Origin: Nannobrachium achirus | Lineage: Eukaryota; Chordata; Actinopteri; Myctophiformes; Myctophidae | DNA length: 64,000 nt | Direction of reading: 5' to 3' | Assembly (NCBI GenBank): GCA_963921795.1 | Contig: OY997651.1 | Span: 44,029,328-44,093,327, forward strand | Part shown: piece after piece, positions 1 through 64,000 of the stretch | Position numbering within the stretch: the stretch's first letter is position 1 | Layout: each line of letters starts with the position of its first letter | Translations under genes and position numbers: made by a program | The notes under the pieces: generated by a model | Database searches by the model: none | Seen by the model: only the letters and a program-made list of their open reading frames with translations | What the model was told of the DNA's origin: nothing

Positions 1-205
1 CGTTTGGCCGGCTGCCAATTTGAACTAGGGTTTATATGGCCTACAGTACGCTTTTTTTTCTTCTTTTTTTTATTCTCATTAGTGTCCGGTTGGACAGAAA
101 TGGAACATGGGTGAAAAGAAAAGAGTCCTGCTTCTTCTCTGGGGAAGGTTTCTAAGCCCTGGGTAAGAGGGCTTGTACCTCACCTGTATGTCTGGAGGAA
201 GGCTT

Positions 206-750
206 TTAACCCACTTAAACCCTATTGAAAAATAGCAGATGTACCTGGAACAACATATTTTTAGATGGGGGTCCGCGGCCAAATACCTATAATTTTGGGG
301 ATCCTTGACAATTAAAAGGTTCGAGAACCTCGGATGATAGAAACACAAGTTTTTCAAAAAACTTTTAAAAGAGATTTTTTAGAATCGGGTCAATATATTC
401 AAAGACTTCAAGTTCAAGTTCATTGTCACATATATTCATACAGTGAAATGCTTGCGCTAGGAGCATTCTCAGTCTTAAAGACACAACAAAAGTGTAGACC
501 ATGTAGGCCCAACAGACATAAATATACAATTACATATCCCAATCCCATACCATACAATGTAACATTACTAGCATTGCACAAATTGTCATGGTTTTTCTAA
601 AAAAAATTGCAGATCTACAAGCTCGCAGCCGCGCTGTGAGCTTGTAGATCTGCTATTTTTCCACTATTGTTAAAGCAAATACAATAATGATTACAGTGGT
701 TGAAATCTAACGTGACACAAATGCGTTTCCTCCCGGTACAAATGGCTTAA
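206..750 (-). mobile_element. Family B element, degraded, reverse orientation
   Basis: The copy runs between a TTAA at 206 and a TTAA at 747. The first hairpin (about 225-240) survives only as its outer arm, AATAGCAGAT. The second (601-660) is complete, with arms CAGATCTACAAGCTC and GAGCTTGTAGATCTG. The middle holds the family-specific text 'GGGGGTCCGCGGCCAAATAC', and the AGAATCGGGTCAA motif seen in other B copies. The 92- and 88-residue frames here are element sequence, not genes. Confidence 0.75.
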
Positions 751-1260
751 GCTCTAAAAGAAAAAAGGGGAAAAAAGAAAGCGTGTTCGCCGCGGTCTCC
801 CGCGGATCCCGGAACACTGCACTAAAAAAGGAGCCCGGGATCCCTGCGGAGCTGAAACGCCCGGGGCTGTGTAGGATCTACAGTAGCGTAATGAAAACGC
901 GCTGCGGGATAAAGGTAAATGGCTGAGTAAAGACTGTAGCAGAAGCCATCAACACCATGAAAGGGATAACTTCAGAAAGCTCCCCAAGCCCGTTGCTGCA
1001 CTGAATGAAACGCTATCACCAACAACCTCACAGATGTGACATAACCACTTACACTCTGTGGTTGAAAGGAGTCCTCCAGGGCTCTATACCAGGGCCCCCC
1101 CGCACCCTGTTTTCTCTCTGTGCACTAAATATCGAAAATAGACGATCTACACATGGCACGTTCAGAATCATAATGAGCTTATGTTGGCACATTACAGGTT
1201 TACAGGTGTAAATCAGTGGGTGCAATTTGTGTTGGTGAAAGGCCCACTTTTCTTTGTTGA

Positions 1261-1577
1261 CTTTAGCCCCATTTCCACTGTAGGGCCGACCCAGAACTAG
1301 AACCAGAACTTTCCAGAACCTGTAAATTTCCGGGACCAAGTTCCGCTTACGTGTCCATATAACCAGAACCAACTGGGAAGGTCCCAAAAAAGAGCAGCAG
1401 CGTAGCTGGCCCCCAGAACTAAAGTTTAGTTATACCTCAGGAGCAGGACCTCAAAAAGGTTCCAGGAACCTTGTCTGGAACCGGGCCGTACGCAATGGAA
1501 ACAAAACCAGAACCAAAAAAATTGGTTCAGGTTCCTGAAAGTTCTGGTTCCACCTTGCAATGGAAAAGGGGCTAAAG
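1261..1577. mobile_element. MITE with CTTTAGCCCC / GGGGCTAAAG ends
   Basis: The terminal inverted repeats start CTTTAGCCCCATTTCCACTG and end CAATGGAAAAGGGGCTAAAG. The interior repeats 'CCAGAAC' and 'GTTCTGG' words in both orientations. No coding capacity. I could not separate a target-site duplication from the palindromic termini, so the superfamily is open. Confidence 0.6.
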
Positions 1578-1734
1578 AGAGAGAGAAAGAAAGAAAAAAT
1601 AAACATATAAAAAAATAACATGCTATCTACATAAATTATTTACACATGGCATATCCATCCATCCAATATGTACAGGTTTAGACATACAGTGCATGAGCAT
1701 AGCAGCTGGTATATACCGTTAATGATTGCACCTT

Positions 1735-1869
1735 TTTGAAAATATCTAGACGTAGTGGAGTAAAAAATACAAGATTTGCCTCTGAGATGTAGTGGAGTAG
1801 AAGTAAAGTAAAAGTACCTCGAAATTGCAGTATACTTGAGTAAATGTACTTGGTTATTTTACACCACTG
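1735..1869 (+). mobile_element. Family E (hAT-like) right-end fragment
   Basis: The tail matches the right part of the E copies at 26741-27175 and 19140-20480: 'GTAGTGGAGTAGAAG', 'GAGTAAATGTACTTGG', ending TTTTACACCACTG. The left end is missing. Confidence 0.6.
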
Positions 1870-2729
1870 TATCTAAAGAGTGAAAAAGGTAATGAGATAT
1901 GGGTTGTCCAAACAGTGGCGACCGTTTTATCGGACTGTGTTCCTGGAACTTTGGTTTTGGTGGCGGTAGCTATCGTGGCGGTAACACTGCGATCATTGCA
2001 ACGGTTCATTACTTCATTATGATTATGTCACTGGAATGCTTTGGTCTTTTCTCTGAACGGTAAACTCGCTCACGTGCCGAGGCGAGTCACGTCTTGAAAC
2101 GAGAACTCTAGCGCAAATGAACAAAGCTTCGCGACTCTGACTGACGTTCATCGTCGCGTAGGAGGAAGGATGGCTGGAAACCCCGGCTCTCTTCATGAGC
2201 CTCTGCCTTTGAACGTGATGTCAGGTGTGACTTCAGAGAGACAGAGAGGGAGAGAAAGGCAGGAAGAAGCGCTGTAGGAATGAGATGTGAGATGAGAGAG
2301 GCGGAGTTGTGACTGACAATGAAACGATGCGAACGTCATGCATGTTTTCGCAGTTGGATTACTGGCTCAATTTCATTGTCGAGTACAATGACACTAAAGA
2401 TATTCTTATGGGACATTGTGAAAAAGAAGAAAAAACCTCTCGCCACACTGTCTTCAAATGCAGTTGTTTTTAATGGGAAATCAACAAAGTTTCTGTCTTT
2501 TAGACCATCTTCAGGTTATCTTTATCCTTTAAAGACAGCAAGATAGCCATTAAAAACACATTTTTTTCTTTTTCAATTTGTCAGACCTTTGTTTGGTCTG
2601 TTCTTCGACGCATCGTTGTCGCCTTTGTAGGTGTTCAAGAGAATGTATTTACAATGAATATTATAAATCAACTTTTATTTTTATGAATTACAGGTCTAAA
2701 TAAGTGTGGTACCATATTATATTCATTTT

Positions 2730-2752
2730 TGATTGATTGATTGATTGATTGA
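2730..2752. repeat. (TTGA)n microsatellite
   Basis: About six tandem TTGA/GATT units, read directly. Confidence 0.9.
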
Positions 2753-2791
2753 ATGTTAATTAGTCAGAAATGTAAACAGCACAATTTACAA

Positions 2792-2830
2792 TTTAGCAGA
2801 AACTTTTAATCCAAAGCGACTTACAATAAG
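2792..2830 (+). repeat. Fragment of a common teleost interspersed repeat
   Basis: Contains 'TTTAGCAGAAACTTTTAATC' followed by 'CAAAGCGACTTACAATAAG', a phrase frequent in teleost genomes. A weaker relative, TTTAGCAGATGCTTTATAC, lies near 31950. Family name not assigned. Confidence 0.5.
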
Positions 2831-3107
2831 TAGGTAATACATCAATAAACTGTAATAAGCAAGATAATATGTCAGTACATCATCAACAATATAACTAAAG
2901 GAATATCAATCTAGAAAAACAATAACATAGGTAGACCACGCACCTAATCAGTAAAAAAGCATTTCTAAAAAAAAACTAAAAAAATAAATGCTATCTAGCT
3001 TCATGTATGGTCATTGAGGGAAGGGGAGTGTTTGTTACAGTAGTGCTATGTGTTTAGGTGGAGTCTTAAGAGGTGAGTCTTCACGAGGTACAGTCAAACA
3101 TTTAGGC

Positions 3108-3540
3108 CAGGGGTCTTCAACAGGGGGTCCGAGACCCCTAGGGGGTCCTCAGAGTTACTCCAGGGGGGCCGCCAAATCTTTGTGATAGGATCATTCTTTT
3201 AAATTAACAACTTGAACCCTCGCATCCCTATTCTGAGGAGAACTTTAGCCAAAAATAGCAGATCTACAAGCTGCGAGGCGTTGAGAGCTTGTAGATCAGG
3301 TATTTTCTGCAAATAGGTTTGGTGTAGAGGGGAAAAAGAGCAGACCAAGTACAGAGTTAAAGGTCAAGTTAAATAAAAACGCAAATCCAACAGACTGATG
3401 ACAGTGCTGTCAAACAAGTCTATATGAGTCTATCTATGACTTTGATGAAAATCTGCAACACGCATTTATACAATATGTAGAGGGGTCCCTGCTTCATCTC
3501 TATCTCAGCTAAGGGGTCCTGAAAATGTTGAAGACCTCTG
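3108..3540 (+). mobile_element. Family C hAT-like MITE (C1)
   Basis: Ends are CAGGGGTCTTCAAC and GTTGAAGACCTCTG, flanked by a perfect 8-bp duplication ATTTAGGC (3100-3107 and 3541-3548), which is the hAT signature. The hairpin module sits at 3251-3306 with a shortened apex (CTGCGAGGCGTTGAGAG). An inner TTAACAACTTGAACCC at about 3200 resembles the left end of the TTAA insert seen in the C copy at 62984. There is no transposase, so any movement would need one supplied in trans. Confidence 0.9.
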
Positions 3541-3895
3541 ATTTAGGCCAAAAGGAAATCCTGGGGACTTGTTTCGTTGGCGGTCCGATGTAATGTATTC
3601 ACAGTGTATTGTGTGTATAACCTATGTGTATTTACATAGACCCAGAAAAAAAAAGAAAACCTGTAGTGTTAATTTAAAGCTGAAGGTGTAAAAATCTGCT
3701 TGGCTCATGTGTAACTGGATTTGTGGCTGACCTTGATTTCGCCCACTCCCTGTGCAGCGGCCACGTTGGGACCCACCGGCACGTTTATGACATTTTTCTT
3801 TTCTAAATCATCATGAAATCTTAATACTAAAAGCGACAGCACAACAACGCCCCCTCCTCCCCGGCGCCCTGGCCATTCACGGTGGCCTTGTATAT

Positions 3896-4171
3896 CGTCG
3901 TTGTCCGATGAAAACCTTATATGTCCAAAACCGTTCATTTTGCATTTATCGCTTTAAAAATGATTTGAACTAGTGAAAACAGCCGATCTATAAGCACACA
4001 ACGCCTCGCACCGCAAGGCGTTGTGTGCTTGTAGATCGGCTGTTTACACTACCTTTGTGCGACGGCCTTGTATGATGAAGCAGGCCTTGTATGATGAAGC
4101 AGGGCTTTACTTTGCGAAATAACGTACAAATTTGAAACTTGGAGATACGAGGTTTCCACCCGACAACGACG
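3896..4171 (+). mobile_element. Family A MITE (A1)
   Basis: The ends start CGTCGTTGTCC and finish GACAACGACG, with a 4-bp duplication ATAT on both sides (3892-3895, 4172-4175). The hairpin (3971-4050) is GTGAAAACAGCCGATC...GATCGGCTGTTTACAC with apex arms ACGCCTCGC / GCAAGGCGT. The right half holds two tandem copies of 'GCCTTGTATGATGAAGCAGG', where other A copies have one. No ORF of its own. Confidence 0.85.
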
Positions 4172-4688
4172 ATATGAAATATACAGTAGATGGATTTATA
4201 CATTTCATCTCTCTCTCTCTTGTTGGCTCCAACTGAGTGCTTGACCTCCACAGTTCCCCTATAACAGCAGCTTGCGGTGCCTGCGACACAAAAGGGACTT
4301 CGACGCCGGTTTTCGGTGTATCCTTGTAGCGCCCGCTCCGCTTAAAGCATAGCGCCTTTTCTTTTTTTTCTTGTTACCGCGCATGAAAAGCCCTTTACAC
4401 AATGGACCACTTTGGCGCGTAGGTTTACCTTCAGAACACTGTTGATTGCCGCGCCGCAGCTCGGTATGAAAAAAATGTAAAAAAGAAAGAAGCAGCGCGC
4501 CCGCATCAAGGCTGACGCCCAGGGGCCACAATAGAGGATCAGAAAATGTGAGGTTCTCCATAGGGGAGCCATGCAAAGCTGGAGGCATGTTCTCCGTGCT
4601 TTGTGTGCGCGGCGCCTTCTCATCGACGATGCGGGAGGGAGAAGGAGGAGGGGAGGTTCTGGAGACAAGGGCGGCTTTCTGACATTAA

Positions 4689-5175
4689 TCCGTTAAAACC
4701 GGGAATTATTTTTATACTTTAGCTATAGAAAGATAGCAGATATACAAGCTCACGGTGCCGCACTGCGAGCTTGTAGATCTGCTATTTTTTGAGAAATCGT
4801 GAAAATCGCGAAAGGTCTTTCAATATAGAGTATATTTTTCAAAGCAAACTTCTGTAACTCACATCTCTGCGATCTGGGGGTCCCTGGAACAACATATTTT
4901 GAGATGTGTGTCCGCGGCCAAATACATGTAATTTTGGTGGTCCTTGACATGAAAAGGTTTGAGAACCACTGGTTTAGAACGATTTATTTATTAATAGAAT
5001 CGGGTCAAAATATTCAAAGACTTGGACAAATTGTCACTGTTAGCAGATCTACAAGCTCGCAGCGTGCGCTGTGAGCTTGTATATCTGCTATTGTTCAATA
5101 GTTGGAGCATAAAATAATGGTTAAAGTGGTTAAAATGTAAAGCGACAAAGACACGTTTTTCCCAGCCTTCACGGG
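4689..5175 (-). mobile_element. Family B element with TTAA on both sides (B2)
   Basis: TTAA lies at 4685-4688 and 5176-5179. Hairpins are at 4730-4790 and 5041-5092. As in other B copies, the outer arms carry the variant ATATAC/GTATAT and the inner arms carry ATCTAC/GTAGAT. The middle reads GGGGGTCCCTGGAACAAC and 'AAAAGGTTTGAGAACCACTG', which resembles a hAT end. Confidence 0.8.
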
Positions 5176-5609
5176 TTAATAAGCACACACAGCCCCTGCC
5201 GCTTTGGGGTACAGTAGCTCTCTCTCTTCACTGAGGCGCCCTGCTGCAATGCAATGTCTTTGACTCACTCTCTCCCCCCATGCTGTATCATTAAGCCCAG
5301 AATCACATACAGTATATGGGATTCCGTATGCATTATGTCTCCCCCCTTAGGCGGGGCGTCTTCTTTGACTAAAGTCTCCCGGTTGCCTATATATGGTTGG
5401 GTAAGAGATAGGTGATTACTGTACCATGTTCTGAGATCTTCCATATAGGGCATACAGAGCGATCTCTGCACTTGTAAAGAAATCCTATATCCTACAGGCC
5501 ATTACCTGCTGTTTGAATAAGTATGTATGCAGTTGGAGGCTGCAGGTGAAGTCTTTGTTTTGCTGGTCAGATTTCAATCACCTCAAGTTTAGTTTAGTTT
5601 TAGATCACA

Positions 5610-5785
5610 TGGACCCAGGCCAGGCACGTGCACGCATAGACATCAAAGGGGGCTTGATCCCCTGCCCTTTTTATCCGTCTATGAATGCAGTTTTTACTAA
5701 GGCGAAAGAAATGCAAATGCCCTCTTTCCTTGCCATACCTGAAGGCAGCATTCAAGAGTCCAGACTCTCCTGAACTTGAATGCAG
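5610..5785 (+). repeat. Family H repeat fragment
   Basis: This is the reverse complement of 61925-62120: shared words are GCACGTGC, CAAAGGGGGCTTGA, 'TGAATGCAGTTTTTACTA' and GCCATACCTGAAGGCAGCATTCAAGAG (read in two halves). An 86-residue frame here is just repeat sequence. Confidence 0.65.
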
Positions 5786-5899
5786 CATCTTATGTTGAAA
5801 GAATTGCCCTCTCTGTGTAGAAATCCATGCCGTTACGCCACACCCTTTGTATTGACTTGATTATGCTTAGTTCAGTGTCGTATAACGCACTGAAAATGT

Positions 5900-6240
5900 A
5901 AGCCATTTACCATGAGAGGGAGTGGGTTGTTGGCTGATTTACCACTGTTTCAGGGTTGTGAACCAACCTTGAAACAACCCTGAAACAGTGGTAAATCAGC
6001 CAACAACCCACGACCTCGAATGGTAAATTGCTTTTCTACCACTTTTCCTTATAAAAACACAGTTGTAACTTGCAAGGATCTTTAGTTACAATCATTAATT
6101 GTTTCAGTGAGCGGGGTCCATGAGCCAACTCAAGGTTGTTGGCCTATTTTCCACTGTTTTAAACCAATCAGAATCCAGTATTTGAACATGTGACTAGAAA
6201 AACTGGTAGAAATATATATTTGTTCGATATTTCCGCCAAA
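5900..6240 (+). mobile_element. Foldback family F, copy 1
   Basis: Contains a perfect 36-bp inverted repeat (arms 5923-5958 and 5975-6010, 16-nt loop) that includes GGCTGATTTACCACTG. The same element lies in reverse at 38018-38350. Shared flanks: AAGCCATTTACCATGAGAGG on one side, and 'ACTGGTAGAA' and TTTCCGCCA on the other. No coding potential. Confidence 0.75.
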
Positions 6241-7084
6241 TGCCCTTTTAGGAATGTCAGCCCCTGTCTCTCTAACATTCTCTGCACATAGAAGCACATA
6301 CCTGCCGGTAAGACAAAAAACATTAACGATCCTCTCTCTCTCTCTTTCTCCCTCTCTTTTCCATGTGCTGCCTGTGGTGTCTCTCTCCCCCCTGAAGCTG
6401 AAGAGTATGCTGTTGAAGGTAAGACCTCTACAACCTGTTCCTCGGGCCCTGCTCTGACAGGCTTTCCTCTGAACGCTGGCCTCCGTGCCGGCTGCTTGTT
6501 GTTTTCATGCTGTTTGCCCTCCCCTCTGGGGGAGGGGCATTGTCAGTTTGGACTGCGGTTTGGACGTGACTTCCAGGGGGCCTTATATTAAAAACATTGG
6601 TTGGTTTTCTCCAAAATGAGACGAAAGCTGCAGATTTGCAAACCTCCAAAACAGAAACCCTTTTTTCTATACCTTATTTTTACCTTGTTTTATCTATTCA
6701 TTTATGTTCGTTTATTTATTTTATTATTATGGGTTCTGCTTTTTTTGTGTATTTGGCGGCGGTGGAATTGTAGAGTGATTGAATTTGCGTTTGCTGAAAG
6801 CGCTGGCGTGCTGGAAAACTAGACAACCAGGCATATATACAATACTATTACCCATGTCAATTCACAAGTGAGCGAGGCCATGTTCCCCCGAGTGACACGG
6901 CAGGTTTGAGACAACCCGGCATCCTCCTCCTGCCTATTACGGCGAATGGCTCGCCCCGTTTTAGCAACAAGGGAGAAATGAAGGCAGCCAGTCATGGTGG
7001 GGGCCCCTCGGGGCCTCATCAGCCCTGGGGCCAGACACTAAACTAGCTTGCAGTCTTGCAGGTCTCGCTGCCTTGTCAGTCTCC

Positions 7085-7086
<2 letters not shown>

Positions 7087-7134
<48 letters not shown>

Positions 7135-7135
7135 A
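7087..7135. repeat. (GA)n microsatellite
   Basis: Long AG run read directly. Open frames through it (RERERE) are artefacts. Confidence 0.95.
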
Positions 7136-7160
7136 CATGTCTACCAGATAAGTCAGGTTG

Positions 7161-7170
7161 TCAGTCAGTC

Positions 7171-7268
<98 letters not shown>
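7161..7268. repeat. (CAGA)n microsatellite
   Basis: About 25 CAGA units with TCAG variants at the left edge. It produces the spurious DRQTDRQT peptides. Confidence 0.95.
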
Positions 7269-7269
<1 letters not shown>

Positions 7270-7419
7270 GACTCAGTCAGACAGGTGGTTCAGGTTTTGC
7301 TCACTGATAAGTCCCCCGACAGTCCGCTCGGGGCCCTCTTTGACTTTGTAATGGATACGGGAGACTGCTCCTATAACCACTCACTGCACACTGTGCTGCG
7401 GGCTGCAAAGGTATATGGA

Positions 7420-7500
7420 CTCTAGAGCATCGTTCTGCGAATGGCAGGCGAAGGGGGTGGAGGGCGAATGCAAAGGTACTGCTGTGCAATCTGTCTGGAG
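7420..7500 (+). repeat. Direct repeat, left copy, abutting a hAT element
   Basis: Begins CTCTAGAGCATCG and ends TGTCTGGAG. It matches 8092-8176, with a few substitutions and small indels. It ends exactly where the element at 7501 starts. Confidence 0.8.
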
Positions 7501-8091
7501 CAGGGGTCTTCAACGTTTTCAGGCCAAGGACCCCTTAGTTGAGAGAGAAATGAAGCAGGGACCCCCACTACCTTTTTTCATAGATTCTATATAGTGTCAT
7601 CGTTTGACAGCACAATCATTTTTTAGATATTTAACCACTTGAACCGTCAGTACTTAACACTTAATGCGGCCCGCAGATTAATACCGGAATACTGATATAT
7701 TATTGATTTCAGCTGTTACAATTCTAAACATGACCTGCTTTAATTCCATCAGTCTATATAGGTTAATGACTAGTATAGTAGTACTAAAATGTATTTTTTT
7801 ATGTCCAATGTATTTGTATTTATGTTCATAAAGTTAACATGAGTATATAACAAAATTTCAGGATTCCAATAAAAAAAATAACAAAAAAAATATTCAGGAT
7901 TCCAATTCAAAAGAATCAAAAATAGCCGATCTACTGCGATGCGTTTTGAGCTTGTAGATCTGCTATTTTTGCTTCTTTTGCATGAGATACTAGAATGACA
8001 AAGTATAGGACTTGGCAATATGCAATGTGGCCCTCTGGAGTGAAAGTGGAAATATAGTGGCCCTCGCCATCATCAAAGTTGCCCACCCCTG
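7501..8091 (-). mobile_element. Chimeric hAT-like element with hairpin module
   Basis: The left end, CAGGGGTCTTCAAC, is family C in reverse. The right end, 'GTTGCCCACCCCTG', belongs to a different hAT-like end (CAGGGGTGGGCAAC read backwards). A hairpin with a shortened apex lies at 7918-7970, in a context (AGAATCAAAAATAG...TTTTTGCTTCTTTTGCAT) also seen at 9760 and 11120. Nested insertion or recombination between elements would both explain this. Confidence 0.65.
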
Positions 8092-8176
8092 CTCTAGAGC
8101 ATTGTTGTGCGAATGGTGGGAAACTAAAGGAATGGAGGGTGAATGCAAAAGGTACTGCTGTACAATCTATCTGGAG
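8092..8176 (+). repeat. Direct repeat, right copy, abutting a hAT element
   Basis: Begins CTCTAGAGCATTG immediately after the element and ends TATCTGGAG. It pairs with 7420-7500. Confidence 0.8.
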
Positions 8177-8183
8177 TGATCCT

Positions 8184-8324
8184 ACTGTTTCTCAACTTCT
8201 GGTCTGGGGCCAATCGGCAGCTAGGTGTCCAAATTGGACCATTTGTAAACTCTCAGAGTTACGGACCCGTAAGGGTCCATTTGGACCTCCTGGTGGTCCC
8301 CGGACCAGACGTTGAGAACCGGTG
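8184..8324. mobile_element. Short hAT-like MITE
   Basis: Imperfect inverted ends: TTTCTCAACTTCTGGTCTGG, and GTTGAGAACC preceded by CCGGACCAGAC. Length about 140 bp. No clear duplication. Confidence 0.5.
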
Positions 8325-8408
8325 CCGTAAGCTTAGTTCAGACCAAAGATTTGAACGAAAACCTTTATTACGCCTGATTTATACTCACGCAATGGTCTCA
8401 CATGTGCC

Positions 8409-8476
8409 AAAAATAGCCGATCTACAAGCTGCACGCACTTTGAGGATGAAGTGCTTTGTGAGCTTGTAGATCGGCT
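8409..8476. repeat. Hairpin module, host element unresolved
   Basis: Arms AAATAGCCGATCTACAAGC and GCTTGTAGATCGGCT with an irregular apex (8430-8460). The surroundings (8334-8580) do not match another copy in the window. Confidence 0.75.
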
Positions 8477-8758
8477 ACACAACAGAGAATAAATTAAGCA
8501 TTAATCACATCACACGCTGCTGAGAAAAATGGCAGAGGTCTGAATATATTTTCCACAATCGCAGTTCAATCAACACTCAAGTGTCGCGTGTCAGCGCAAA
8601 ATGCACGCGTCCATGCATAATGTCTGCGTGTTTCTTTTTTATCAGAATGTAGGGTGATGGATTGCCTATCATGAGTCCTGAACCGGCAAGGGAAATGCAT
8701 CTAAAAACAACCCTCTTAAGTTTTATGTCCCTCCTATCATTGAATACTTCAGTTCCAC

Positions 8759-9300
8759 CAGTGTTGATTTCGTCGACTAAAACTATGACGAAAAATGTTT
8801 GTCGACTGCGTTCTTTTCACTGACGAAAACTAAATAAATATAAAATAAAAACTAAGCTGTGATGACTAAAACTAAGACTAAATATATTGACAATTTCGTC
8901 AACAAAATAAAAACTAGACTAAAACGTTATAGAGGGACTAGTGGAGAAGAGTGTCATTTTATGTTTGGTTGCTCTCGGGTGTTGCGTGCTGAAAATAGCA
9001 GATCTACAAGCTCACAGCGTGTCGCAGCGTGGCGCGCTGTGAGCTTGTAGATCTGCTATTTTCAGCACGCAATGAAGTGTAAAATCAGCCATTACGATGT
9101 CAAGGCCAGCCAAAATAAATTTCAGCTGACTAAATCAACTGTAGATTTAGTCACCTAAAATCTTAGGATATTTGGTCGACTAAAACTAGACTAAAACTAA
9201 AACTTTTCAGGTGACCAAATTATGACTGAAACTAAAATACATTTTATTCAAAAGACTATGACTAAAACTAAATCAAAATTTGCTGTCAAAAACAACACTG
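8759..9300 (+). mobile_element. Family D hAT-like MITE (D1)
   Basis: Ends CAGTGTTGATTTCGTCGAC and GTCAAAAACAACACTG, with a perfect 8-bp duplication AGTTCCAC (8751-8758, 9301-9308). The interior is rich in the word ACTAAAAC. The hairpin is extended by host-specific arms, TTGCGTGCTGAAAATAG and its complement, so the palindrome covers 8982-9072. Confidence 0.9.
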
Positions 9301-9320
9301 AGTTCCACGGCAAATGCTGC

Positions 9321-9360
9321 ACACCACACCACACCACACCACACCACACCACACCACCCC
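9321..9360. repeat. (ACACC)n microsatellite
   Basis: About seven tandem ACACC units, read directly. Confidence 0.9.
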
Positions 9361-9596
9361 CACCCCGCCTACGCGACACTGCAGCGTGAGTTATTTCACT
9401 TGTGGCATATTGGAAATGGAGTGGCGTATATTCACTGTTGCCAGCCGCCCGACCCCCGTGAACTCAATTTGAATTTTGACCCGGGTCGACGCTGAACTCC
9501 TGCATAATGGGCTGCGTGCGTTTGATGGTGACATTCTCTCGCCTTGTCTGAATGTTATGTGACGATCACAGGGTAACTGGCTGCCTGTGATTACTG

Positions 9597-9650
9597 CGTG
9601 GGTGTGCGCGTGTTTGTGTGCGTGTTTGTGTGTGTGTGTGTGCGCGCGTC
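9597..9650. repeat. Interrupted (GT)n tract
   Basis: GTGTGCG and GTGTTTGT variants of a GT run. Confidence 0.85.
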
Positions 9651-9690
9651 TGTACATTTATATATATCGCCGTCGTGCAGGAACCTCATA

Positions 9691-9915
9691 TCTTCAAATT
9701 CTAACCTTTTGTGTTTTTTCATACATTAATGCCCCGCGTGATCACACTACAGCGTCACGCAAAAGCATCAAAAGTAGCAGATCTGCAAGCTCGAAACGCA
9801 GCGCGAATCGATACCTTTTGAGTTTGTCGATCTGCTAATTGTGCTTCTTTTGCATTCAAATCCTGAAAAATTGACAGATTTGTTCATATGAGGTTTCCAC
9901 CCGACAGAGGCGAGA
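9691..9915 (+). mobile_element. Family J element (A-related), copy 1
   Basis: Shares with 11041-11230 the words TGTGTTTTTTC, ATTGATGCCC (here ATTAATGCCC), AGCATCAAAAG and the right end ATGAGGTTTCCACCCGACA. That right end is close to the family A terminus. The hairpin at 9760-9854 has diverged arms (AGATCTGCAAGCTCG / AGTTTGTCGATCTGC). Confidence 0.55.
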
Positions 9916-10103
9916 TGTACGTGTGCGCTAGAATGTTTTTTATGTGCAACATGTGTGCTCTTGCTTTTTTGGTGACATGTCACCTGTGATGCCCTTGATG
10001 GGAAAATGTCAGGGAACAGCGTGGCATTTCCAACATCCACACACGGCCTCTTCTTTCTGATACACAATGACGTGAGATGTGTCATGTGTGTGAGTGTGTA
10101 TGG

Positions 10104-10104
<1 letters not shown>

Positions 10105-10154
<50 letters not shown>
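10105..10154. repeat. (GT)n microsatellite
   Basis: About 25 GT units just before an A element. Open frames on either strand are repeat translations. Confidence 0.95.
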
Positions 10155-10155
<1 letters not shown>

Positions 10156-10177
10156 ATGTCCCTGGCGACGACCATAT

Positions 10178-10416
10178 CGTCAATGTCGGGTCAAAACTTT
10201 GTATGTACGTTCTTTCGCAAAGTAAAGCCCGCTTCATCATACAAGGCCGTCGCACAAAAGTAGTGAAAACAGCAGATCTACAAGCACACAACGCCTCGCA
10301 CCGCGAGGCGTTGTGTGCTTGTAGATTGGCTGTTTTCACTAGTTTGAATATTTTTTTAAATGATAAATGCAAAATGAACGGTTTTGGACATACAAGGTTT
10401 TCACCCGACAACGACG
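10178..10416 (-). mobile_element. Family A MITE (A2)
   Basis: 4-bp duplication ATAT (10174-10177, 10417-10420). The hairpin 10261-10342 is near perfect, with apex ACGCCTCGC-acc-GCGAGGCGT. Reverse orientation: the end GGTTTTCACCCGACAACGACG is on the right. Confidence 0.85.
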
Positions 10417-10701
10417 ATATGCAACTGCAAACGCCAAACATCTTCGCCAGAAACAGACAATAACCTACAACCTCACAACGCGTTCGCGACGTCATGTGTT
10501 TTCGGCTAATGTTCCCCCCTCCCCAGAATATGGACGCTGGGATACAAGTGGTTTAAATGAACGCTTTGAGGAGCAGAGTGCTGTGTGGTCATGTGTTTCA
10601 TCACCGGATGGAGATAGCAGGAAGTCCACAGGGTGGCCCCCGGGTGCAGGACCAACCAGCCCTGTCCAGTCCACCAGCCTTGCTTCTCAGCAGTGGCTCA
10701 C

Positions 10702-11010
10702 TAGCGAGTTTAAGCTCGCTACGGCAACGGCAGATGACAACGGTAATCGGAAATGATCCGAGGCTCGATAGATAAACCTGCCGTCGCCGCGGCCGCCTCT
10801 ACTACGGCAGAAGGTACCTTCCCACGTAGCGCCTACTCCGTCTGCTGCGTGTACGCGTCGCCATGGGAACCAAAGCATTCAGTGAAAGGGGTGGGGACCC
10901 GTCGCCACGAGGCTTTGCTTAACCATTTTTATCGCTACGGCGATTACGTCATAGCAGCCGTAGTCCGCCTGGCGTTGCCGTATTGAAAACCATCTAGCTT
11001 AAACTCGCTA
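10702..11010. mobile_element. MITE with TAGCGAGTTTAAGCT ends
   Basis: A 15-bp inverted repeat TAGCGAGTTTAAGCT / AGCTTAAACTCGCTA, with a second inner pair GGCAACGGCA / GGCGTTGCCG. If TA is the duplicated site, the ends fit a Tc1/mariner-type MITE. The 77-residue frame inside has no recognisable features. Confidence 0.6.
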
Positions 11011-11040
11011 TTGTCAGGGGGCAGGCACCTCTTAACTCCA

Positions 11041-11230
11041 TAATCTTTATTTTTTGTGTTTTTTCGTAAATTGATGCCCTATAGTTACTTGATCATACAT
11101 AGTACAGTGTCACACAAACGCATCAAAAGCAGGCAGATCCACAAGCTTGCAGATCAGCTACTTTTGTCGTTTTGGAATTTGAATGCAGAAGAGTGACTGG
11201 TTTTGGGTTATGAGGTTTCCACTCGACATA
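11041..11230 (+). mobile_element. Family J element, copy 2
   Basis: Companion of 9691-9915. Its hairpin (11120-11167) has collapsed to AGGCAGATCCACAAGC-TTGCAGATC, with almost no apex. The right end is ATGAGGTTTCCACTCGACA. Confidence 0.55.
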
Positions 11231-11411
11231 AACCATACTATGAACATTGACCAGACTACAGAGGATCAGGTGGATTTACAGAACAGCACAGTGGAGCTTT
11301 ATGGGCCAGTGATTCTCAACCTTTTTTCCGTTTCAAGGACACCCTGTTTGATATGGGTTAGACCTCATATATACCATTTTTCTCTTTATGTCTGGGACCC
11401 CAATCTCAGTC

Positions 11412-11672
11412 TTAAGCCATTCAGAACGGGTACACAGTATTGTGTATTATTATTTTATGCTTTAACTACTGAAGAATAGCAGATATACAAGCTCACAGCG
11501 CGGCACCGAGTGCCGCGCTGCGAGCTTGTAGATCTGCTATTTTTGAAAAATCGTGAAAATTAGAATTTTGACCCGATTCTATGAGTGTCTTTTGAATCCT
11601 TCTAAGACTTTTTGAAAAATGAAAATGTTGAAATGTTTCTATGTCAGCAATCTGGCTGGGCATCGTCAAAAC
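11412..11672 (+). mobile_element. Family B left half (B3)
   Basis: Starts TTAAGCCATTCAGAACGGGT and carries the first hairpin (11470-11546) with apex ACAGCGCGGCACCGAG / TGCCGCGCTGC. It then runs through GAATTTTGACCCGATTC to 'CAGCAATCTGGC' and stops. It lies downstream of a hAT-like end (CAGTGATTCTCAACC at about 11310), so it may be nested. Confidence 0.7.
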
Positions 11673-11828
11673 AAAACGCAGAGCTTGTTTTGTTATTTCT
11701 TGCATTGGGGCAAGGTTAGAGTATAGGTGTTGGAGGTTGAGTTATACTCTTTTACTCTGCTGGGGCTGTGAGTGATTTTTGGGAGGAGAACGTCGTCCTT
11801 GCGCGGAGGTCTTGGTAATATGTCCCGG

Positions 11829-12458
11829 CAGGGGAGTCGTCGCACCAAATTCTGGGCCCTGGGTACAAGGATTCACTGCAGGCTCCCCATGAATGTTCTT
11901 CATAGGGGGAGGGGGGTTTAACCCATTTAGACTGGGAACGCATTATTACACGTTATTTTGTGCTTTAACTATTGAAAAATAGCAGATATACAAGCTGTGA
12001 GCTTGTATTTCTCATATTTTTGTGCAAATTTGAGCAAGTCTTTGAATATTTCAAATCCTCCTAAGGTTTTTTTTTTTTTTTTTTTTTTACTATGTTTCTA
12101 TGTCAGTGGTGCCCAAATGTTTTCATGTCAAGGACCCCCAAAATGATATGTATTTGGCCACGGACCCCCATCCCAAAATATTTAGTTCCATTGACCCCCC
12201 CAGAAGCAAAATTTGAGTTACAAATGTTTGCTTAAAAAATACATATATTACATCCATCCCCTTTGCCCACCACTGAAAAAGATTTGCACACATGTTCACA
12301 ACTTTTCAAAAAATAGCAGATCTACAAGCTCGAAGCGCGGCACTCGGTACATCTGCTATTTTCCAATAGCTAAAGTATAACATAATTAAGGCCCCTCCAC
12401 CTCCACCTTGGGCCCTAGTAACTCAGTCTCACTCCCCCTCCCCCTTGTGACGCCCCTG
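11829..12458 (+). mobile_element. Family B' hAT element enclosing a B-like core
   Basis: Ends CAGGGGAGTCGTCGCACC and GTGACGCCCCTG, with an 8-bp duplication TGTCCCGG/TGTCCCAG (7 of 8). Inside, TTTAACCCATTTAGACTGGG starts a B-like sequence with hairpins at 11972-12022 (apex lost) and 12308-12363 (right arm partly deleted). A poly-T run sits at 12069-12087. Confidence 0.85.
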
Positions 12459-12790
12459 TGTCCCAGATGTCCTCCTATAATGCTAAAAGCAACTTCTGTT
12501 AAGTGAGCATGCTGTCATTTCCCCGGCACTTTTCAAGAATCGCACCCAGCTCAGAAAACCCTGCTCCCGGTGCAATACTTTTCATTAAGCTGTGTACACG
12601 CTCCTCTTACCTTGCCAAGTCCCACCAGTCATAAATTGCTAGTTGTAACGGCTCAATTAGCTTGCGTCGTCCCAAGTCGTGGTAATTTCATGAACAAAAC
12701 AGTGGCGTCAGTTCAGCAAAAGCTAGGGTATGGCAAAGATGGGAGTCCTCATGGAAAAGAGGCATTGCATTTTGTATAACACGGTTCTAT

Positions 12791-12897
12791 TGTGAAAATA
12801 GCAGATCTACATGCTCACAACGCCTCGCGGCGCGAGGCGTTGTGAGCATGTAGATCGGCTATTTTCACGCTGGGCCGCCCTTCGGGCGGCCCAGCGT
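12791..12897. repeat. Hairpin module abutting a second GC-rich hairpin
   Basis: First palindrome: TGTGAAAATAGCAGATCTAC, then ATGCTCACAACGCCTCGC and its complement, to 12868. It has the ACATGC variant typical of family L. It is followed at once by a perfect 14-bp stem (12867-12880 with 12884-12897, loop TTC) built from GCTGGGCCGCCC. The host element is unclear. Confidence 0.85.
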
Positions 12898-12949
12898 CTA
12901 GTCAGCGACCTGGCCAACTCGGAACAATGTAAATAGGGAATGAATGCCC

Positions 12950-14060
12950 CGCCCTTTAATGCAAACCCCATTATACCTGTTTTCATAGGACCCGTTTTGA
13001 CCATTTGTCTGCCTGTGTCCATTTATGCCCATATATGGAGATATCTGTATCTGTCTGTCTGTCGGTGTCCATTTTATGTCCATATATGGAGATCACTGCA
13101 GTTATAGTTCTGGGTCCATTTTATGCCCATATATGCCCATATATGGAGATATCTGTCTATCTGCGTCCATTTTATGCCCATATATGGAGATCTCTGTATC
13201 TGTCTGTCTGTGTCCCTTTTATGTCCGTATATGGAGATCTTTGTGATTCTGCATCCATTGTATGCCCATATATGCCATATATGGAGATATCTGTTTATCT
13301 GCGTCCATTTTATGCCCATATATGAGATTTCTGTCGCTTTTTCAAACAGATGGTCAAAACGGGTCCTATGACAACAGGTATAATGGGGTTTGCATTAAAG
13401 GGGGAACCGGCACTGTGTCTGCAACACAGTCGGAGGCACAGACAGATACAGAGATCTCCATAATGGGAATAAAGGGACACAGACAAACAGATGGAGGAGG
13501 AGACAAACTTAATGCAAACCCCATTATACCTGTTGTCATAGGACCCGTTTTGACCATCTGTTTGCCTGTGTCCATTTATGCCCATATATGGAGATATCTG
13601 TATCTGTCTGTCTGCGTCCACTTTATGCCCATATATGGAGATCTTTGACCATCTGTTTGCCTGTGTCCATTTATGCCCATATATGGAGATATCTGTATTT
13701 GTCTGTCTGCATCCATTTTATGCCCATATATGGAGATCTATGCAGACACAGTGCCAGTTCCGGAAAATCCTGATGTCAGACATCAGAATCCGAACCTTTT
13801 GTGCTGGTTCCAGAAAATCGTGTATCGGGTCGGGTCGGGTCGAGGCCGAGCACTGCACTACCTGCTGCGGTGGGGAACGCACGTGCCGAATTTGAAATAG
13901 GGAATGAATGCCCCACCCTTTAATGCAAACCCCATGAATGCCCCACCCTTTAATGCAAACCCCAATATACCTGTTGTCATAGGACACGTTTTGACCATCT
14001 GTTTGTCTTTGTCCACTTATGCCCATATATGAAGATCTCTGCACACACAGTACCGGTTGC
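12950..14060. repeat. Minisatellite with CCATATATGG units and inverted blocks
   Basis: Tandem units of about 45-60 bp around TTTATGCCCATATATGGAGA and 'TCTGTCTGTGTCC'. Nine perfect CCATATATGG copies start at 13029, 13080, 13137, 13178, 13275, 13582, 13629, 13677 and 13724. A block TTAATGCAAACCCCATTATA...CCCGTTTTGACCAT occurs forward near 12958, 13510 and 13938 and inverted near 13352. The many PYMEIS-type peptides are repeat translations. Confidence 0.9.
13765..13900 (+). repeat. Interspersed repeat fragment (related to 14085-14490)
   Basis: Contains GATGTCAGACATCAGAATCC, CGGGTCGGGTCGAGGCC, GCACTGCACTACC and GAACGCACGTGCCGAAT, closely matching 14270-14400. Confidence 0.65.
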
Positions 14061-14084
14061 AGAAAACTCTGATGTCAGACTTTA

Positions 14085-14490
14085 TGCCCATATCTGGAGA
14101 ACGCGCGTGCCGGTGGGAAGAAGGGTTCTCGAGATACGCGGATTACATACATACATACACATTCACAGAGATTTTGTGTTGACTCATGTGGCGTACGTGA
14201 TGTCAGAGCCTTTTATGAAGTGATGTCACAATGACTCAGCGCTTGCGCCGATTTCCTCCGGAACAGCCTGATGTCAACAATCAGCTCCGCATAAGGAGAT
14301 TCCGAACGTTTCGCGCCGGTTTCGGAAAACCGCGAGTCGGGTCGGGTCGAGGCCCGGCACTGCACTCCGCGCGGCGGCGGGGAACGCGCGTGCCGAATCT
14401 GAAGCCGGTGGGACGAACGGTTCTCGAGATACGCGGATTACAAACAAACAGACAGACAGACAGAGATTTGTCGCATTTATAGATAGATGT
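14085..14490 (+). repeat. Interspersed repeat with retroelement-like 3' end
   Basis: Two partial units share GAACGCGCGTGCCG and GGTTCTCGAGATACGCGGAT. The second ends in an (ACAG)n run followed by GAGATTTGTCGCATTTATAG. Such tails resemble the 3' ends of some RTE-type retrotransposons and their SINEs; this is family-level inference only. Confidence 0.45.
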
Positions 14491-15419
14491 CTGAAAAAAA
14501 CTATTTTTTTCCCCCAGTTTTTTTCCCACATTTCTACGGTTTCTTGGCCTGGATATGGCAGCCTGGAATGGTTGTTCAAGTGCAGCTACACTTAGCATGT
14601 TAGTAAGCGTGCCACAATTAACAATAATGCATTGCACCTGTGCAGCTGACCTGCGAAACCTGGGAATATACCATTTTGTCAAGCTGGGAAGAATACAAGT
14701 CTAAAGTGACCATTTTGTTAAATTTAGCATTTGTAGCTATTTGACTGTAATTTAACAACATAATAACCAGCGCAGATAGACAAAGAGACATTCATGGATT
14801 TATATTTAAAGGTAACTTTTAGTTCCCCCCCCCTGCACCCAGGGTATGGCAGCTGCATACCCCTGCCATACCCAATTGACGCCCCTGGAACACAAGGCGT
14901 GCTACCGTGCGTTCCCGCCGCGTTGCGTGCGCAGCAGGACACTTGATATAGGGTATCATTTTTTTATTTATTTTTTTAATGGCCCGTCGTCTCCGACACC
15001 CCAGACCGACGGGATAGTATATACCGCTGCTCCTGTTTCCTGTTCGTTTCTATTCTTAGGGTTTTCCCCGCGACCGTATTTGGGTCTAATTAGTGTCTGC
15101 GACCGCGATGCTGAGAGGTTGGGCTTGGTAGATTGATGATGCGAGGGGACCTTGAAATCCCGCGGGAGGGGCTGGTGCCCCTGCAAGGCGGCCGCTGGCC
15201 CGATCTGGCAGCCTCTCTAGGGCCACGATTGATGTTCCACTCAGGACACTGACCTGTTTTCACTGCCAAGCCAGACGTGGTAGCGCACTCCTCACCGCCG
15301 CCTCCTATCTGCATACGTTGTAACCGCGGCGAGGGCTGGGTACCAGGCGGGCGCAATGCATTCCCCCGGGGAGATCCCGGTCGCATTCCGAGGCTACGTG
15401 TGATGTATAGTTTCATTAA

Positions 15420-16117
15420 CCCATTCAGAACGGGTACACATGTTATTTTATGCTTTAACTATTAAAAAATTGCAGATATACAAGCTCACAGCGTGGCACC
15501 GAGTGCCGCGCTGCGAGCTTGTAGATCTGCTATTTTTGAAAAATCGTCAACATTTGAATTTTGACCCGATACTATAAGTGTCTTTTGAATCCTTCTAATG
15601 TCTTTTGAAAAAGTTATGTTTCTATGTCAGCGATCTGGCTAGCCATCGTCAAAGTAAAGGTCCTTTTCACTTAACTGGAGCTCAGTTAGTCTGTTCTTGA
15701 GAGACTACTATGTCAGTGGTTCTCAAACCTTTTCATGTGAAGGACCCCCAAAATGATATTTATTTGGCCGCCGACCCCCATCTCAATTATCAGGGACCCC
15801 CAGAAGCAAATATTTTAGTTACAAATGTTCACTTTAAAACATATATATTCAAAGATTTGCAATAAAAATCTAGATAAAAAAAATTATGTATCAGGGACCC
15901 CCAGAAGCAAATATTTGAGTTACAAATGTTCACTTTAAAACATATATATTCAAAGATTTGCAATAAAAATCTAGATAAAAAAATAGCAGATCTACAAGCT
16001 CATAGCGCGGCACTCAGTGAGCTTGTATATCTGCTATTTTTGAATAGCCAAAGTATATACAAAAATAATGGTTAAATGGTGGTTACGTGAGACAGATGCA
16101 TTCCCGGTGTTCATGGT
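15420..16117 (+). mobile_element. Family B element with internal duplication (B4)
   Basis: TTAA at 15416-15419 and 16118-16121; left end CCCATTCAGAACGGG. Hairpins at 15462-15537 and 15977-16041. A unit of about 100 bp starting TCAGGGACCCCCAGAAGC is tandemly duplicated (15790-15890 and 15891-15980). Central text TCAGTGGTTCTCAAACCTTT. Confidence 0.8.
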
Positions 16118-16404
16118 TTAAGTAAGCACTGCAGCTTTACCCCCGTTTCCCCGTGCGTTCCTGAAGGCATGCAGGCAAATAAAGAGATGACAGTCCACAT
16201 TTTGGAGGCGGAGACGTAGCAAAGCACATGCACCTGCAACATATATATATATTTTTTTGCCCCCGTGCTCTCGTGCCCGCGTTCCTTAATTCTCCGCCAA
16301 CTGATGGGCTTTTGAACCATGACCCCTGACTGTGAGCCAGGCTGTTATTTTACATAACACGCACAATAACACATTCTCTGCTGTCTCTCGCTTCAGTCAG
16401 CTTG

Positions 16405-17065
16405 CAGTGGTGTAAAGGAGTGCATCCCTCCATTCTGACATGTCTCCTTTCCGACATGTCTCCATTCCGACACTAACCCTATACCTAACCCTAACCTTAA
16501 CCTCTATGGAAGTGTTGCCACTCCGACAATAAGAAGTCACTGTCAAAGTGGCGACATGTCGGAATGGACATGTCGCCCGGTGTAAAGTAACGAAATAGAT
16601 TTGCTTTTTGAGATGTTTTTCCAATTTTCAGTAATTTTACTTGCACTCCACTAAATGTCAGATCCAAATATTCTACCTTTACTCCACTACATGTATTTGA
16701 AAACGCTAGTTACTTTGTAGATTTTGATTATTATCACAAAGCATACATTAACCACTTCAGCCCTATATACATTTTGGCCATTTGAAAATAGATGATCTAC
16801 AAGATCACAATGTGTCGCATTGCGACGCATTGTGAGCTTGTAGATCAGCTATTTTCAAAATATTTGTATACATTTGAAAACTTGAAATGGGACATTCTGC
16901 ACAATGAGTACTATTACTTTTGGTACCAGTACATTTTGATGCCAACACTTTTGTACTTTTACTAAAGTCATTTTTTTAATTCCAGACTTCTACTGTACTT
17001 CTACATTGCATTATTGATACTTTTACTTACTTAAGTAAAAGATTTTAGTACTTTTTCCACCACTG
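16405..17065 (+). mobile_element. Family E hAT-like element (E2)
   Basis: Ends CAGTGGTGTAAAG and CTTTTTCCACCACTG, with a perfect 8-bp duplication TCAGCTTG (16397-16404, 17066-17073). The hairpin at 16781-16860 has arms TTTGAAAATAGATGATCTAC and its near complement, apex AATGTGTCGCATTGCGACGCATT. A TTAACCACTTCAGCCC motif lies just left of it. A foreign insert occupies 16418-16578. Confidence 0.85.
16418..16578. mobile_element. 161-bp insert in family E
   Basis: Flanked by a 9-bp direct repeat GGTGTAAAG (16409-16417, 16579-16587). The ends carry inverted CGACATGTC/CATTCCGACA words. The middle has 'ACCCTATACCTAACCCTAAC', a telomere-like run too short to mean much. A 9-bp duplication would suit a Mutator-like element, but the ends are not diagnostic. 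Confidence 0.6.
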
Positions 17066-17384
17066 TCAGCTTGTATGGCTTCTGTGTCTACAGTGGTGAC
17101 ATAGCACTTTGGGTTAGGCAACCAATGTCCTGAGCTGGTCTCAATCTGATCAAAGCTAAAGTACTCGCCCCCAATTTGATCTGTCTATTAGTGGGAGTGA
17201 CTATTCTTCCCATACACATGTACGCACGCACGCAAAGAGTTTGACGCAAAACTGGAGATTTGGAATTACAGATTGAGTGTTGTTCTGTATTATGTAGTGA
17301 GATCCCATTGGGATTATCCAAACCAGATTATGGGGTTTTGTGTTCTTATTGATGAGCAGGGAAATCAAAAATCTGAAAACAAAT

Positions 17385-17650
17385 CGTCGTTGTCGGGTGA
17401 AAACCTTGTATGTCCAAAACCGTTCGTTTTGCATTTATCGTTTTAGAAATGATTTTGAAAAACAGCCGATTTTGAAAACAGCCGATCTACAAGCACACAA
17501 CGCCTCGCACCGCGAGGCGTTGTGTGCTTGTAGATCGGCTGTTTTCACTACTTTTGTGCGACAGCCTTGTATGATGAAGCAGGGCTTTACTTGCGAAAGA
17601 ACGTACGCATTTGAAACTTGGAGATACGAGGTTTCCACCCGACAATGACG
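17385..17650 (+). mobile_element. Family A MITE (A3)
   Basis: 4-bp duplication AAAT (17381-17384, 17651-17654). Ends CGTCGTTGTCGGGTGAAAAC and CCACCCGACAATGACG. The hairpin 17472-17550 is essentially perfect. The left arm is preceded by a short direct duplication, AACAGCCGATTTTGAAAACAG. Confidence 0.85.
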
Positions 17651-18191
17651 AAATCCTACCTACACACGTGTGTAAGGCAGGCCGGGGAAAACACAAGAGA
17701 ATAAAGCAAATATTAAATGTACCAATGTCACGGTGGTATTAACCTAGTTTTGACTGTTTGTTTTTGAATTGGTCTGCATGGGAATAATGTTTGTGCAAGT
17801 GGCTGTGCAAGTTAAAACCCCAGCTGCTGCTGTTCTAGTTATTTAGAAAACCTTTTTCCTCGTAACATTTGGCTCCTATAGCATCGCTCGAAACAAACGG
17901 CCACCTGGTATCTATCACTGCTATGAAAACGGTTTTTAGTCTTTGCCAAAACAGGGTAGGAAAAACAAAAGAACTAAAAACAAAAGAAATGGTAGATTCG
18001 AACAGCAATTGAAAACGATAGGGCATTTATTTATATAACGCCGTGGCATAACAAGCCTATTTGTCCATTTGCGCGCTGATCAATAAAGCTTAACCGTGCA
18101 TTTTTCATTGAACGCATGGGAGATTTGCTGTGTTCAAACAAAGTCGAATCGATGGCGCGAGATTGGCCATCCCGGCTATAGCCTTTTTTAA

Positions 18192-18737
18192 CCCATTCAG
18201 AACGGGTACACATTATGTGTATCATTATTTTATGCTTTAACTATTGAAAAATAGCAGATATACAAGCTCACAGCGTGGCACCGAGTGCCGCACTGCGAGC
18301 TTGTAGATCTGCTATTTTTGAAAATTAGAATTTTGACCCGATTCTATAAGTGTCTTTTGAATGCTTCTAAGATTTTTTGGAAAAACCTATGTTTCTATGT
18401 CAGCAATCTGGCCAGCCATCGTCAAAGAAAAGGTCCTTTTCACTTAACTGGAGCTCAGTTAGTCTGTTCTTGAGAGACTACTATGTCAGTGGTTCTCAAA
18501 CCTTTTCATGTCAAGGACCCCCAAAATGATATGTATTTGGCCATGGACCCCCATCTCAAAATATCTAGTTCCAGGGACCATCCAGAAGCTAAATTTGAGT
18601 TACAAACATTCGCTTTAAAAATACATATATTCAAAGATTTGCACACATTTTCACGACTTTTTCAAAAAATAGCAGATCTACAAGCTGTGAGCTTGTATAT
18701 CTGCTATTTTTCAATAGTTAAAGCAGTCAATAATGGA
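18192..18737 (+). mobile_element. Family B element (B5)
   Basis: TTAA at 18188-18191 and 18738-18741. Hairpins at 18244-18322 (full apex) and 18663-18712 (apex reduced so that CAAGCTGTGAGCTTG remains). Contains GGTCCTTTTCACTTAACTGG and TCAGTGGTTCTCAAACC, as in B4, B7 and B8. Confidence 0.8.
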
Positions 18738-19297
18738 TTAAATTCACGAGCACTTGGTAAAGCAGACAAACAAACGCAAGCGCACAGCCAGCCAGCCCCC
18801 TTTTGCATTTCAGAACACATCACAAGTGACGGGGAGGGCGGCGAGGGGTGGGGAGATAGACACAGGGGCGAGGACGGAGCTTGAATGGCCTCTTTTAGCC
18901 AGCCCTAAAATTGCCGGAGAGCCTTTGGACGGTGGGTGTCCTCCGCCTGCTTGGCCCCGTCCAGATGTTGCAGGGAGATTAGCACTGCGCAGCTCGCCGC
19001 CCCGGCAGGAGCCATCTGCAGCCATGGCCGCTCTCACAAGACGTTAATTTCACCCCACACAGATCACCACTCCTGCTCGGCGATAACACAGAGGAAAGGG
19101 GGAGGGAGGGAGTGAGGGAGTGGGCATCCACTTGTGGAGCAGTGGTGGAGAAAAAAATAGTACTCCGATGTTTTACTTAAAGCAGTAGTCCTCAACCTTT
19201 GTGCCAAGGACCCTTAAATTGATTATGTATTTGATTGCAGACCGCCATCTGAAAATGTTTTGTGCCAGGGACCCCCAGAAGAGAAGATTTATGTTAA

Positions 19298-19538
19298 AGC
19301 AGTAGTTCACCCACAAAATGACTTTTTTCTATTGATTGCGACCGAAGGTCGCATTATACCCTGAGAAATCTCGTAGCTTGTCAGACTGTCAGTATTGTCT
19401 GACTGTCAGTATTTTCTGACTGTCAGTACAGGAAGTGATGTCACGTGATGTCAGTGAGTCACAGTGATATGGTACAGAATGACCCATATTATGGTCATAA
19501 AAAGGATGTCACGTGATATCACTTCCTGAACTACTCCT
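19298..19538. mobile_element. TTAA-flanked MITE with AGNAGTAGTTCA ends
   Basis: TTAA at 19294-19297 and 19539-19542. Inverted ends AGCAGTAGTTCACCC and CCTGAACTACTCCT. It contains the palindromic GCGACCGAAGGTCGC, also found at the head of family H (49905), and repeated TGTCAGTATT and TCACGTGATGTCA words. Confidence 0.65.
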
Positions 19539-19984
19539 TTAAAGAAAAAAGAAATCTAAATTATTTAAAAAAATCTGTCTTTAGATATTAGCACTTACTT
19601 ACACAATGGATGCACTCACTGTAAGGCATTTCTTTGTATTTTTGTTACTCCCAGGGCCTCTGGACAAAAATATAAATAAATGATGTATCTCTATATCTCT
19701 TTCAGGAGGCAGACGATCGAAACACCAGGGAGAGAATGTGAGAGCTGAATCTGTCTGAGATTAAAATACCCGCAGTTGAAGTATGGGGCACAGCAGTGGC
19801 TGCCATTTTGTGGTGCCACAGATAGAAAACACATTCACTTTTTCCCCATAGAGATTTACGAAAATATGTATTTAAATACTTTTAAGCCTGGAACAAAGCC
19901 ATCCATGCTCCTGGTGAATCATGGCCATGAAACATTTGATTCTATGTAAAAAAAAAAGGGGAGTATTTATTAAATATTAAATAT

Positions 19985-20270
19985 TATAACTAGTCGTTGC
20001 CCGTGGTTGTGTTGTGTACTGAGGTGAAAGTATCGGCTCGTAGGATAGTAGGATATTTAAGACGTATCAGTGATGTCAGTCATCTCCAAATTTAGGCATT
20101 GTTTCACCCGTTTAAACCCTGTGATGTTCTGTGATGTCAGTCAGTGATGTCATTCATCTCCAAATGTGGGCATTGTTTCAGCATGCAGTTACCATGGTGA
20201 CACTGTTTATCAGTGATGTCAGCATGCAGACAGACAGCGGACAGACAGACATTCAGTACATTAATACAAA
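19985..20270 (+). repeat. Unclassified interspersed repeat
   Basis: Begins AACTAGTCGTTGCCCGTGG. It contains repeated GTGATGTCAGTCATCTCCAA and 'GGCATTGTTTCA' blocks and ends in AGACAGACAG. Possibly a retroelement tail; not classified. Confidence 0.45.
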
Positions 20271-20550
20271 AATGGCCTTCACTGCTATGCCCTATAAAAT
20301 AGGGTTCTGAAATGATAATCTAAAGCCGCAAAGTAACAACTAAAGCTGACAAAGACTTGTAGTGTGATTGCCTCTGAAATGTAGTGGAGTAGAAGTATAC
20401 AAGTATCGAAACCATGGAAAAAACAAGAGGGAAAAAAGTACAGTATTTGAGTAAATGTTTTGAGTTACTTTCCACCACTGCTTGTGGGCGTATCCAGATG
20501 CAGTAGAGTCAACGCGCGTGACCTCGGGAGTGCAGCGCTGCTCGCCACAG

Positions 20551-20551
20551 C

Positions 20552-20594
<43 letters not shown>

Positions 20595-20615
20595 GAGAGA
20601 GAGAGAGGGAGAGAG
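20551..20615. repeat. (GA)n microsatellite
   Basis: GA run with CAGA interruptions. Overlapping serine/leucine or arginine/glutamate frames are artefacts. Confidence 0.95.
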
Positions 20616-21479
20616 CTGGCCCGGGTAGCACAGGGCCCCCGGGCTGCTGGGTCTGTGCAGTGTGTGTACTGTGTGTTTGTTGGCGTACCGCTTGCATCTA
20701 TCTGCCAGTATAGTGGAGCGATAATTGAGTTTGCCATCGTGGGAGGTTGTGTGGCATAGGGTCAGTCCTCTCACAAAGCAAGGCGCGGGCCCTTATTATT
20801 ACCAGAATATGTTCCTTCATAATGGAACTCGTATTTCCACAGTTCAGGACTTCATTCCGGCATAATTTCGGGCACGCGGAATATGAACCGTATGAATAAT
20901 ATACTATTTAGGCCGGTGAAAAAGTATTAGCAGCGAACATTCCAACATTGTAGCGCATATTTTTCGGCCTTGTTCAATATTTGAGCCTCAAAAGACTGGG
21001 GGACTCTGTTGACCGAAACGTCCACTTCAGTCGGTTTTGAACGCCCCCGCGCCGCACTGTAGTTCTCATGTAAAATAACATTGTGCCCGGCGTACTGCAA
21101 TTTTATTCAAATCGTCCTCCTTTTAACTTTTCTCTCTCCCTGTAGCGTGCAGCAGCATCCCTGGTCTGAACCGCATCGCTCGATGTTTCGACGAGCTCTG
21201 AGAGGGATTTCTCCCGACGTTCTCCCAAGCACTCCTCCTCCTCTTCTCCTCTCCTCAGTGTATTCAAATGAAAATCCTTCATATACCCTCCGCGCCTCAC
21301 CTTCTGTCGAGATTGAATAAAATGAAAACAACCTACGAGAGAGAGAGAGAGAGAAAAAATGAGTCTTTTAAGTATTTCCCAGAGGAATCGGGGGTTATGG
21401 GGCGTTTGGAGTTTGCGTTTGCGCCGCGTCTCTCGTTTTGTCGTCTCCGCCTGGTAATTTATGCCCCGTCAGGGATACA

Positions 21480-21722
21480 ATCACCGTAATCCCCCCTCTC
21501 CTTTCTTTTCCCCCGTCGTATCAGTCTGCGCCTCGAATCCCTTTCTCTCTCCGTCTCCCCCTCATCCCTCCTCGCCTCTCTCTCCTCCACTGTATCCGCT
21601 ATCTCATCAATCTCCCAATTTTCTCTCGCTCTCCTCGCCACCCATCTATATCGCCCACCTCTCTTCACCTCTCCCACTGTCAATTCCCCTCCTCATCTCT
21701 CTCTCTCTCTCTCTCTCTCTCC
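21480..21722. repeat. Pyrimidine-rich tract ending in (CT)n
   Basis: Strongly pyrimidine-biased strand with a pure CT run at about 21693-21721. Open frames here have low complexity. Confidence 0.8.
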
Positions 21723-21995
21723 CCTCAACGCTTGCAGATAAACTCACACAGGTTTTAGGTAAGCGGCTTACGGTGTAGACGCCCGTTGTGTGCGAAAGCA
21801 GTGAATTGCCCCTTCTTTTTTCGAGAGGGGGCTGGAGGAGGCAATCTGGACAGACAGGTGTGAATTGAGACAGGGAAGCGGGCACCTGTCCTCGGTTTGC
21901 CTGTTGGCACGGCCCGCGTCAGACAGTCCACACGGCGGCAGCCTGCCACTTGTTTATCTCTCAAATACCTGGAACGCGCCCGAGTCGCGTTAGAT

Positions 21996-22481
21996 TTGAA
22001 CCACTTTAACCATTATTTTATGCTTTAACTATTAAAAAATAGCAGATATACAAGCTCACAGCGCGGCACCGAGTGCCGCGCTGCGAGCTTGTAGATCTGC
22101 TATTTTTGAAAAATCGTGAAAATGTGTGCAAGTCTATGAATATTTTTGACCCGATCTTTGACCCGACTTCTAAATCCTTCCTCTAAATCAGTGGTTCTCA
22201 AACTTTTTCATGTCAAGGACCCCCAAAATTACAGGAATTTAGCCACGGACCCCCATCTCAAAATATGTTGTTCCAGGGACCCCCCAGAAGCAAATATTTG
22301 ATTTACAAATGTTTGCTTTTAAATAGATATATTCAAAGACTTGCAAAGAAAAATCATGATTTTTCAAAAATAGCAGATCTACAAGCTCGCAGCGCGGCAC
22401 TCGGTGCCGCGCTGTGAGCTTGTATATCTGCTATTTTTCAATAGTTAAAGCAGTCAATAATCCTAGGCCTAAATGGGTTAT
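21996..22481 (+). mobile_element. Family B element (B6)
   Basis: The left end reads TTGAACCACTTTAACC and the right end GGCCTAAATGGGTTAT. Hairpins at 22033-22110 and 22365-22440 both have full apices (ACAGCGCGGCACCGAG...; GCAGCGCGGCACTCGG...). Central 'TCAGTGGTTCTCAAAC' present. Confidence 0.8.
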
Positions 22482-22982
22482 TAGGAGCCTCGCGGCAATG
22501 CTTGCATGCTGGAAATGTAATTGCTTTTGTTCGCAAATGCGAGAGATTAAATAAGGCTGGTTTTGTTCCGCGCCGTGATGACTTTGCGCCCTGGCTTTTG
22601 TTCTCTTCAACATTATGTCCTAGCAGCAACACAGCTTTTTTTGTATCTTCTCTTTCTGCTAGCTCTAATCAGCTGCGGCTATCAGATGAAATGAAATGAT
22701 GGGAATAGTTGTAGTCCTAATAAGAAGCCAGGGTTTCTCAGAGTGGGTGCCGTGATGCCGGTGAATAAAAAAAGGTAATGTCCGCACACGTTATAATGTT
22801 CCCCCTTATTTTCTTTATTTCTCAACCAGCAGGGCTTTTTCGAGTTCAATTTACATGGGTATATGTCATTTGAACCCTTAAATAGGTCCACGTCAGTGGG
22901 TGTCATCACTCAATCAATTCATTAACCAATCGATAGGCTTCAGATCTCAATGTCAAACAATATTAATAATTGCATCAGTTAA

Positions 22983-23115
22983 AGGACCATTTCACCTCCA
23001 TATCGTATTCTATTGTTGTTTGGGACACGATCAACACAATCCTGAGCATGCTACAAAGCATCATATGATGCAAATGCATCATATGATCTGGTTGTCCCAG
23101 AGGTGAAATGTTCCT
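22983..23115. mobile_element. Short TTAA-flanked MITE
   Basis: TTAA at 22979-22982 and 23116-23119. Inverted ends AGGACCATTTCACCTC and GAGGTGAAATGTTCCT. The centre holds the palindromes CATCATATGATG and GCATCATATGATC. Confidence 0.75.
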
Positions 23116-23436
23116 TTAAGGGGCAGAACATCTGAACAATAGGTTAAAAAATCACACATTACATATCACAAAATATAAGCAAGTTACATACACAACAATA
23201 AAAGTGTCTAGTTATAAGAGTGTATAACTAGTAGGAGAGACTCCCAGTCTCCTCCCCTGCGAGGTTTGTCTACCTTCTTCAGTCCAATACATCTTAAAGC
23301 AGATACATTGTGGCCAACTTGCATAAAATGCATAGCCAATGGACTACTGCCGTGATGGCAGTCCCAGGGGCAGTCAGTGTGCATCACCTTCTCTGCCAAA
23401 CCTATAGCTACAGTAGCATACCAGTATCAAAAAAAA

Positions 23437-23455
23437 GCTTGTAGATCTGGTATTT
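23437..23455. repeat. Half hairpin module
   Basis: Only the right arm, AGCTTGTAGATCTGGTATT, remains after a poly-A run. Confidence 0.5.
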
Positions 23456-23869
23456 AATAACACTTCATAAAGAACGAATGTCCAGAGGAGGATAAAGTGC
23501 ACATCAGATCTTCTGTCCATGTCTTACTCCGTATGTGTGTCTTCTCTGTGCGCGTGAGTGTACGTGTCATTGCGTGCACGTGCGTCTGAGAGTTTGTATA
23601 GGTGGGTACAGTGGCCGCAACATTCCTATTTTCCGCCTGACACCCTCTCTTCACATTCATAACCAGATTTGTCTTTGGCCCAAGACAGCAGGGCTCAACT
23701 CTAGACCCCCTGCTCCTCCCCCCCCCCCCGAACCAAATACGCCATCCCACCCCATCCCCCCCCAACCTCCATCTCATCACCCTCTCAGTTCCTCACAGCA
23801 TGTCCTCTCAGGTGTACCTGTACCTCTCTCTGAATTCAATTATCTCATTAAAACCTGTAGTGTTTTAAC

Positions 23870-24312
23870 CACCTTAACCATTATTTTCTGCTTTAACTCA
23901 GGGGTCTTCAACAGGGGGTCCGGGACCCCTAGGGGGTCCTTGGAGTTACTACAGGGGGTCATCCAAATCTTTATGTGAATCCTTTTTTTTTTACCACTTG
24001 AACGCTAGCATCCATTTTCTGAAAACTTTAGCCAAAAATAGCAGATCTACAAGCTCACAACGCCTCGCGCTGCGAGGCGTTGTGAGCTTGTAGATCGGCT
24101 ATTTTCGGCAAAAGTGAAAGGTCAAGTTTATTAGGTAATGACGGTTCAAGTGGTTAAATATCTGAAAACACAAATTGACATGAATCCAAAATACACTGAT
24201 GATTGTGCTGTCAAATGATGAAACTATATGGAATCTATGAAGAGGTTGTGGGGGTCCCTGCTTCATCTCTCAAATCTAACGCGACACATGATGCGATCCC
24301 GGTCTCGATGGG
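23870..24312 (+). mobile_element. Family C element inserted in a B relic
   Basis: B-type left sequence (TTTTAACCACCTTAACC, ATTATTTTCTGCTTTAACT) is interrupted at 23899 by CAGGGGTCTTCAACAGGGGG. B-type right sequence (CAAATCTAACGCGACAC... GATGGGTTAT) resumes near 24275. The C hairpin is at 24031-24110 with apex ACGCCTCGC / GCGAGGCGT. The right terminus of C is lost. Confidence 0.7.
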
Positions 24313-25082
24313 TTATGCCATGAAATGCCACTGACTCCACAGCTATAGTGTAAAAGTGAGCGCTGGCCAGGTGACACTGTGAGAGATTGCATTTGGGCAC
24401 GGCCAGGGCCAAAAGCCCCATCTCCTGCCGGTCCCCCCCCCTCCCCTCCCGTTCCCAAAAACCCCCCACGGCCGGCACGGTGAAAAGAAAAAGGCTATTC
24501 GCGCTGGCTGGCTCTCACTTCCATCTGGCTGCTAAGCAACAAGGTTGTAAGAACTAAAGCTAGCTACTGTACTCTCGTGTCGCTCTCCCTCTGTATAGGT
24601 GTGCCTTTGTGTGAGAGTATGTGCGCGGCGAGTGTTTTTGTGTCTCTCTGAATTCCTTCATACGAGAGAGACGAGAGAGTTCGGCACATTTCTCGTGTGT
24701 GTATAACGCGTGCATGGGTGCCTCACAAAAGCGAGTGAATGGACGAGGTTATTCGTTCCGGTTCAGGCGCTTTCGCAGAATAACACCTTCCTCCTCGCCG
24801 ACTCGAGTCTCTCTCTACCTCCACTGTCAGGAGAACCATGTCGCAGGTAATATCCCTGTAACGTATTTAGGGGGACCAAGAACGAAGTGTGTAGAAAGGC
24901 ACCTTATTTTATCTGTTAGTTTTATTATTATCATTATTAGGACATTTTCAGAGTTCTGGCATAAACCACATATTTGCTTTTTATGAAACCATACAGAATG
25001 GTAGAGGATCATGCCACGAAACACATCTCTTTGAACAGGAGCAAGCCATGACTCATTTGACCAACAGACGTGCCATTTCAAA

Positions 25083-25150
25083 GCTTCACACATTTTCAGG
25101 GGATTTGCAGAACATTGAGCTTGTAGATCAGCTATCTTTGCTATTTTTCT
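25083..25150 (-). repeat. Half hairpin module in family N context
   Basis: Arm GAGCTTGTAGATCAGCTATC followed by a repeated GCTATTTTT. In reverse it reads CTGATCTACAAGCTCAATG, matching 46944-46962, and both are followed by TTCTGC.AATCC. The host end sequences were not found. Confidence 0.5.
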
Positions 25151-25982
25151 GACCTTTTTTTTTTACTTAAAGTTTAAATCTACCTATGAAGGTGGATTCT
25201 GCCTTTCAAAGGGAATGGAGTGGTTTCTTGACATTTGTGGGTTTCTGCAAAAATACGCTCCATTCTTTGTAAACATTTGAAAAATCAGGCAAAACAAGGA
25301 AAGAAACATGTGAAAAAAAGGCATTTGCAGGACTGTAAAGCCATGCATCTCCTTGTGAGGAAAAAGGCAAGCAAAATACTCACTTATGCAGCTACCAATA
25401 TTTGTACATTACATACAGTAGGTATGTCTATGTTGTCTAGATTAAGTACAGCAGTTTTAAAAATGTCGTCTCGATTGCTGAATTTTGGATACTAGTTTCA
25501 TACTTATTACAGCACTTTTCAACAAACACCACAAAACTGTATAGCTTATCAGCAGATCAAAGCAGAGGCTTGCCGTCCATTATAGGCCCATGAAACCAAA
25601 ATGGAGGCACTACTGTAGACGGCTTATTTCGGACCATGCAAGTCTTTTAAGCTCATCGTATTGTGCTCATTGCTAGGCCCCCGGTAATGATGCTCGCAGT
25701 TATATTTTACCATTTGTATACCGACACAAATAATGTCTCGGGAGTCTCCTTCGTTTCGTCTCTTGGCCTTTTCAGTTTTTATTAATTTTAGCTGTGGACT
25801 ATTTTACGGTACAATTATGCTGGGTGGGTGGAGTGGTGCGGAGCAGCATGTGGAGGGAAATCGTCTGGTAAAATTGGGATCAATAGGCCAGCCAGATGAA
25901 TGAGAGCGACCAATGAAAGGAGGGGAAATTGGAGAATGAAGTCGTGCACGCGTGCACGCACTCGTGCGCACACATACACACA

Positions 25983-26505
25983 CAGGGGCGTCACAAGGGG
26001 TAGGAAAGTGGGACTGAGTTACTAGGGCCCAAGGTGGTGGAGGGGCCTTAGTTATTTTATACTTTAGCTATTGAAAAATAGCAGATATACAAGCTCACAG
26101 CGCGGCACCGAGTGCCGCGCTGCGAGCTTGTAGATCTGCTATTTTTAAAAGTCTTGAAAATTTGTGCAAATCTTTGAATATATGTATTTTTTAAGCGAAC
26201 ATTTGTAACTCAAATTTTGCTTCTGGGGGTCCCTGGAACTCAATATTTTGAGATGGGGTTCCGTGGCCAAATACATACCATTTTGGGGGTCCTTCACATG
26301 AAAAGGTTTGAGCTCCATTGACATAGAAACATAGGTTTTTCAAAAAACCTCAGAAGGATTTGAAATATTCAAAGATTTTCTTGATTTTTCAAAAATAGCA
26401 GATCTACAAGTGAGCTTGTATATTTGCTATTTTTCAATAGTTAAAGCACAAGGGCCCGCAGTGAATCCTTGTACCCAGGGCCCAGAATTTGGTGCGACAC
26501 CCCTG
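25983..26505 (-). mobile_element. Family B' hAT element
   Basis: Ends CAGGGGCGTCACAAGGGG and GGTGCGACACCCCTG, with a perfect 8-bp duplication TACACACA (25975-25982, 26506-26513). Hairpins at 26071-26147 (full) and 26390-26435 (reduced to CTACAAGTGAGCTTG). It inserted into a CA-rich stretch. Confidence 0.9.
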
Positions 26506-26740
26506 TACACACATACACACACACATGCACAGGCAGGCATGCACGCACGCACGGTATCATAATGGGAAAATGGTAACACTTGAGTGAGTTTGTTTCTCCC
26601 TCCATTTTGAGGTATAGGCTAAGGAGACAATCTGTTGAGGATCTCAAAGAGGGGTCGACTCCGGAATACCCTTCCTCCTTTCTACATACGCCCACCCTTT
26701 CTTTCTCTCCATTCTGTCACTGTTCTGCTTCTGGTAAAAG

Positions 26741-27175
26741 CAGTGGTGGAAAAAGTACTCCCATTTTCTACTTTCAAAGTAAAAGTATCAATACTGCGTT
26801 GTAGTACTCTGTTACAAGTCCAGAATTCAAAATTTACTTGAATAAAAGTACAAAAGTATTGGCATCTAAATGTACTTAATGTACCAAAAATAAAAGTACA
26901 AAAATTGTTGAAAATAGCAGATCTACAAGCTCACAATGCACCACAATGCGACGCGTTGTGAGCTTGTAGATCGTCTATTTTCAAAAAGGTATAAAACAGG
27001 GCTAAAGTGGTTCATGTATGTTTTATAATAATATTTTATCTGAAAAGTGACTACAGTTTTCACATAATTGTAGTGGAGTAAAAGTACAAGTTCAAGTAAA
27101 GTACAAATACCTCAAAAGTGTACTTAAGTACTGTACAATACTTAAGTAAATGTACTTAGTTACTTTACACCACTG
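26741..27175 (+). mobile_element. Family E hAT-like MITE (E1)
   Basis: Ends CAGTGGTGGAAAAAGTACTC and TTACTTTACACCACTG, with the duplication GGTAAAAG/CGTAAAAG (7 of 8). The hairpin at 26909-26984 has arms GAAAATAGCAGATCTACAAG and its complement. Right of it, GGGCTAAAGTGGTTCA resembles the TTAA-insert end. Confidence 0.85.
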
Positions 27176-27519
27176 CGTAAAAGCCTCCCCCGGTTCCCCT
27201 CTCACTGCTCTCTCTTCTTTTCTTATAGACTTTCTGTATTTCCTTTGTCTCCTTTGCTATCACACTAATTTACACTCTCTGGCCCTTGTTGTCTGCTTTC
27301 ATTCCATGGCTACGTCGTGCTTTCGCTCTGTGACACAGTGAACGTGGCCTGAATCCTTAAACAAATAAGTAAATGTGGACGTATACGCCTACTCTGAGAG
27401 CTAGAGAACGAGGCGCGCCCGCTGTGACGGGTTGACATGATTAGCAGGGCTTTGATTAACCCCTGTATTCCAATTTAATTTACCCACTGCAGTGAAAATA
27501 ATAGCTTCCCACACCACAG

Positions 27520-27527
27520 AGTGTGCG

Positions 27528-27605
<78 letters not shown>
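27520..27605. repeat. (GT)n microsatellite
   Basis: About 40 GT units, read directly. Confidence 0.95.
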
Positions 27606-27607
<2 letters not shown>

Positions 27608-27871
27608 GTTCTGGACATAATGTCCTCTTTGGATACACAGATTAAAATAGCACTATTACTGGCATTGTATTTGATATCATGTTCAACCCCAACTCAGTAA
27701 GAACTACTCCACGGACTAAATAAATACCAAGGTAATTTACATACATACCAATGGTTTATTAACCCATTTAGGACTGATTCTAAAAATGCCTTCTAAATCA
27801 TGACCTAAGTTTTTCGGGGGAAAATGATCTAATATTTTTTCAAACAATACAAAAACATTATGCTGCTAAGG

Positions 27872-27930
27872 TTGTGTGCTTCATCTCTCTCTCTCAACTG
27901 AAGGGTCCTTGGCATGAAAACGGTGACCAA
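27872..27930 (-). mobile_element. Family C end fragment
   Basis: 'TGCTTCATCTCTCTCTCTCA' then ACTGAAGGGTCCTTGGCATG matches the right-end region of family C. The terminus itself is missing. Confidence 0.5.
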
Positions 27931-27933
27931 GTA

Positions 27934-27935
<2 letters not shown>

Positions 27936-27995
<60 letters not shown>
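27936..27995. repeat. (GA)n microsatellite
   Basis: Pure GA run, read directly. Confidence 0.95.
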
Positions 27996-27999
<4 letters not shown>

Positions 28000-28023
28000 A
28001 ACGTGGAGAGAGACTGAACATAG

Positions 28024-28190
28024 CACCGATGTATGTAGCTGCTGTCCATGAGTAACTGTAGCTGCTGTCCATGGTCCTGAAGTAACTGTAGCTGCTGCCC
28101 ATGGTCCTGAAGTAACTGTAGCTGGTGTCCATGGTCCTGAAGTAACTGCAGCTGCTGTCCATGGTGTTGAAGTAACTGTTACTGCAGCCA
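28024..28190. repeat. 30-bp minisatellite
   Basis: About five units of the form AACTGTAGCTGCTGTCC followed by ATGGTCCTGAAGT, with a few substitutions. Reverse-strand frames give a repeating SYSYFRTMDSS-like peptide, an artefact of the 30-bp period. Confidence 0.9.
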
Positions 28191-28237
28191 CACTTTCCTG
28201 GGGGCTCCACATAATGCTTATGCTTAACATTATATCA

Positions 28238-28243
28238 TATAAC

Positions 28244-28296
<53 letters not shown>

Positions 28297-28298
28297 GA
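28238..28298. repeat. (TA)n then (GA)n microsatellite
   Basis: About a dozen TA units followed by about a dozen GA units. Confidence 0.9.
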
Positions 28299-28323
28299 AA
28301 TCCACTTACCCAGCATTCTATCT

Positions 28324-28445
28324 CTCAGATGCTACTCTGGGTTTGTCTAGGGAAATAAAATATCTTGGACATATCATATCAGAGGATCTCAGGGATGACG
28401 GTGACATCCAATGACAGTGTCGCAAAATATACGCTCTTTTAAGGA
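28324..28445 (+). pseudogene. Non-LTR retrotransposon reverse transcriptase fragment
   Basis: One frame reads LSDATLGLSREIKYLGHI, then ISEDLRDDGDIQ, an in-frame stop, then QCRKIYALLRKCS. The YLGHIISEDLRDD...Q(R)QCRKIYA pattern is characteristic of the region after the catalytic motifs of reverse transcriptase in vertebrate LINE elements (from memory of the family; clade not assigned). The stop falls where the pattern usually has arginine (CGA to TGA is the likely change). The sequence is unrecognisable outside this stretch, and no endonuclease or catalytic YXDD part is visible. An inactive, short relic. Confidence 0.7.
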
Positions 28446-28606
28446 AATGTTCACTGTAAATAAATGTTCAGAGCATATGTCACCCCCCTGTATACGGCTT
28501 ACCCAAAGCGTCCTCCACTTGAAGCAGTAGGCATACCCAAAGCGTCCCCTCGTCCGACGCATGACAGGGCGTCAGTTGTCTGACGCTTTGGAGGTGAGAA
28601 CATGTT

Positions 28607-29099
28607 TTTTTTTTTTTTTTTTTTATCCCACGATTTTGCAACCCATTTTTTCACCCAGTGCCAATTGCCTATGTAATCCTGGGCTCTGCTCTCCCTCTGC
28701 CGCACCTGGGGAGACAACGGACTGACATCATGCTTCCTTCAGTGCATGAGTAGTCCAAGTTGTTTCTTTTCACGCGCTATGTCCATTTCCCCGGGATGGA
28801 CATAGCGCGTGGAAGGAACACGTTATTCCAACCAGTTCCTTTCCCCTCCATCAAGCGCCCCGGCTGGCCAGGGGGAGGCATTATTGAGACCAGGATTACT
28901 GCATGTTTTTGTGAGGGTATCAACCCTAGGAGACATGGGGAGAACATGCAAACTCCACACAGACAGGCCCTATCACCGACCCCACCTAGGGTGTGGGCGC
29001 TGATGACGCGGAGTGAGAAACACGCCCCCAGCACCCACAGCATCCCCTGGCGGGAATCAAACCCAGGACCTTCTAGCTGTGAGGCGAAGCGCTAACCAC
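28607..29099 (-). mobile_element. tRNA-headed SINE, antisense, slightly 5'-truncated
   Basis: Read in reverse it begins AGTGGTTAGCGCTTCGCC, has a B-box-like GGTTTGATTCC, then 'GGAGTTTGCATGTTCTCCC', and ends GTTGCAAAATCGTGGGATAA plus poly-A (poly-T at 28605-28624 here). A 12-bp duplication TGAGAACATGTT flanks it (28595-28606, 29100-29111). About 14 bases of the head present at 34761 are missing. Frames of 88-111 residues across it are not genes. Confidence 0.85.
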
Positions 29100-30103
29100 T
29101 GAGAACATGTTGACAATTGTATGCAGTACTTGGAGGTGTCAAATAACAGGGCTAACAAACGCTACAAAGAGCTGTTACCGGGTCACCTCCAGTCTGTGCA
29201 AGCTCTGGTTCAGCATTATATATCATGCCGCCCAGCCCTAGGCTGAGACCGTATTCCCCCATTGTACATGGTGGCATTGGTGGGCATACTGGTAAGCCAG
29301 AATTCCCACAATGTATCCAGGCACCCCTATTTTATCCCAATTTGATGATTAACTTTCTGTTTGACTTCTATGTTTGTTCACAATGCTTTTTAAAGACACA
29401 CACGGGTACGGTGCCTTGCTCCGCTTTGAAACCAAACGGATTATATATATAGAATGAATAAACATTATATCCACCAGGATTCTTTCTAGGACCTTTGTGC
29501 CGTGTGCTAAAGTTATGGGGCCTGTACAGTAGTTGTCTAGGCTACGTACTTTACCAGCTTTGTCCTTAATGACTGGGAACTAACAACACAGACATCATTG
29601 AACCTGGCAGCAGGCCATGGAACATAAGACCAGTAAAACCAAGGAACTGAGCTCTTCTCAAACTGGCGTATTTCAGCTGTTCAGTAGTAATATGGTCTGA
29701 GCCACTTAACTGTTGTTATCAGACAAACTTGTGCACGGCCTGGTACACCTCATGTGATATAATCGCCGCGTTGAGTCATTACTCTTGATATTATCCACGT
29801 TAATACAAATCACCCTTGCAGTAATGCAATTAAACACGGTGCTATAAATGCTATCGCCAGGACTCTGAAATATCGTCTGTTCTACAGTACAGTACATGGT
29901 AAAGATGCCATACAGTTATTAAAAGATCTCACTGAGGCCAGGACTGCTGGCATAGCGGTCCATACACCTAGGCTCTGCCTGACAATGCATCGCACGTTCG
30001 AGTCCCGTTCCCGACGATCTTTGCTGCATGTCTCTCCCCATCTCTCTCTCTCTCTCCCTGTTTCCTGTCTGTTTTTACATCAAAACTATAAATAAAGCCC
30101 AAA

Positions 30104-30170
30104 AGGTAAAAGCTTGCAGCACAGCACAAAGTGATGCTCTGTGAGCTGGAATATCTGCTATTTTTGAATA
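30104..30170. repeat. Degenerate hairpin module
   Basis: Arms AAAAGCTTGCAGCACAGCAC and 'GCTCTGTGAGCTGGAATATC', then TGCTATTTTTGAATAGCCAA, which is the B-type exit context. Confidence 0.55.
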
Positions 30171-30438
30171 GCCAATGCTAAATCTTAAAACCCTGGTTTT
30201 AATGGGTTTTAATGTTACATTGGTGTTGGAGTTCATTGGGGGAAAGAAAACACAGAGGCAAATACCTTGCAAATGTGTTCACAAACTTGGTCAATAAACT
30301 GATACCTGTATCCACGACAGTAGACAATGCTTTAAGAAAATGGACATTGCTGCCAAGGCCACTACAACCACCTATGAACTTTTGTAGTTTACCAAATGAA
30401 AATATGTTTGGAGGAACATTAATAAGGATGTTATAGAG

Positions 30439-30909
30439 CAGGGGTCTTCAATGTCTTCAAGCCAAGGAGCCCTTGGTTGAGAGAGAGATGAAGCAGGGAC
30501 CCCCACAACCCATAGATGTATGGGTAGTTTATATAGTTTCATCATTTGACAGAACCATCATCAGTGTATTTTGGATTCATGTCAATTTGTGTTTTCAGAT
30601 ATTTAACCATTTGAATCGTCAATACTTAATAAACTTGACCTTTCACTATGTACTTAGTCTGCTCTTTTTCCCCTCTACACCAAACCTCTTTGCCGAAAAT
30701 AGCCGATCTACAAGCTTGCAACGCCTCGCGCTGCGAGGCGTTGTGAGCTTGTAGATATGCTATTTTTGGCTAAAGTTCTCAGAATATGGACACTAGGGTT
30801 CAAGTGTTTAATATAAAAAAAAGCTTCTATCACACAAAGATTTGGGGGACCCCCTGTAGTAACTCTGAGGACCCCCTAGGGGTCCCGGACCCCCTGTTGA
30901 AGACCCTTG
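30439..30909 (-). mobile_element. Family C hAT-like MITE (C3)
   Basis: Ends CAGGGGTCTTCAATG and GTTGAAGACCCTTG, duplication TTATAGAG/TTATAGAC (30431-30438, 30910-30917). Hairpin 30691-30770 with apex ACGCCTCGCGCTGCGAGGCGT. Flanking the hairpin are ATTTAACCATTTGAATCG and AGGGTTCAAGTGTTTAA, matching the inner TTAA insert of the C copy at 62984. Confidence 0.9.
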
Positions 30910-32060
30910 TTATAGACGATGATGACAATAACAACAGCATATAAGCAACAAATCCCAAGTCTCGGCCTTGGATGACGCGTCGCTTTCTCCTTCATTGAGT
31001 GTCTTGCTTTGTGCACGGCGGACATGGAGGGTGACATATTCTTTGCAGCTATCTCAAAGCTGTCAAACTGGTTAGGCCTGAACATATGAGCCTGACCTTT
31101 CAGCACCACGGACAGCGATATAGGTCCAACCTTTCAGAAGTGCTTTCGTCTCATCTTCTTTTTTTTTTTCCTAAGAAAGGGCTTGATGATGTCCTTAGAA
31201 TCCAATGTGTGCATGTCATGCTCGATGAACATCAAGCGTTAGGCCACTGGCACTCGTTGTTGCATACTTGATTTCAGTCTGCTTTTCACCCAGGGGCAGT
31301 TTGGAGAAAGAACCCTCTCCACTCACACTGACTGGCTTAGAAAGCAAAGCAATAGCCTTAGAGCAATGGCTGTGATTGCATGGAGTTTTCCCCTATTTAA
31401 TGATTTCAATAGCTCCACTGCTGGCATGCTCGCCGTCTGCTCAACTCCACAAAGAAGGCTGTGATATTTCTTCTGAAGCTTCATTCAATGCTGCTGAGCG
31501 GGACGTCCCGGTTGTATACCTTTCGGTCCAAGCTCTGACACCAGCCGGTCTCGGTCACGAAGGTGAACACGGGCGTACAGAAGCTGTCTGAGAGACCTGA
31601 CAGCTGGCACTCACGCAAGCTCGGATGACTCGTCAACCCTCGGTTTATTTAATTTTCCCCTTCGTTGAGGTGTCTGCTTTTTTTTACTCCTCGGACACGG
31701 TTGGAGACACATATACTGAGGCTGTTCCGAAGCTGTCAGAGCGGTCGTGTAGGCCTGCTGTGTTATCATACAGTGACTGAACGAGATCCAAAAAAAAGAA
31801 AGAAAAATGAAATGGCACAGGTCCAGTTCCACTGCCTGTAGTGCAGCTCTCACTGTATGGAAATGTAGAAGAATGGGATTCCACATGTTGCACATAAACG
31901 CTTTATTTCTTGTGGTGTACCCTCGTCTCCTATCTTACAATTTAGGCATTTAGCAGATGCTTTATACTCTGCCAGTAGGTTGATCGGTTCAGTGCGAGGC
32001 TACACAACTGTGTAGTCGCCTGTCATGTTGCTGGCATTGTCATAACACTGTCCTCTACAG

Positions 32061-32256
32061 CAGTGACTCTCAAAGTGGGGTTCGGGGACCCCCAGCGAGT
32101 GGGTTCCAGGGGTTCCCCGTTACGATGCAGTCCAACCACTTTAACCTTCTACTTTTGCTTATCGAAAACGGCCGATCTGCGAGCTCGCAACTTTGTCGCA
32201 ATGTGAAGAGCCGCAATGCGACCCAAACACATGGTCCCACTGTTTGGGAAACAGTG
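32061..32256. mobile_element. Short hAT-like element with degenerate hairpin
   Basis: Ends CAGTGACTCTCAAAGTGGGG and CCCACTGTTTGGGAAACAGTG (imperfect). Inside are CCAACCACTTTAACC and a decayed module GAAAACGGCCGATCTGCGAG. The flanking duplication is weak (CTCTACAG/CTATAAGG). Confidence 0.5.
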
Positions 32257-32634
32257 CTATAAGGTCTCGGTTTGCTCTGATGGTGGAATATAACAGTAAC
32301 AGTTCCCCTATGGAGCGCATAAGGGATCTTTAAAGCAAAGAGAGGGTCTTTGGCTGGCAGCCACTTGGTTCAATATTCATTCAGAGACTTCACAGTGGGT
32401 CTGAAAGGGCCTTATTCAATTAGGGAAAAAAAGCCTTTGTGTTGTTTGATTTGGTTTCTCTTTGTAACAAGGTAGGAGTTATAAACAATACTGTCCCAAC
32501 TGTCCCAGGGAGAGCAATTTGGAGATGCAATTTGGGCCCCTTAGCGCCTAACAAATATTCAGACAGCATCAACTGATAGGCCAGAAAATAAGCTTTTATA
32601 AGCAATTATGTATTGTGTGAGAGACATAATGGAG

Positions 32635-32762
32635 CTTGCTAAAATGTCGCTCTTTATTCAAAGTTTCGGTCGTTAGACCTTCATCGGAACAGGCAATTAT
32701 GGTCTGTCTTGATGAAGGTCTAGCAACGGAAAACTTTGAATAAAGAGCACCATTTTTGCAAG
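32635..32762. repeat. Foldback repeat
   Basis: Imperfect arms: CTTGCTAAAATGTCGCTC with TTTATTCAAAGTTTCGGTCG, against AACTTTGAATAAAGAGCACC with ATTTTTGCAAG. About 50-bp arms around a 27-bp centre. Confidence 0.7.
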
Positions 32763-32820
32763 TTCCAGACCCTTTTCTTTGATTTTATTATCAGAGATTC
32801 CCTTTTGAACATTTCGTTGG

Positions 32821-33234
32821 CCTCATAGCATAATTGCCCAAGTCATTTTTGGGCCAAATTGACATTTCTGCCTAGCTCTGCTCTACTAACAATGCTGCAT
32901 CATTGTGCCTTAGAGCCTATACCGGTATGTCCTGATCAGAATGATTGTTACATTCCAAAAATTACAGAAAGTGCTTTTAAGTTAACTTCTTGACTTAGGC
33001 AGACAGTGAGTTTTTTGTAACAAGCATTCTGGTATAGGCTGAGAACATTGGCAATAAGGCAGGATGAATCTGCACTGTTAGGAGAGTTGATATAAATAAA
33101 GACAAATAAACATGACTCAGGAAAAAAAATAGTTTCTTATTTTCTGCCTAACTCATCCAGGTGACTTTTGTTTGTTTTGTCTCTCCTGAAAGCCTTATGA
33201 CTTAGGCCGGGTCTTAGGCAATTATGCTATGAGA
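32821..33234. mobile_element. MITE with CTCATAGCATAATTGCC ends
   Basis: Inverted termini CCTCATAGCATAATTGCCCA and TTAGGCAATTATGCTATGAG. Length about 415 bp; no ORF and no clear duplication. Confidence 0.65.
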
Positions 33235-33245
33235 CTAAAGGTAAA

Positions 33246-33422
33246 GGGCTGTCCATACTTCAACCGAAACCGAAGATTTCAGTCAAAAGGTCCTTTTCGG
33301 GCATAAAATGATGTCCCTCGGGACTTCTGAAAAGCATTAGACCGAATGAGAGTTTGGAAATTTGCACGTCGAACATTGCATGTCGAACTCACCGAACATT
33401 TTGGTCGAAGTATAGACAGGCC
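33246..33422. mobile_element. Short MITE
   Basis: Inverted termini GGGCTGTCCATACTTCAACC and GGTCGAAGTATAGACAGGCC. Confidence 0.6.
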
Positions 33423-33862
33423 TTAATGATTTGCACCGTTGTCCTACGCACCTGCCACCAACCTTTGAGGTGTGCACCGGCCTTCGTCTAAAGATATGAG
33501 ACATAACTAAAAGCATATGGTCATGGAAAAATTATAAATGAGCCACGTCATGTATTATTTGCATGCGATAGCTTTTAAATCTGTGCATACAATGTGGTGA
33601 ACAGTCCAGAGACTGAAAGTGAAGAGAGTGTGCCTGAGTACAGTATGAACGTATAATGTGATCGGCACAGGTGTGGCTGTATGCTTTCAGACTGGCTAAA
33701 AAGGCACTGTCCTGACTTTGCCCTGGCGTGCCCGTTCCATGAGGCAGACCCGCTCCCCCTAGTCTGTGAGTAATGGAAGGTTATTTTGCGTCGATACAAA
33801 AGTGTCCCGGGTGCATGTTCCCACTCCCTCCTACACTAAAATCCACTTCCACTCTATGAAAA

Positions 33863-33865
33863 GTA

Positions 33866-33897
<32 letters not shown>

Positions 33898-33898
33898 C

Positions 33899-33940
<42 letters not shown>
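33863..33940. repeat. (ACGC)n(AC)n microsatellite
   Basis: About eight ACGC units passing into an AC run. Confidence 0.95.
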
Positions 33941-34526
33941 CATTTCATGTATCATACAAAAGAACATTAAAAAAAAATAACATTGCGATCCATCATTTTC
34001 ATCAGGTCAATTAACAAGACGGGTCATCTGAATAATGTGTGTGTGTGTTTGTGCCCATGCAGTTTTTAATGGGGATTTTACTCTGCACAGTATATGAAAA
34101 TACAGCTATCCACAACCTGTTGGATATGGATAAGCTGGGAATAGGCATGGTTTCATGAGAGCACAAAACCTTAAAGTGCTAAGGGAGGTAGTGTCCATTC
34201 TATATTGAGACCATTACTTAACTTCATGAATTCCTTGTCACAATGTGGTTAAAAATCTGTACGATCTGTACGACTACTTTTTCTTTTTTACACAGAGCTT
34301 CAACTCCAGTTGACTTCCTCCACTTTCTTGCTTAGCCAGACATTTCTCCACATTAAGGTTGTGCAATGCAGTTGAAAAGTGTGAGCGACGAACCCTCTTA
34401 AAGCAATGTGTTAAAACCAACAGAGTTTAGGCTGACAACAATGGATACATCGCCAACATATATCTTGCTAGCGTTAGCTTGGACTGCTGTTGTGTGTTGC
34501 CAACTCTCACACTTTATGCTTTAGAC

Positions 34527-35469
34527 CAGGGCTGCCCAAAAGGTAGATTGTGATCTACCAGTCCAGTACACAAAGGATGTGCAGGTAGACCACATAACAT
34601 GCCCCTAAAACAATTAGGCTATAATTAAAATATTTAAAAAATATGTATAAACACAAATCTCACAACCCCTCTTGTTGGCATCTGTCACTTGACATCAAGG
34701 GCCTATCATCTCCCTTCATGGCTTGTAAAGTAGGCAAACCCTCAAAATGCAATGCTTTTTGGGCACGGTGGTGCAGTGGTTAGCACTTCACCTCACAGCT
34801 AGAAGGTCCTGGTTCGATTCCCGCCGGGGGACGCTGTGGGTGCTGGGGGCGTGTTTCTCCCTCCGCGTCATCAGCGCCCACACCCTAGGTGGGGTCGGCG
34901 ATAGGGCCTTTCTGTTTGGAGTTTGCATGTTCTCCCTGTGTCTCCTAGGGTTGATACCCTCACAAAAACATGCAGTAATCCTGCTCTCAATAATGCCTCC
35001 CTCTGGCCAGCCGGGACGCTTGATGGAGGGGAAAGGAACTGGTTGGAATAACGTGTTCCTTCCACGCGCTACGTCCATACCGGGGAAATCCCCCCTGTCA
35101 GGTGAAAAGAAACAACTTGGACTACGGCAGAGGGAGAGCAGAGCCCAGGATTACATAGGCAATTGGCACTGGGTGAAAATGGGTTGCAAAATCGTGGGAT
35201 AAAAAAAATATATATATATTTAAAAAAAAATGCAATGCTTTGTTTTCAAGAGTCAGTAGAAAGAACCCAGAAACCTACCACTTCCACACAAAATAGGATG
35301 AATACTTTTTTCCACACTATTTACCATTTCAAGTGAACTTGTCTTATGTGTGACGCCAGTGACGCTATTCCAAAGCCCCCTCAGGTACATGTTTTTGGGG
35401 TAGGTAGATCATGTTGAGCTGGTCATTCTGAAAGTATAGCTCTCAAGTCAAAAAGTGAGGGCACCCCTG
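34527..35469. mobile_element. hAT-like element split by a SINE
   Basis: Ends CAGGGCTGCCCAAAAGG and 'GTGAGGGCACCCCTG', with a perfect 8-bp duplication CTTTAGAC (34519-34526, 35470-35477). 'GTAGATTGTGATCTACC' near the left end is answered by GTAGGTAGATCATG near the right end. The SINE at 34759-35226 is inside, so the hAT insertion is older. Confidence 0.85.
34759..35226 (+). mobile_element. tRNA-headed SINE with intact head and poly-A
   Basis: Begins GGGCACGGTGGTGCAGTGG. The A-box-like TGGTGCAGTGG and B-box-like GGTTCGATTCC (34811-34821) suit RNA polymerase III transcription. The body has 'GGAGTTTGCATGTTCTCCC', a word common in fish SINE-like repeats. It ends AAATCGTGGGATAAAAAAA. A perfect 15-bp duplication AAAATGCAATGCTTT (34744-34758, 35227-35241) shows LINE-type target-primed insertion. 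The 151-residue frame is SINE sequence. Confidence 0.9.
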
Positions 35470-35510
35470 CTTTAGACTATATACCATAATGACATAAGAT
35501 TCCTGAATGG

Positions 35511-35575
35511 CGAAAATGCCCGATCTACAAGCACACAAAGCATGGCCATATCCGTACTTTGTTCTGAGCTTGAGA
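35511..35575. repeat. Degenerate hairpin module
   Basis: Left arm GAAAATGCCCGATCTACAAG; the right side has decayed (TGAGCTTGAGAGGTC). No host ends recognised. Confidence 0.5.
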
Positions 35576-35775
35576 GGTCATACATCAACGCCCAATAATC
35601 AATCTGCTAGGGTTGCAATGCCAACATTATAAACATGCTACGGTTTCAAGTATACATGCATCATAATTACTCCTAACATGATCATAAGGCATCTCTCATT
35701 AGCCACGTCAACATTAGCATGTGCAGTCGGGAGGATCTTTGTGACAAACTCATAAATCTACATGTACTGTGGGCC

Positions 35776-36010
35776 TGGCACAATTAGTACATAATCCTCT
35801 AATCGTATTATTATTATTATTACACTTATTAATATTAGTCTATTTCCACTATGAAAAATATATACAATTATTAAATACTGTCTGTCAGTCATGTGTCTTC
35901 GTATATATTTCAATTATGCCAACAATTATAATAATGATGACAATACATCGTTAATCGCATGCAATTATTATATTATTTAATAAGTTAAAAAAAGTATGAT
36001 TGTGACAGCC
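35776..36010. mobile_element. Family K-like fragment
   Basis: AT-rich, with many ATTATTA words and the end ATGATTGTGACAGCCCTG, matching the right end of the K element at 43851-44203. The left end is degraded. Confidence 0.5.
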
Positions 36011-36022
36011 CTGCATGTATAT

Positions 36023-36250
36023 CGTCGTTGTCGGGTATAAACCTTGTATGTTCAAAACCGTCTGTTTTGTATCTATAATTGTATCTATAAAACAGCCGAT
36101 CTACAAGCACACAACGGGCGTTGTGTGCTTGTAGATCTGCTGTTTTCACTACTTTTGTGCGATGACCATATGATAAAGCAGTGCTTTACTTTGCGAAAAG
36201 ATTTACACATTTGAAACTTGGAGATACGAGGTTTCTGCCCGACAGTGACG
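36023..36250 (+). mobile_element. Family A MITE (A4)
   Basis: 4-bp duplication ATAT (36019-36022, 36251-36254). The hairpin 36088-36148 has a cut-down apex: CACACAACGGGCGTTGTGTG. Confidence 0.85.
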
Positions 36251-36717
36251 ATATCCATGTCACCCTGACCCTGGCAGTACGCCCAGACATCCTCAATGTC
36301 CTTCTTCTCAGACATGCTAGGCCCCTGGCTGGAGGTGCCCTAAATACAGTTGAAGTCAACCATTTTCACATCATTTATTCACCATTTGAGCCACGGACCA
36401 CCATTTGAGATTTAGCCTATCAGACCCAAAACCTTGAGAATATTCAGTTACCGTTGGATACGATTGTGTCCACAATTCCATACTGTATTGATGTGGTGCC
36501 ATAGGAGAGATAACAGGCAAACGGTGATCAAACAATAACAATTCTTTAATTAAGTAATGCAGTTGTTTAACTATTTAACTCTTGAGAGCGTAAACATTAG
36601 CCTCACATAGCCAGACGAATCTGCCATTGCAAAGAAACCCTATGTAGTGATATTGTCTGGCTATCTTAATGCAAGGCAAGGCTACATCCCACATGGTACT
36701 TGTCTGTTTAGCTTAAC

Positions 36718-36819
<102 letters not shown>

Positions 36820-36954
36820 GCTTCAGATAAGAGTGTCTGCTAAGTGCGTGCTTGCCTGCGTGCGTGTGTGCATGTGAGTGCATGCCCACTGGGCCAGGCC
36901 AGGCTTGGGCACTCGTGTCTCAGCATGCGATCACTGGGAAAGAGCGTGGGAGAA

Positions 36955-37001
36955 AATGAGAGAGAGAGAGGAGAGAAGAAGAGAGAGAGAGAGAGGAGAG
37001 A

Positions 37002-37043
<42 letters not shown>

Positions 37044-37053
37044 GAGAGAGAGG
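36955..37053. repeat. (GA)n microsatellite with GAGGAGAGAA blocks
   Basis: Purine-only tract; the RERERE and SLSLSL frames over it are artefacts. Confidence 0.95.
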
Positions 37054-37234
37054 ATTCGAGGCATCAAAGCAGCAGGCTGTTTGAGCAGTGTGAGCCATGG
37101 CCTGGATCATCTCATTAGGATTCACTGTTAATCAACGGGGCCTGGGTTTCATATCTCCCCCCCATGTGTACAGTATGACCCTGCTGTGTGTGAGTGTGTA
37201 TGTGGCCTTTGGGCCAGAGAAAGAGAAACTATAT

Positions 37235-37451
37235 CGTTGTTGTCGGGTGTAAACCTTGTATGTCCCAAACCGTTCGTTTTGTATTTATCGTTTTAACAAT
37301 GATTTAAAATAGTGAAAATAGCTGATCTACAGTCCTTGTAGATCTGCTATTTTCACTAGTTTTGTGCAACAGTCTTGTATTATGAAGCAGGGCCTTAATT
37401 TATGAAAAAACGTACACATTTGAAACTTGGAGAGTCTGCTTTACAGTGACG
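37235..37451 (+). mobile_element. Family A MITE (A5)
   Basis: Starts CGTTGTTGTCGGGTGTAAAC and ends TACAGTGACG. Flanks ATAT and ACGT, so the duplication has decayed. The hairpin 37311-37360 is the shortest in the family: GATCTACAGTCCTTGTAGATC, read in two halves. Confidence 0.75.
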
Positions 37452-38017
37452 ACGTACTGGTGTTTTAGCATGGCTCAGCCCTTTTCCAATCAAGACCAGC
37501 AAGATCTGCTATTGCCAGGCGGTGAAAACCCACCACCTCTTGTACATCTTACGTTTGGCTGCTAATTAAAATAATGCAGAGCTAGAATAAGTCGATAGTT
37601 TTGTAATCATAATAATAATAGGACATGACATGGGAATGCATCATTAAAGCAGCACTATGTAACTTTCCTCTTTGAACCTCTTCTTTGAACCCTGTTTTCA
37701 TCTGCAAGTGCTGACTTTTTCCCATTGAGCTAATAGAATCTGGCTGCTTGCTAGGAGGACAAATTGAATCTTGAACTTCAGGTTAAAATCCGTGTCAGAT
37801 CCTGCATGTCTAGGTGAGACATGACCTTTGACACGATCTAAATGTCTCAGTAGAAGAGCAGGGAGACAAAATACAACCACCCCAACTGTAGCCTCGCGTA
37901 GCCAGGCTTGCTCATCTGCGAAGAGAAAAGCCTGGTTACGACCATCAGGCTGAAACGACATATAGAACGGTGCTACTTCCGCCGGGAGAATTTCACCGGA
38001 TGTTATTATTTTTTCAG

Positions 38018-38350
38018 TGTGGTGTATTCCCCACTGGCGGAAAAAAACAACAACTGTTCTACCACTTTTTGTGGTCACATGTTCAGATACTGGATTCTGA
38101 TTGGCTTAAAACAGTGGTAAATCAATCAACAACCTTGAGTTGGCTCATGGACCCCGCCCACTCTTGTGTTGCAGTTGTATAACTAAATAACCTTGCAAGT
38201 TACAACTGTGTTTTCTTTCATTTATATGGTAGAAGTGGTAGAAAAGCAATTTACCATTCGAGGGTCGTGGGTTGTTGGCTGATTTACCACAACCCTGAAA
38301 CAGTGGTAAATCAGCCAACAACCCACTCCCTCTCATGGTAAATGGCTTAC
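38018..38350 (-). mobile_element. Foldback family F, copy 2
   Basis: Reverse of 5900-6240. The palindrome here is 24 bp (38267-38290 with 38303-38326). The central CTGTTTCAGGGTTG arm is kept on one side only, so it has been partly lost compared with copy 1. Confidence 0.75.
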
Positions 38351-38870
38351 TTCTAATTCTGCTGACCCTTTGGTTGTGCTTGTAATAAACAAGATTCTGA
38401 TTCTTTTATTTATAAAAAAGTTTATAAAAAAGTTACATACTGTACTGTAGTGAGGCTTTAAGTTTAATTTGAATCCTTGAGCATTATTGAATAATATGAC
38501 TTGTCTCATTAGTGTAATCATTATTATAATATCAGGCACAAGATAAAACCGCTGTGTAAACTGTTCTGCAGTAAAGTAGAGTCAGCGAGGCCCGTACGGT
38601 CTGTTAGCTGGATGTCTGATTATTATTCCATCAAAGGTACTCGTATAACGTGGCTGAATCTCGGGCGGTCGATTCGCCTTGACGAGTACTTGAACCATTG
38701 ATTTAGATGAACTGTGCCCTCTGTCTTTATCTGCGTCTTCATTTAAAAGCCATGAATGGGTGACCCGCTGTCATCCTCATTTCAATACGTTTTCTATAGG
38801 CCTTTTTGTCGCCGCAAAAACCTTGTACATCCTTGTGTATCTCCTCGTCCATGCTAAAACACCAGTATAT

Positions 38871-39116
38871 CGTCGTTGTCGGTTGGAAAGCCTTGTATGT
38901 CCAAACCCCTTCGTTTTGTGTTTATCGCTTTAAAAAAGATTTTAAATTGTGAAAATAGCCGATCTACAAGCACACAGTGTGCTTGTAAATCTGCTATTTT
39001 CACTAGTTTTGTGCGACGGTCTTGTATGATGAAGCAGGGCTTTACTTTACCAAAAAAAACATACACTTTTGAAACTTGGAGATACTGTACAAGGATTCTG
39101 CCCGACAGTGACAGTG
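38871..39116 (+). mobile_element. Family A MITE (A6)
   Basis: 4-bp duplication ATAT (38867-38870, 39117-39120). The hairpin 38949-39003 has lost its apex and reads CAAGCACACAGTGTGCTTG. Confidence 0.8.
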
Positions 39117-39596
39117 ATATGGTCTCTCTTATCTTTCTTTTTCCATAAACGAATGCCCCTACTATAAATAGAAACTAGCCTATGGCGACATGAAAAGTGG
39201 GGACGGCACTTCGGAAAGTGCTGAAGTGTGTCTGCGAGGTTCATAAATATTTAACCTCAGCGACTAAATAATAACTGGGCTACGGCGGATCCACCGGAAC
39301 ACACATTCTCCATTTTCCTGGAAGGGAAGAAGTGTAGTGGCACGAGAGACGCCGTGACAGAGACAATATGTACTCTACCTGCATATGGGTCTCGGTGGAT
39401 GCTGATGAATAGTAATGTCTGCAATTTCCAGATCGCTCTCCAATGCAATTCCACCTCGCTCTGATGTGAATTAGATTAGCCACTTAACACTGTATACTTG
39501 CTTGAGTGGGGTCTGCCAGGTCTTTATAATTGGTCCCCTCCTTTTTTTACCCTCTACAATATAAATCTTTGCCAGAAGTATTGCTGACTGCATGCT

Positions 39597-39645
39597 CAAA
39601 AAGGCAACGCGTTGTGAGTTTATAGATCAACTATTGTTGTTGAAT
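39597..39645. repeat. Half hairpin module
   Basis: Only a right arm, ACGCGTTGTGAGTTTATAGA, then TCAACTATTGTTG. Confidence 0.4.
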
Positions 39646-40126
39646 GTTTGCCTTAATGTTCTATGTACTATGACATGCCCAGTGTTGGGTATGTCTCGCG
39701 AGGTCAGACTGTTGCCTCTGCGATTTGGGCAAATGCTCCCGGCATACAGTCTGGCAAACAGAAATAGAAACGATGAGTGCGAGATAAAGCGGATGTGACG
39801 CAACCGCTCCCTTGGTGCAGTAGCAATAACATGTCCTACTGGAAGCGTTAAGTCTCCTTTCAATATTTCTGGGGGCGTTATTTGGTCTTTCTCTGGTGTT
39901 ATTGGTGTTACCTCCATGATATTTTCAGACGTTTTCTTACACCCATAACAAGAATAGGCCGCTCGAATGACTTTGTCTGAGCTATTGTGTTTCTGTTATG
40001 TTTCCAATGGGACTACAGTTCAGTGCAGCAGTGGCTACTTCCGATACTCGCCGTTCGGGAGCTGCTGTTCCAGACTCTATATAGCAATCGAAGATTGTGG
40101 TATAGTTGTCTGGCTACGCGAGACTA

Positions 40127-40386
40127 AGTGTTGGGTAACGTTACTTTTAAAAGTAACTCGTTATGATGTACACCCGGGAGCGTGCGTGTGTGCTCATTAC
40201 TCAGAAAACAGTGCAAATGCGTCAGATGAATTTTTCCTCCTTTGTGAAAACAGAAAGAACAGGGAAATACAGGTATTTTAAATGTACTGTAACTAATAAC
40301 GCCATTATTTTGGAAAAGGTAACTAAGTAACCGAGTACTCTAATTGCAAAACCAACTCGTTAGGTTACTGATCCGTTACCCAAACT
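40127..40386. mobile_element. hAT-like MITE with AGTGTTGGGTAACG ends
   Basis: Left end AGTGTTGGGTAACGTTAC, right end GATCCGTTACCCAAACT. Similar MITEs are common in fish. No clear duplication. Part of a 104-residue frame (39967-40281) falls here and is not a gene. Confidence 0.55.
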
Positions 40387-41417
40387 AAGTAATCAAAGTG
40401 GATTCCAGGAACTCTCTAGGTTCCTTTAAAGATGCGATGCCATGATTTCCCCCCCTCTAAAACATGATTATCAGGTATTATGATTATACTAGGAGGAAGA
40501 TTTTTTCCCAAAAAGTGTACAGAAAGAGTTAAAATTATGTTTTTATGTGGCCACACCCACCAGTTCATTGGTATGCGTGGTTTTCATGGTGGGTGGTGAC
40601 CCAGCTGAAGTTAGCCACACCCACGTATGTTGGGTGAATGGTAATTAGGGGAGGGGTTGATTCTGTGATGTAATACGTATCTGTGTTTTTGGACCGGCAC
40701 GTTTGACCCCACAAGGTGGCAGCCTACAGCTAAAACCCAAATAGAAAGGCAATACATAATTGCTCATAACAACCACACCAGGGGGTCTAATGAAGTACTG
40801 TCAACCTCCTAGACACATGAAAACCAGAAAAAGTGCAAAACTATGGCACCGCCTCTTTAATTGACCCTTTACTCTGAAATTATACAAATGGAACCGAATG
40901 GACCCCATTCGGTTCCATTTGTACACTGTCAGAGTTATTGGGAGACCTTCAAATTTCAAAGTTTGAGAACCGCTGTGTTACAGTAAAAACGTTAACGCTG
41001 TTACCCCCCCACACTGGATATGCCCAGAATGTGGATGCTAGCCTTCGTGTGGTGAAAAAGTCTCAAGACAATCAAAGTGCAGTTGGCTGTTCTTGTTGTC
41101 TTCAGGTGGGTCACTTGTTTGTGGGTATGATTGGGCTTCTAAAATCTGCAGTAGCAATCTGCCAATTTGCCAGGTGCCCCGACAGATAAGCTGATAGAGA
41201 AAAATATGACTTTACTTTTTCTCCCTCCACACCTTGACAGAGGACAATGAATGAGAACTGATCCAATCTCCCCGCAGAAACTCTTGCTGAGCCTCTTCGT
41301 TATTGGTTTATTGCTGATGCGGCACAAAACAATAACAACAACGAGAGACATTCATTCACATTCTTAGTACTCAGAGTAGCGCCAGATGGATGGACTGTGT
41401 GTGGGACTGTGTGTGGG

Positions 41418-42004
<587 letters not shown>

Positions 42005-42879
42005 TGTGTGTGTGTGTGTGTGCGTGCGCACGCAAGTGAGCGCAAGAGAGCATGCGTGTGCGGTGCGCAGGGCCCAGATTAAGCTGTCACATGGAGGGTG
42101 AGTGGTCCCAGACAGGCTGATCAATGCGTCTCTATCCTGCAGATAATAAACTGGTTAGGTCTCCCCTGATGCCTTTAATTGAACACGTGTCGCTGCATGG
42201 CCCGGTCCATCTGGAAAGCAAGGCATCCTGGGAATTGGATGTTGTTCTGATGGGGCATGGGGTGGGTACACAAGACACCAGTGTTGATTTCGCCCAGAGT
42301 GACTTGAGATGAGAGAGTGGTGCCACCGAGGGGTCAGAATATGAACTGGTCACGTGACCCATGTTTCAGAGCTCGAGAGTGACAAACGGGCGATTTAAAT
42401 AACATTAGTTTCAATAGCAGCGTCGCGAATATCTGAATTTTTAGGTAAATATACAACATGACAACTGTTTTAAAGTATTTTTCAGTGACAACTAAAGTCT
42501 CCGTAATATTTACTTTATACTATTGCCAAAAAATGATGTAAAATAACGTGGTTTAAGATCATTAAAGTCGGGCTGTTGCCCTGTCACTGGCTAATCACTG
42601 TGTCGTCATAACATTGTTAACATGCACAATAGCACCACCGAGCTATTGTGGCAGCTGAAAGTAAGGCAATGAAAGGCATGTACTCTGTTATCATGAGACT
42701 GTCAGTTGCTATTGCTTGCTAACTAATTCTCGCGATTTGTCACTTTAGAAGCTCCTCACGAGCCGCCTTTGGACTCGCCCCATAAAGTGAACCTAGGTGG
42801 AAGAACTCTCCATTCTAGGCCTCTGATTTTGCCGACATAAAACTTTGGCGATTTTCTTTTGTGGAATACCTTATTTCAC

Positions 42880-43280
42880 TTCCGAAAACTAAATGAAAAC
42901 TAACCTTTGGTGACATAAAAATGACTAGATATGTTGACAATTTCGTCAACAAATAACCACTAGACTACAATGTTAGGGAGGAACTAGTGGAGAAGAGATC
43001 CAAAACTAAAAGATAAGTCATTTTATGTTTGTTTGTGCTCGGTTGTTATAAGCTCTGAAAATTCTACAAATCTACAAGCTCACAACGTGTCATGCGTGTC
43101 ACGCTGCCCACGATGAGCTTGTAGATCGGCTATTTTCAGCATGCAAACAAGTGTACATATCAGGCATTACATCAAGGCCCACCAAAATACCTGTTTGTCG
43201 CCAAAATCAACAAAGAGACTATAGGCCTATAACTAAAACTACATCAACATTTACTGTCAAAATGAACACTGGCAGATACA
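42880..43280 (+). mobile_element. Family D hAT-like element, left end eroded (D3)
   Basis: Right end TACTGTCAAAATGAACACTG. Contains ATATGTTGACAATTTCGTCA and a hairpin at 43051-43140 with an imperfect apex (ACGTGTCATGCGTGTCACGC). The left terminus is not visible. A solo CAGTGTTGATTTCGCC at 42280 may be a detached piece. Confidence 0.65.
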
Positions 43281-43635
43281 TGAAAGCAGGGGAGGAAGTG
43301 GAACTTGGAGTATAGTTCAGGAGGCTTCCCAGGTAACCTATAGCAAAACACCCAGGAGACTTAGTAGCGGTTAAACACAGCGGACAAATTATATCAATCT
43401 ATTTGCTTACTGTGCATAATAAAATGCAAACGTGTGTGTGCGCTTGTTTGTGTGTGCCAACGAGAGGGTATGTGTGTGCATAATTAGTCTTTTCTCTAGA
43501 GAATCAGTGTTCTCTAGAGAATTAGCACTACGTATTCAACACCACTCTTCTCAATGTCACAGATGCTCATAGTTTGTGTTTGTTTTTTTCTTCATGGTTG
43601 GCGTAGTTCAACCTCATCAAAGGGCGCTTGAGGTA

Positions 43636-43639
<4 letters not shown>

Positions 43640-43684
<45 letters not shown>

Positions 43685-43800
43685 TGTGTGTGAGTGAGTG
43701 AGTGAGTGAGTGAGTGAGAGAGTGAGAGAGTGAGAGAGTGAGAGAGAGAGTGAGTGAGTGAGAGAGTGAGTGAGAGAGTGAGTGAGAGAGAGAGAGAGAG
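43640..43800. repeat. (GT)n then (GAGT)n(GA)n microsatellite
   Basis: Compound tract, read directly. The SLSLSLTHSH frames are artefacts. Confidence 0.95.
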
Positions 43801-43850
43801 ACCAGGCCTATAGAAGGCAGAAGGTGAAGACCTTCTGCTTGTACCTCCGG

Positions 43851-44203
43851 TAGGGCTGTCACGATTCTGACATTTTACATGACAATTAATTGTCACTCAA
43901 ATAATTGCGATTTAATTGTGTTTTTGTCGTAGACAATTACGTTTCTGTTTGGCTTTTTAGGCTTTGAAGTTGCACATGGCAGATATGACACATAACCTAA
44001 ATATGCAAAGAAATTACTGACATATTTGACAACTTTATGCTTAAAAAAGAACATTGATAGTGGAAATAGCCGATCTACGAGCTTGTAGATCTGCTATTTA
44101 CACTATTTTCAACATGGGAACGATTATGACGATTTTGAAAAATAATCGTGATTATGTCAAATAATTGCAATTAGACGATTATGTAATAATTGTGACAGCC
44201 CTA
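43851..44203. mobile_element. Family K hAT-like MITE
   Basis: Ends TAGGGCTGTCACGATT and AATTGTGACAGCCCTA, duplication ACCTCCGG/ACCTCTGG (43843-43850, 44204-44211; 7 of 8). The hairpin at 44057-44104 is minimal: GATCTACGAGCTTGTAGATC. Confidence 0.85.
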
Positions 44204-44858
44204 ACCTCTGGTTCTGCCAACAGCAGATCTGTAGCGAATGACTATCAATAAAAACTTGAAGCCAGTGAAGACATAGAATTGTAAACTCCTCTAAGACTTA
44301 GAGGAGCGAAATATCATCTCTGACGACCAAAAAAAGAAAGAGAAAAGCTCTTTTTTCTCCATTTGAAAGTGTGAACTGCGAAGCTCACGCGGGGATGAAG
44401 CTTGCCCTGGCGCCAGTCGAATTTATTAACTAAAAGTCAAACAACTCCCTCTCTGATTTGATTTTCGGGGACTATTAGATTCCAAGCCGTGTCGCTGCCA
44501 ATTACCGGCATTATGTGAAATGGAATGGAAAAACGGCGACCGACTGACTGAGTGGCCCCCGGTTCAATAAGATAAGGTCAGCATTGAACCGCTGAGTGAT
44601 TTCCTCGCGGGTCTCCTCCGTTCGTCTGGATGTACGCCGGGAAAATGTTTTTTCTTCTCCTCTCCTGGGTCAGAGCCGGTCAATGGAGAGACCATCTTAC
44701 CTGCCTTGTTCAATGTTCACCTCCTCAGCCGGTCCGAGGTCTATACACTATTCATAAACTTGGGGGAGAGGGTTGTCTGACCTTTTCCCTGAAATGTTAG
44801 GGCAAATTAGTTGTCAAAGCCGCAGACGTGGCAGCCATGATAAGGCTTTGCTCCCCAC

Positions 44859-45434
44859 CAGGGGCGTCACGAGGGGGAGAAAAGTGGGACTGAGTTTACT
44901 AGGGCCCAAGGTGGAGGGGCCTTAATTATTTTATACTTTAGCTATTGAAAAATAGCAGATATACAAGCTCACAGTGCGGCCCGAGTGCCGCGCTGCGAGC
45001 CTGTAGATCTGCTATTTTTGAAAAGTCGTGAAAATGTGTGCAAATCTTTGAATATTATGTATTTTTTAAGCGAACATTTGTAACTCAAATTTTGCTTCTC
45101 GGGGGTCCCTGGAACTAAATATTTTGAATTGGGGGTCCGTGGCCAAATGTCTATCATTTTGGGGGTCCTTCACATGAAACAGCTCGAGCACCACTGACAT
45201 AGAAACATATAGGTTTTTGAAAAATAGCAGATCTACAAGCAGATCTACAAGCTCGCAGCGCGGCACTCGGTGCCGCGCTGTGAGCTTGTATATCTGCTAT
45301 TTTTCAATAGTTATAGCGCAAAATAAAGCGTTGCCAGTCTAAATGGGTTAAATCCCCTCCCCCTATATGAAGAACACGGGGGGCCCGCAGTGAATCCTTG
45401 TACCCAGGGCCCAGAATTTGGTGCGACACCCCTG
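44859..45434 (-). mobile_element. Family B' hAT element
   Basis: Ends CAGGGGCGTCACGAGGGG and GGTGCGACACCCCTG, perfect 8-bp duplication CTCCCCAC (44851-44858, 45435-45442). Hairpins at 44945-45019 and 45216-45310; the second has a tandem 12-bp duplication AGATCTACAAGC. A B-type right end, TCTAAATGGGTTAA, is embedded at about 45340. Confidence 0.9.
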
Positions 45435-45578
45435 CTCCCCACCACCCCCCCTCCCCCAGGCCAGAGGCGGTGTGTTGTGTTTCCTATGACATCCCACCTG
45501 CCCTTTTGGATGCACAGGTCGCAGGAGGCCAGGGTAGAGCTGCCTTGTGTGAACCCCAAGGGGCCGGGGTTATGGCTG

Positions 45579-45724
<146 letters not shown>

Positions 45725-45947
45725 CCCCCAGTTTACATGCTTGTCTCCTCTTTTCACCACATGAACCCTGGCATCTATATTTTGGGGGCATACAGAATGC
45801 TGCAAACACAATGTGCAACTCATTGTTACCTTGCAGATCAGCTATACTGTACTTTCAATGAAGACATTTGGGGTTGAGGAAAAATAAAAGAAGAGGGCCA
45901 TGTACAGAGCCCTGGCAGAGACCCTGGTCAACTAAGTAGGGTTTAAG

Positions 45948-46145
45948 TCAGGGGTGTCAAACCTTCTCAGAAGAAGCCGTAATTGAACATTTTTGAAAAG
46001 TCTTGTTGGAATAATTTTGCATTTTTTAATCCCACTTCTTATCTTCTGGGGGTTCCTGGCACAAAACATTCTCAGATAGGGTCCCACGACCAAATATATA
46101 TCAATTTGGGTGTTCAATTGGCACGAAAAGGTTTGAGAACGACTA
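45948..46145 (-). mobile_element. Family B central-region relic
   Basis: Holds the family B central text in decayed form: GGGGGTTCCTGGCACAAAAC, 'GGGTCCCACGACCAAATAT', AAAAGGTTTGAGAACGACT. No hairpin remains. Confidence 0.5.
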
Positions 46146-46938
46146 AAACTTTCGGTCAGTCTTTTTTAACCACACAATCTAACACCCAGCAATCTAACAG
46201 CCAGGAATTAAAGGCTAACATTCAGTCCATGTATCACCAATCTTCACGTTGCTGTCCCTAAAGTTTTCCCCCTGAATACAGAGCAGCTTTTATAATGAGC
46301 CTGACTTGCATACAGCACCCTTTTAAAAGCCGAATAAACAGCGGGTCGGGCCCTTAGAGCGTGCGCGTATTCATTAACTTAATGGCTTTTTAAAATAAAC
46401 ACCAGTGCATTCAGCGAGCATCAGTTGTTGCTGCCAAGCATTGAGCTACAGTATACACCAGCGTGACGTTTTTGTGCGTGAGCGTCAAACTCCTTTTCAG
46501 TTAAAAAAAACAGAATAACGAAAGTGAAACCTTTGGGTGAGCCAGATAAATAAATAAATACATGTTAGCCTGCGTGTAATTCATATAGGCAGGTAAACTG
46601 TGAGTGTTTGAACTATTTTCCCCTCTCTCATAATAAATAAATACATAAATACTGTTTTATTTAGTTCTGTGAAAGCAGCTGTGAAGCTAGGTGGGCAATC
46701 CTGGACCTATTTTTTTCAAGGTATGCACTCCTGATGCAGGCATATCAGCAGTAATGCGCTGGCAATGTGTGCATGGTTGATTAACCATGACCACAGTGGT
46801 GTGTTCTACAGGTTTCTTTCCCAGTTTTGCCTGTATATTTTTTCATGGAGAATGGAGCGTATTTTAGCAGAAACTCACCTTCCACCTTCACAAGAAGATT
46901 TAAACTCCAAAGTCAGAGAAAGTCATAACATTTAAAAA

Positions 46939-47040
46939 AAAATGCTGATCTACAAGCTCAATGTTCTGCCAATCCACTGGAAATCTACTGTCTTGCCAAT
47001 GAATGGCAGGACTAGTGAAGTTTTGAAAGGGCACATCTTT
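46939..47040 (+). repeat. Half hairpin module in family N context
   Basis: Arm GCTGATCTACAAGCTCAATG followed by TTCTGCCAATCC; partner of 25083-25150 in reverse. Confidence 0.5.
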
Positions 47041-47178
47041 ACTGTACAGTACGTAGCATGACGTGCAGAATGATTTGAAGGGGGAAAAAGCGTATGCCTT
47101 GGCTTCTACTAACCATTTCATCCATTGACCACGTGCAAGTGTATGACCACGACCATGTCGTGCAGGGAATGATTATCG

Positions 47179-47532
47179 CAGGGGTTTTCAAACTTTTTTG
47201 ACTCAGGGCACCCCTGTAAATAACTTTTTCATCCACGGCACCCCTGAGTTACACTGTTAATATTTAGAATCTTAAATCCTATTGGAGAAATATCCGTTTC
47301 CATCAGAACTGACTGAAAATAACGTTATACTTGAGGTTTAACCACTTGAACCCCAGCATGCCTATTCTGGGGGGAAGGTTCACCAAAAATAACATGACGC
47401 GTTGTGAGCTTGTGGATCTGCTATTTGTGGTGAAGAGAGTTGTCGTAGATAGAAAAAATCAAACCTCGGTTCGAAGTGGAGCGGTGAATCTGAGCAGCTA
47501 TACCCTGTGTGTGTGTGTGTGTGCGTGTGCGT

Positions 47533-47588
<56 letters not shown>

Positions 47589-47918
47589 TGAGTGTGCCTG
47601 GCCTGCACAAAACAGCGCCCCTCTTTAACTAGTGTGTTGTGTGTGGCCACTCAAGGTATTGCCAGGCTACGGACGGACGGACACGGCCAGCCAGCCAGCC
47701 AGCCACATACCCACGGACATACCTGTCTATTGGGAGCGCTTTCACCGCTCCAAAAATAACTCGTCAAGTACAGTGCAAATCAGGCTTGTTTTACTAACAT
47801 AGTGAAGTGATATTGGTGATATTGATGAATTCCAAATATTATCAAATGATCTGGCGGCATCCCTAAACTGGCATCAGGGCACCCCAGGGTGCTCCGTCAC
47901 CCTCTTTGAAAACCCCTG
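47179..47918. mobile_element. Family P hAT-like element
   Basis: Ends CAGGGGTTTTCAAACTTT and TTTGAAAACCCCTG, perfect 8-bp duplication GATTATCG (47171-47178, 47919-47926). Inside are TTTAACCACTTGAACCCC (about 47338), a reduced hairpin (47387-47435, right arm TGAGCTTGTGGATCTGC), 'TCGGTTCGAAGTGG', and a GT microsatellite (47511-47587). The frames inside are not genes. Confidence 0.9.
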
Positions 47919-48423
47919 GATTATCGTATGCCCTCCGAAAAAACCTAGAACAAACCACTGCATGGCTACATCTAAACAAGCCCACCTTCTTACTGCCAGC
48001 TGTACTGGTTCAGCTGCTTGCGGGTCAAACTTGAGAACCCCCTCAAAGAAGCTGCGCTGCAGATAAACATCAACGTCTACCACCCTCAATCCTAGAGGCC
48101 TTAACTCCTTCACGCGAGGGCTAAATCGCTGAAATCCAGTCTGTATTCCCGGGAAGGGAATTTGGCCTGGCTATATAGCATTATTTTCGCTTTCCGACCT
48201 GAAATGCCACTCTCCGGGCTCCCTTTGACTCCCCGGTTTGCCCTCTGCCTGAACTTGATCTTATCTCGCGGATCCAGCGCTAAAAACTCATCCTTTCTCC
48301 CCATGGGGCCCGTTGCCTCTCCTCTCCTCCGCCTGACCTTACCCAGACACTGATCTTGTCTTTTGAAGACAAGCAAAAGATCAAGTGCGGATCAAGGGGG
48401 TTAGCCTACGTCGGTGATACTAG

Positions 48424-49024
48424 CCCATTTAGAACGGGTACACATTTCTGTGTATCATTATTTTATGCATTAACTATTGAAAAATAGCAGATATACAAGC
48501 TCACAGCGCGGCACCGAGTGCCGCGCTGCGAGCTTGTAGATCTGCTATTTTTGAAAAATCGTGAAAATTTGAACTTTGACCCGATTCTAGAAGTGTCTTT
48601 TGAATCCTTCTAAGATTTTTTGAAAAACCTACTGTATGTTTCTGTGTCAGCAATCTGGCCAGCCGTCGTCAAAGAAAAGGTCCTTTTCACTTAAATGGAG
48701 CTCAGTTAGTCTGTTCTTGAGAGACTACTGTGTCATTGGTTCTCAAACCTTTTCATGTGAAGGACCCTCAAAATTATATTTATTTGGCCACGGACCCCCA
48801 TCTCAAAATATCTAGTTCCAGGGACCACCCAGCAGCAAAATTTGAGTAACAAACGTTTGCTTTGAAAATACATATATTCAAAGATTTGCACACATTTTCA
48901 CGACTTTTTTCAAAAAATAGCAGATCTACAAGCTCGCAGCGTGGCACTCGGTGCCGCGCTGTGAGCTTGTATATCTGCTATTTTTCACTGGTTAAAGTAT
49001 TCAATAATTCTAGGCCTAAATGGG
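48424..49024 (+). mobile_element. Family B element flanked by CTAG (B7)
   Basis: Ends CCCATTTAGAACGGG and CCTAAATGGG, flanked by CTAG (48420-48423, 49025-49028) instead of the usual TTAA. Hairpins at 48478-48552 and 48911-48986. One of the most complete B copies (601 bp). Confidence 0.85.
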
Positions 49025-49898
49025 CTAGGGGAAGAGGTCTCGCTTCCCCTCGCTGCGATTGCATTTGTCTGGCTCAGCTTGGTCGATGCGTCCTGCATGC
49101 TAAAGTTTTTTTTTTTTCCCAGTTGCAGTAATTGGGTGTTTGGGCTGTTTTGCAGCTGGTTTCGAGCTTATCATCCCGGTGCCAGAGGAAATCCATGGCA
49201 GGGTGATAAACATATTGCTAAGTAAGGGAAATGCAGGTCTGCGAGTGTCACAGCACACGGCGCTGTGTGTACACAATGTGACAGCGCCACGCGCACGCAC
49301 ACACGCACGCACGCACACACAACCTGGATGTCAGCCAATGTGGATACTGTAACGATATAGGCTTTTTTGTTTGACTGGTACAGTATAACCTATATGAAAG
49401 GAGGTAGAGCCCGCACACAATTTTCCAGTCAAAGGATTTACTTTATTAATGCATAATATACATTTCGATCTCACAGGATCTTCATCGGGTCAGTACAAAA
49501 CAGGGGTTCTCAAACTTTTAAATGTCAAGGTCTCCCCTTAACCTCTTGAACCCCAGGGGGGTCCAGCGGAAAGGTCCGCCTAAAATGAATGCCCAAATTG
49601 AAACAGTTGTGGACACAAAACTACAATGACTGTGACTATTCTTGACCCACCAAACCTAACCCCTGAAAATTCACAAATGCAGTGTAAAACATCACATTTC
49701 TCTTACCAAATTGTACTGCTGTGATCATTTATCTGTAGGAAATGATGATTAAAAAAGACCTCCATCTATGGAAAATTTGCATTCTGAAGAGTGAATGAGC
49801 CTCAAGACCTAATGAAAACATACAGTGAATTGAGATTATTGATAGGCAACCTGTTATATTCCAAACTATGTAAACTCTAGATGATTTAGTGAGTAGTG

Positions 49899-50201
49899 CT
49901 GTAATTGCGACCGTAGGTCGCATTTACTACCAAAACCTCCCCGGGCTGTCTGTCTGTGAGTGAGTCCGTCACACTTTTGCCCTGCTCATATCTCCACAAC
50001 CGTTGCCTCCATCCATGCCAAATTTTGCACACACACTCCTTGACTGCCAAACTACAACCTCCAAGGACCCCCGGAGCCCCAGGGACCCCCAGGTCCCTGG
50101 GGGACCCCCAGATGTAAAAAATGACCAAATGTGCTCACACGTCACACGTCACACTTTTTCCCTGCTTATATCTCCGCACCCGTTAACCCGATCCATGCCA
50201 G

Positions 50202-50246
<45 letters not shown>

Positions 50247-50515
50247 CTTGCCTGCCAAACTACAACCTCCAAGGACCCCCTAAGTAAGGGCAGCCATCTG
50301 GGGGTCCCCCCCTGGGGCTGATTTTTAAAACACATTTTTGGACACTGCTCCTACAGTTTTTGCCCTAAAATCACGAATATCACTACACAGCATGTCTACA
50401 CTCATGTCATCAACATGGATCAGGAAGATTTGGGCAAAACAAATTTTTGCCCTATTTGTGGAGATAAGCCACCTACGGTCGCTTATCTCCCGATTAGGGA
50501 GTCTTACTGGTATTA
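49899..50515 (+). repeat. Family H repeat, fullest copy
   Basis: Starts with the palindrome GCGACCGTAGGTCGC. Near the end, GGAGATAAGCCACC and GGTCGCTTATCTCC form a 14-bp stem around TAC, followed by CGATTAGGGAGTC. A CATCCATGCCAAATTTTGCA block occurs twice, and 'ATTTTTGGACACTGCTCCTA' matches 61660-61700 in reverse. A CA microsatellite interrupts it at 50210-50242. A structured 3' end is compatible with a Helitron-like element, but no conclusive CTRR end was found. Confidence 0.6.
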
Positions 50516-50985
50516 GTAATGTAAATGTATGGGGTGAGTAATGATAAAAACTAGTAACAATAAGGTGTAATAATGATGTAATATGAGTAATGTATGAATG
50601 AAAAATACAATGGCAGCTGATTACATATGCTGTAGGCCCACTGTAGCAATAATCAATAATGAAATTGTAGTCTGATTTGGTCTCTATTGATTTATTGACC
50701 TTTATTGACAGCTGTTCAGAGGTCAACACCGGGGGCAATGGGGTTCAAGAGGTTAACTCTGACTGTATACAAATGTCAGTATCTGTATACTGTCAGAGTT
50801 ACAGACCTCTATGGGTCAATCATAGGACCCCTCTAAAGGAGCCCACAGAGACAGAGTCCCTGGATTCCACTTTGAAAATGACTGGCATAAAAGATGCACA
50901 CCTGTTCCATAATGTTTAACCCTTGTTCCCCAAATGGGCCACCCCGAAAAAAACAGCAGGTCACTCCTGTGGAGCTGGGAATGTG

Positions 50986-51430
50986 CAGTGTTGTAAAGTA
51001 GCTAAGTAGATTTACTGAGGAACTGTACTTAAGTACTACTTTTAGTTATACTGTATCGTCGTTGTCGGGTGAAAACCTTGTATGTCCATAACCGTTTGTT
51101 TTGCATTTATCATTTTAAAATGATTTAACTAGTGAAAACAGACGATCTACAAGCACACAACGCCTCGCGGTGCGAGGCGTTGTGTGCTTATAGATCTGCT
51201 GTTTTCACTACTTTTGTGCGATGGCCTTGTATGATGAAGCAGGGCTTTACTTTGCGATAGAACGTATACATTTGAAACTTGGATATACGAGGTTTCCACC
51301 TGACAACGACGATATAGTTATTATTATTTACTTGAATATTTCAAAATGTCTTCTACTTTTACTTATACTCCACTAACTTATCGGATCCAACTATTGTACT
51401 TTTACTCCACTACAATTATTTGAAAACTCA
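50986..51430 (+). mobile_element. Family E element carrying an A insertion
   Basis: Left end CAGTGTTGTAAAGTAGC; E-type text 'CTTTTACTCCACTACAATTA' right of the A copy. The right terminus is lost. Confidence 0.65.
51057..51311 (+). mobile_element. Family A MITE (A7), nested in E
   Basis: Starts CGTCGTTGTCGGGTGAAAAC and ends CCTGACAACGACG. Flanks GTAT/ATAT (3 of 4). Hairpin 51129-51210, apex ACGCCTCGCGGTGCGAGGCGT. Confidence 0.8.
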
Positions 51431-51893
51431 CAGACACACACAGGAACGTGTGCTCACGGGAACTAGCGAGGGAGCCTATTATAGCTGACAGTGTTTGCCT
51501 ACTGTACCATCCAGACAGACAGTTACAGTCTCCATGTCCCTCCTATTTAGCCTTGCTCTTCACCCCCACTGTTGACTGAAGACATATGATTAAGTGCTGT
51601 GATGGAGAGCGTCAACATCCGTTCCATCTATATTTGATGAGTGAACGTCTCTCCCTCCCCCATCGCACTGCCACGGAGGGGGAAGACATAATCAACGTTG
51701 AGAGAAGAAATCTTGTTTGAATAATTATTTACCCTGCGTGGATAATGGCCGTGATTATTCCAAGCGCTGAAGAAAAAAATAGGGGGGGCTTGTTTTTTTT
51801 TCCTCTCTCTTTGTGTTTCTGTGATAAAGAGCCTTGGAATTAATGACGACATGGCTGGGTTCCTGTCATTCTTTTGTATTATCTTGCTGTTTC

Positions 51894-52391
51894 CAGTGTT
51901 GATTTTTTCGTCGACTAAAACTATGATGAAAAAATGTTGTCGACTGCGTTTTTTTCACTGGCGAAAACTGAATAAAAACTAAGCTGTGATGACTAAAACT
52001 AAGATTAAATATATTGACAATTTCGTCAACAAAGTAAAAACTAGACTAAAACGTTAGGGAGGGACAAGTGAAGAAGAGAGTAATTTTATGTTTGGTTGCT
52101 CTCAGGTGTTGCGTCTGCGACGCGTTGTGAGCTTGTAGATCTGCTATTTTCAGCACACAACCAAGTGTAAAGTCAGCCATTACGATGCCATCAAGGCCTG
52201 CCAAAATACATTTCAGTTGCCTAAATCAACTGTAGATTTAGTCGCTAAAAATCTTATGATATTTAGTTGACTAAAATTAGACTAAAACTAAAACTTTTTA
52301 GGTGACTAAATTATGACTAAAACTAAATGACATTTTATTCAAAAGACTATGACTAAAACCAAATCAAAATTTGCTGTCAAAAACAACACTG
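51894..52391 (+). mobile_element. Family D hAT-like MITE (D2), one hairpin arm deleted
   Basis: Ends CAGTGTTGATTTTTTCGTC and GTCAAAAACAACACTG, perfect 8-bp duplication GCTGTTTC (51886-51893, 52392-52399). Only the right hairpin arm is left (52115-52157): ACGCGTTGTGAGCTTGTAGA. Confidence 0.9.
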
Positions 52392-52399
52392 GCTGTTTC

Positions 52400-52575
52400 A
52401 CGCCGCCTGGATTTCGATTCCCGCCAGAGAAGTACGCTGTGGGCGTTCTCTCCTCCCCGTCATCAGTGCCCACACCCTGGGTGGGGTTGTCAAAAGGGCC
52501 TTTCTGTGTGGAGTTTGCATGTTCTCCCCGTGTCTCCTAGGGTAGATACCCTCACAAAAAACATAATCCTGGTCT
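52400..52575 (+). mobile_element. SINE fragment
   Basis: Matches the body of the SINE at 34759: 'TTCGATTCCCGCCAGAG', CATCAGTGCCCACACCCTGG, GGAGTTTGCATGTTCTCCC, GATACCCTCACAAAAAACA. It lacks the head and the tail. Confidence 0.75.
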
Positions 52576-53106
52576 CTTTGAGACATTGCCTTAAGGATCC
52601 TTTATCACAGCGCTAGTGGAACAGACAGTCCAACTAGGATAATTATGTAGGGTTTGATTCTGCCATTTCACTGCACTAGCACGTAGCCTAACGGTATAAT
52701 AACTCCCATGTATAATGCATAATGCAGACTGAAGGTGCCTGAGATACAGCCTCGGCAGAATAGTAGATTACGGCAGGTTTTAGCACTGGTCTCCCCCTCC
52801 CCTTCCCTTCTTACATGGCAGAACATACGCCCTGTAAAACTCAGATTTCTTTTTTTTTTTATGAGGCGGACCCCATTTCCTGGAGGGCAGCATCGTATTA
52901 AAGGGAGTGGGGATCCACAAATGAGGTTGTGGCAGCAGCTTGTTATGGCAGGGTCATGGGTGGAATTGTCACCACTGCGCGGCGCCCAACCTTTTACAAA
53001 ACGGTGTATAAAGATTAGCACGTTAGCCCCTGCCGCATGCTGGAGACATATACTGTAGCAGCCGGGAAGAGACAGTGAATCGGGATGTCACAGCACATAC
53101 TGTAGA

Positions 53107-53572
53107 TAGGGCATTAACGACTTGTGATTTTTGCAAGTCGACTCGACTCAGTAAAAAGTTGAGTTGAAGTCGACTTTATCGTTTGATGACGTCATCACAT
53201 CACACGCGACCCCCCAATTATTTTGGGGGGTCCCCAGATGATTAACTTAATGTGAAACATTGTTTTCTCACTCAACTGTAAACAAACCAACATAAAGCTT
53301 AAGTGTATAGAGGGTATCTTCACATTTCTAAAGTGCCAATTCAAGGACTTTTTAACACCTCTAAAATGGCAAATTAACCATTGTCCAAATTGTCAAATAT
53401 ATAGAGGCAGAAATTGTGAAAATAGCCGATCTACATGCTCACAACGCCTCGCATTGCGAGGCGTTGTGAGCATGTAGATCTGTTATTTTCACAATAATAA
53501 GTATATACTGTATATTTTTTCAACTTCGACTTTCAACTTTCTCTGGTGGGAGACTTTTTCGTTAATGCCCTA
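53107..53572. mobile_element. Family L hAT-like MITE
   Basis: Ends TAGGGCATTAACGACTTG and TTTTTCGTTAATGCCCTA, perfect 8-bp duplication ACTGTAGA (53099-53106, 53573-53580). The hairpin 53413-53495 starts ATTGTGAAAATAGCCGATC and has the ACATGC/GCATGT arm variant. A related relic is at 57366-57530. Confidence 0.9.
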
Positions 53573-53700
53573 ACTGTAGACACGCAGCAGATTATTTTAA
53601 AATGCATTATTACAAGTTTCCATCAGTAATACTGGAACGGCAGTATTTACCTGGCCTTCAGTTGCCCAGAAAGCTTTTATTTGACAATAGAGAAGTTACC

Positions 53701-54075
53701 TTTAGAGGAGTAGTTAACACTTTCTATCAATTAACACCCCATGGAGCCTTGAATTCATATAGAAAACTGTGTTTTTTTTTGTGGCATTCCTAAGCCAATC
53801 ATCTCATGAGTCTCCGTTGAGTGTCCTACTTGAGACTCTACCGGTAATCAAATTATTGGCTAAGGAATGCGAGAGAAAAAAATCTCCTTGACTCTAAGGC
53901 TTCATGGGGTGAATGATTGAATGAATTCATAAATTAATATATTTTTTGAATTTTCGTGTTTTGTCAAAAGACTCCTCCCTTACGGGATTGTAAGACACCA
54001 AAATACTTAAATAAACAATACCACATTCACATTCACAAGTGATAGACAATACTTTTTTCTTTGGGTGAACTATCC
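53701..54075. mobile_element. Possible MITE
   Basis: Outer words AGGAGTAGTTAACAC and GGGTGAACTATCCCT are near-inverted copies. Inside, TTCCTAAGCCAATCA and 'TTGGCTAAGGAATGC' are inverted, as are CCCATGGAGCCTTGA and CTTCATGGGG. Termini not certain. Confidence 0.4.
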
Positions 54076-54407
54076 CTATGACTATGTTGACTATGGGGAA
54101 GGGAAAATAAAAACATTTAAACCTTTTTTTTTTTTTAGATAAAATAAAAATGTTCAAATTGGATCTTGTGGGGTTAACCAGTGTTTTGACTAAGATTCAC
54201 CACAAATGAATGTCGATTCTGCCCTCCCGGCAGACAGTTAGCTAGAAGAGGAAGAAAGAAAAAAACTCCAAAAACTAGCACTGCAGAGAGGAGTTGTTGC
54301 ATCTAAACCTGTACATCAGAAAGACAGTATATATTGTCACCGTGCAGTTTTGACATGTCCCTCAATCACTCTCTCTGTCCTTGTGCTGTTCCTCTCTATC
54401 ACCATTT

Positions 54408-54655
54408 CGTCGTTGTCGGGTGAAAAACTTGTATGTCCAAAACCATTCATTTTTTATATCATTTAAAAAAAATGAACTAACTAGTGAAAACAGCCGATCT
54501 ACAAGCACACAACGCCTCGCGGTGCGAGGCGTTGTGTGCTTGTAGATCTGCTGTTTTCACTACTTTTGTGCGACGGCCTTGCCTGATGAAGCAGGGCTTT
54601 ACTTTGCGAAAAAACGTGAAACTTGGAGATACGAGGTTTCTGGCCGACAGTGACG
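54408..54655 (+). mobile_element. Family A MITE (A8)
   Basis: 4-bp duplication ATTT (54404-54407, 54656-54659). Hairpin 54482-54561 complete, with apex ACGCCTCGCGGTGCGAGGCGT. A 195-residue frame crosses this element and the adjacent CA tract and is not a gene. Confidence 0.85.
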
Positions 54656-54669
54656 ATTTATACCCTCCT

Positions 54670-54779
<110 letters not shown>

Positions 54780-56398
54780 GCTGTCCGCTATCCCCTGCTA
54801 CCGGCGGTTGTTGAGAGACCCCGCTGACAGATGTATCCCGGGCCGGTGTGTGACAGGCAGACACATACACACTACTCACTGTCCCACTCCACTCCCCCCA
54901 CACTCGCCCCGCGGAACCCCATCTCAGCCGGCCCGGCCTTTTTTCCACCCCTATCTCGGTCAGGGAGACTATACCGTAGACAAATTGAACGATGGCAGAG
55001 TTAGATGGCCCTCCTCCCCTTTTTCTCCTTTTTATATGGAGGAGAAGGAGTGTGCGGGGGGGATGTTATAAATGCACGCCACCGCCCATCCCCTCCGGCT
55101 CCTCCAAACCTAGTTGGAGGAGAATCTATCTTGAGCCCCCGACATGCTGTTCACTTAGCGTGAATGAAGAGCCACGAACGCTAAGGAGAGGAAGATGACA
55201 CAAACTGTGTCATTGTTCTTGACGTGACAGCATGTCAGTAGAGAATGGATACCTGTTTGGACAGAGGTGCCCCCGCGGGCGGAGGGTGGAGACGCACAGC
55301 TGCGAAGCCGACCTGTGTCGGTGCACGAGTGCCATAATGGTGCCATGGCAATGGGCAGTCCTTGCCTGGCGTTGCCAGCCTCTATCACACACTTTGTTTT
55401 GAGAAGAGAGTCTGGGATTTCAGGAAGAGCTTTCATTTCTGGGGGGCGGGCTAAAGCCTATAGTGACGTGAGCCCCAAACCACGTGCCCCAAGCATACAA
55501 CCCTGATTGGCCAACCCTTGAAGCCGTTGAGGAAATAGAATCACAATGGATCGGTTCCAGACCATACTACAACACCACTACCGCCAGGGGGTGTTGTTGT
55601 GTTCGGTTTGGTTTATTAACCAGGCAAGGGCAGTCCCCACCATAATGTGGTGCGCCCTCTGGCCTACTGGTCCGGGTGCATACCACTTAGGCATTGCCAC
55701 ATAGGCATAGATGCCTGGCGGCTGCTCTGTAAAGAGCGAATTCATTTTCAAAGCATTTTTATACATTGTATTTGTATACACATGTATGCCACATGAGCAC
55801 TTTCAACGCATACATTGGCTATTTATTGCATCTTTTGGGCTTTGTTTACATAGAGCTTGTTGCTTATTTATCTCACAAAGTGGTTGCAGGGCCCCCTATG
55901 GCACAGCCGTTTCCCTCACATTAGTATTAGCGGGACACGGTTTCAGCGGCGGAGTTGACAATCACAGGCGAGATTATAATCAAAGTGTTTTAGTGGCTCA
56001 TTTCAAATTGGCTTTATTTTATCTCTCTCTCTCTCTCTCTCTCACCTCCACGATACACCTTTCGGAGTGATTATGTAAAGAGTGTAAACAGTGTGGAATT
56101 GATATGCGCAGTGATTTCCCAAAGCAAACGTTAAATTGCTGATATGGAGATTAAAAGAATAAAATAAAACATGAATATGCACATATTCATGTACGGTAAA
56201 CACAGTAGCTCTCTGGGTAATGTTTGCCCTTTGGACGTTTATTGCCGCCTGTACAGCTTTGCTTGCTGTACTCTCACCTGAACAGTGTGAGTTTATACTG
56301 TCTGCAATCTGGGAGAAGTGTTTTCATGTCTGGGGATTCCTGTTGATGAACTTGGTTTGCGATGATGGAGGAAAAACTACTAATGTTGTTTTACTTAA

Positions 56399-56890
56399 AG
56401 CTATACTGTGTAAGATGCTCAACTAGTGGTCAGTAGCCCTATAGCAAACCGCGGTCGCGTCCGCGTCTTTTGTCCGTTTTTCGTATCTTCACACCCCCGC
56501 GTCTGCCTCCACCTCGCCGAGAGCTATCTTTAGAGGGGTCCCTGGTTCCTGTGCGTTCAGGCATTCCGGAGAAATGGACTCCTTCACCCTGCCTGGTAGG
56601 CGAGATTACCTTTTGACACACGGGCGACTACAAATATGGCCGCCATAGCGACCCCACTTCAAGATGCGCTGTGATTGGCCGGCAGTGTATAACCCTCGCT
56701 GTGATTGGCCGGTAGTGTGATGACGTAATTTTGCCGGGAAATCCCGCCCCTGTCACGGCTAAGTAGAAAACATATAAAGAGAAGGCTTCAGAAGCTGAAA
56801 ATAACGGAGTGGGGGTTCTAAAACTTTAGCGATTTAACAGTTAGGACAATTTTAAGATTTGTTTTATAAAAAAAGTTACATGGTATAACT
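56399..56890. mobile_element. TTAA-flanked MITE with promoter-like core
   Basis: TTAA at 56395-56398 and 56891-56894. Ends AGCTATACTGTGTAAGATG and TTACATGGTATAACT. The flanks join to 'TTTTACTTAAGTAAAAGTA', which is family E sequence, so the empty site can be seen. The core has two GCTGTGATTGGCCGG blocks (CCAAT-type) and TGATGACGTAATTT (CRE-like). Confidence 0.75.
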
Positions 56891-57365
56891 TTAAGTAAAA
56901 GTATCAATAGGCCTACTGCTGTATAGAAAGTACAAAAGTATTTGTATCAAAATGTACTTAACCTTTTGAGTGCCGATCCTGAACAAGTTCGGCTTTTTTC
57001 AAGAGACAATATTTTTTTTGCTATTTTACTTACCCTGAGCTGCTTGTAAAGACATTGGTTGTCCTGGCTCGTCCTACGCTTTCCAAGGAGCCGAGCTACG
57101 TGCTCCGACGATTTATTCCATTGAAAATGGCCAGATGCCAAGTTTACAGCCCCCCAATTTTTACTGAATCTATGCTGTCGGCGGCGCGACGTTTCACGGG
57201 GTGCCGATCCCGAACTAGTTTGGCTTTTTATATAAAATGAATTAAATAATTGGAGGCCTCACCGAAGCCTGAGGCTAAATTTTCATCCAGGCCGCCGGCC
57301 GCGATCGGCCCGCGAGAGCGTCTCGCCGCAACACCATGCTCGCTCGCAAACCAACATCCAGTTTG

Positions 57366-57530
57366 AGTCTATAGAGGATATTTGAATATTTCCAAAGTGA
57401 CAATTTTTTCCAAAGGACCTTTTAATACCTCTAAAATGACAAATTGTCAAATATTAGAGGCAGAAATTGTGAAAATAGCCGATCTACATTGCGTTGTGAG
57501 CATGTAGATCTGCTATTTTCACAATAGAAC
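57366..57530. mobile_element. Family L relic
   Basis: Shares ATAGAGGATATTTGAATATT-like text, CTCTAAAATGACAAATTG and 'GAGGCAGAAATTGTGAAAAT' with 53300-53420. The hairpin at 57466-57525 has a deleted apex but keeps GAGCATGTAGATC. No termini. Confidence 0.65.
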
Positions 57531-58492
57531 CGTGTTATATAAAATCTAATGCCTCAACTCTTAGTGCTCATCAGGGTGGGGTTGGTCTCCAGTTAAAATA
57601 TTATTATTTTGGGGGTCGCGACCTGAAAAGGTTGAGAACCACTGCTTTAAGGTACATTGCACCACTGGTTTGGGATGGTGGTGACCATACAACCCAGTTG
57701 TATGGGCTATAAATGAAGCAAGGGCGTCATGTGTGGGTCATTGGTTCAGGTCCTGGCTTGAGATTGTATTATAGTGAGATGGAGTGAACGAGTGCGAGCA
57801 GTGTTGAAGTGCCCTTGAGCAGGGTGTTAACCTCCAACTGCGCTGGTGGAAGCTGCTCACTTTGCAAACAGATGGCACGGTGTAAGTAGTGCTGTTTAGC
57901 TCCCAGCAGGTGTATTACTGTACGTGAGGCTAATTGTTGCACAGAAAAGAGCTTTTCCCCGCTGCAAGAAAGCAAACGTGTCAATAAACAGTTTGGAGTG
58001 AAGGTATTCAGCCGGAACATGGATTAATCATGCATGTGTTTTTATTTCATGGTGTGAGCTTTCGATTATCCACCTGTTCCCTGCCGTTGTGCTTATCTCA
58101 TTTTTTTTACGATTCCAGTTCCCTCTTAACAGTCCGATTCCTTAAGTAGAAGTCCGAGAACCGAAATTACCCGGGTTCCGACCCGGCACGAGCCGGGTCC
58201 AGGTCCATTCACACAAGAAGTGACTTCGGTGGCAGGTCGGAGCCGCTACCGTATGTCCCTGGGCTCTGACCGTGAGATCGGAGGTTCTACTGATACCCGA
58301 GTGGACCCGTCCGTCGATTTTCAATCACCCCCGCTCCCCCCTTTTTTCTCCTCCGGTCAGTGAGAGGCGAGCTGCATGCGTGCCTTGCTGCATCACGTGG
58401 CTTAAGTCAGGAAGTAGAGGCGCTACTTTTAATGATAAACAATAACAATATGCTCTGCTGTGACATAAATTAACAGTGGATTAGCATTAGAA

Positions 58493-58651
58493 ATGGCTAC
58501 GAAAAATTGCACATCTAAAGAAAACGTGGATCTTTTTTTTCTGTTCGCATTGATTGACTGGTCTACTCTGGGAAAAAATGTTAATGACCTGGAAAGAGCA
58601 ACGGTAAGAAAGAAAAAGTCCTATTTAATGATGATATACAACTCTTCATTA
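58493..58651 (+). other. Short ORF with a splice-donor-like site
   Basis: An ATG opens a 53-codon frame starting MATKNCTSKENVDLFFLF. After ...DLERAT the DNA reads GCAACGGTAAGAAAG, which fits a vertebrate 5' splice site, so a coding first exon ending near 58602 is conceivable. No family is recognised. Surrounding GC-rich inverted words (CGACCCGGCACGAGCCGGGT at 58180; GGTTCCATTTGGGT at 58760) suggest transposon sequence. It could be chance. Confidence 0.2.
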
Positions 58652-59212
58652 TAACGTTGGCATTCGGTCATTTCGTAACTCGGCTCCGGTTCTGACATCT
58701 CTCGGTGCTGCTCGGGCATCGGTTCTCATATTTCTAATAACAGGCGGGTCCATTTGGGTCCGGTTCCATTTTTCGCGGTTCCATTTGGGTTCGGGTAGGT
58801 CACATCTTCGCGTGAGAGTTTCTGTGCTCTCCCGCCTCTATTAGTTACACAACAAACTTGGCGTTGTCGCTCTTGCACGGCTCGTCTCATTACGGTTACA
58901 TTTCCGAAGCCGGAATTAGCGTGGCGTCACGCGCGTTGACAAGGGCTCGCGGTTAAAACAGACGACGGTTAACAATGCAGGAAATGTGACAACCCATCGC
59001 TGCAGCTGCGATGCTAGCCCGGAATTAATTGGGAATTTTATAAGAGTGTTCCCGAAGCTAGCAGACGGGCCACAGTAGCCATTAGTACAGCAAGCAATCC
59101 CAAAGACCCTGAAGAGACCAATTTACCTGCTATTTACTGCCACAACAGTCTTAATGGGAGACAGGATGCCTCGGAAATAGCACCCTGTTATTGCTATTTT
59201 CTCTCTGTTTAA

Positions 59213-59798
59213 CCGATTCTGAACGGGTACACAGTATTGTGTATCATTATTTTATCGCTTTAACTATTGAAAAATAGCAGATATACAAGCCCGCAGCGCG
59301 GCACTTGGCTTGTATATCTGCTATTTTTGAAAAATCGTGAAAATTCGAATTTTGACCCGATTCTATAAGTGTCTTTTGAATCCTTCTAAGATGTTTTTGA
59401 AAAACCTATGTTTCTATGTCAGCAATCTGGCCAGCCATCGTCAAAGAAAAGGTCCATTTCACTTGAATGGAGCTCAGTTAGTCTGCTCTTGAGAGACTAC
59501 TATGTCAGTGGTTCTCAAACTTTTTCATGTGAAGGACCCCCAAAATGATATTTATTTGGCCACGGACCCCCATCTCAAAATATTTAGTTCCAGGGACCAC
59601 CCAGAAGCAAAATTTGAGTTACAAACGTTCGCTTTGAAAATACATAATGTTCAAAGATTTGCACACATTTTCACGACTTTTTAAAAAAATAGCAGATCTA
59701 CAAGCTCGCTGCGCGGCACTTGGTGCCGCGCTGTGAGCTTGTATATCTGCTATTTTTCTCTGGTTAAAGCATTTAATATATTCCGAGGCCCAAATGGG
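59213..59798 (+). mobile_element. Family B element with TTAA on both sides (B8)
   Basis: TTAA at 59209-59212 and 59799-59802. Ends CCGATTCTGAACGGG and GGCCCAAATGGG. Hairpins at 59268-59329 (apex cut; both arms carry the TATA variant) and 59685-59757. Confidence 0.85.
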
Positions 59799-60374
59799 TT
59801 AATTATTGTCACTGTTTGGGGGTCCCGGCAGGGATGCCCTCTGTGGCCCTGGACGTTTCCAGCCCGCCCCCATAATATTTCAGTGTTATTATTGACAATT
59901 ACCGTCCTCCAGGTGTCTACCGAGAACGTCCGAGTAGCAATTCACAGCTGCGAAAACCGCAGCCCCCTCCTCCCCGTCTTTCCCCGTCTCTCCCTTGGCG
60001 CTACACGCAGACAAGAGGGGAAAATGGACGCATTAGCACGTCTAAGTGTCGCATTCTCCCGAGCAGCAGGTGTAGCTATTTATCTCGTTTCATAACCGGG
60101 TCGACTAGATGAGGCTCAACTACGCTCTCCCAACGGTAAACAGTGGGAAGACGTCGTCGTCATGAGACCCCGCTAACCACAGCCATAGCCGAGAAACGAG
60201 GGGATAACCAGGGTTGCGTGGGCGATCTATATTTCCTTTGCCCGTGCATTATGTCATGCTGCTTATTGTGCATCTGTGGTCCATTGTGCTCCTCTGCTAG
60301 TGAGTATAAACCCCGTTACTCGTTGGTCTCCCAGCTCCCATTGTCAGAGAAAAGATCACCCAGAGACAACAAGT

Positions 60375-60585
60375 CGTCGTTGTGTCGGGTGGAAACCTTG
60401 TATGTCCAAAACCTTCCCTTTTTTGTTATTTAAAAAAAATATTTAAGATAGCGTTGTGTGCTTGTACATCTGCTATTTTCACTAGTTTTGAGCGACACTC
60501 TTGTATGATGAAGCAGGGCTTTACCTTACGAAAAAGCGTACACATTTGAAACTTGGAGATACAAGGTTTTTGCCCGACAGTGACA
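60375..60585 (+). mobile_element. Family A MITE (A9), left hairpin arm missing
   Basis: 4-bp duplication AAGT (60371-60374, 60586-60589). Only GCGTTGTGTGCTTGTACATC of the hairpin remains (60451-60483). Confidence 0.75.
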
Positions 60586-60632
60586 AAGTGCAGGTTCTGG
60601 TATTTGGGAGAATCATTATAAGCCCCATATAT

Positions 60633-60847
60633 CGTCGTTGTCGGGTGGAAACCTTGTATGTCCAAGACCGTTAGTTTTGTATTCATCATTTTAAAATTAA
60701 TTAAGCGGTGCGAGGCGTTGTGTACTTGTAGATCGGCTGTTTTCACTACTTTTGTGTGACAGCCTTGTATGATGAAGCAAGGCTTTATGGGTGAAAAAAG
60801 TACAACTTTGAAACTTGGAGATACGAGGTTTCTGCCCCACAGTGACG
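60633..60847 (+). mobile_element. Family A MITE (A10), left hairpin arm missing
   Basis: 4-bp duplication ATAT (60629-60632, 60848-60851). Right arm GCGAGGCGTTGTGTACTTG kept (60705-60748). It lies 47 bp after A9. Confidence 0.75.
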
Positions 60848-61499
60848 ATATATATAGTGAGACCTGGGTGTTGCTCAGAGGCAGAGCCAACGTCTATATA
60901 GACAAGACAGGGACCGGGGCGTATGGGGGTCATTAGCGTCTCTGTCATACGTCAGGACGTAGATTTGCTCCTGTGTTAGGGCCGCCTCACGTCATGTTCC
61001 GGACTCCGAGACACCTCACAGCTCCCCCCCCGTCCCGCCCCATTAAATTTGCAGCTGCTTTTTATGTGACCCGAGCTGCATGGCAGCCCTTAGAAGGAAA
61101 GCTCCTCTTTTAAATTATGAATCGTGCCAGGTGCAGCGATTTCATTATTAAGCGTGTTGACCTTGGGCAGGCACGGTTGAAATAGACGGTGAAAGCCACG
61201 GTCGGATGTAAGAATGAGAGAATGACAGCTTCCATCCGTATGTTTCCACGGTCAGATAGTGGAAACAAGACTGTGAGGAAACGTGCGTGTCTCGTGATGT
61301 TTCATGTGTGCTCCTCGGATGTGTGGATGGATCTAATGTGGCATGCAGGAAGAGAGCATATGGAGGCTCCTCTCTCCACACACAACCCTAAGACTGTCTG
61401 CCATCATGGGTTGCTACGTGTGTAATTCAAGGACGTGCAGAGAATGTTAAGAGAGGCAGGGGCTGAGATTTCTAAAAGGGCCTTTTGGTGAAGATATCG

Positions 61500-61570
61500 G
61501 AAATAGCCGACCTCCAAGCTCACAACGCGTCGCGCTGCGACGCGTTGTGCGCTTGGAGGTCGTCTATTCT
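61500..61570. repeat. Hairpin module, variant arms, host unresolved
   Basis: Arms AAATAGCCGACCTCCAAGC and GCTTGGAGGTCGTCTATT. The usual GATCTACAAG is GACCTCCAAG, and the partner arm has the matching CTTGGAGGTC. Apex ACAACGCGTCGCGCTGCGACGCGTTGT. Confidence 0.8.
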
Positions 61571-61599
61571 CGCTGCTTGGTACCACACTGAACTAAGCA

Positions 61600-62125
61600 T
61601 AACCGGTAAGACTCCCTAATCGGGAGATAAGCGACCGTCAGATCGCAGCGTGATTTTAGGGCAAAATGTGTAGGAGCAGTGTCCAAAAATGTGTTTGAAA
61701 AAATCGTCCTGATGGTGGCGCTATATGGGACAGATCCATGTTGAAGACATGAGTGTAGACGAAGTGTGTACCGATTTGCGTGATTTCAAGGCAGCATTTG
61801 TAGGAGCAGTGTCCAAAAATCTGTTTCGCAAGAATCGGCCTCATGGTGGTGCTAGAAGTGGGGCATGTGAGAATTGAGGGGTGGATGTAGTGGTTTGGCA
61901 GGCAAGGAGTGTGTGTGCAAATTTTGGCATGAGTTCAGGAGAGACAATTCTCTTGAATGCTGCCTTCAGGTATGGCATGGAAAGAGGGGCATTTGGCATT
62001 TCTTTTACCATAGTAAAAACTGCATTCATGGTCTGGAGAGGGCACTTTTTACAGACGGGTAAAAAGGCAGGGTGCTCAAGCCCCCTTTGATTTCTATGTG
62101 TGCACGTGCCTGGTGTAATTACAAT
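61600..62125 (-). repeat. Family H repeat, reverse copy
   Basis: Begins GACTCCCTAATCGGGAGATA, the reverse of the end at 50495. It contains two TAGGAGCAGTGTCCAAAAAT blocks and continues into the sequence shared with 5610-5785. Confidence 0.65.
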
Positions 62126-62983
62126 GTGCATGTATGTCTCCATGCAATCTGTGTGTCTGTGTCTGCTTGAGAGAGAGAGAGAGTAAAAAGCCTGGCTAAA
62201 AGAGGGCCTATGGGGACCAATGGAGAGAAGGAGGATAGGAACCTAGGAGGCTGGGGAGCGACAGATTGCTCCCTCAAGTGGTTTCCTTCCTATCTTTGAA
62301 ATGCAAAAAAAAGAAATGCTATAAGCGAAAGAAATGATTACAAGAAAATACATATGTGTGTGTGTGTGGACTGTAAATAGCTGGAGCAAAACGCTTGCCT
62401 TGCCATTGCAACCATATGCCGATTGTTACATATACAGTCTGCTGTTTGCATACGCGTGTGTGTGTGTGCAGCGTGTCTGATTTGCATCGTTATGTGACCG
62501 CGTCAAAACAGGTTCAGAAGTTCATCCAGTCCGTCGCTGGCGCTGGACGAAGAATAACCATTTCAAAAGTCTGCACGACGACATTGCTTTTTGATTGTTT
62601 GATTGATTGAGCAGTTTATTTAAAGTTTATTCAAAAGGATGAATGCACAAGAAAGCCTGTATGCCTGTTTCCATTGCGATTGTATTTATTTCTTTTTATT
62701 CAAAAGGATATTTCAAAAGTAATTGAAAAAACACTGCCCCATCTACGCATTAGAAGGAACATCGTTCACCAGAACCATGGGTGTTTTCAGTGAATCTAAC
62801 ATTGTTAAAATGGAGTTTGAAGTTACAAGGGCTGCGTGCGTGATTAAATAAATATCAAATCTAGGTAAATAAATAGTACTGACTCAAGCTACTTACAAAA
62901 TGTGTCTGGCATACTCGCAAAAGCCTGAGTAGACGTTAAAATTACCCCCAACCCCTGTTTGAAAGTCAAATATCCCTTTAACA

Positions 62984-63442
62984 CAGGGGTCTTCAACAGG
63001 GGGTCAGGGGTCCCCAGAGTTACTACAGGGGGTCCTCCAAAGCTTTAAGTGATAGAAACTTTTTTTCTCCTTTTTTATATTAACCACTTGAACGCTAGCG
63101 TCCTTCTGAGAACTTTAGCCAAAAATAGCACATCCACAAGCTCACAACGCCTCGCGCTGCGAGGCGTTGTTAGCTTGTAGATCGGCTATTTTTGGCAAAG
63201 AGCTTTGGTGTAGAGGGGGAAAAGAGCAGACTAAGTACAGAGTGAAAGGTCAAGTTTATAAGTATTGACGGTTCAAGTGGTTAAATATCTGAAAATACAA
63301 ATTTACATGAATCCAAGATACACTGACGATTGTGCTGTCAAACAATGAAACTATATGGAATCTATGAACAGGTTGTGGGGGTCCCTGCTTCATATCTCTC
63401 TCAACTAAGGGGTCCTTGGCCTGAGAACGTTGAAGACCCCTG
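62984..63442 (+). mobile_element. Family C hAT-like MITE with inner TTAA insert
   Basis: Ends CAGGGGTCTTCAACAGGG and CGTTGAAGACCCCTG, perfect 8-bp duplication CTTTAACA (62976-62983, 63443-63450). Inside, TTAACCACTTGAACGCTAGC (63080) and CGGTTCAAGTGGTTAA (to 63284) delimit a 197-bp TTAA-bounded unit that carries the hairpin (63118-63196). Confidence 0.9.
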
Positions 63443-63543
63443 CTTTAACACACAGAAAGTGGTATAGAACGTTTTGGCCAAGAAATATGGCCTTCAACAG
63501 GTGAAGGTCAAAACCTGAGCCATATAGCATCAAACCTATAAAT

Positions 63544-63777
63544 CGTCACTGTCGGGCAGAAACCTCGTATCTCCAAGTTTCAAATTTGTACTTTTTTCAC
63601 CAAGCAAAGAACTGCTTCATCATACAAGGCTGTTGCACAAATGTCGTGAAAACAGCCGATCTACAAGCACACTGTGTGCTTGTAGATCTGCTGTTTTCAC
63701 TAGTTTAGTTCATTTTTAAAATGATAAATACAAAACGAACAGTCTTGGACATACACGGTTTCCACCCGACAACGACG
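63544..63777 (-). mobile_element. Family A MITE (A11)
   Basis: Flanks AAAT/ATAT (3 of 4). The hairpin 63646-63700 has a collapsed apex: CAAGCACACTGTGTGCTTG. Confidence 0.8.
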
Positions 63778-63799
63778 ATATACTGTATCTATCGTCCCC

Positions 63800-64000
63800 T
63801 TGGCATTCATGGTAGCGCCACGCCAGAGTGAACAGTAGAGCTGCGCGGCTATAATAGCCAGCGGAGTAATTATAGACTGCATATGAGATCATTAGGAAAT
63901 CAATTGATGGGATGATAGCGCTAATGGGAGGGAGGTCCACTGTCTGGTGGTTATAGCAGATTAGCCTGGAAATCGAGATTATAATCAGACATCTTTGCCC
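63800..64000. other. Repeat-free, AT-motif-rich stretch (possible conserved non-coding DNA)
   Basis: No repeat family recognised. Dense TAAT/ATTA and CAATTG-type words (GGAGTAATTATAGACTGC, CATTAGGAAATCAATTGATG, GCGCTAATGGGAGG). The composition resembles vertebrate developmental enhancers, but this is an impression without alignment. Confidence 0.2.

Follow-up and report, generated by a model that had tools for sequence, protein, structure and literature searches.

Palindromic core shared by small transposons

A near-perfect palindrome of ~67 nt, referred to here as the module, lies inside many different small transposons of the 64-kb window (the whole stretch of DNA analysed, 64,000 nucleotides), and is best explained, with a probability of about 0.68, as a core inherited within one or more small-transposon tribes and spread by the nesting of module-bearing MITEs in hAT-type MITEs, followed by amplification. 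The module would be the inherited core of small non-autonomous DNA transposons that form one tribe or a few, of which the C and L types would use an AT-type target site and the A, D and P types TTAA; a single ancestral palindrome may have seeded both target types. Module-bearing MITEs would have entered hAT-type MITEs several times independently, and hAT transposases, which probably moved the composites, would then have copied them into thousands of nested copies with the same core under unrelated ends. In a further layer, represented by the E type, module-bearing hATs would themselves have been captured by other hATs. Sequence comparison supports the insertion of C at two hAT sites predicted in both empty and filled form, the TTAA-joined insertion of D in a hAT family that also took up C, an ancestral position of the hairpin within C, and the keeping of the palindrome across families through paired changes.

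Occurrence, abundance and fold of the module

The arms AATAGCAGATCTACAAGC and GCTTGTAGATCTGCTATT were located at 47 and 52 sites of the window, respectively, with up to 3 mismatches, as against 0 arm sites in each of five first-order Markov reshuffles. At up to 5 mismatches the window contained 47 left-right arm pairs and 17 single arms, confirming the roughly 60 full, shortened or half copies counted by an earlier reading made from the sequence alone; since the reshuffles gave 0-6 sites per arm at this threshold, some of the single arms are due to chance. Clustering by flanks, from which the family letters used here were assigned independently of those of the sequence-only reading, divided the 47 pairs into types A (22), C (9), D (4), L (3), E (3), P (2), K (1), S (1) and Q (1), with one pair unassigned. 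Exact 18-nt arms numbered 168,691 genome-wide (reversed control, 0), and the genome total is put at roughly 0.3-0.5 million modules. Pairs occurred at 0.73 per kb in the window and at 62 per 195.9 kb across 20 other loci; exact arms were present at 0.36 per kb in the window versus a genome mean of 0.10 per kb, and the window is therefore enriched ~3.5-fold. Shortening was frequent, 54 of 109 paired modules being less than 66 nt long. The C-type palindrome at 54475-54569 gave -47 kcal/mol (z -15.5) when folded as single-strand DNA. An Rfam gathering scan and a tRNA scan of the window returned no matches, and a viral-contig pattern scan likewise gave none.

C and L elements and their insertion into hAT-like MITEs

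The C element is ~270 bp long, carries the hairpin internally and inserts at an AT-type target. The following copies, each with matching terminus, were delineated in the window:

3892..4175, + strand, C-type MITE (ends ATATCGTC..GACGATAT), module 3978-4044
10174..10420, - strand, C-type MITE, module 10268-10334
17381..17654, + strand, C-type MITE, module 17477-17543
36019..36254, + strand, C-type MITE, shortened module 36091-36144
51053..51315, + strand, C-type MITE, module 51137-51203
54404..54659, + strand, C-type MITE, module 54489-54555, DNA fold -47 kcal/mol
60629..60851, + strand, C-type MITE, single arm 60724-60741
63540..63781, - strand, C-type MITE, shortened module 63651-63695

The window held 11 C modules (9 pairs and 2 single arms), none of which lay inside the listed hAT-type elements, so C also occurs alone. 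It was found in addition within hAT-like elements, the ends of which were of three kinds. Empty sites predicted by deleting C together with one AT-type duplicate (2 or 4 bp) were found for two different hAT-like MITE hosts, with 1,556 matches against 8,818 for the filled left junction in host 1 and 140 against 3,390 in host 2 (genome pattern counts), all four reversed-pattern controls being 0. The sequence-only reading had proposed a search for empty hosts as a check, and for C such predicted empty sites were matched in both hosts. Of the host 1 empty sites, 53 among the 100 exact matches listed (contigs C1-C8) fall in one 2.8-Mb stretch of C4, and local duplication therefore inflates the empty count. 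Among C copies with exact flanks, a gap of 52-82 nt was counted 17,594 times and a gap of 0-30 nt 910 times, with graded deletions, and a clean hairpin-free junction (gap 0 or 1) was absent from the 100 short-gap C elements listed; the hairpin is ancestral within C. C and L are homologous across one flank and at their ends, and inner-flank similarity between families beyond the core (300 pairs) was clear for C-L, D-D3392 and D-D2 and weak for the rest.

TTAA-type elements

TTAA was seen at both ends of D in L002:1312 and at window position 63124, and many copies retain one end only. The ends of the TTAA-type elements read CCACTT or CCCATT; as the terminal motif CC[C/T]T (as given in PMC2872659) was not matched, A, D and P were not classed as piggyBac. 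A, D, D2 and P seem to form a single TTAA tribe, the resemblance being weak for P and A. Among TTAACCACTTNANC ends in the window and loci L001-L050, 36 of 47 had a module arm within 170 bp on the inside, at a lax cut-off of up to 6 mismatches. Three A-type features with inverted modules were recorded in the window:

15468..16038, strand., A-type pair, modules 15468-15534 and 15982-16038
22038..22435, strand., A-type element, modules 22038-22104 and 22369-22435, outer ends CCACTTTAACC and CCCATTTAGGCC
48483..48982, strand., A-type pair, two full modules

The D host at L019:3392 and the C host at L005:5408 belong to one hAT family, with 82 of 96 terminal bases alike and homology resuming from the TTAA junction onward (65/89), and D entered the hAT family of C host 1 independently of C. 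For D in the hAT-like element H1 the predicted empty site was nearly absent (17 matches versus 5 in the control, too few for use), and the D-into-H1 step therefore relies on the TTAA junctions.

hAT-type hosts and their module frequency

Elements of hAT type were searched for in the window and 20 loci by an 8-bp duplication (up to 1 mismatch) and a short TIR starting CAG or TAG, with a TIR match of 9-14 of 14, which yielded 38. In the window, 13 had an 8-bp duplication, and 11 of these contained 12 pairs and 3 single arms. Window features, with target site duplication (TSD), were as follows:

8759..9300, - strand, K-type hAT-like, TSD AGTTCCAC/AGTTCCAC, module 8994-9060 with the palindrome extended to GTGCTGAA/TTCAGCAC
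11829..12458, strand., hAT-like bearing A (CAGGGG..), TSD TGTCCCGG/TGTCCCAG, modules 11978-12018 and 12312-12360, TIR only 9/14
16405..17065, - strand, P-type composite, hAT-like (CAGTGGTGGAAAAAG), TSD TCAGCTTG/TCAGCTTG, TTAACCACTTCAGCC end, module 16787-16853
25983..26505, + strand, hAT-like CAGGGGCGTCACA with A inside, TSD TACACACA/TACACACA, modules 26077-26143 and 26394-26431
26741..27175, + strand, P-type composite, TSD GGTAAAAG/CGTAAAAG, module 26913-26979
34527..35469, strand., counter-example without module, hAT-like (CAGGGCTGCCCAAA), TSD CTTTAGAC/CTTTAGAC
43851..44203, + strand, S-type hAT-like (TAGGGCTGTCACGATT), TSD ACCTCCGG/ACCTCTGG, shortened module 44065-44098
44859..45434, + strand, hAT-like CAGGGGCGTCACGA with A inside, TSD CTCCCCAC/CTCCCCAC, modules 44951-45016 and 45235-45301
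47179..47918, - strand, hAT-like CAGGGGTTTTCAAA, TSD GATTATCG/GATTATCG, D-type insert joined at TTAA, single arm 47408-47425
51894..52391, - strand, K-type hAT-like, TSD GCTGTTTC/GCTGTTTC, single arm 52131-52148
53107..53572, + strand, hAT-like TAGGGCATTAACGAC, TSD ACTGTAGA/ACTGTAGA, part of E-type element, module 53421-53487
62984..63442, - strand, hAT-like H1 (CAGGGGTCTTCAAC), TSD CTTTAACA/CTTTAACA, nested TTAA element D, module 63124-63190
63080..63284, - strand, D element TTAA-CCACTTGAACC..GTTCAAGTGG-TTAA within H1

The different termini that the sequence-only reading had ascribed to the hosts are real, comprising about a dozen hAT-type terminus types, a TTAA type and an AT-target type. 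Its statement that most hosts are proven by duplications of their own did not hold: in the window an 8-bp duplication proves the host for 12 of the 47 pairs, about a quarter. The ends of the hAT hosts do not unite into one family; descent of all hosts from a single family, which that reading had named as its refutation, therefore applies to C and L and, weakly for P and A, to the TTAA tribe, but does not extend to the hAT hosts.

The module was present in 31 of the 38 hAT-type elements (random placement, 0.377) and, counted by eye, in 14 of 21 terminus types (P 0.007), an excess that hints at a possible benefit. In the 8-bp class without the CAG/TAG condition it was present in 29 of 57 rows versus 0.31, ten of the module-free rows coming from one short array. 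Long-TIR places with TA ends showed no enrichment (5 of 33, after removal of 8 hAT-, A- or C-type ones, versus 0.37 by chance). The hAT transposase domain was scored at 150 places of 1,653 candidates, and the two complete autonomous-size hATs that were read had TAGAGCTTAGA ends, unlike the listed hosts, and contained no module.

In the R family, whose loci were picked by the right end, an arm lay 83-108 bases from that end in 26 of 30 (at 92 in 20), and the remaining 4 loci appear deleted or replaced. E-type sequence was found within hATs bearing three kinds of ends. For the R, S, K and Q types and for the E core no inner element end was found; we therefore infer the insertion there, R, S, K and Q having presumably gained their core by the same route. 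In a search of the window and L001-L020 for hosts with both inner flanks and no hairpin, the gaps measured 22-77 nt apart from seven that were close to zero or negative; on inspection by eye these seven proved to be half-modules, modules that were shortened or decayed, or artefacts of the alignment, and were rejected as empty sites. Sampled copies of H1, S, P and Q that might have been empty were likewise set aside, being truncated in appearance rather than clean.

Covariation and decay of the palindrome

Across ten family sequences, seven of which rest on one to three copies, both sides had changed at 17 of 38 stem pairs while 90.5% of cells pair, compared with 31-44% in slid versions; 36 cells were altered on both sides versus 9 on one side, and none of 500 shuffles attained any of five measures. 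Two compensated pairs relative to other families are present in the Q-type module:

61502..61568, + strand, Q-type module, arms ACCTCCAAGC/GCTTGGAGGT

Dead copies (45, from five families) carried 83 one-arm versus 5 both-arm changes, the latter against 1.7 expected, so correction between arms may have taken place in some copies. Because changes are paired between families whereas in dead copies each arm decays by itself, the palindrome is maintained in source elements, probably by selection rather than by neutral repair between arms, and it may help these elements to spread.

Alternative explanations

Neutral hitch-hiking, in which common module-bearing MITEs hit hATs by chance and the palindrome persists as mismatched arms sometimes copy each other, is a plausible account at somewhat under even odds: it is consistent with the very high copy number, the graded deletions and the slight excess of both-arm changes, but efficient arm correction should have erased the mismatch at pair 21/75, which is retained in 5 of 10 family sequences, and arm correction is missing from 83 of the 88 pairs that changed in dead copies. 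The palindrome could alternatively be a cis-acting aid to amplification, a DNA cruciform or single-strand hairpin that joins the ends of short elements or couples them to replication, such that hAT MITEs having it outgrow others. Izsvak et al. in 1999 are said to have proposed hairpins as an amplification mechanism. Its share of hAT-type elements and terminus types, the 5.7- and 24-fold excess of filled over empty C sites, the two occasions on which one hAT family acquired it separately, the predominance of both-side over one-side cells between families (which fits DNA better than RNA) and the lack of enrichment at TA-end long-TIR places all argue for this tentative possibility. However, the filled:empty ratios are biased because abundance is why the composites were noticed, elements of the same family are non-independent, the share falls when the CAG/TAG condition is dropped, both autonomous-size hATs lack the module and shortening affects half of the paired modules. 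The suggestion of the sequence-only reading that the core persists because it aids amplification is favoured by the covariation and the hAT-type share and is not proven. A broader proposition is rather unlikely, namely that the palindrome is a transferable amplification cassette: a selected DNA structure would raise the copy number of any small transposon taking it up, whether hAT, TTAA or AT-target and whichever transposase serves it, and most successful hAT MITEs here would accordingly have acquired it.

The same reading had also considered that a small palindromic element might jump into other transposons. Jumping into transposons was upheld in outline, the unit shown to move being the complete ~270-bp MITE C or the TTAA-type MITE D, each with its internal hairpin, and not the hairpin by itself. 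Mobility of the bare hairpin would agree with the fall in between-family similarity just beyond GAA..TTC and is very improbable, given that the hairpin flanks are family-specific inverted repeats rather than direct duplications, that clean junctions are absent from the short-gap C elements listed and that the four armless R loci do not look cleanly empty. Ectopic gene conversion carrying the core between unrelated elements, another idea of that reading, would account for the greater between-family similarity of the arm core relative to the flanks and for the ~10 bases per side common to C and R, GAA/TTC included; it is improbable and is not needed, as families retain diagnostic bases in either arm (C AACAGC/GCTGTT, E CATGC/GCATG, Q ACCTCC/GGAGGT) and decay proceeds arm by arm.

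Relation to known systems and significance

The nearest precedents in the portions of the literature consulted are the coral CMITEs and Angel in Tol2. CMITEs are MITE families with differing TIRs, a conserved 75-base internal region and TTAA duplications, in which one CMITE insertion generated a new element and the core is suspected by the authors to help transposition (Wang et al. 2010, PMC2872659). As in CMITEs, the internal region here is more conserved between families than the TIRs; unlike CMITEs, for which ~1,600 copies were estimated in A. millepora with one target type (PMC2872659), the present core reaches hundreds of thousands of copies, forms a palindrome that covaries and occurs in elements of hAT, TTAA and AT-target type. 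The available part of that text mentions no palindrome, and the coral core is likened here by description (PMC2872659). Angel is a high-copy fish DNA element whose long inverted repeats are able to form a stem-loop, and in a figure legend the autonomous hAT Tol2 is shown to contain an internal Angel (PMC8151067, PMC3636048); the title of Izsvak et al. 1999, seen as a reference, refers to an amplification mechanism. In contrast to Angel in Tol2, likened by its description, the core studied here has many hosts, which it entered on at least three separate occasions. The conserved domain of V-SINEs spread within MER6 (PMC6887750), similarly carried by another transposon, although that domain belongs to a SINE, the MITE carrying it is derived from mariner and the abstract describes no palindrome. 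The interior of the MITE mPing can promote or inhibit transposition (PMC9921582), but this is a rice element with, as far as that source goes, no core common to several superfamilies. Judged by titles and abstract openings, the open-licence literature describes no palindromic core common to hAT and TTAA MITEs.

The high copy number of a few MITE families is a long-standing open question, and one structural core is found here under different ends, presumably served by different transposases. The same hAT with and without the core provides apparent natural pairs in hundreds to thousands of copies, by which the internal palindrome as an amplification aid becomes directly testable, and nested capture would be a route by which new MITE families arise.

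Abundance and structure of the hairpin module

The arm of the hairpin module, a near-perfect palindrome of about 67 nt, was searched as AATAGCAGATCTACAAGC with up to three mismatches and found at 47 sites in the 64-kb window, its reverse complement at 52 sites and neither in five first-order Markov reshuffles of the window. These arms formed 47 pairs and 17 single arms. Together with 20 loci of 10 kb elsewhere in the genome, which were placed by us at round coordinates and not drawn at random, a total of 109 pairs was obtained, 50 of exactly 67 nt and 54 shorter than 66 nt. Across the 1.66-Gb assembly, in which the window occupies C14:44029328-44093327, the exact arm had 84,334 matches on the forward strand and 84,357 on the reverse, and the reversed control pattern had none. 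Scaling from 62 pairs per 195.9 kb gave an estimate of 0.52 million modules in the genome, and scaling by exact arms 0.32 million. Tandem multiplication of the arms was observed at about position 1181 of locus L003 (GCTTGTAGATTTAGTGA-like units), at 2316-2373 of L006 and at 45223-45301 of the window, small arrays that look as if the hairpin had seeded them.

Ten family sequences were derived from full-length copies (A 26, C 8, E 5, D and R 3 each, K and P 2 each, L, Q and S 1 each), a few rows of other length being dropped, and could be aligned without gaps. Across the ten families, 90.5% of the cells at 38 stem pairs pair, and slid structures pair in 31-44% of cells. Changes on both sides occurred at 17 of the 38 pairs (36 cells) and on one side in 9 cells, covariation values that were reached by 0 of 500 shuffles. 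The most-changing pairs include those just outside the shared core, and each family therefore has its own matching stem base. Among 45 single copies, one-arm changes affected 83 pairs and two-arm changes 5 (1.7 expected), all 5 still pairing; paired change therefore belongs mainly to lineages that went on transposing, not to copies already inserted. Maintenance of the palindrome by efficient arm-to-arm correction is spoken against by pair 21/75, unpaired in 5 of the 10 families, and likewise by pair 41/55. The scarcity of one-sided G-U steps among the changes would, on these small numbers, fit selection on DNA over RNA.

Module-bearing hosts

Families A, C, D, D2, E, K, L, P, Q, R and S were defined by clustering of flanks, and the claim of the sequence-only reading that the module sits in differing hosts was borne out by the distinct ends and duplications of six of them.

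Ends and target duplications of module-bearing families
D2: ends TAGGGATGGGACGATA, duplication atccatat/atccatat
S: ends TAGGGCTGTCACGATT, duplication catagaac/catagaac
R: ends CACTGGTTCCCAAAC, duplication gtgtataa/gtgtataa
E: ends CAGTGGTTCTCAACC, duplication gactagag/gactagag
D: ends TTAA CCACTTGAACC
C: ends ATATCGTC

hAT-type elements were collected with a finder requiring an 8-bp duplication whose two copies differ at no more than one base, CAG/TAG ends, an inverted match of 9 of 14 and a length of 100-2,500 bp; it was blind to the module, yet discarded rows starting on a module arm (8 rows). A module arm was present in 31 of 38 such elements in the window and loci L001-L020 (0.377 for random placement of equal lengths).

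Module-free hAT-type elements
Window 34527
Window 39680 (weak)
L009:3945
L009:5748 (looks spurious)
L015:996 (looks spurious)
L018:9107
L019:7148

The element-level P of 4e-8 assumes independent copies, which these are not. Sorted by eye into terminus types, 14 carried the module (L013:2390 being weak) and 7 did not (P = 0.0067); with the doubtful types removed, 13 of 17 carried it (P = 0.0013). For 8-bp duplications with any end the module was present in 29 of 57 rows (chance 0.31), ten of the module-free rows stemming from one array in L003. It was present in 1 of 6 TTAA rows (chance 0.43), 5 of 11 9-bp rows (0.48), 1 of 6 5-bp rows (0.37) and 0 of 1 T.A rows. TA-type rows collapsed by centre gave 41 places, 13 with the module; 8 of these belong to the S, D2, A or C families, and the remaining 5 are, by our reading, spans between separate copies. 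Minus those 8, the arm was found in 5 of 33, below the chance value of about 0.37. Window positions 28617-29101 and 34774-35208 hold copies of a 435-485 bp repeat whose translations are similar, the latter copy falling within the module-free hAT-like element 34527-35469, and at 12931-13781 units of ~47/95 bp containing CCCATATATGGAGAT are arrayed in tandem.

Retention of the hairpin in its carriers

In C, a MITE of about 270 bp, the flanks AACTAGTGAA and TTCACTACTTT, matched exactly, enclose a gap of 52-82 nt in 17,594 copies (28 of the first 40 listed being exactly 67 nt) and of 0-30 nt in 910, these being the two size classes counted. Among 100 short gaps listed, none was 0 or 1 nt, so that no clean removal of the hairpin was seen in these copies, and 19 were 18 nt. 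The E element at L005:6858 retains an 18-nt remnant, as expected from deletion between AGATCT-like arm stretches, and we infer that the 18-nt remnants in C arose by the same deletion. From the gap distribution and the remnants, the hairpin has therefore been lost through graded deletion.

At 30 R loci, which were selected through an R end adjoining the module, the arm lay 83-108 bases from the hAT end in 26, at 92 in 20 of them; in the four without an arm (L021, L030, L045 and L046) the interior looks deleted or replaced. Exact 8-bp duplications were present at seven R loci. Of 47 TTAACCACTTNANC ends, 36 had an arm with up to 6 mismatches no more than 170 bp inward.

Nesting in hAT-like elements

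C-type elements were found in hAT-like hosts with ends CAGGGGTTCCCAAAC, CAGGGACGTGCTGGG and CAGGGTTCCCCAATAGG, D-type elements in hosts with ends CAGGGGTCTTCAACG, TAGGGATGGGACGATA and CAGGGGTTTTCAAAG, and E-type sequence within TAGGGCATTAACGAC and TAGGGCATTCACGAATAG besides CAGTGGTTCTCAACC. A single hAT family acquired C and D in separate lineages: its C host L005:5408 and D host L019:3392 are alike at 82 of 96 terminal bases and at 65 of 89 from TTAA onward. In A elements (window 22038-22435 and others), two inverted modules flank an interior piece resembling a hAT end (CAGTGGTTCTCAAACTTTTTCATG), perhaps a further nesting layer.

The hAT dimerisation domain was scored at 150 places among 1,653 candidates, and open frames of 622-633 aa were found at five loci with this domain. 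Two hAT elements were delineated in full (L051 181-3628 and L052 54-3489); both measure 3.4 kb, have exact 8-bp duplications, hold long open frames and were possibly active recently. Neither contains the module, one arm-like match lying outside each, and their ends (TAGAGCTTAGA) match no module-bearing hAT among the finder's 38 elements.

Empty sites were predicted by deleting C and one copy of the AT-type duplicate from the host (a 25-base site for L005:5408) and were counted as short patterns irrespective of flanks. The predicted empty site of L005:5408 gave 1,556 matches with up to three mismatches and that of L016:5837 gave 140, 26 of them exact; reversed controls for the empty and filled patterns of both gave 0. 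The L005:5408 empty count is inflated by local duplication, because 53 of 100 exact sites listed (contigs C1-C8) share one 2.8-Mb stretch, C4:71.7-74.5 Mb, perhaps a locally amplified region. Eight of the 150 hAT transposase matches lie at C4:72.4-75.9 Mb, overlapping this cluster.

Interpretation

Either module-bearing MITEs are merely the commonest insertions, and hence frequent in hATs, or the palindrome helps the hATs that carry it. The latter is favoured by filled left junctions outnumbering empty sites (8,818 versus 1,556 for L005:5408; 3,390 versus 140 for L016:5837), but these ratios are biased because the composites were met through their abundance.

Coral CMITEs resemble the module hosts in being MITEs with a shared interior (PMC2872659), and Angel inside Tol2, an inverted-repeat MITE within a hAT, resembles C and D in hATs (PMC8151067), so that both halves of the arrangement are already known kinds. 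One covarying palindrome across several transposon classes at hundred-thousand copies was not found in the parts of the open-licence literature searched. Module-bearing MITEs would insert into hATs, and the resulting composites would then spread; nested insertion with composite spread accounts for much of what the sequence-only reading had described, one hairpin shared by many unrelated transposon families, and is best supported for C.
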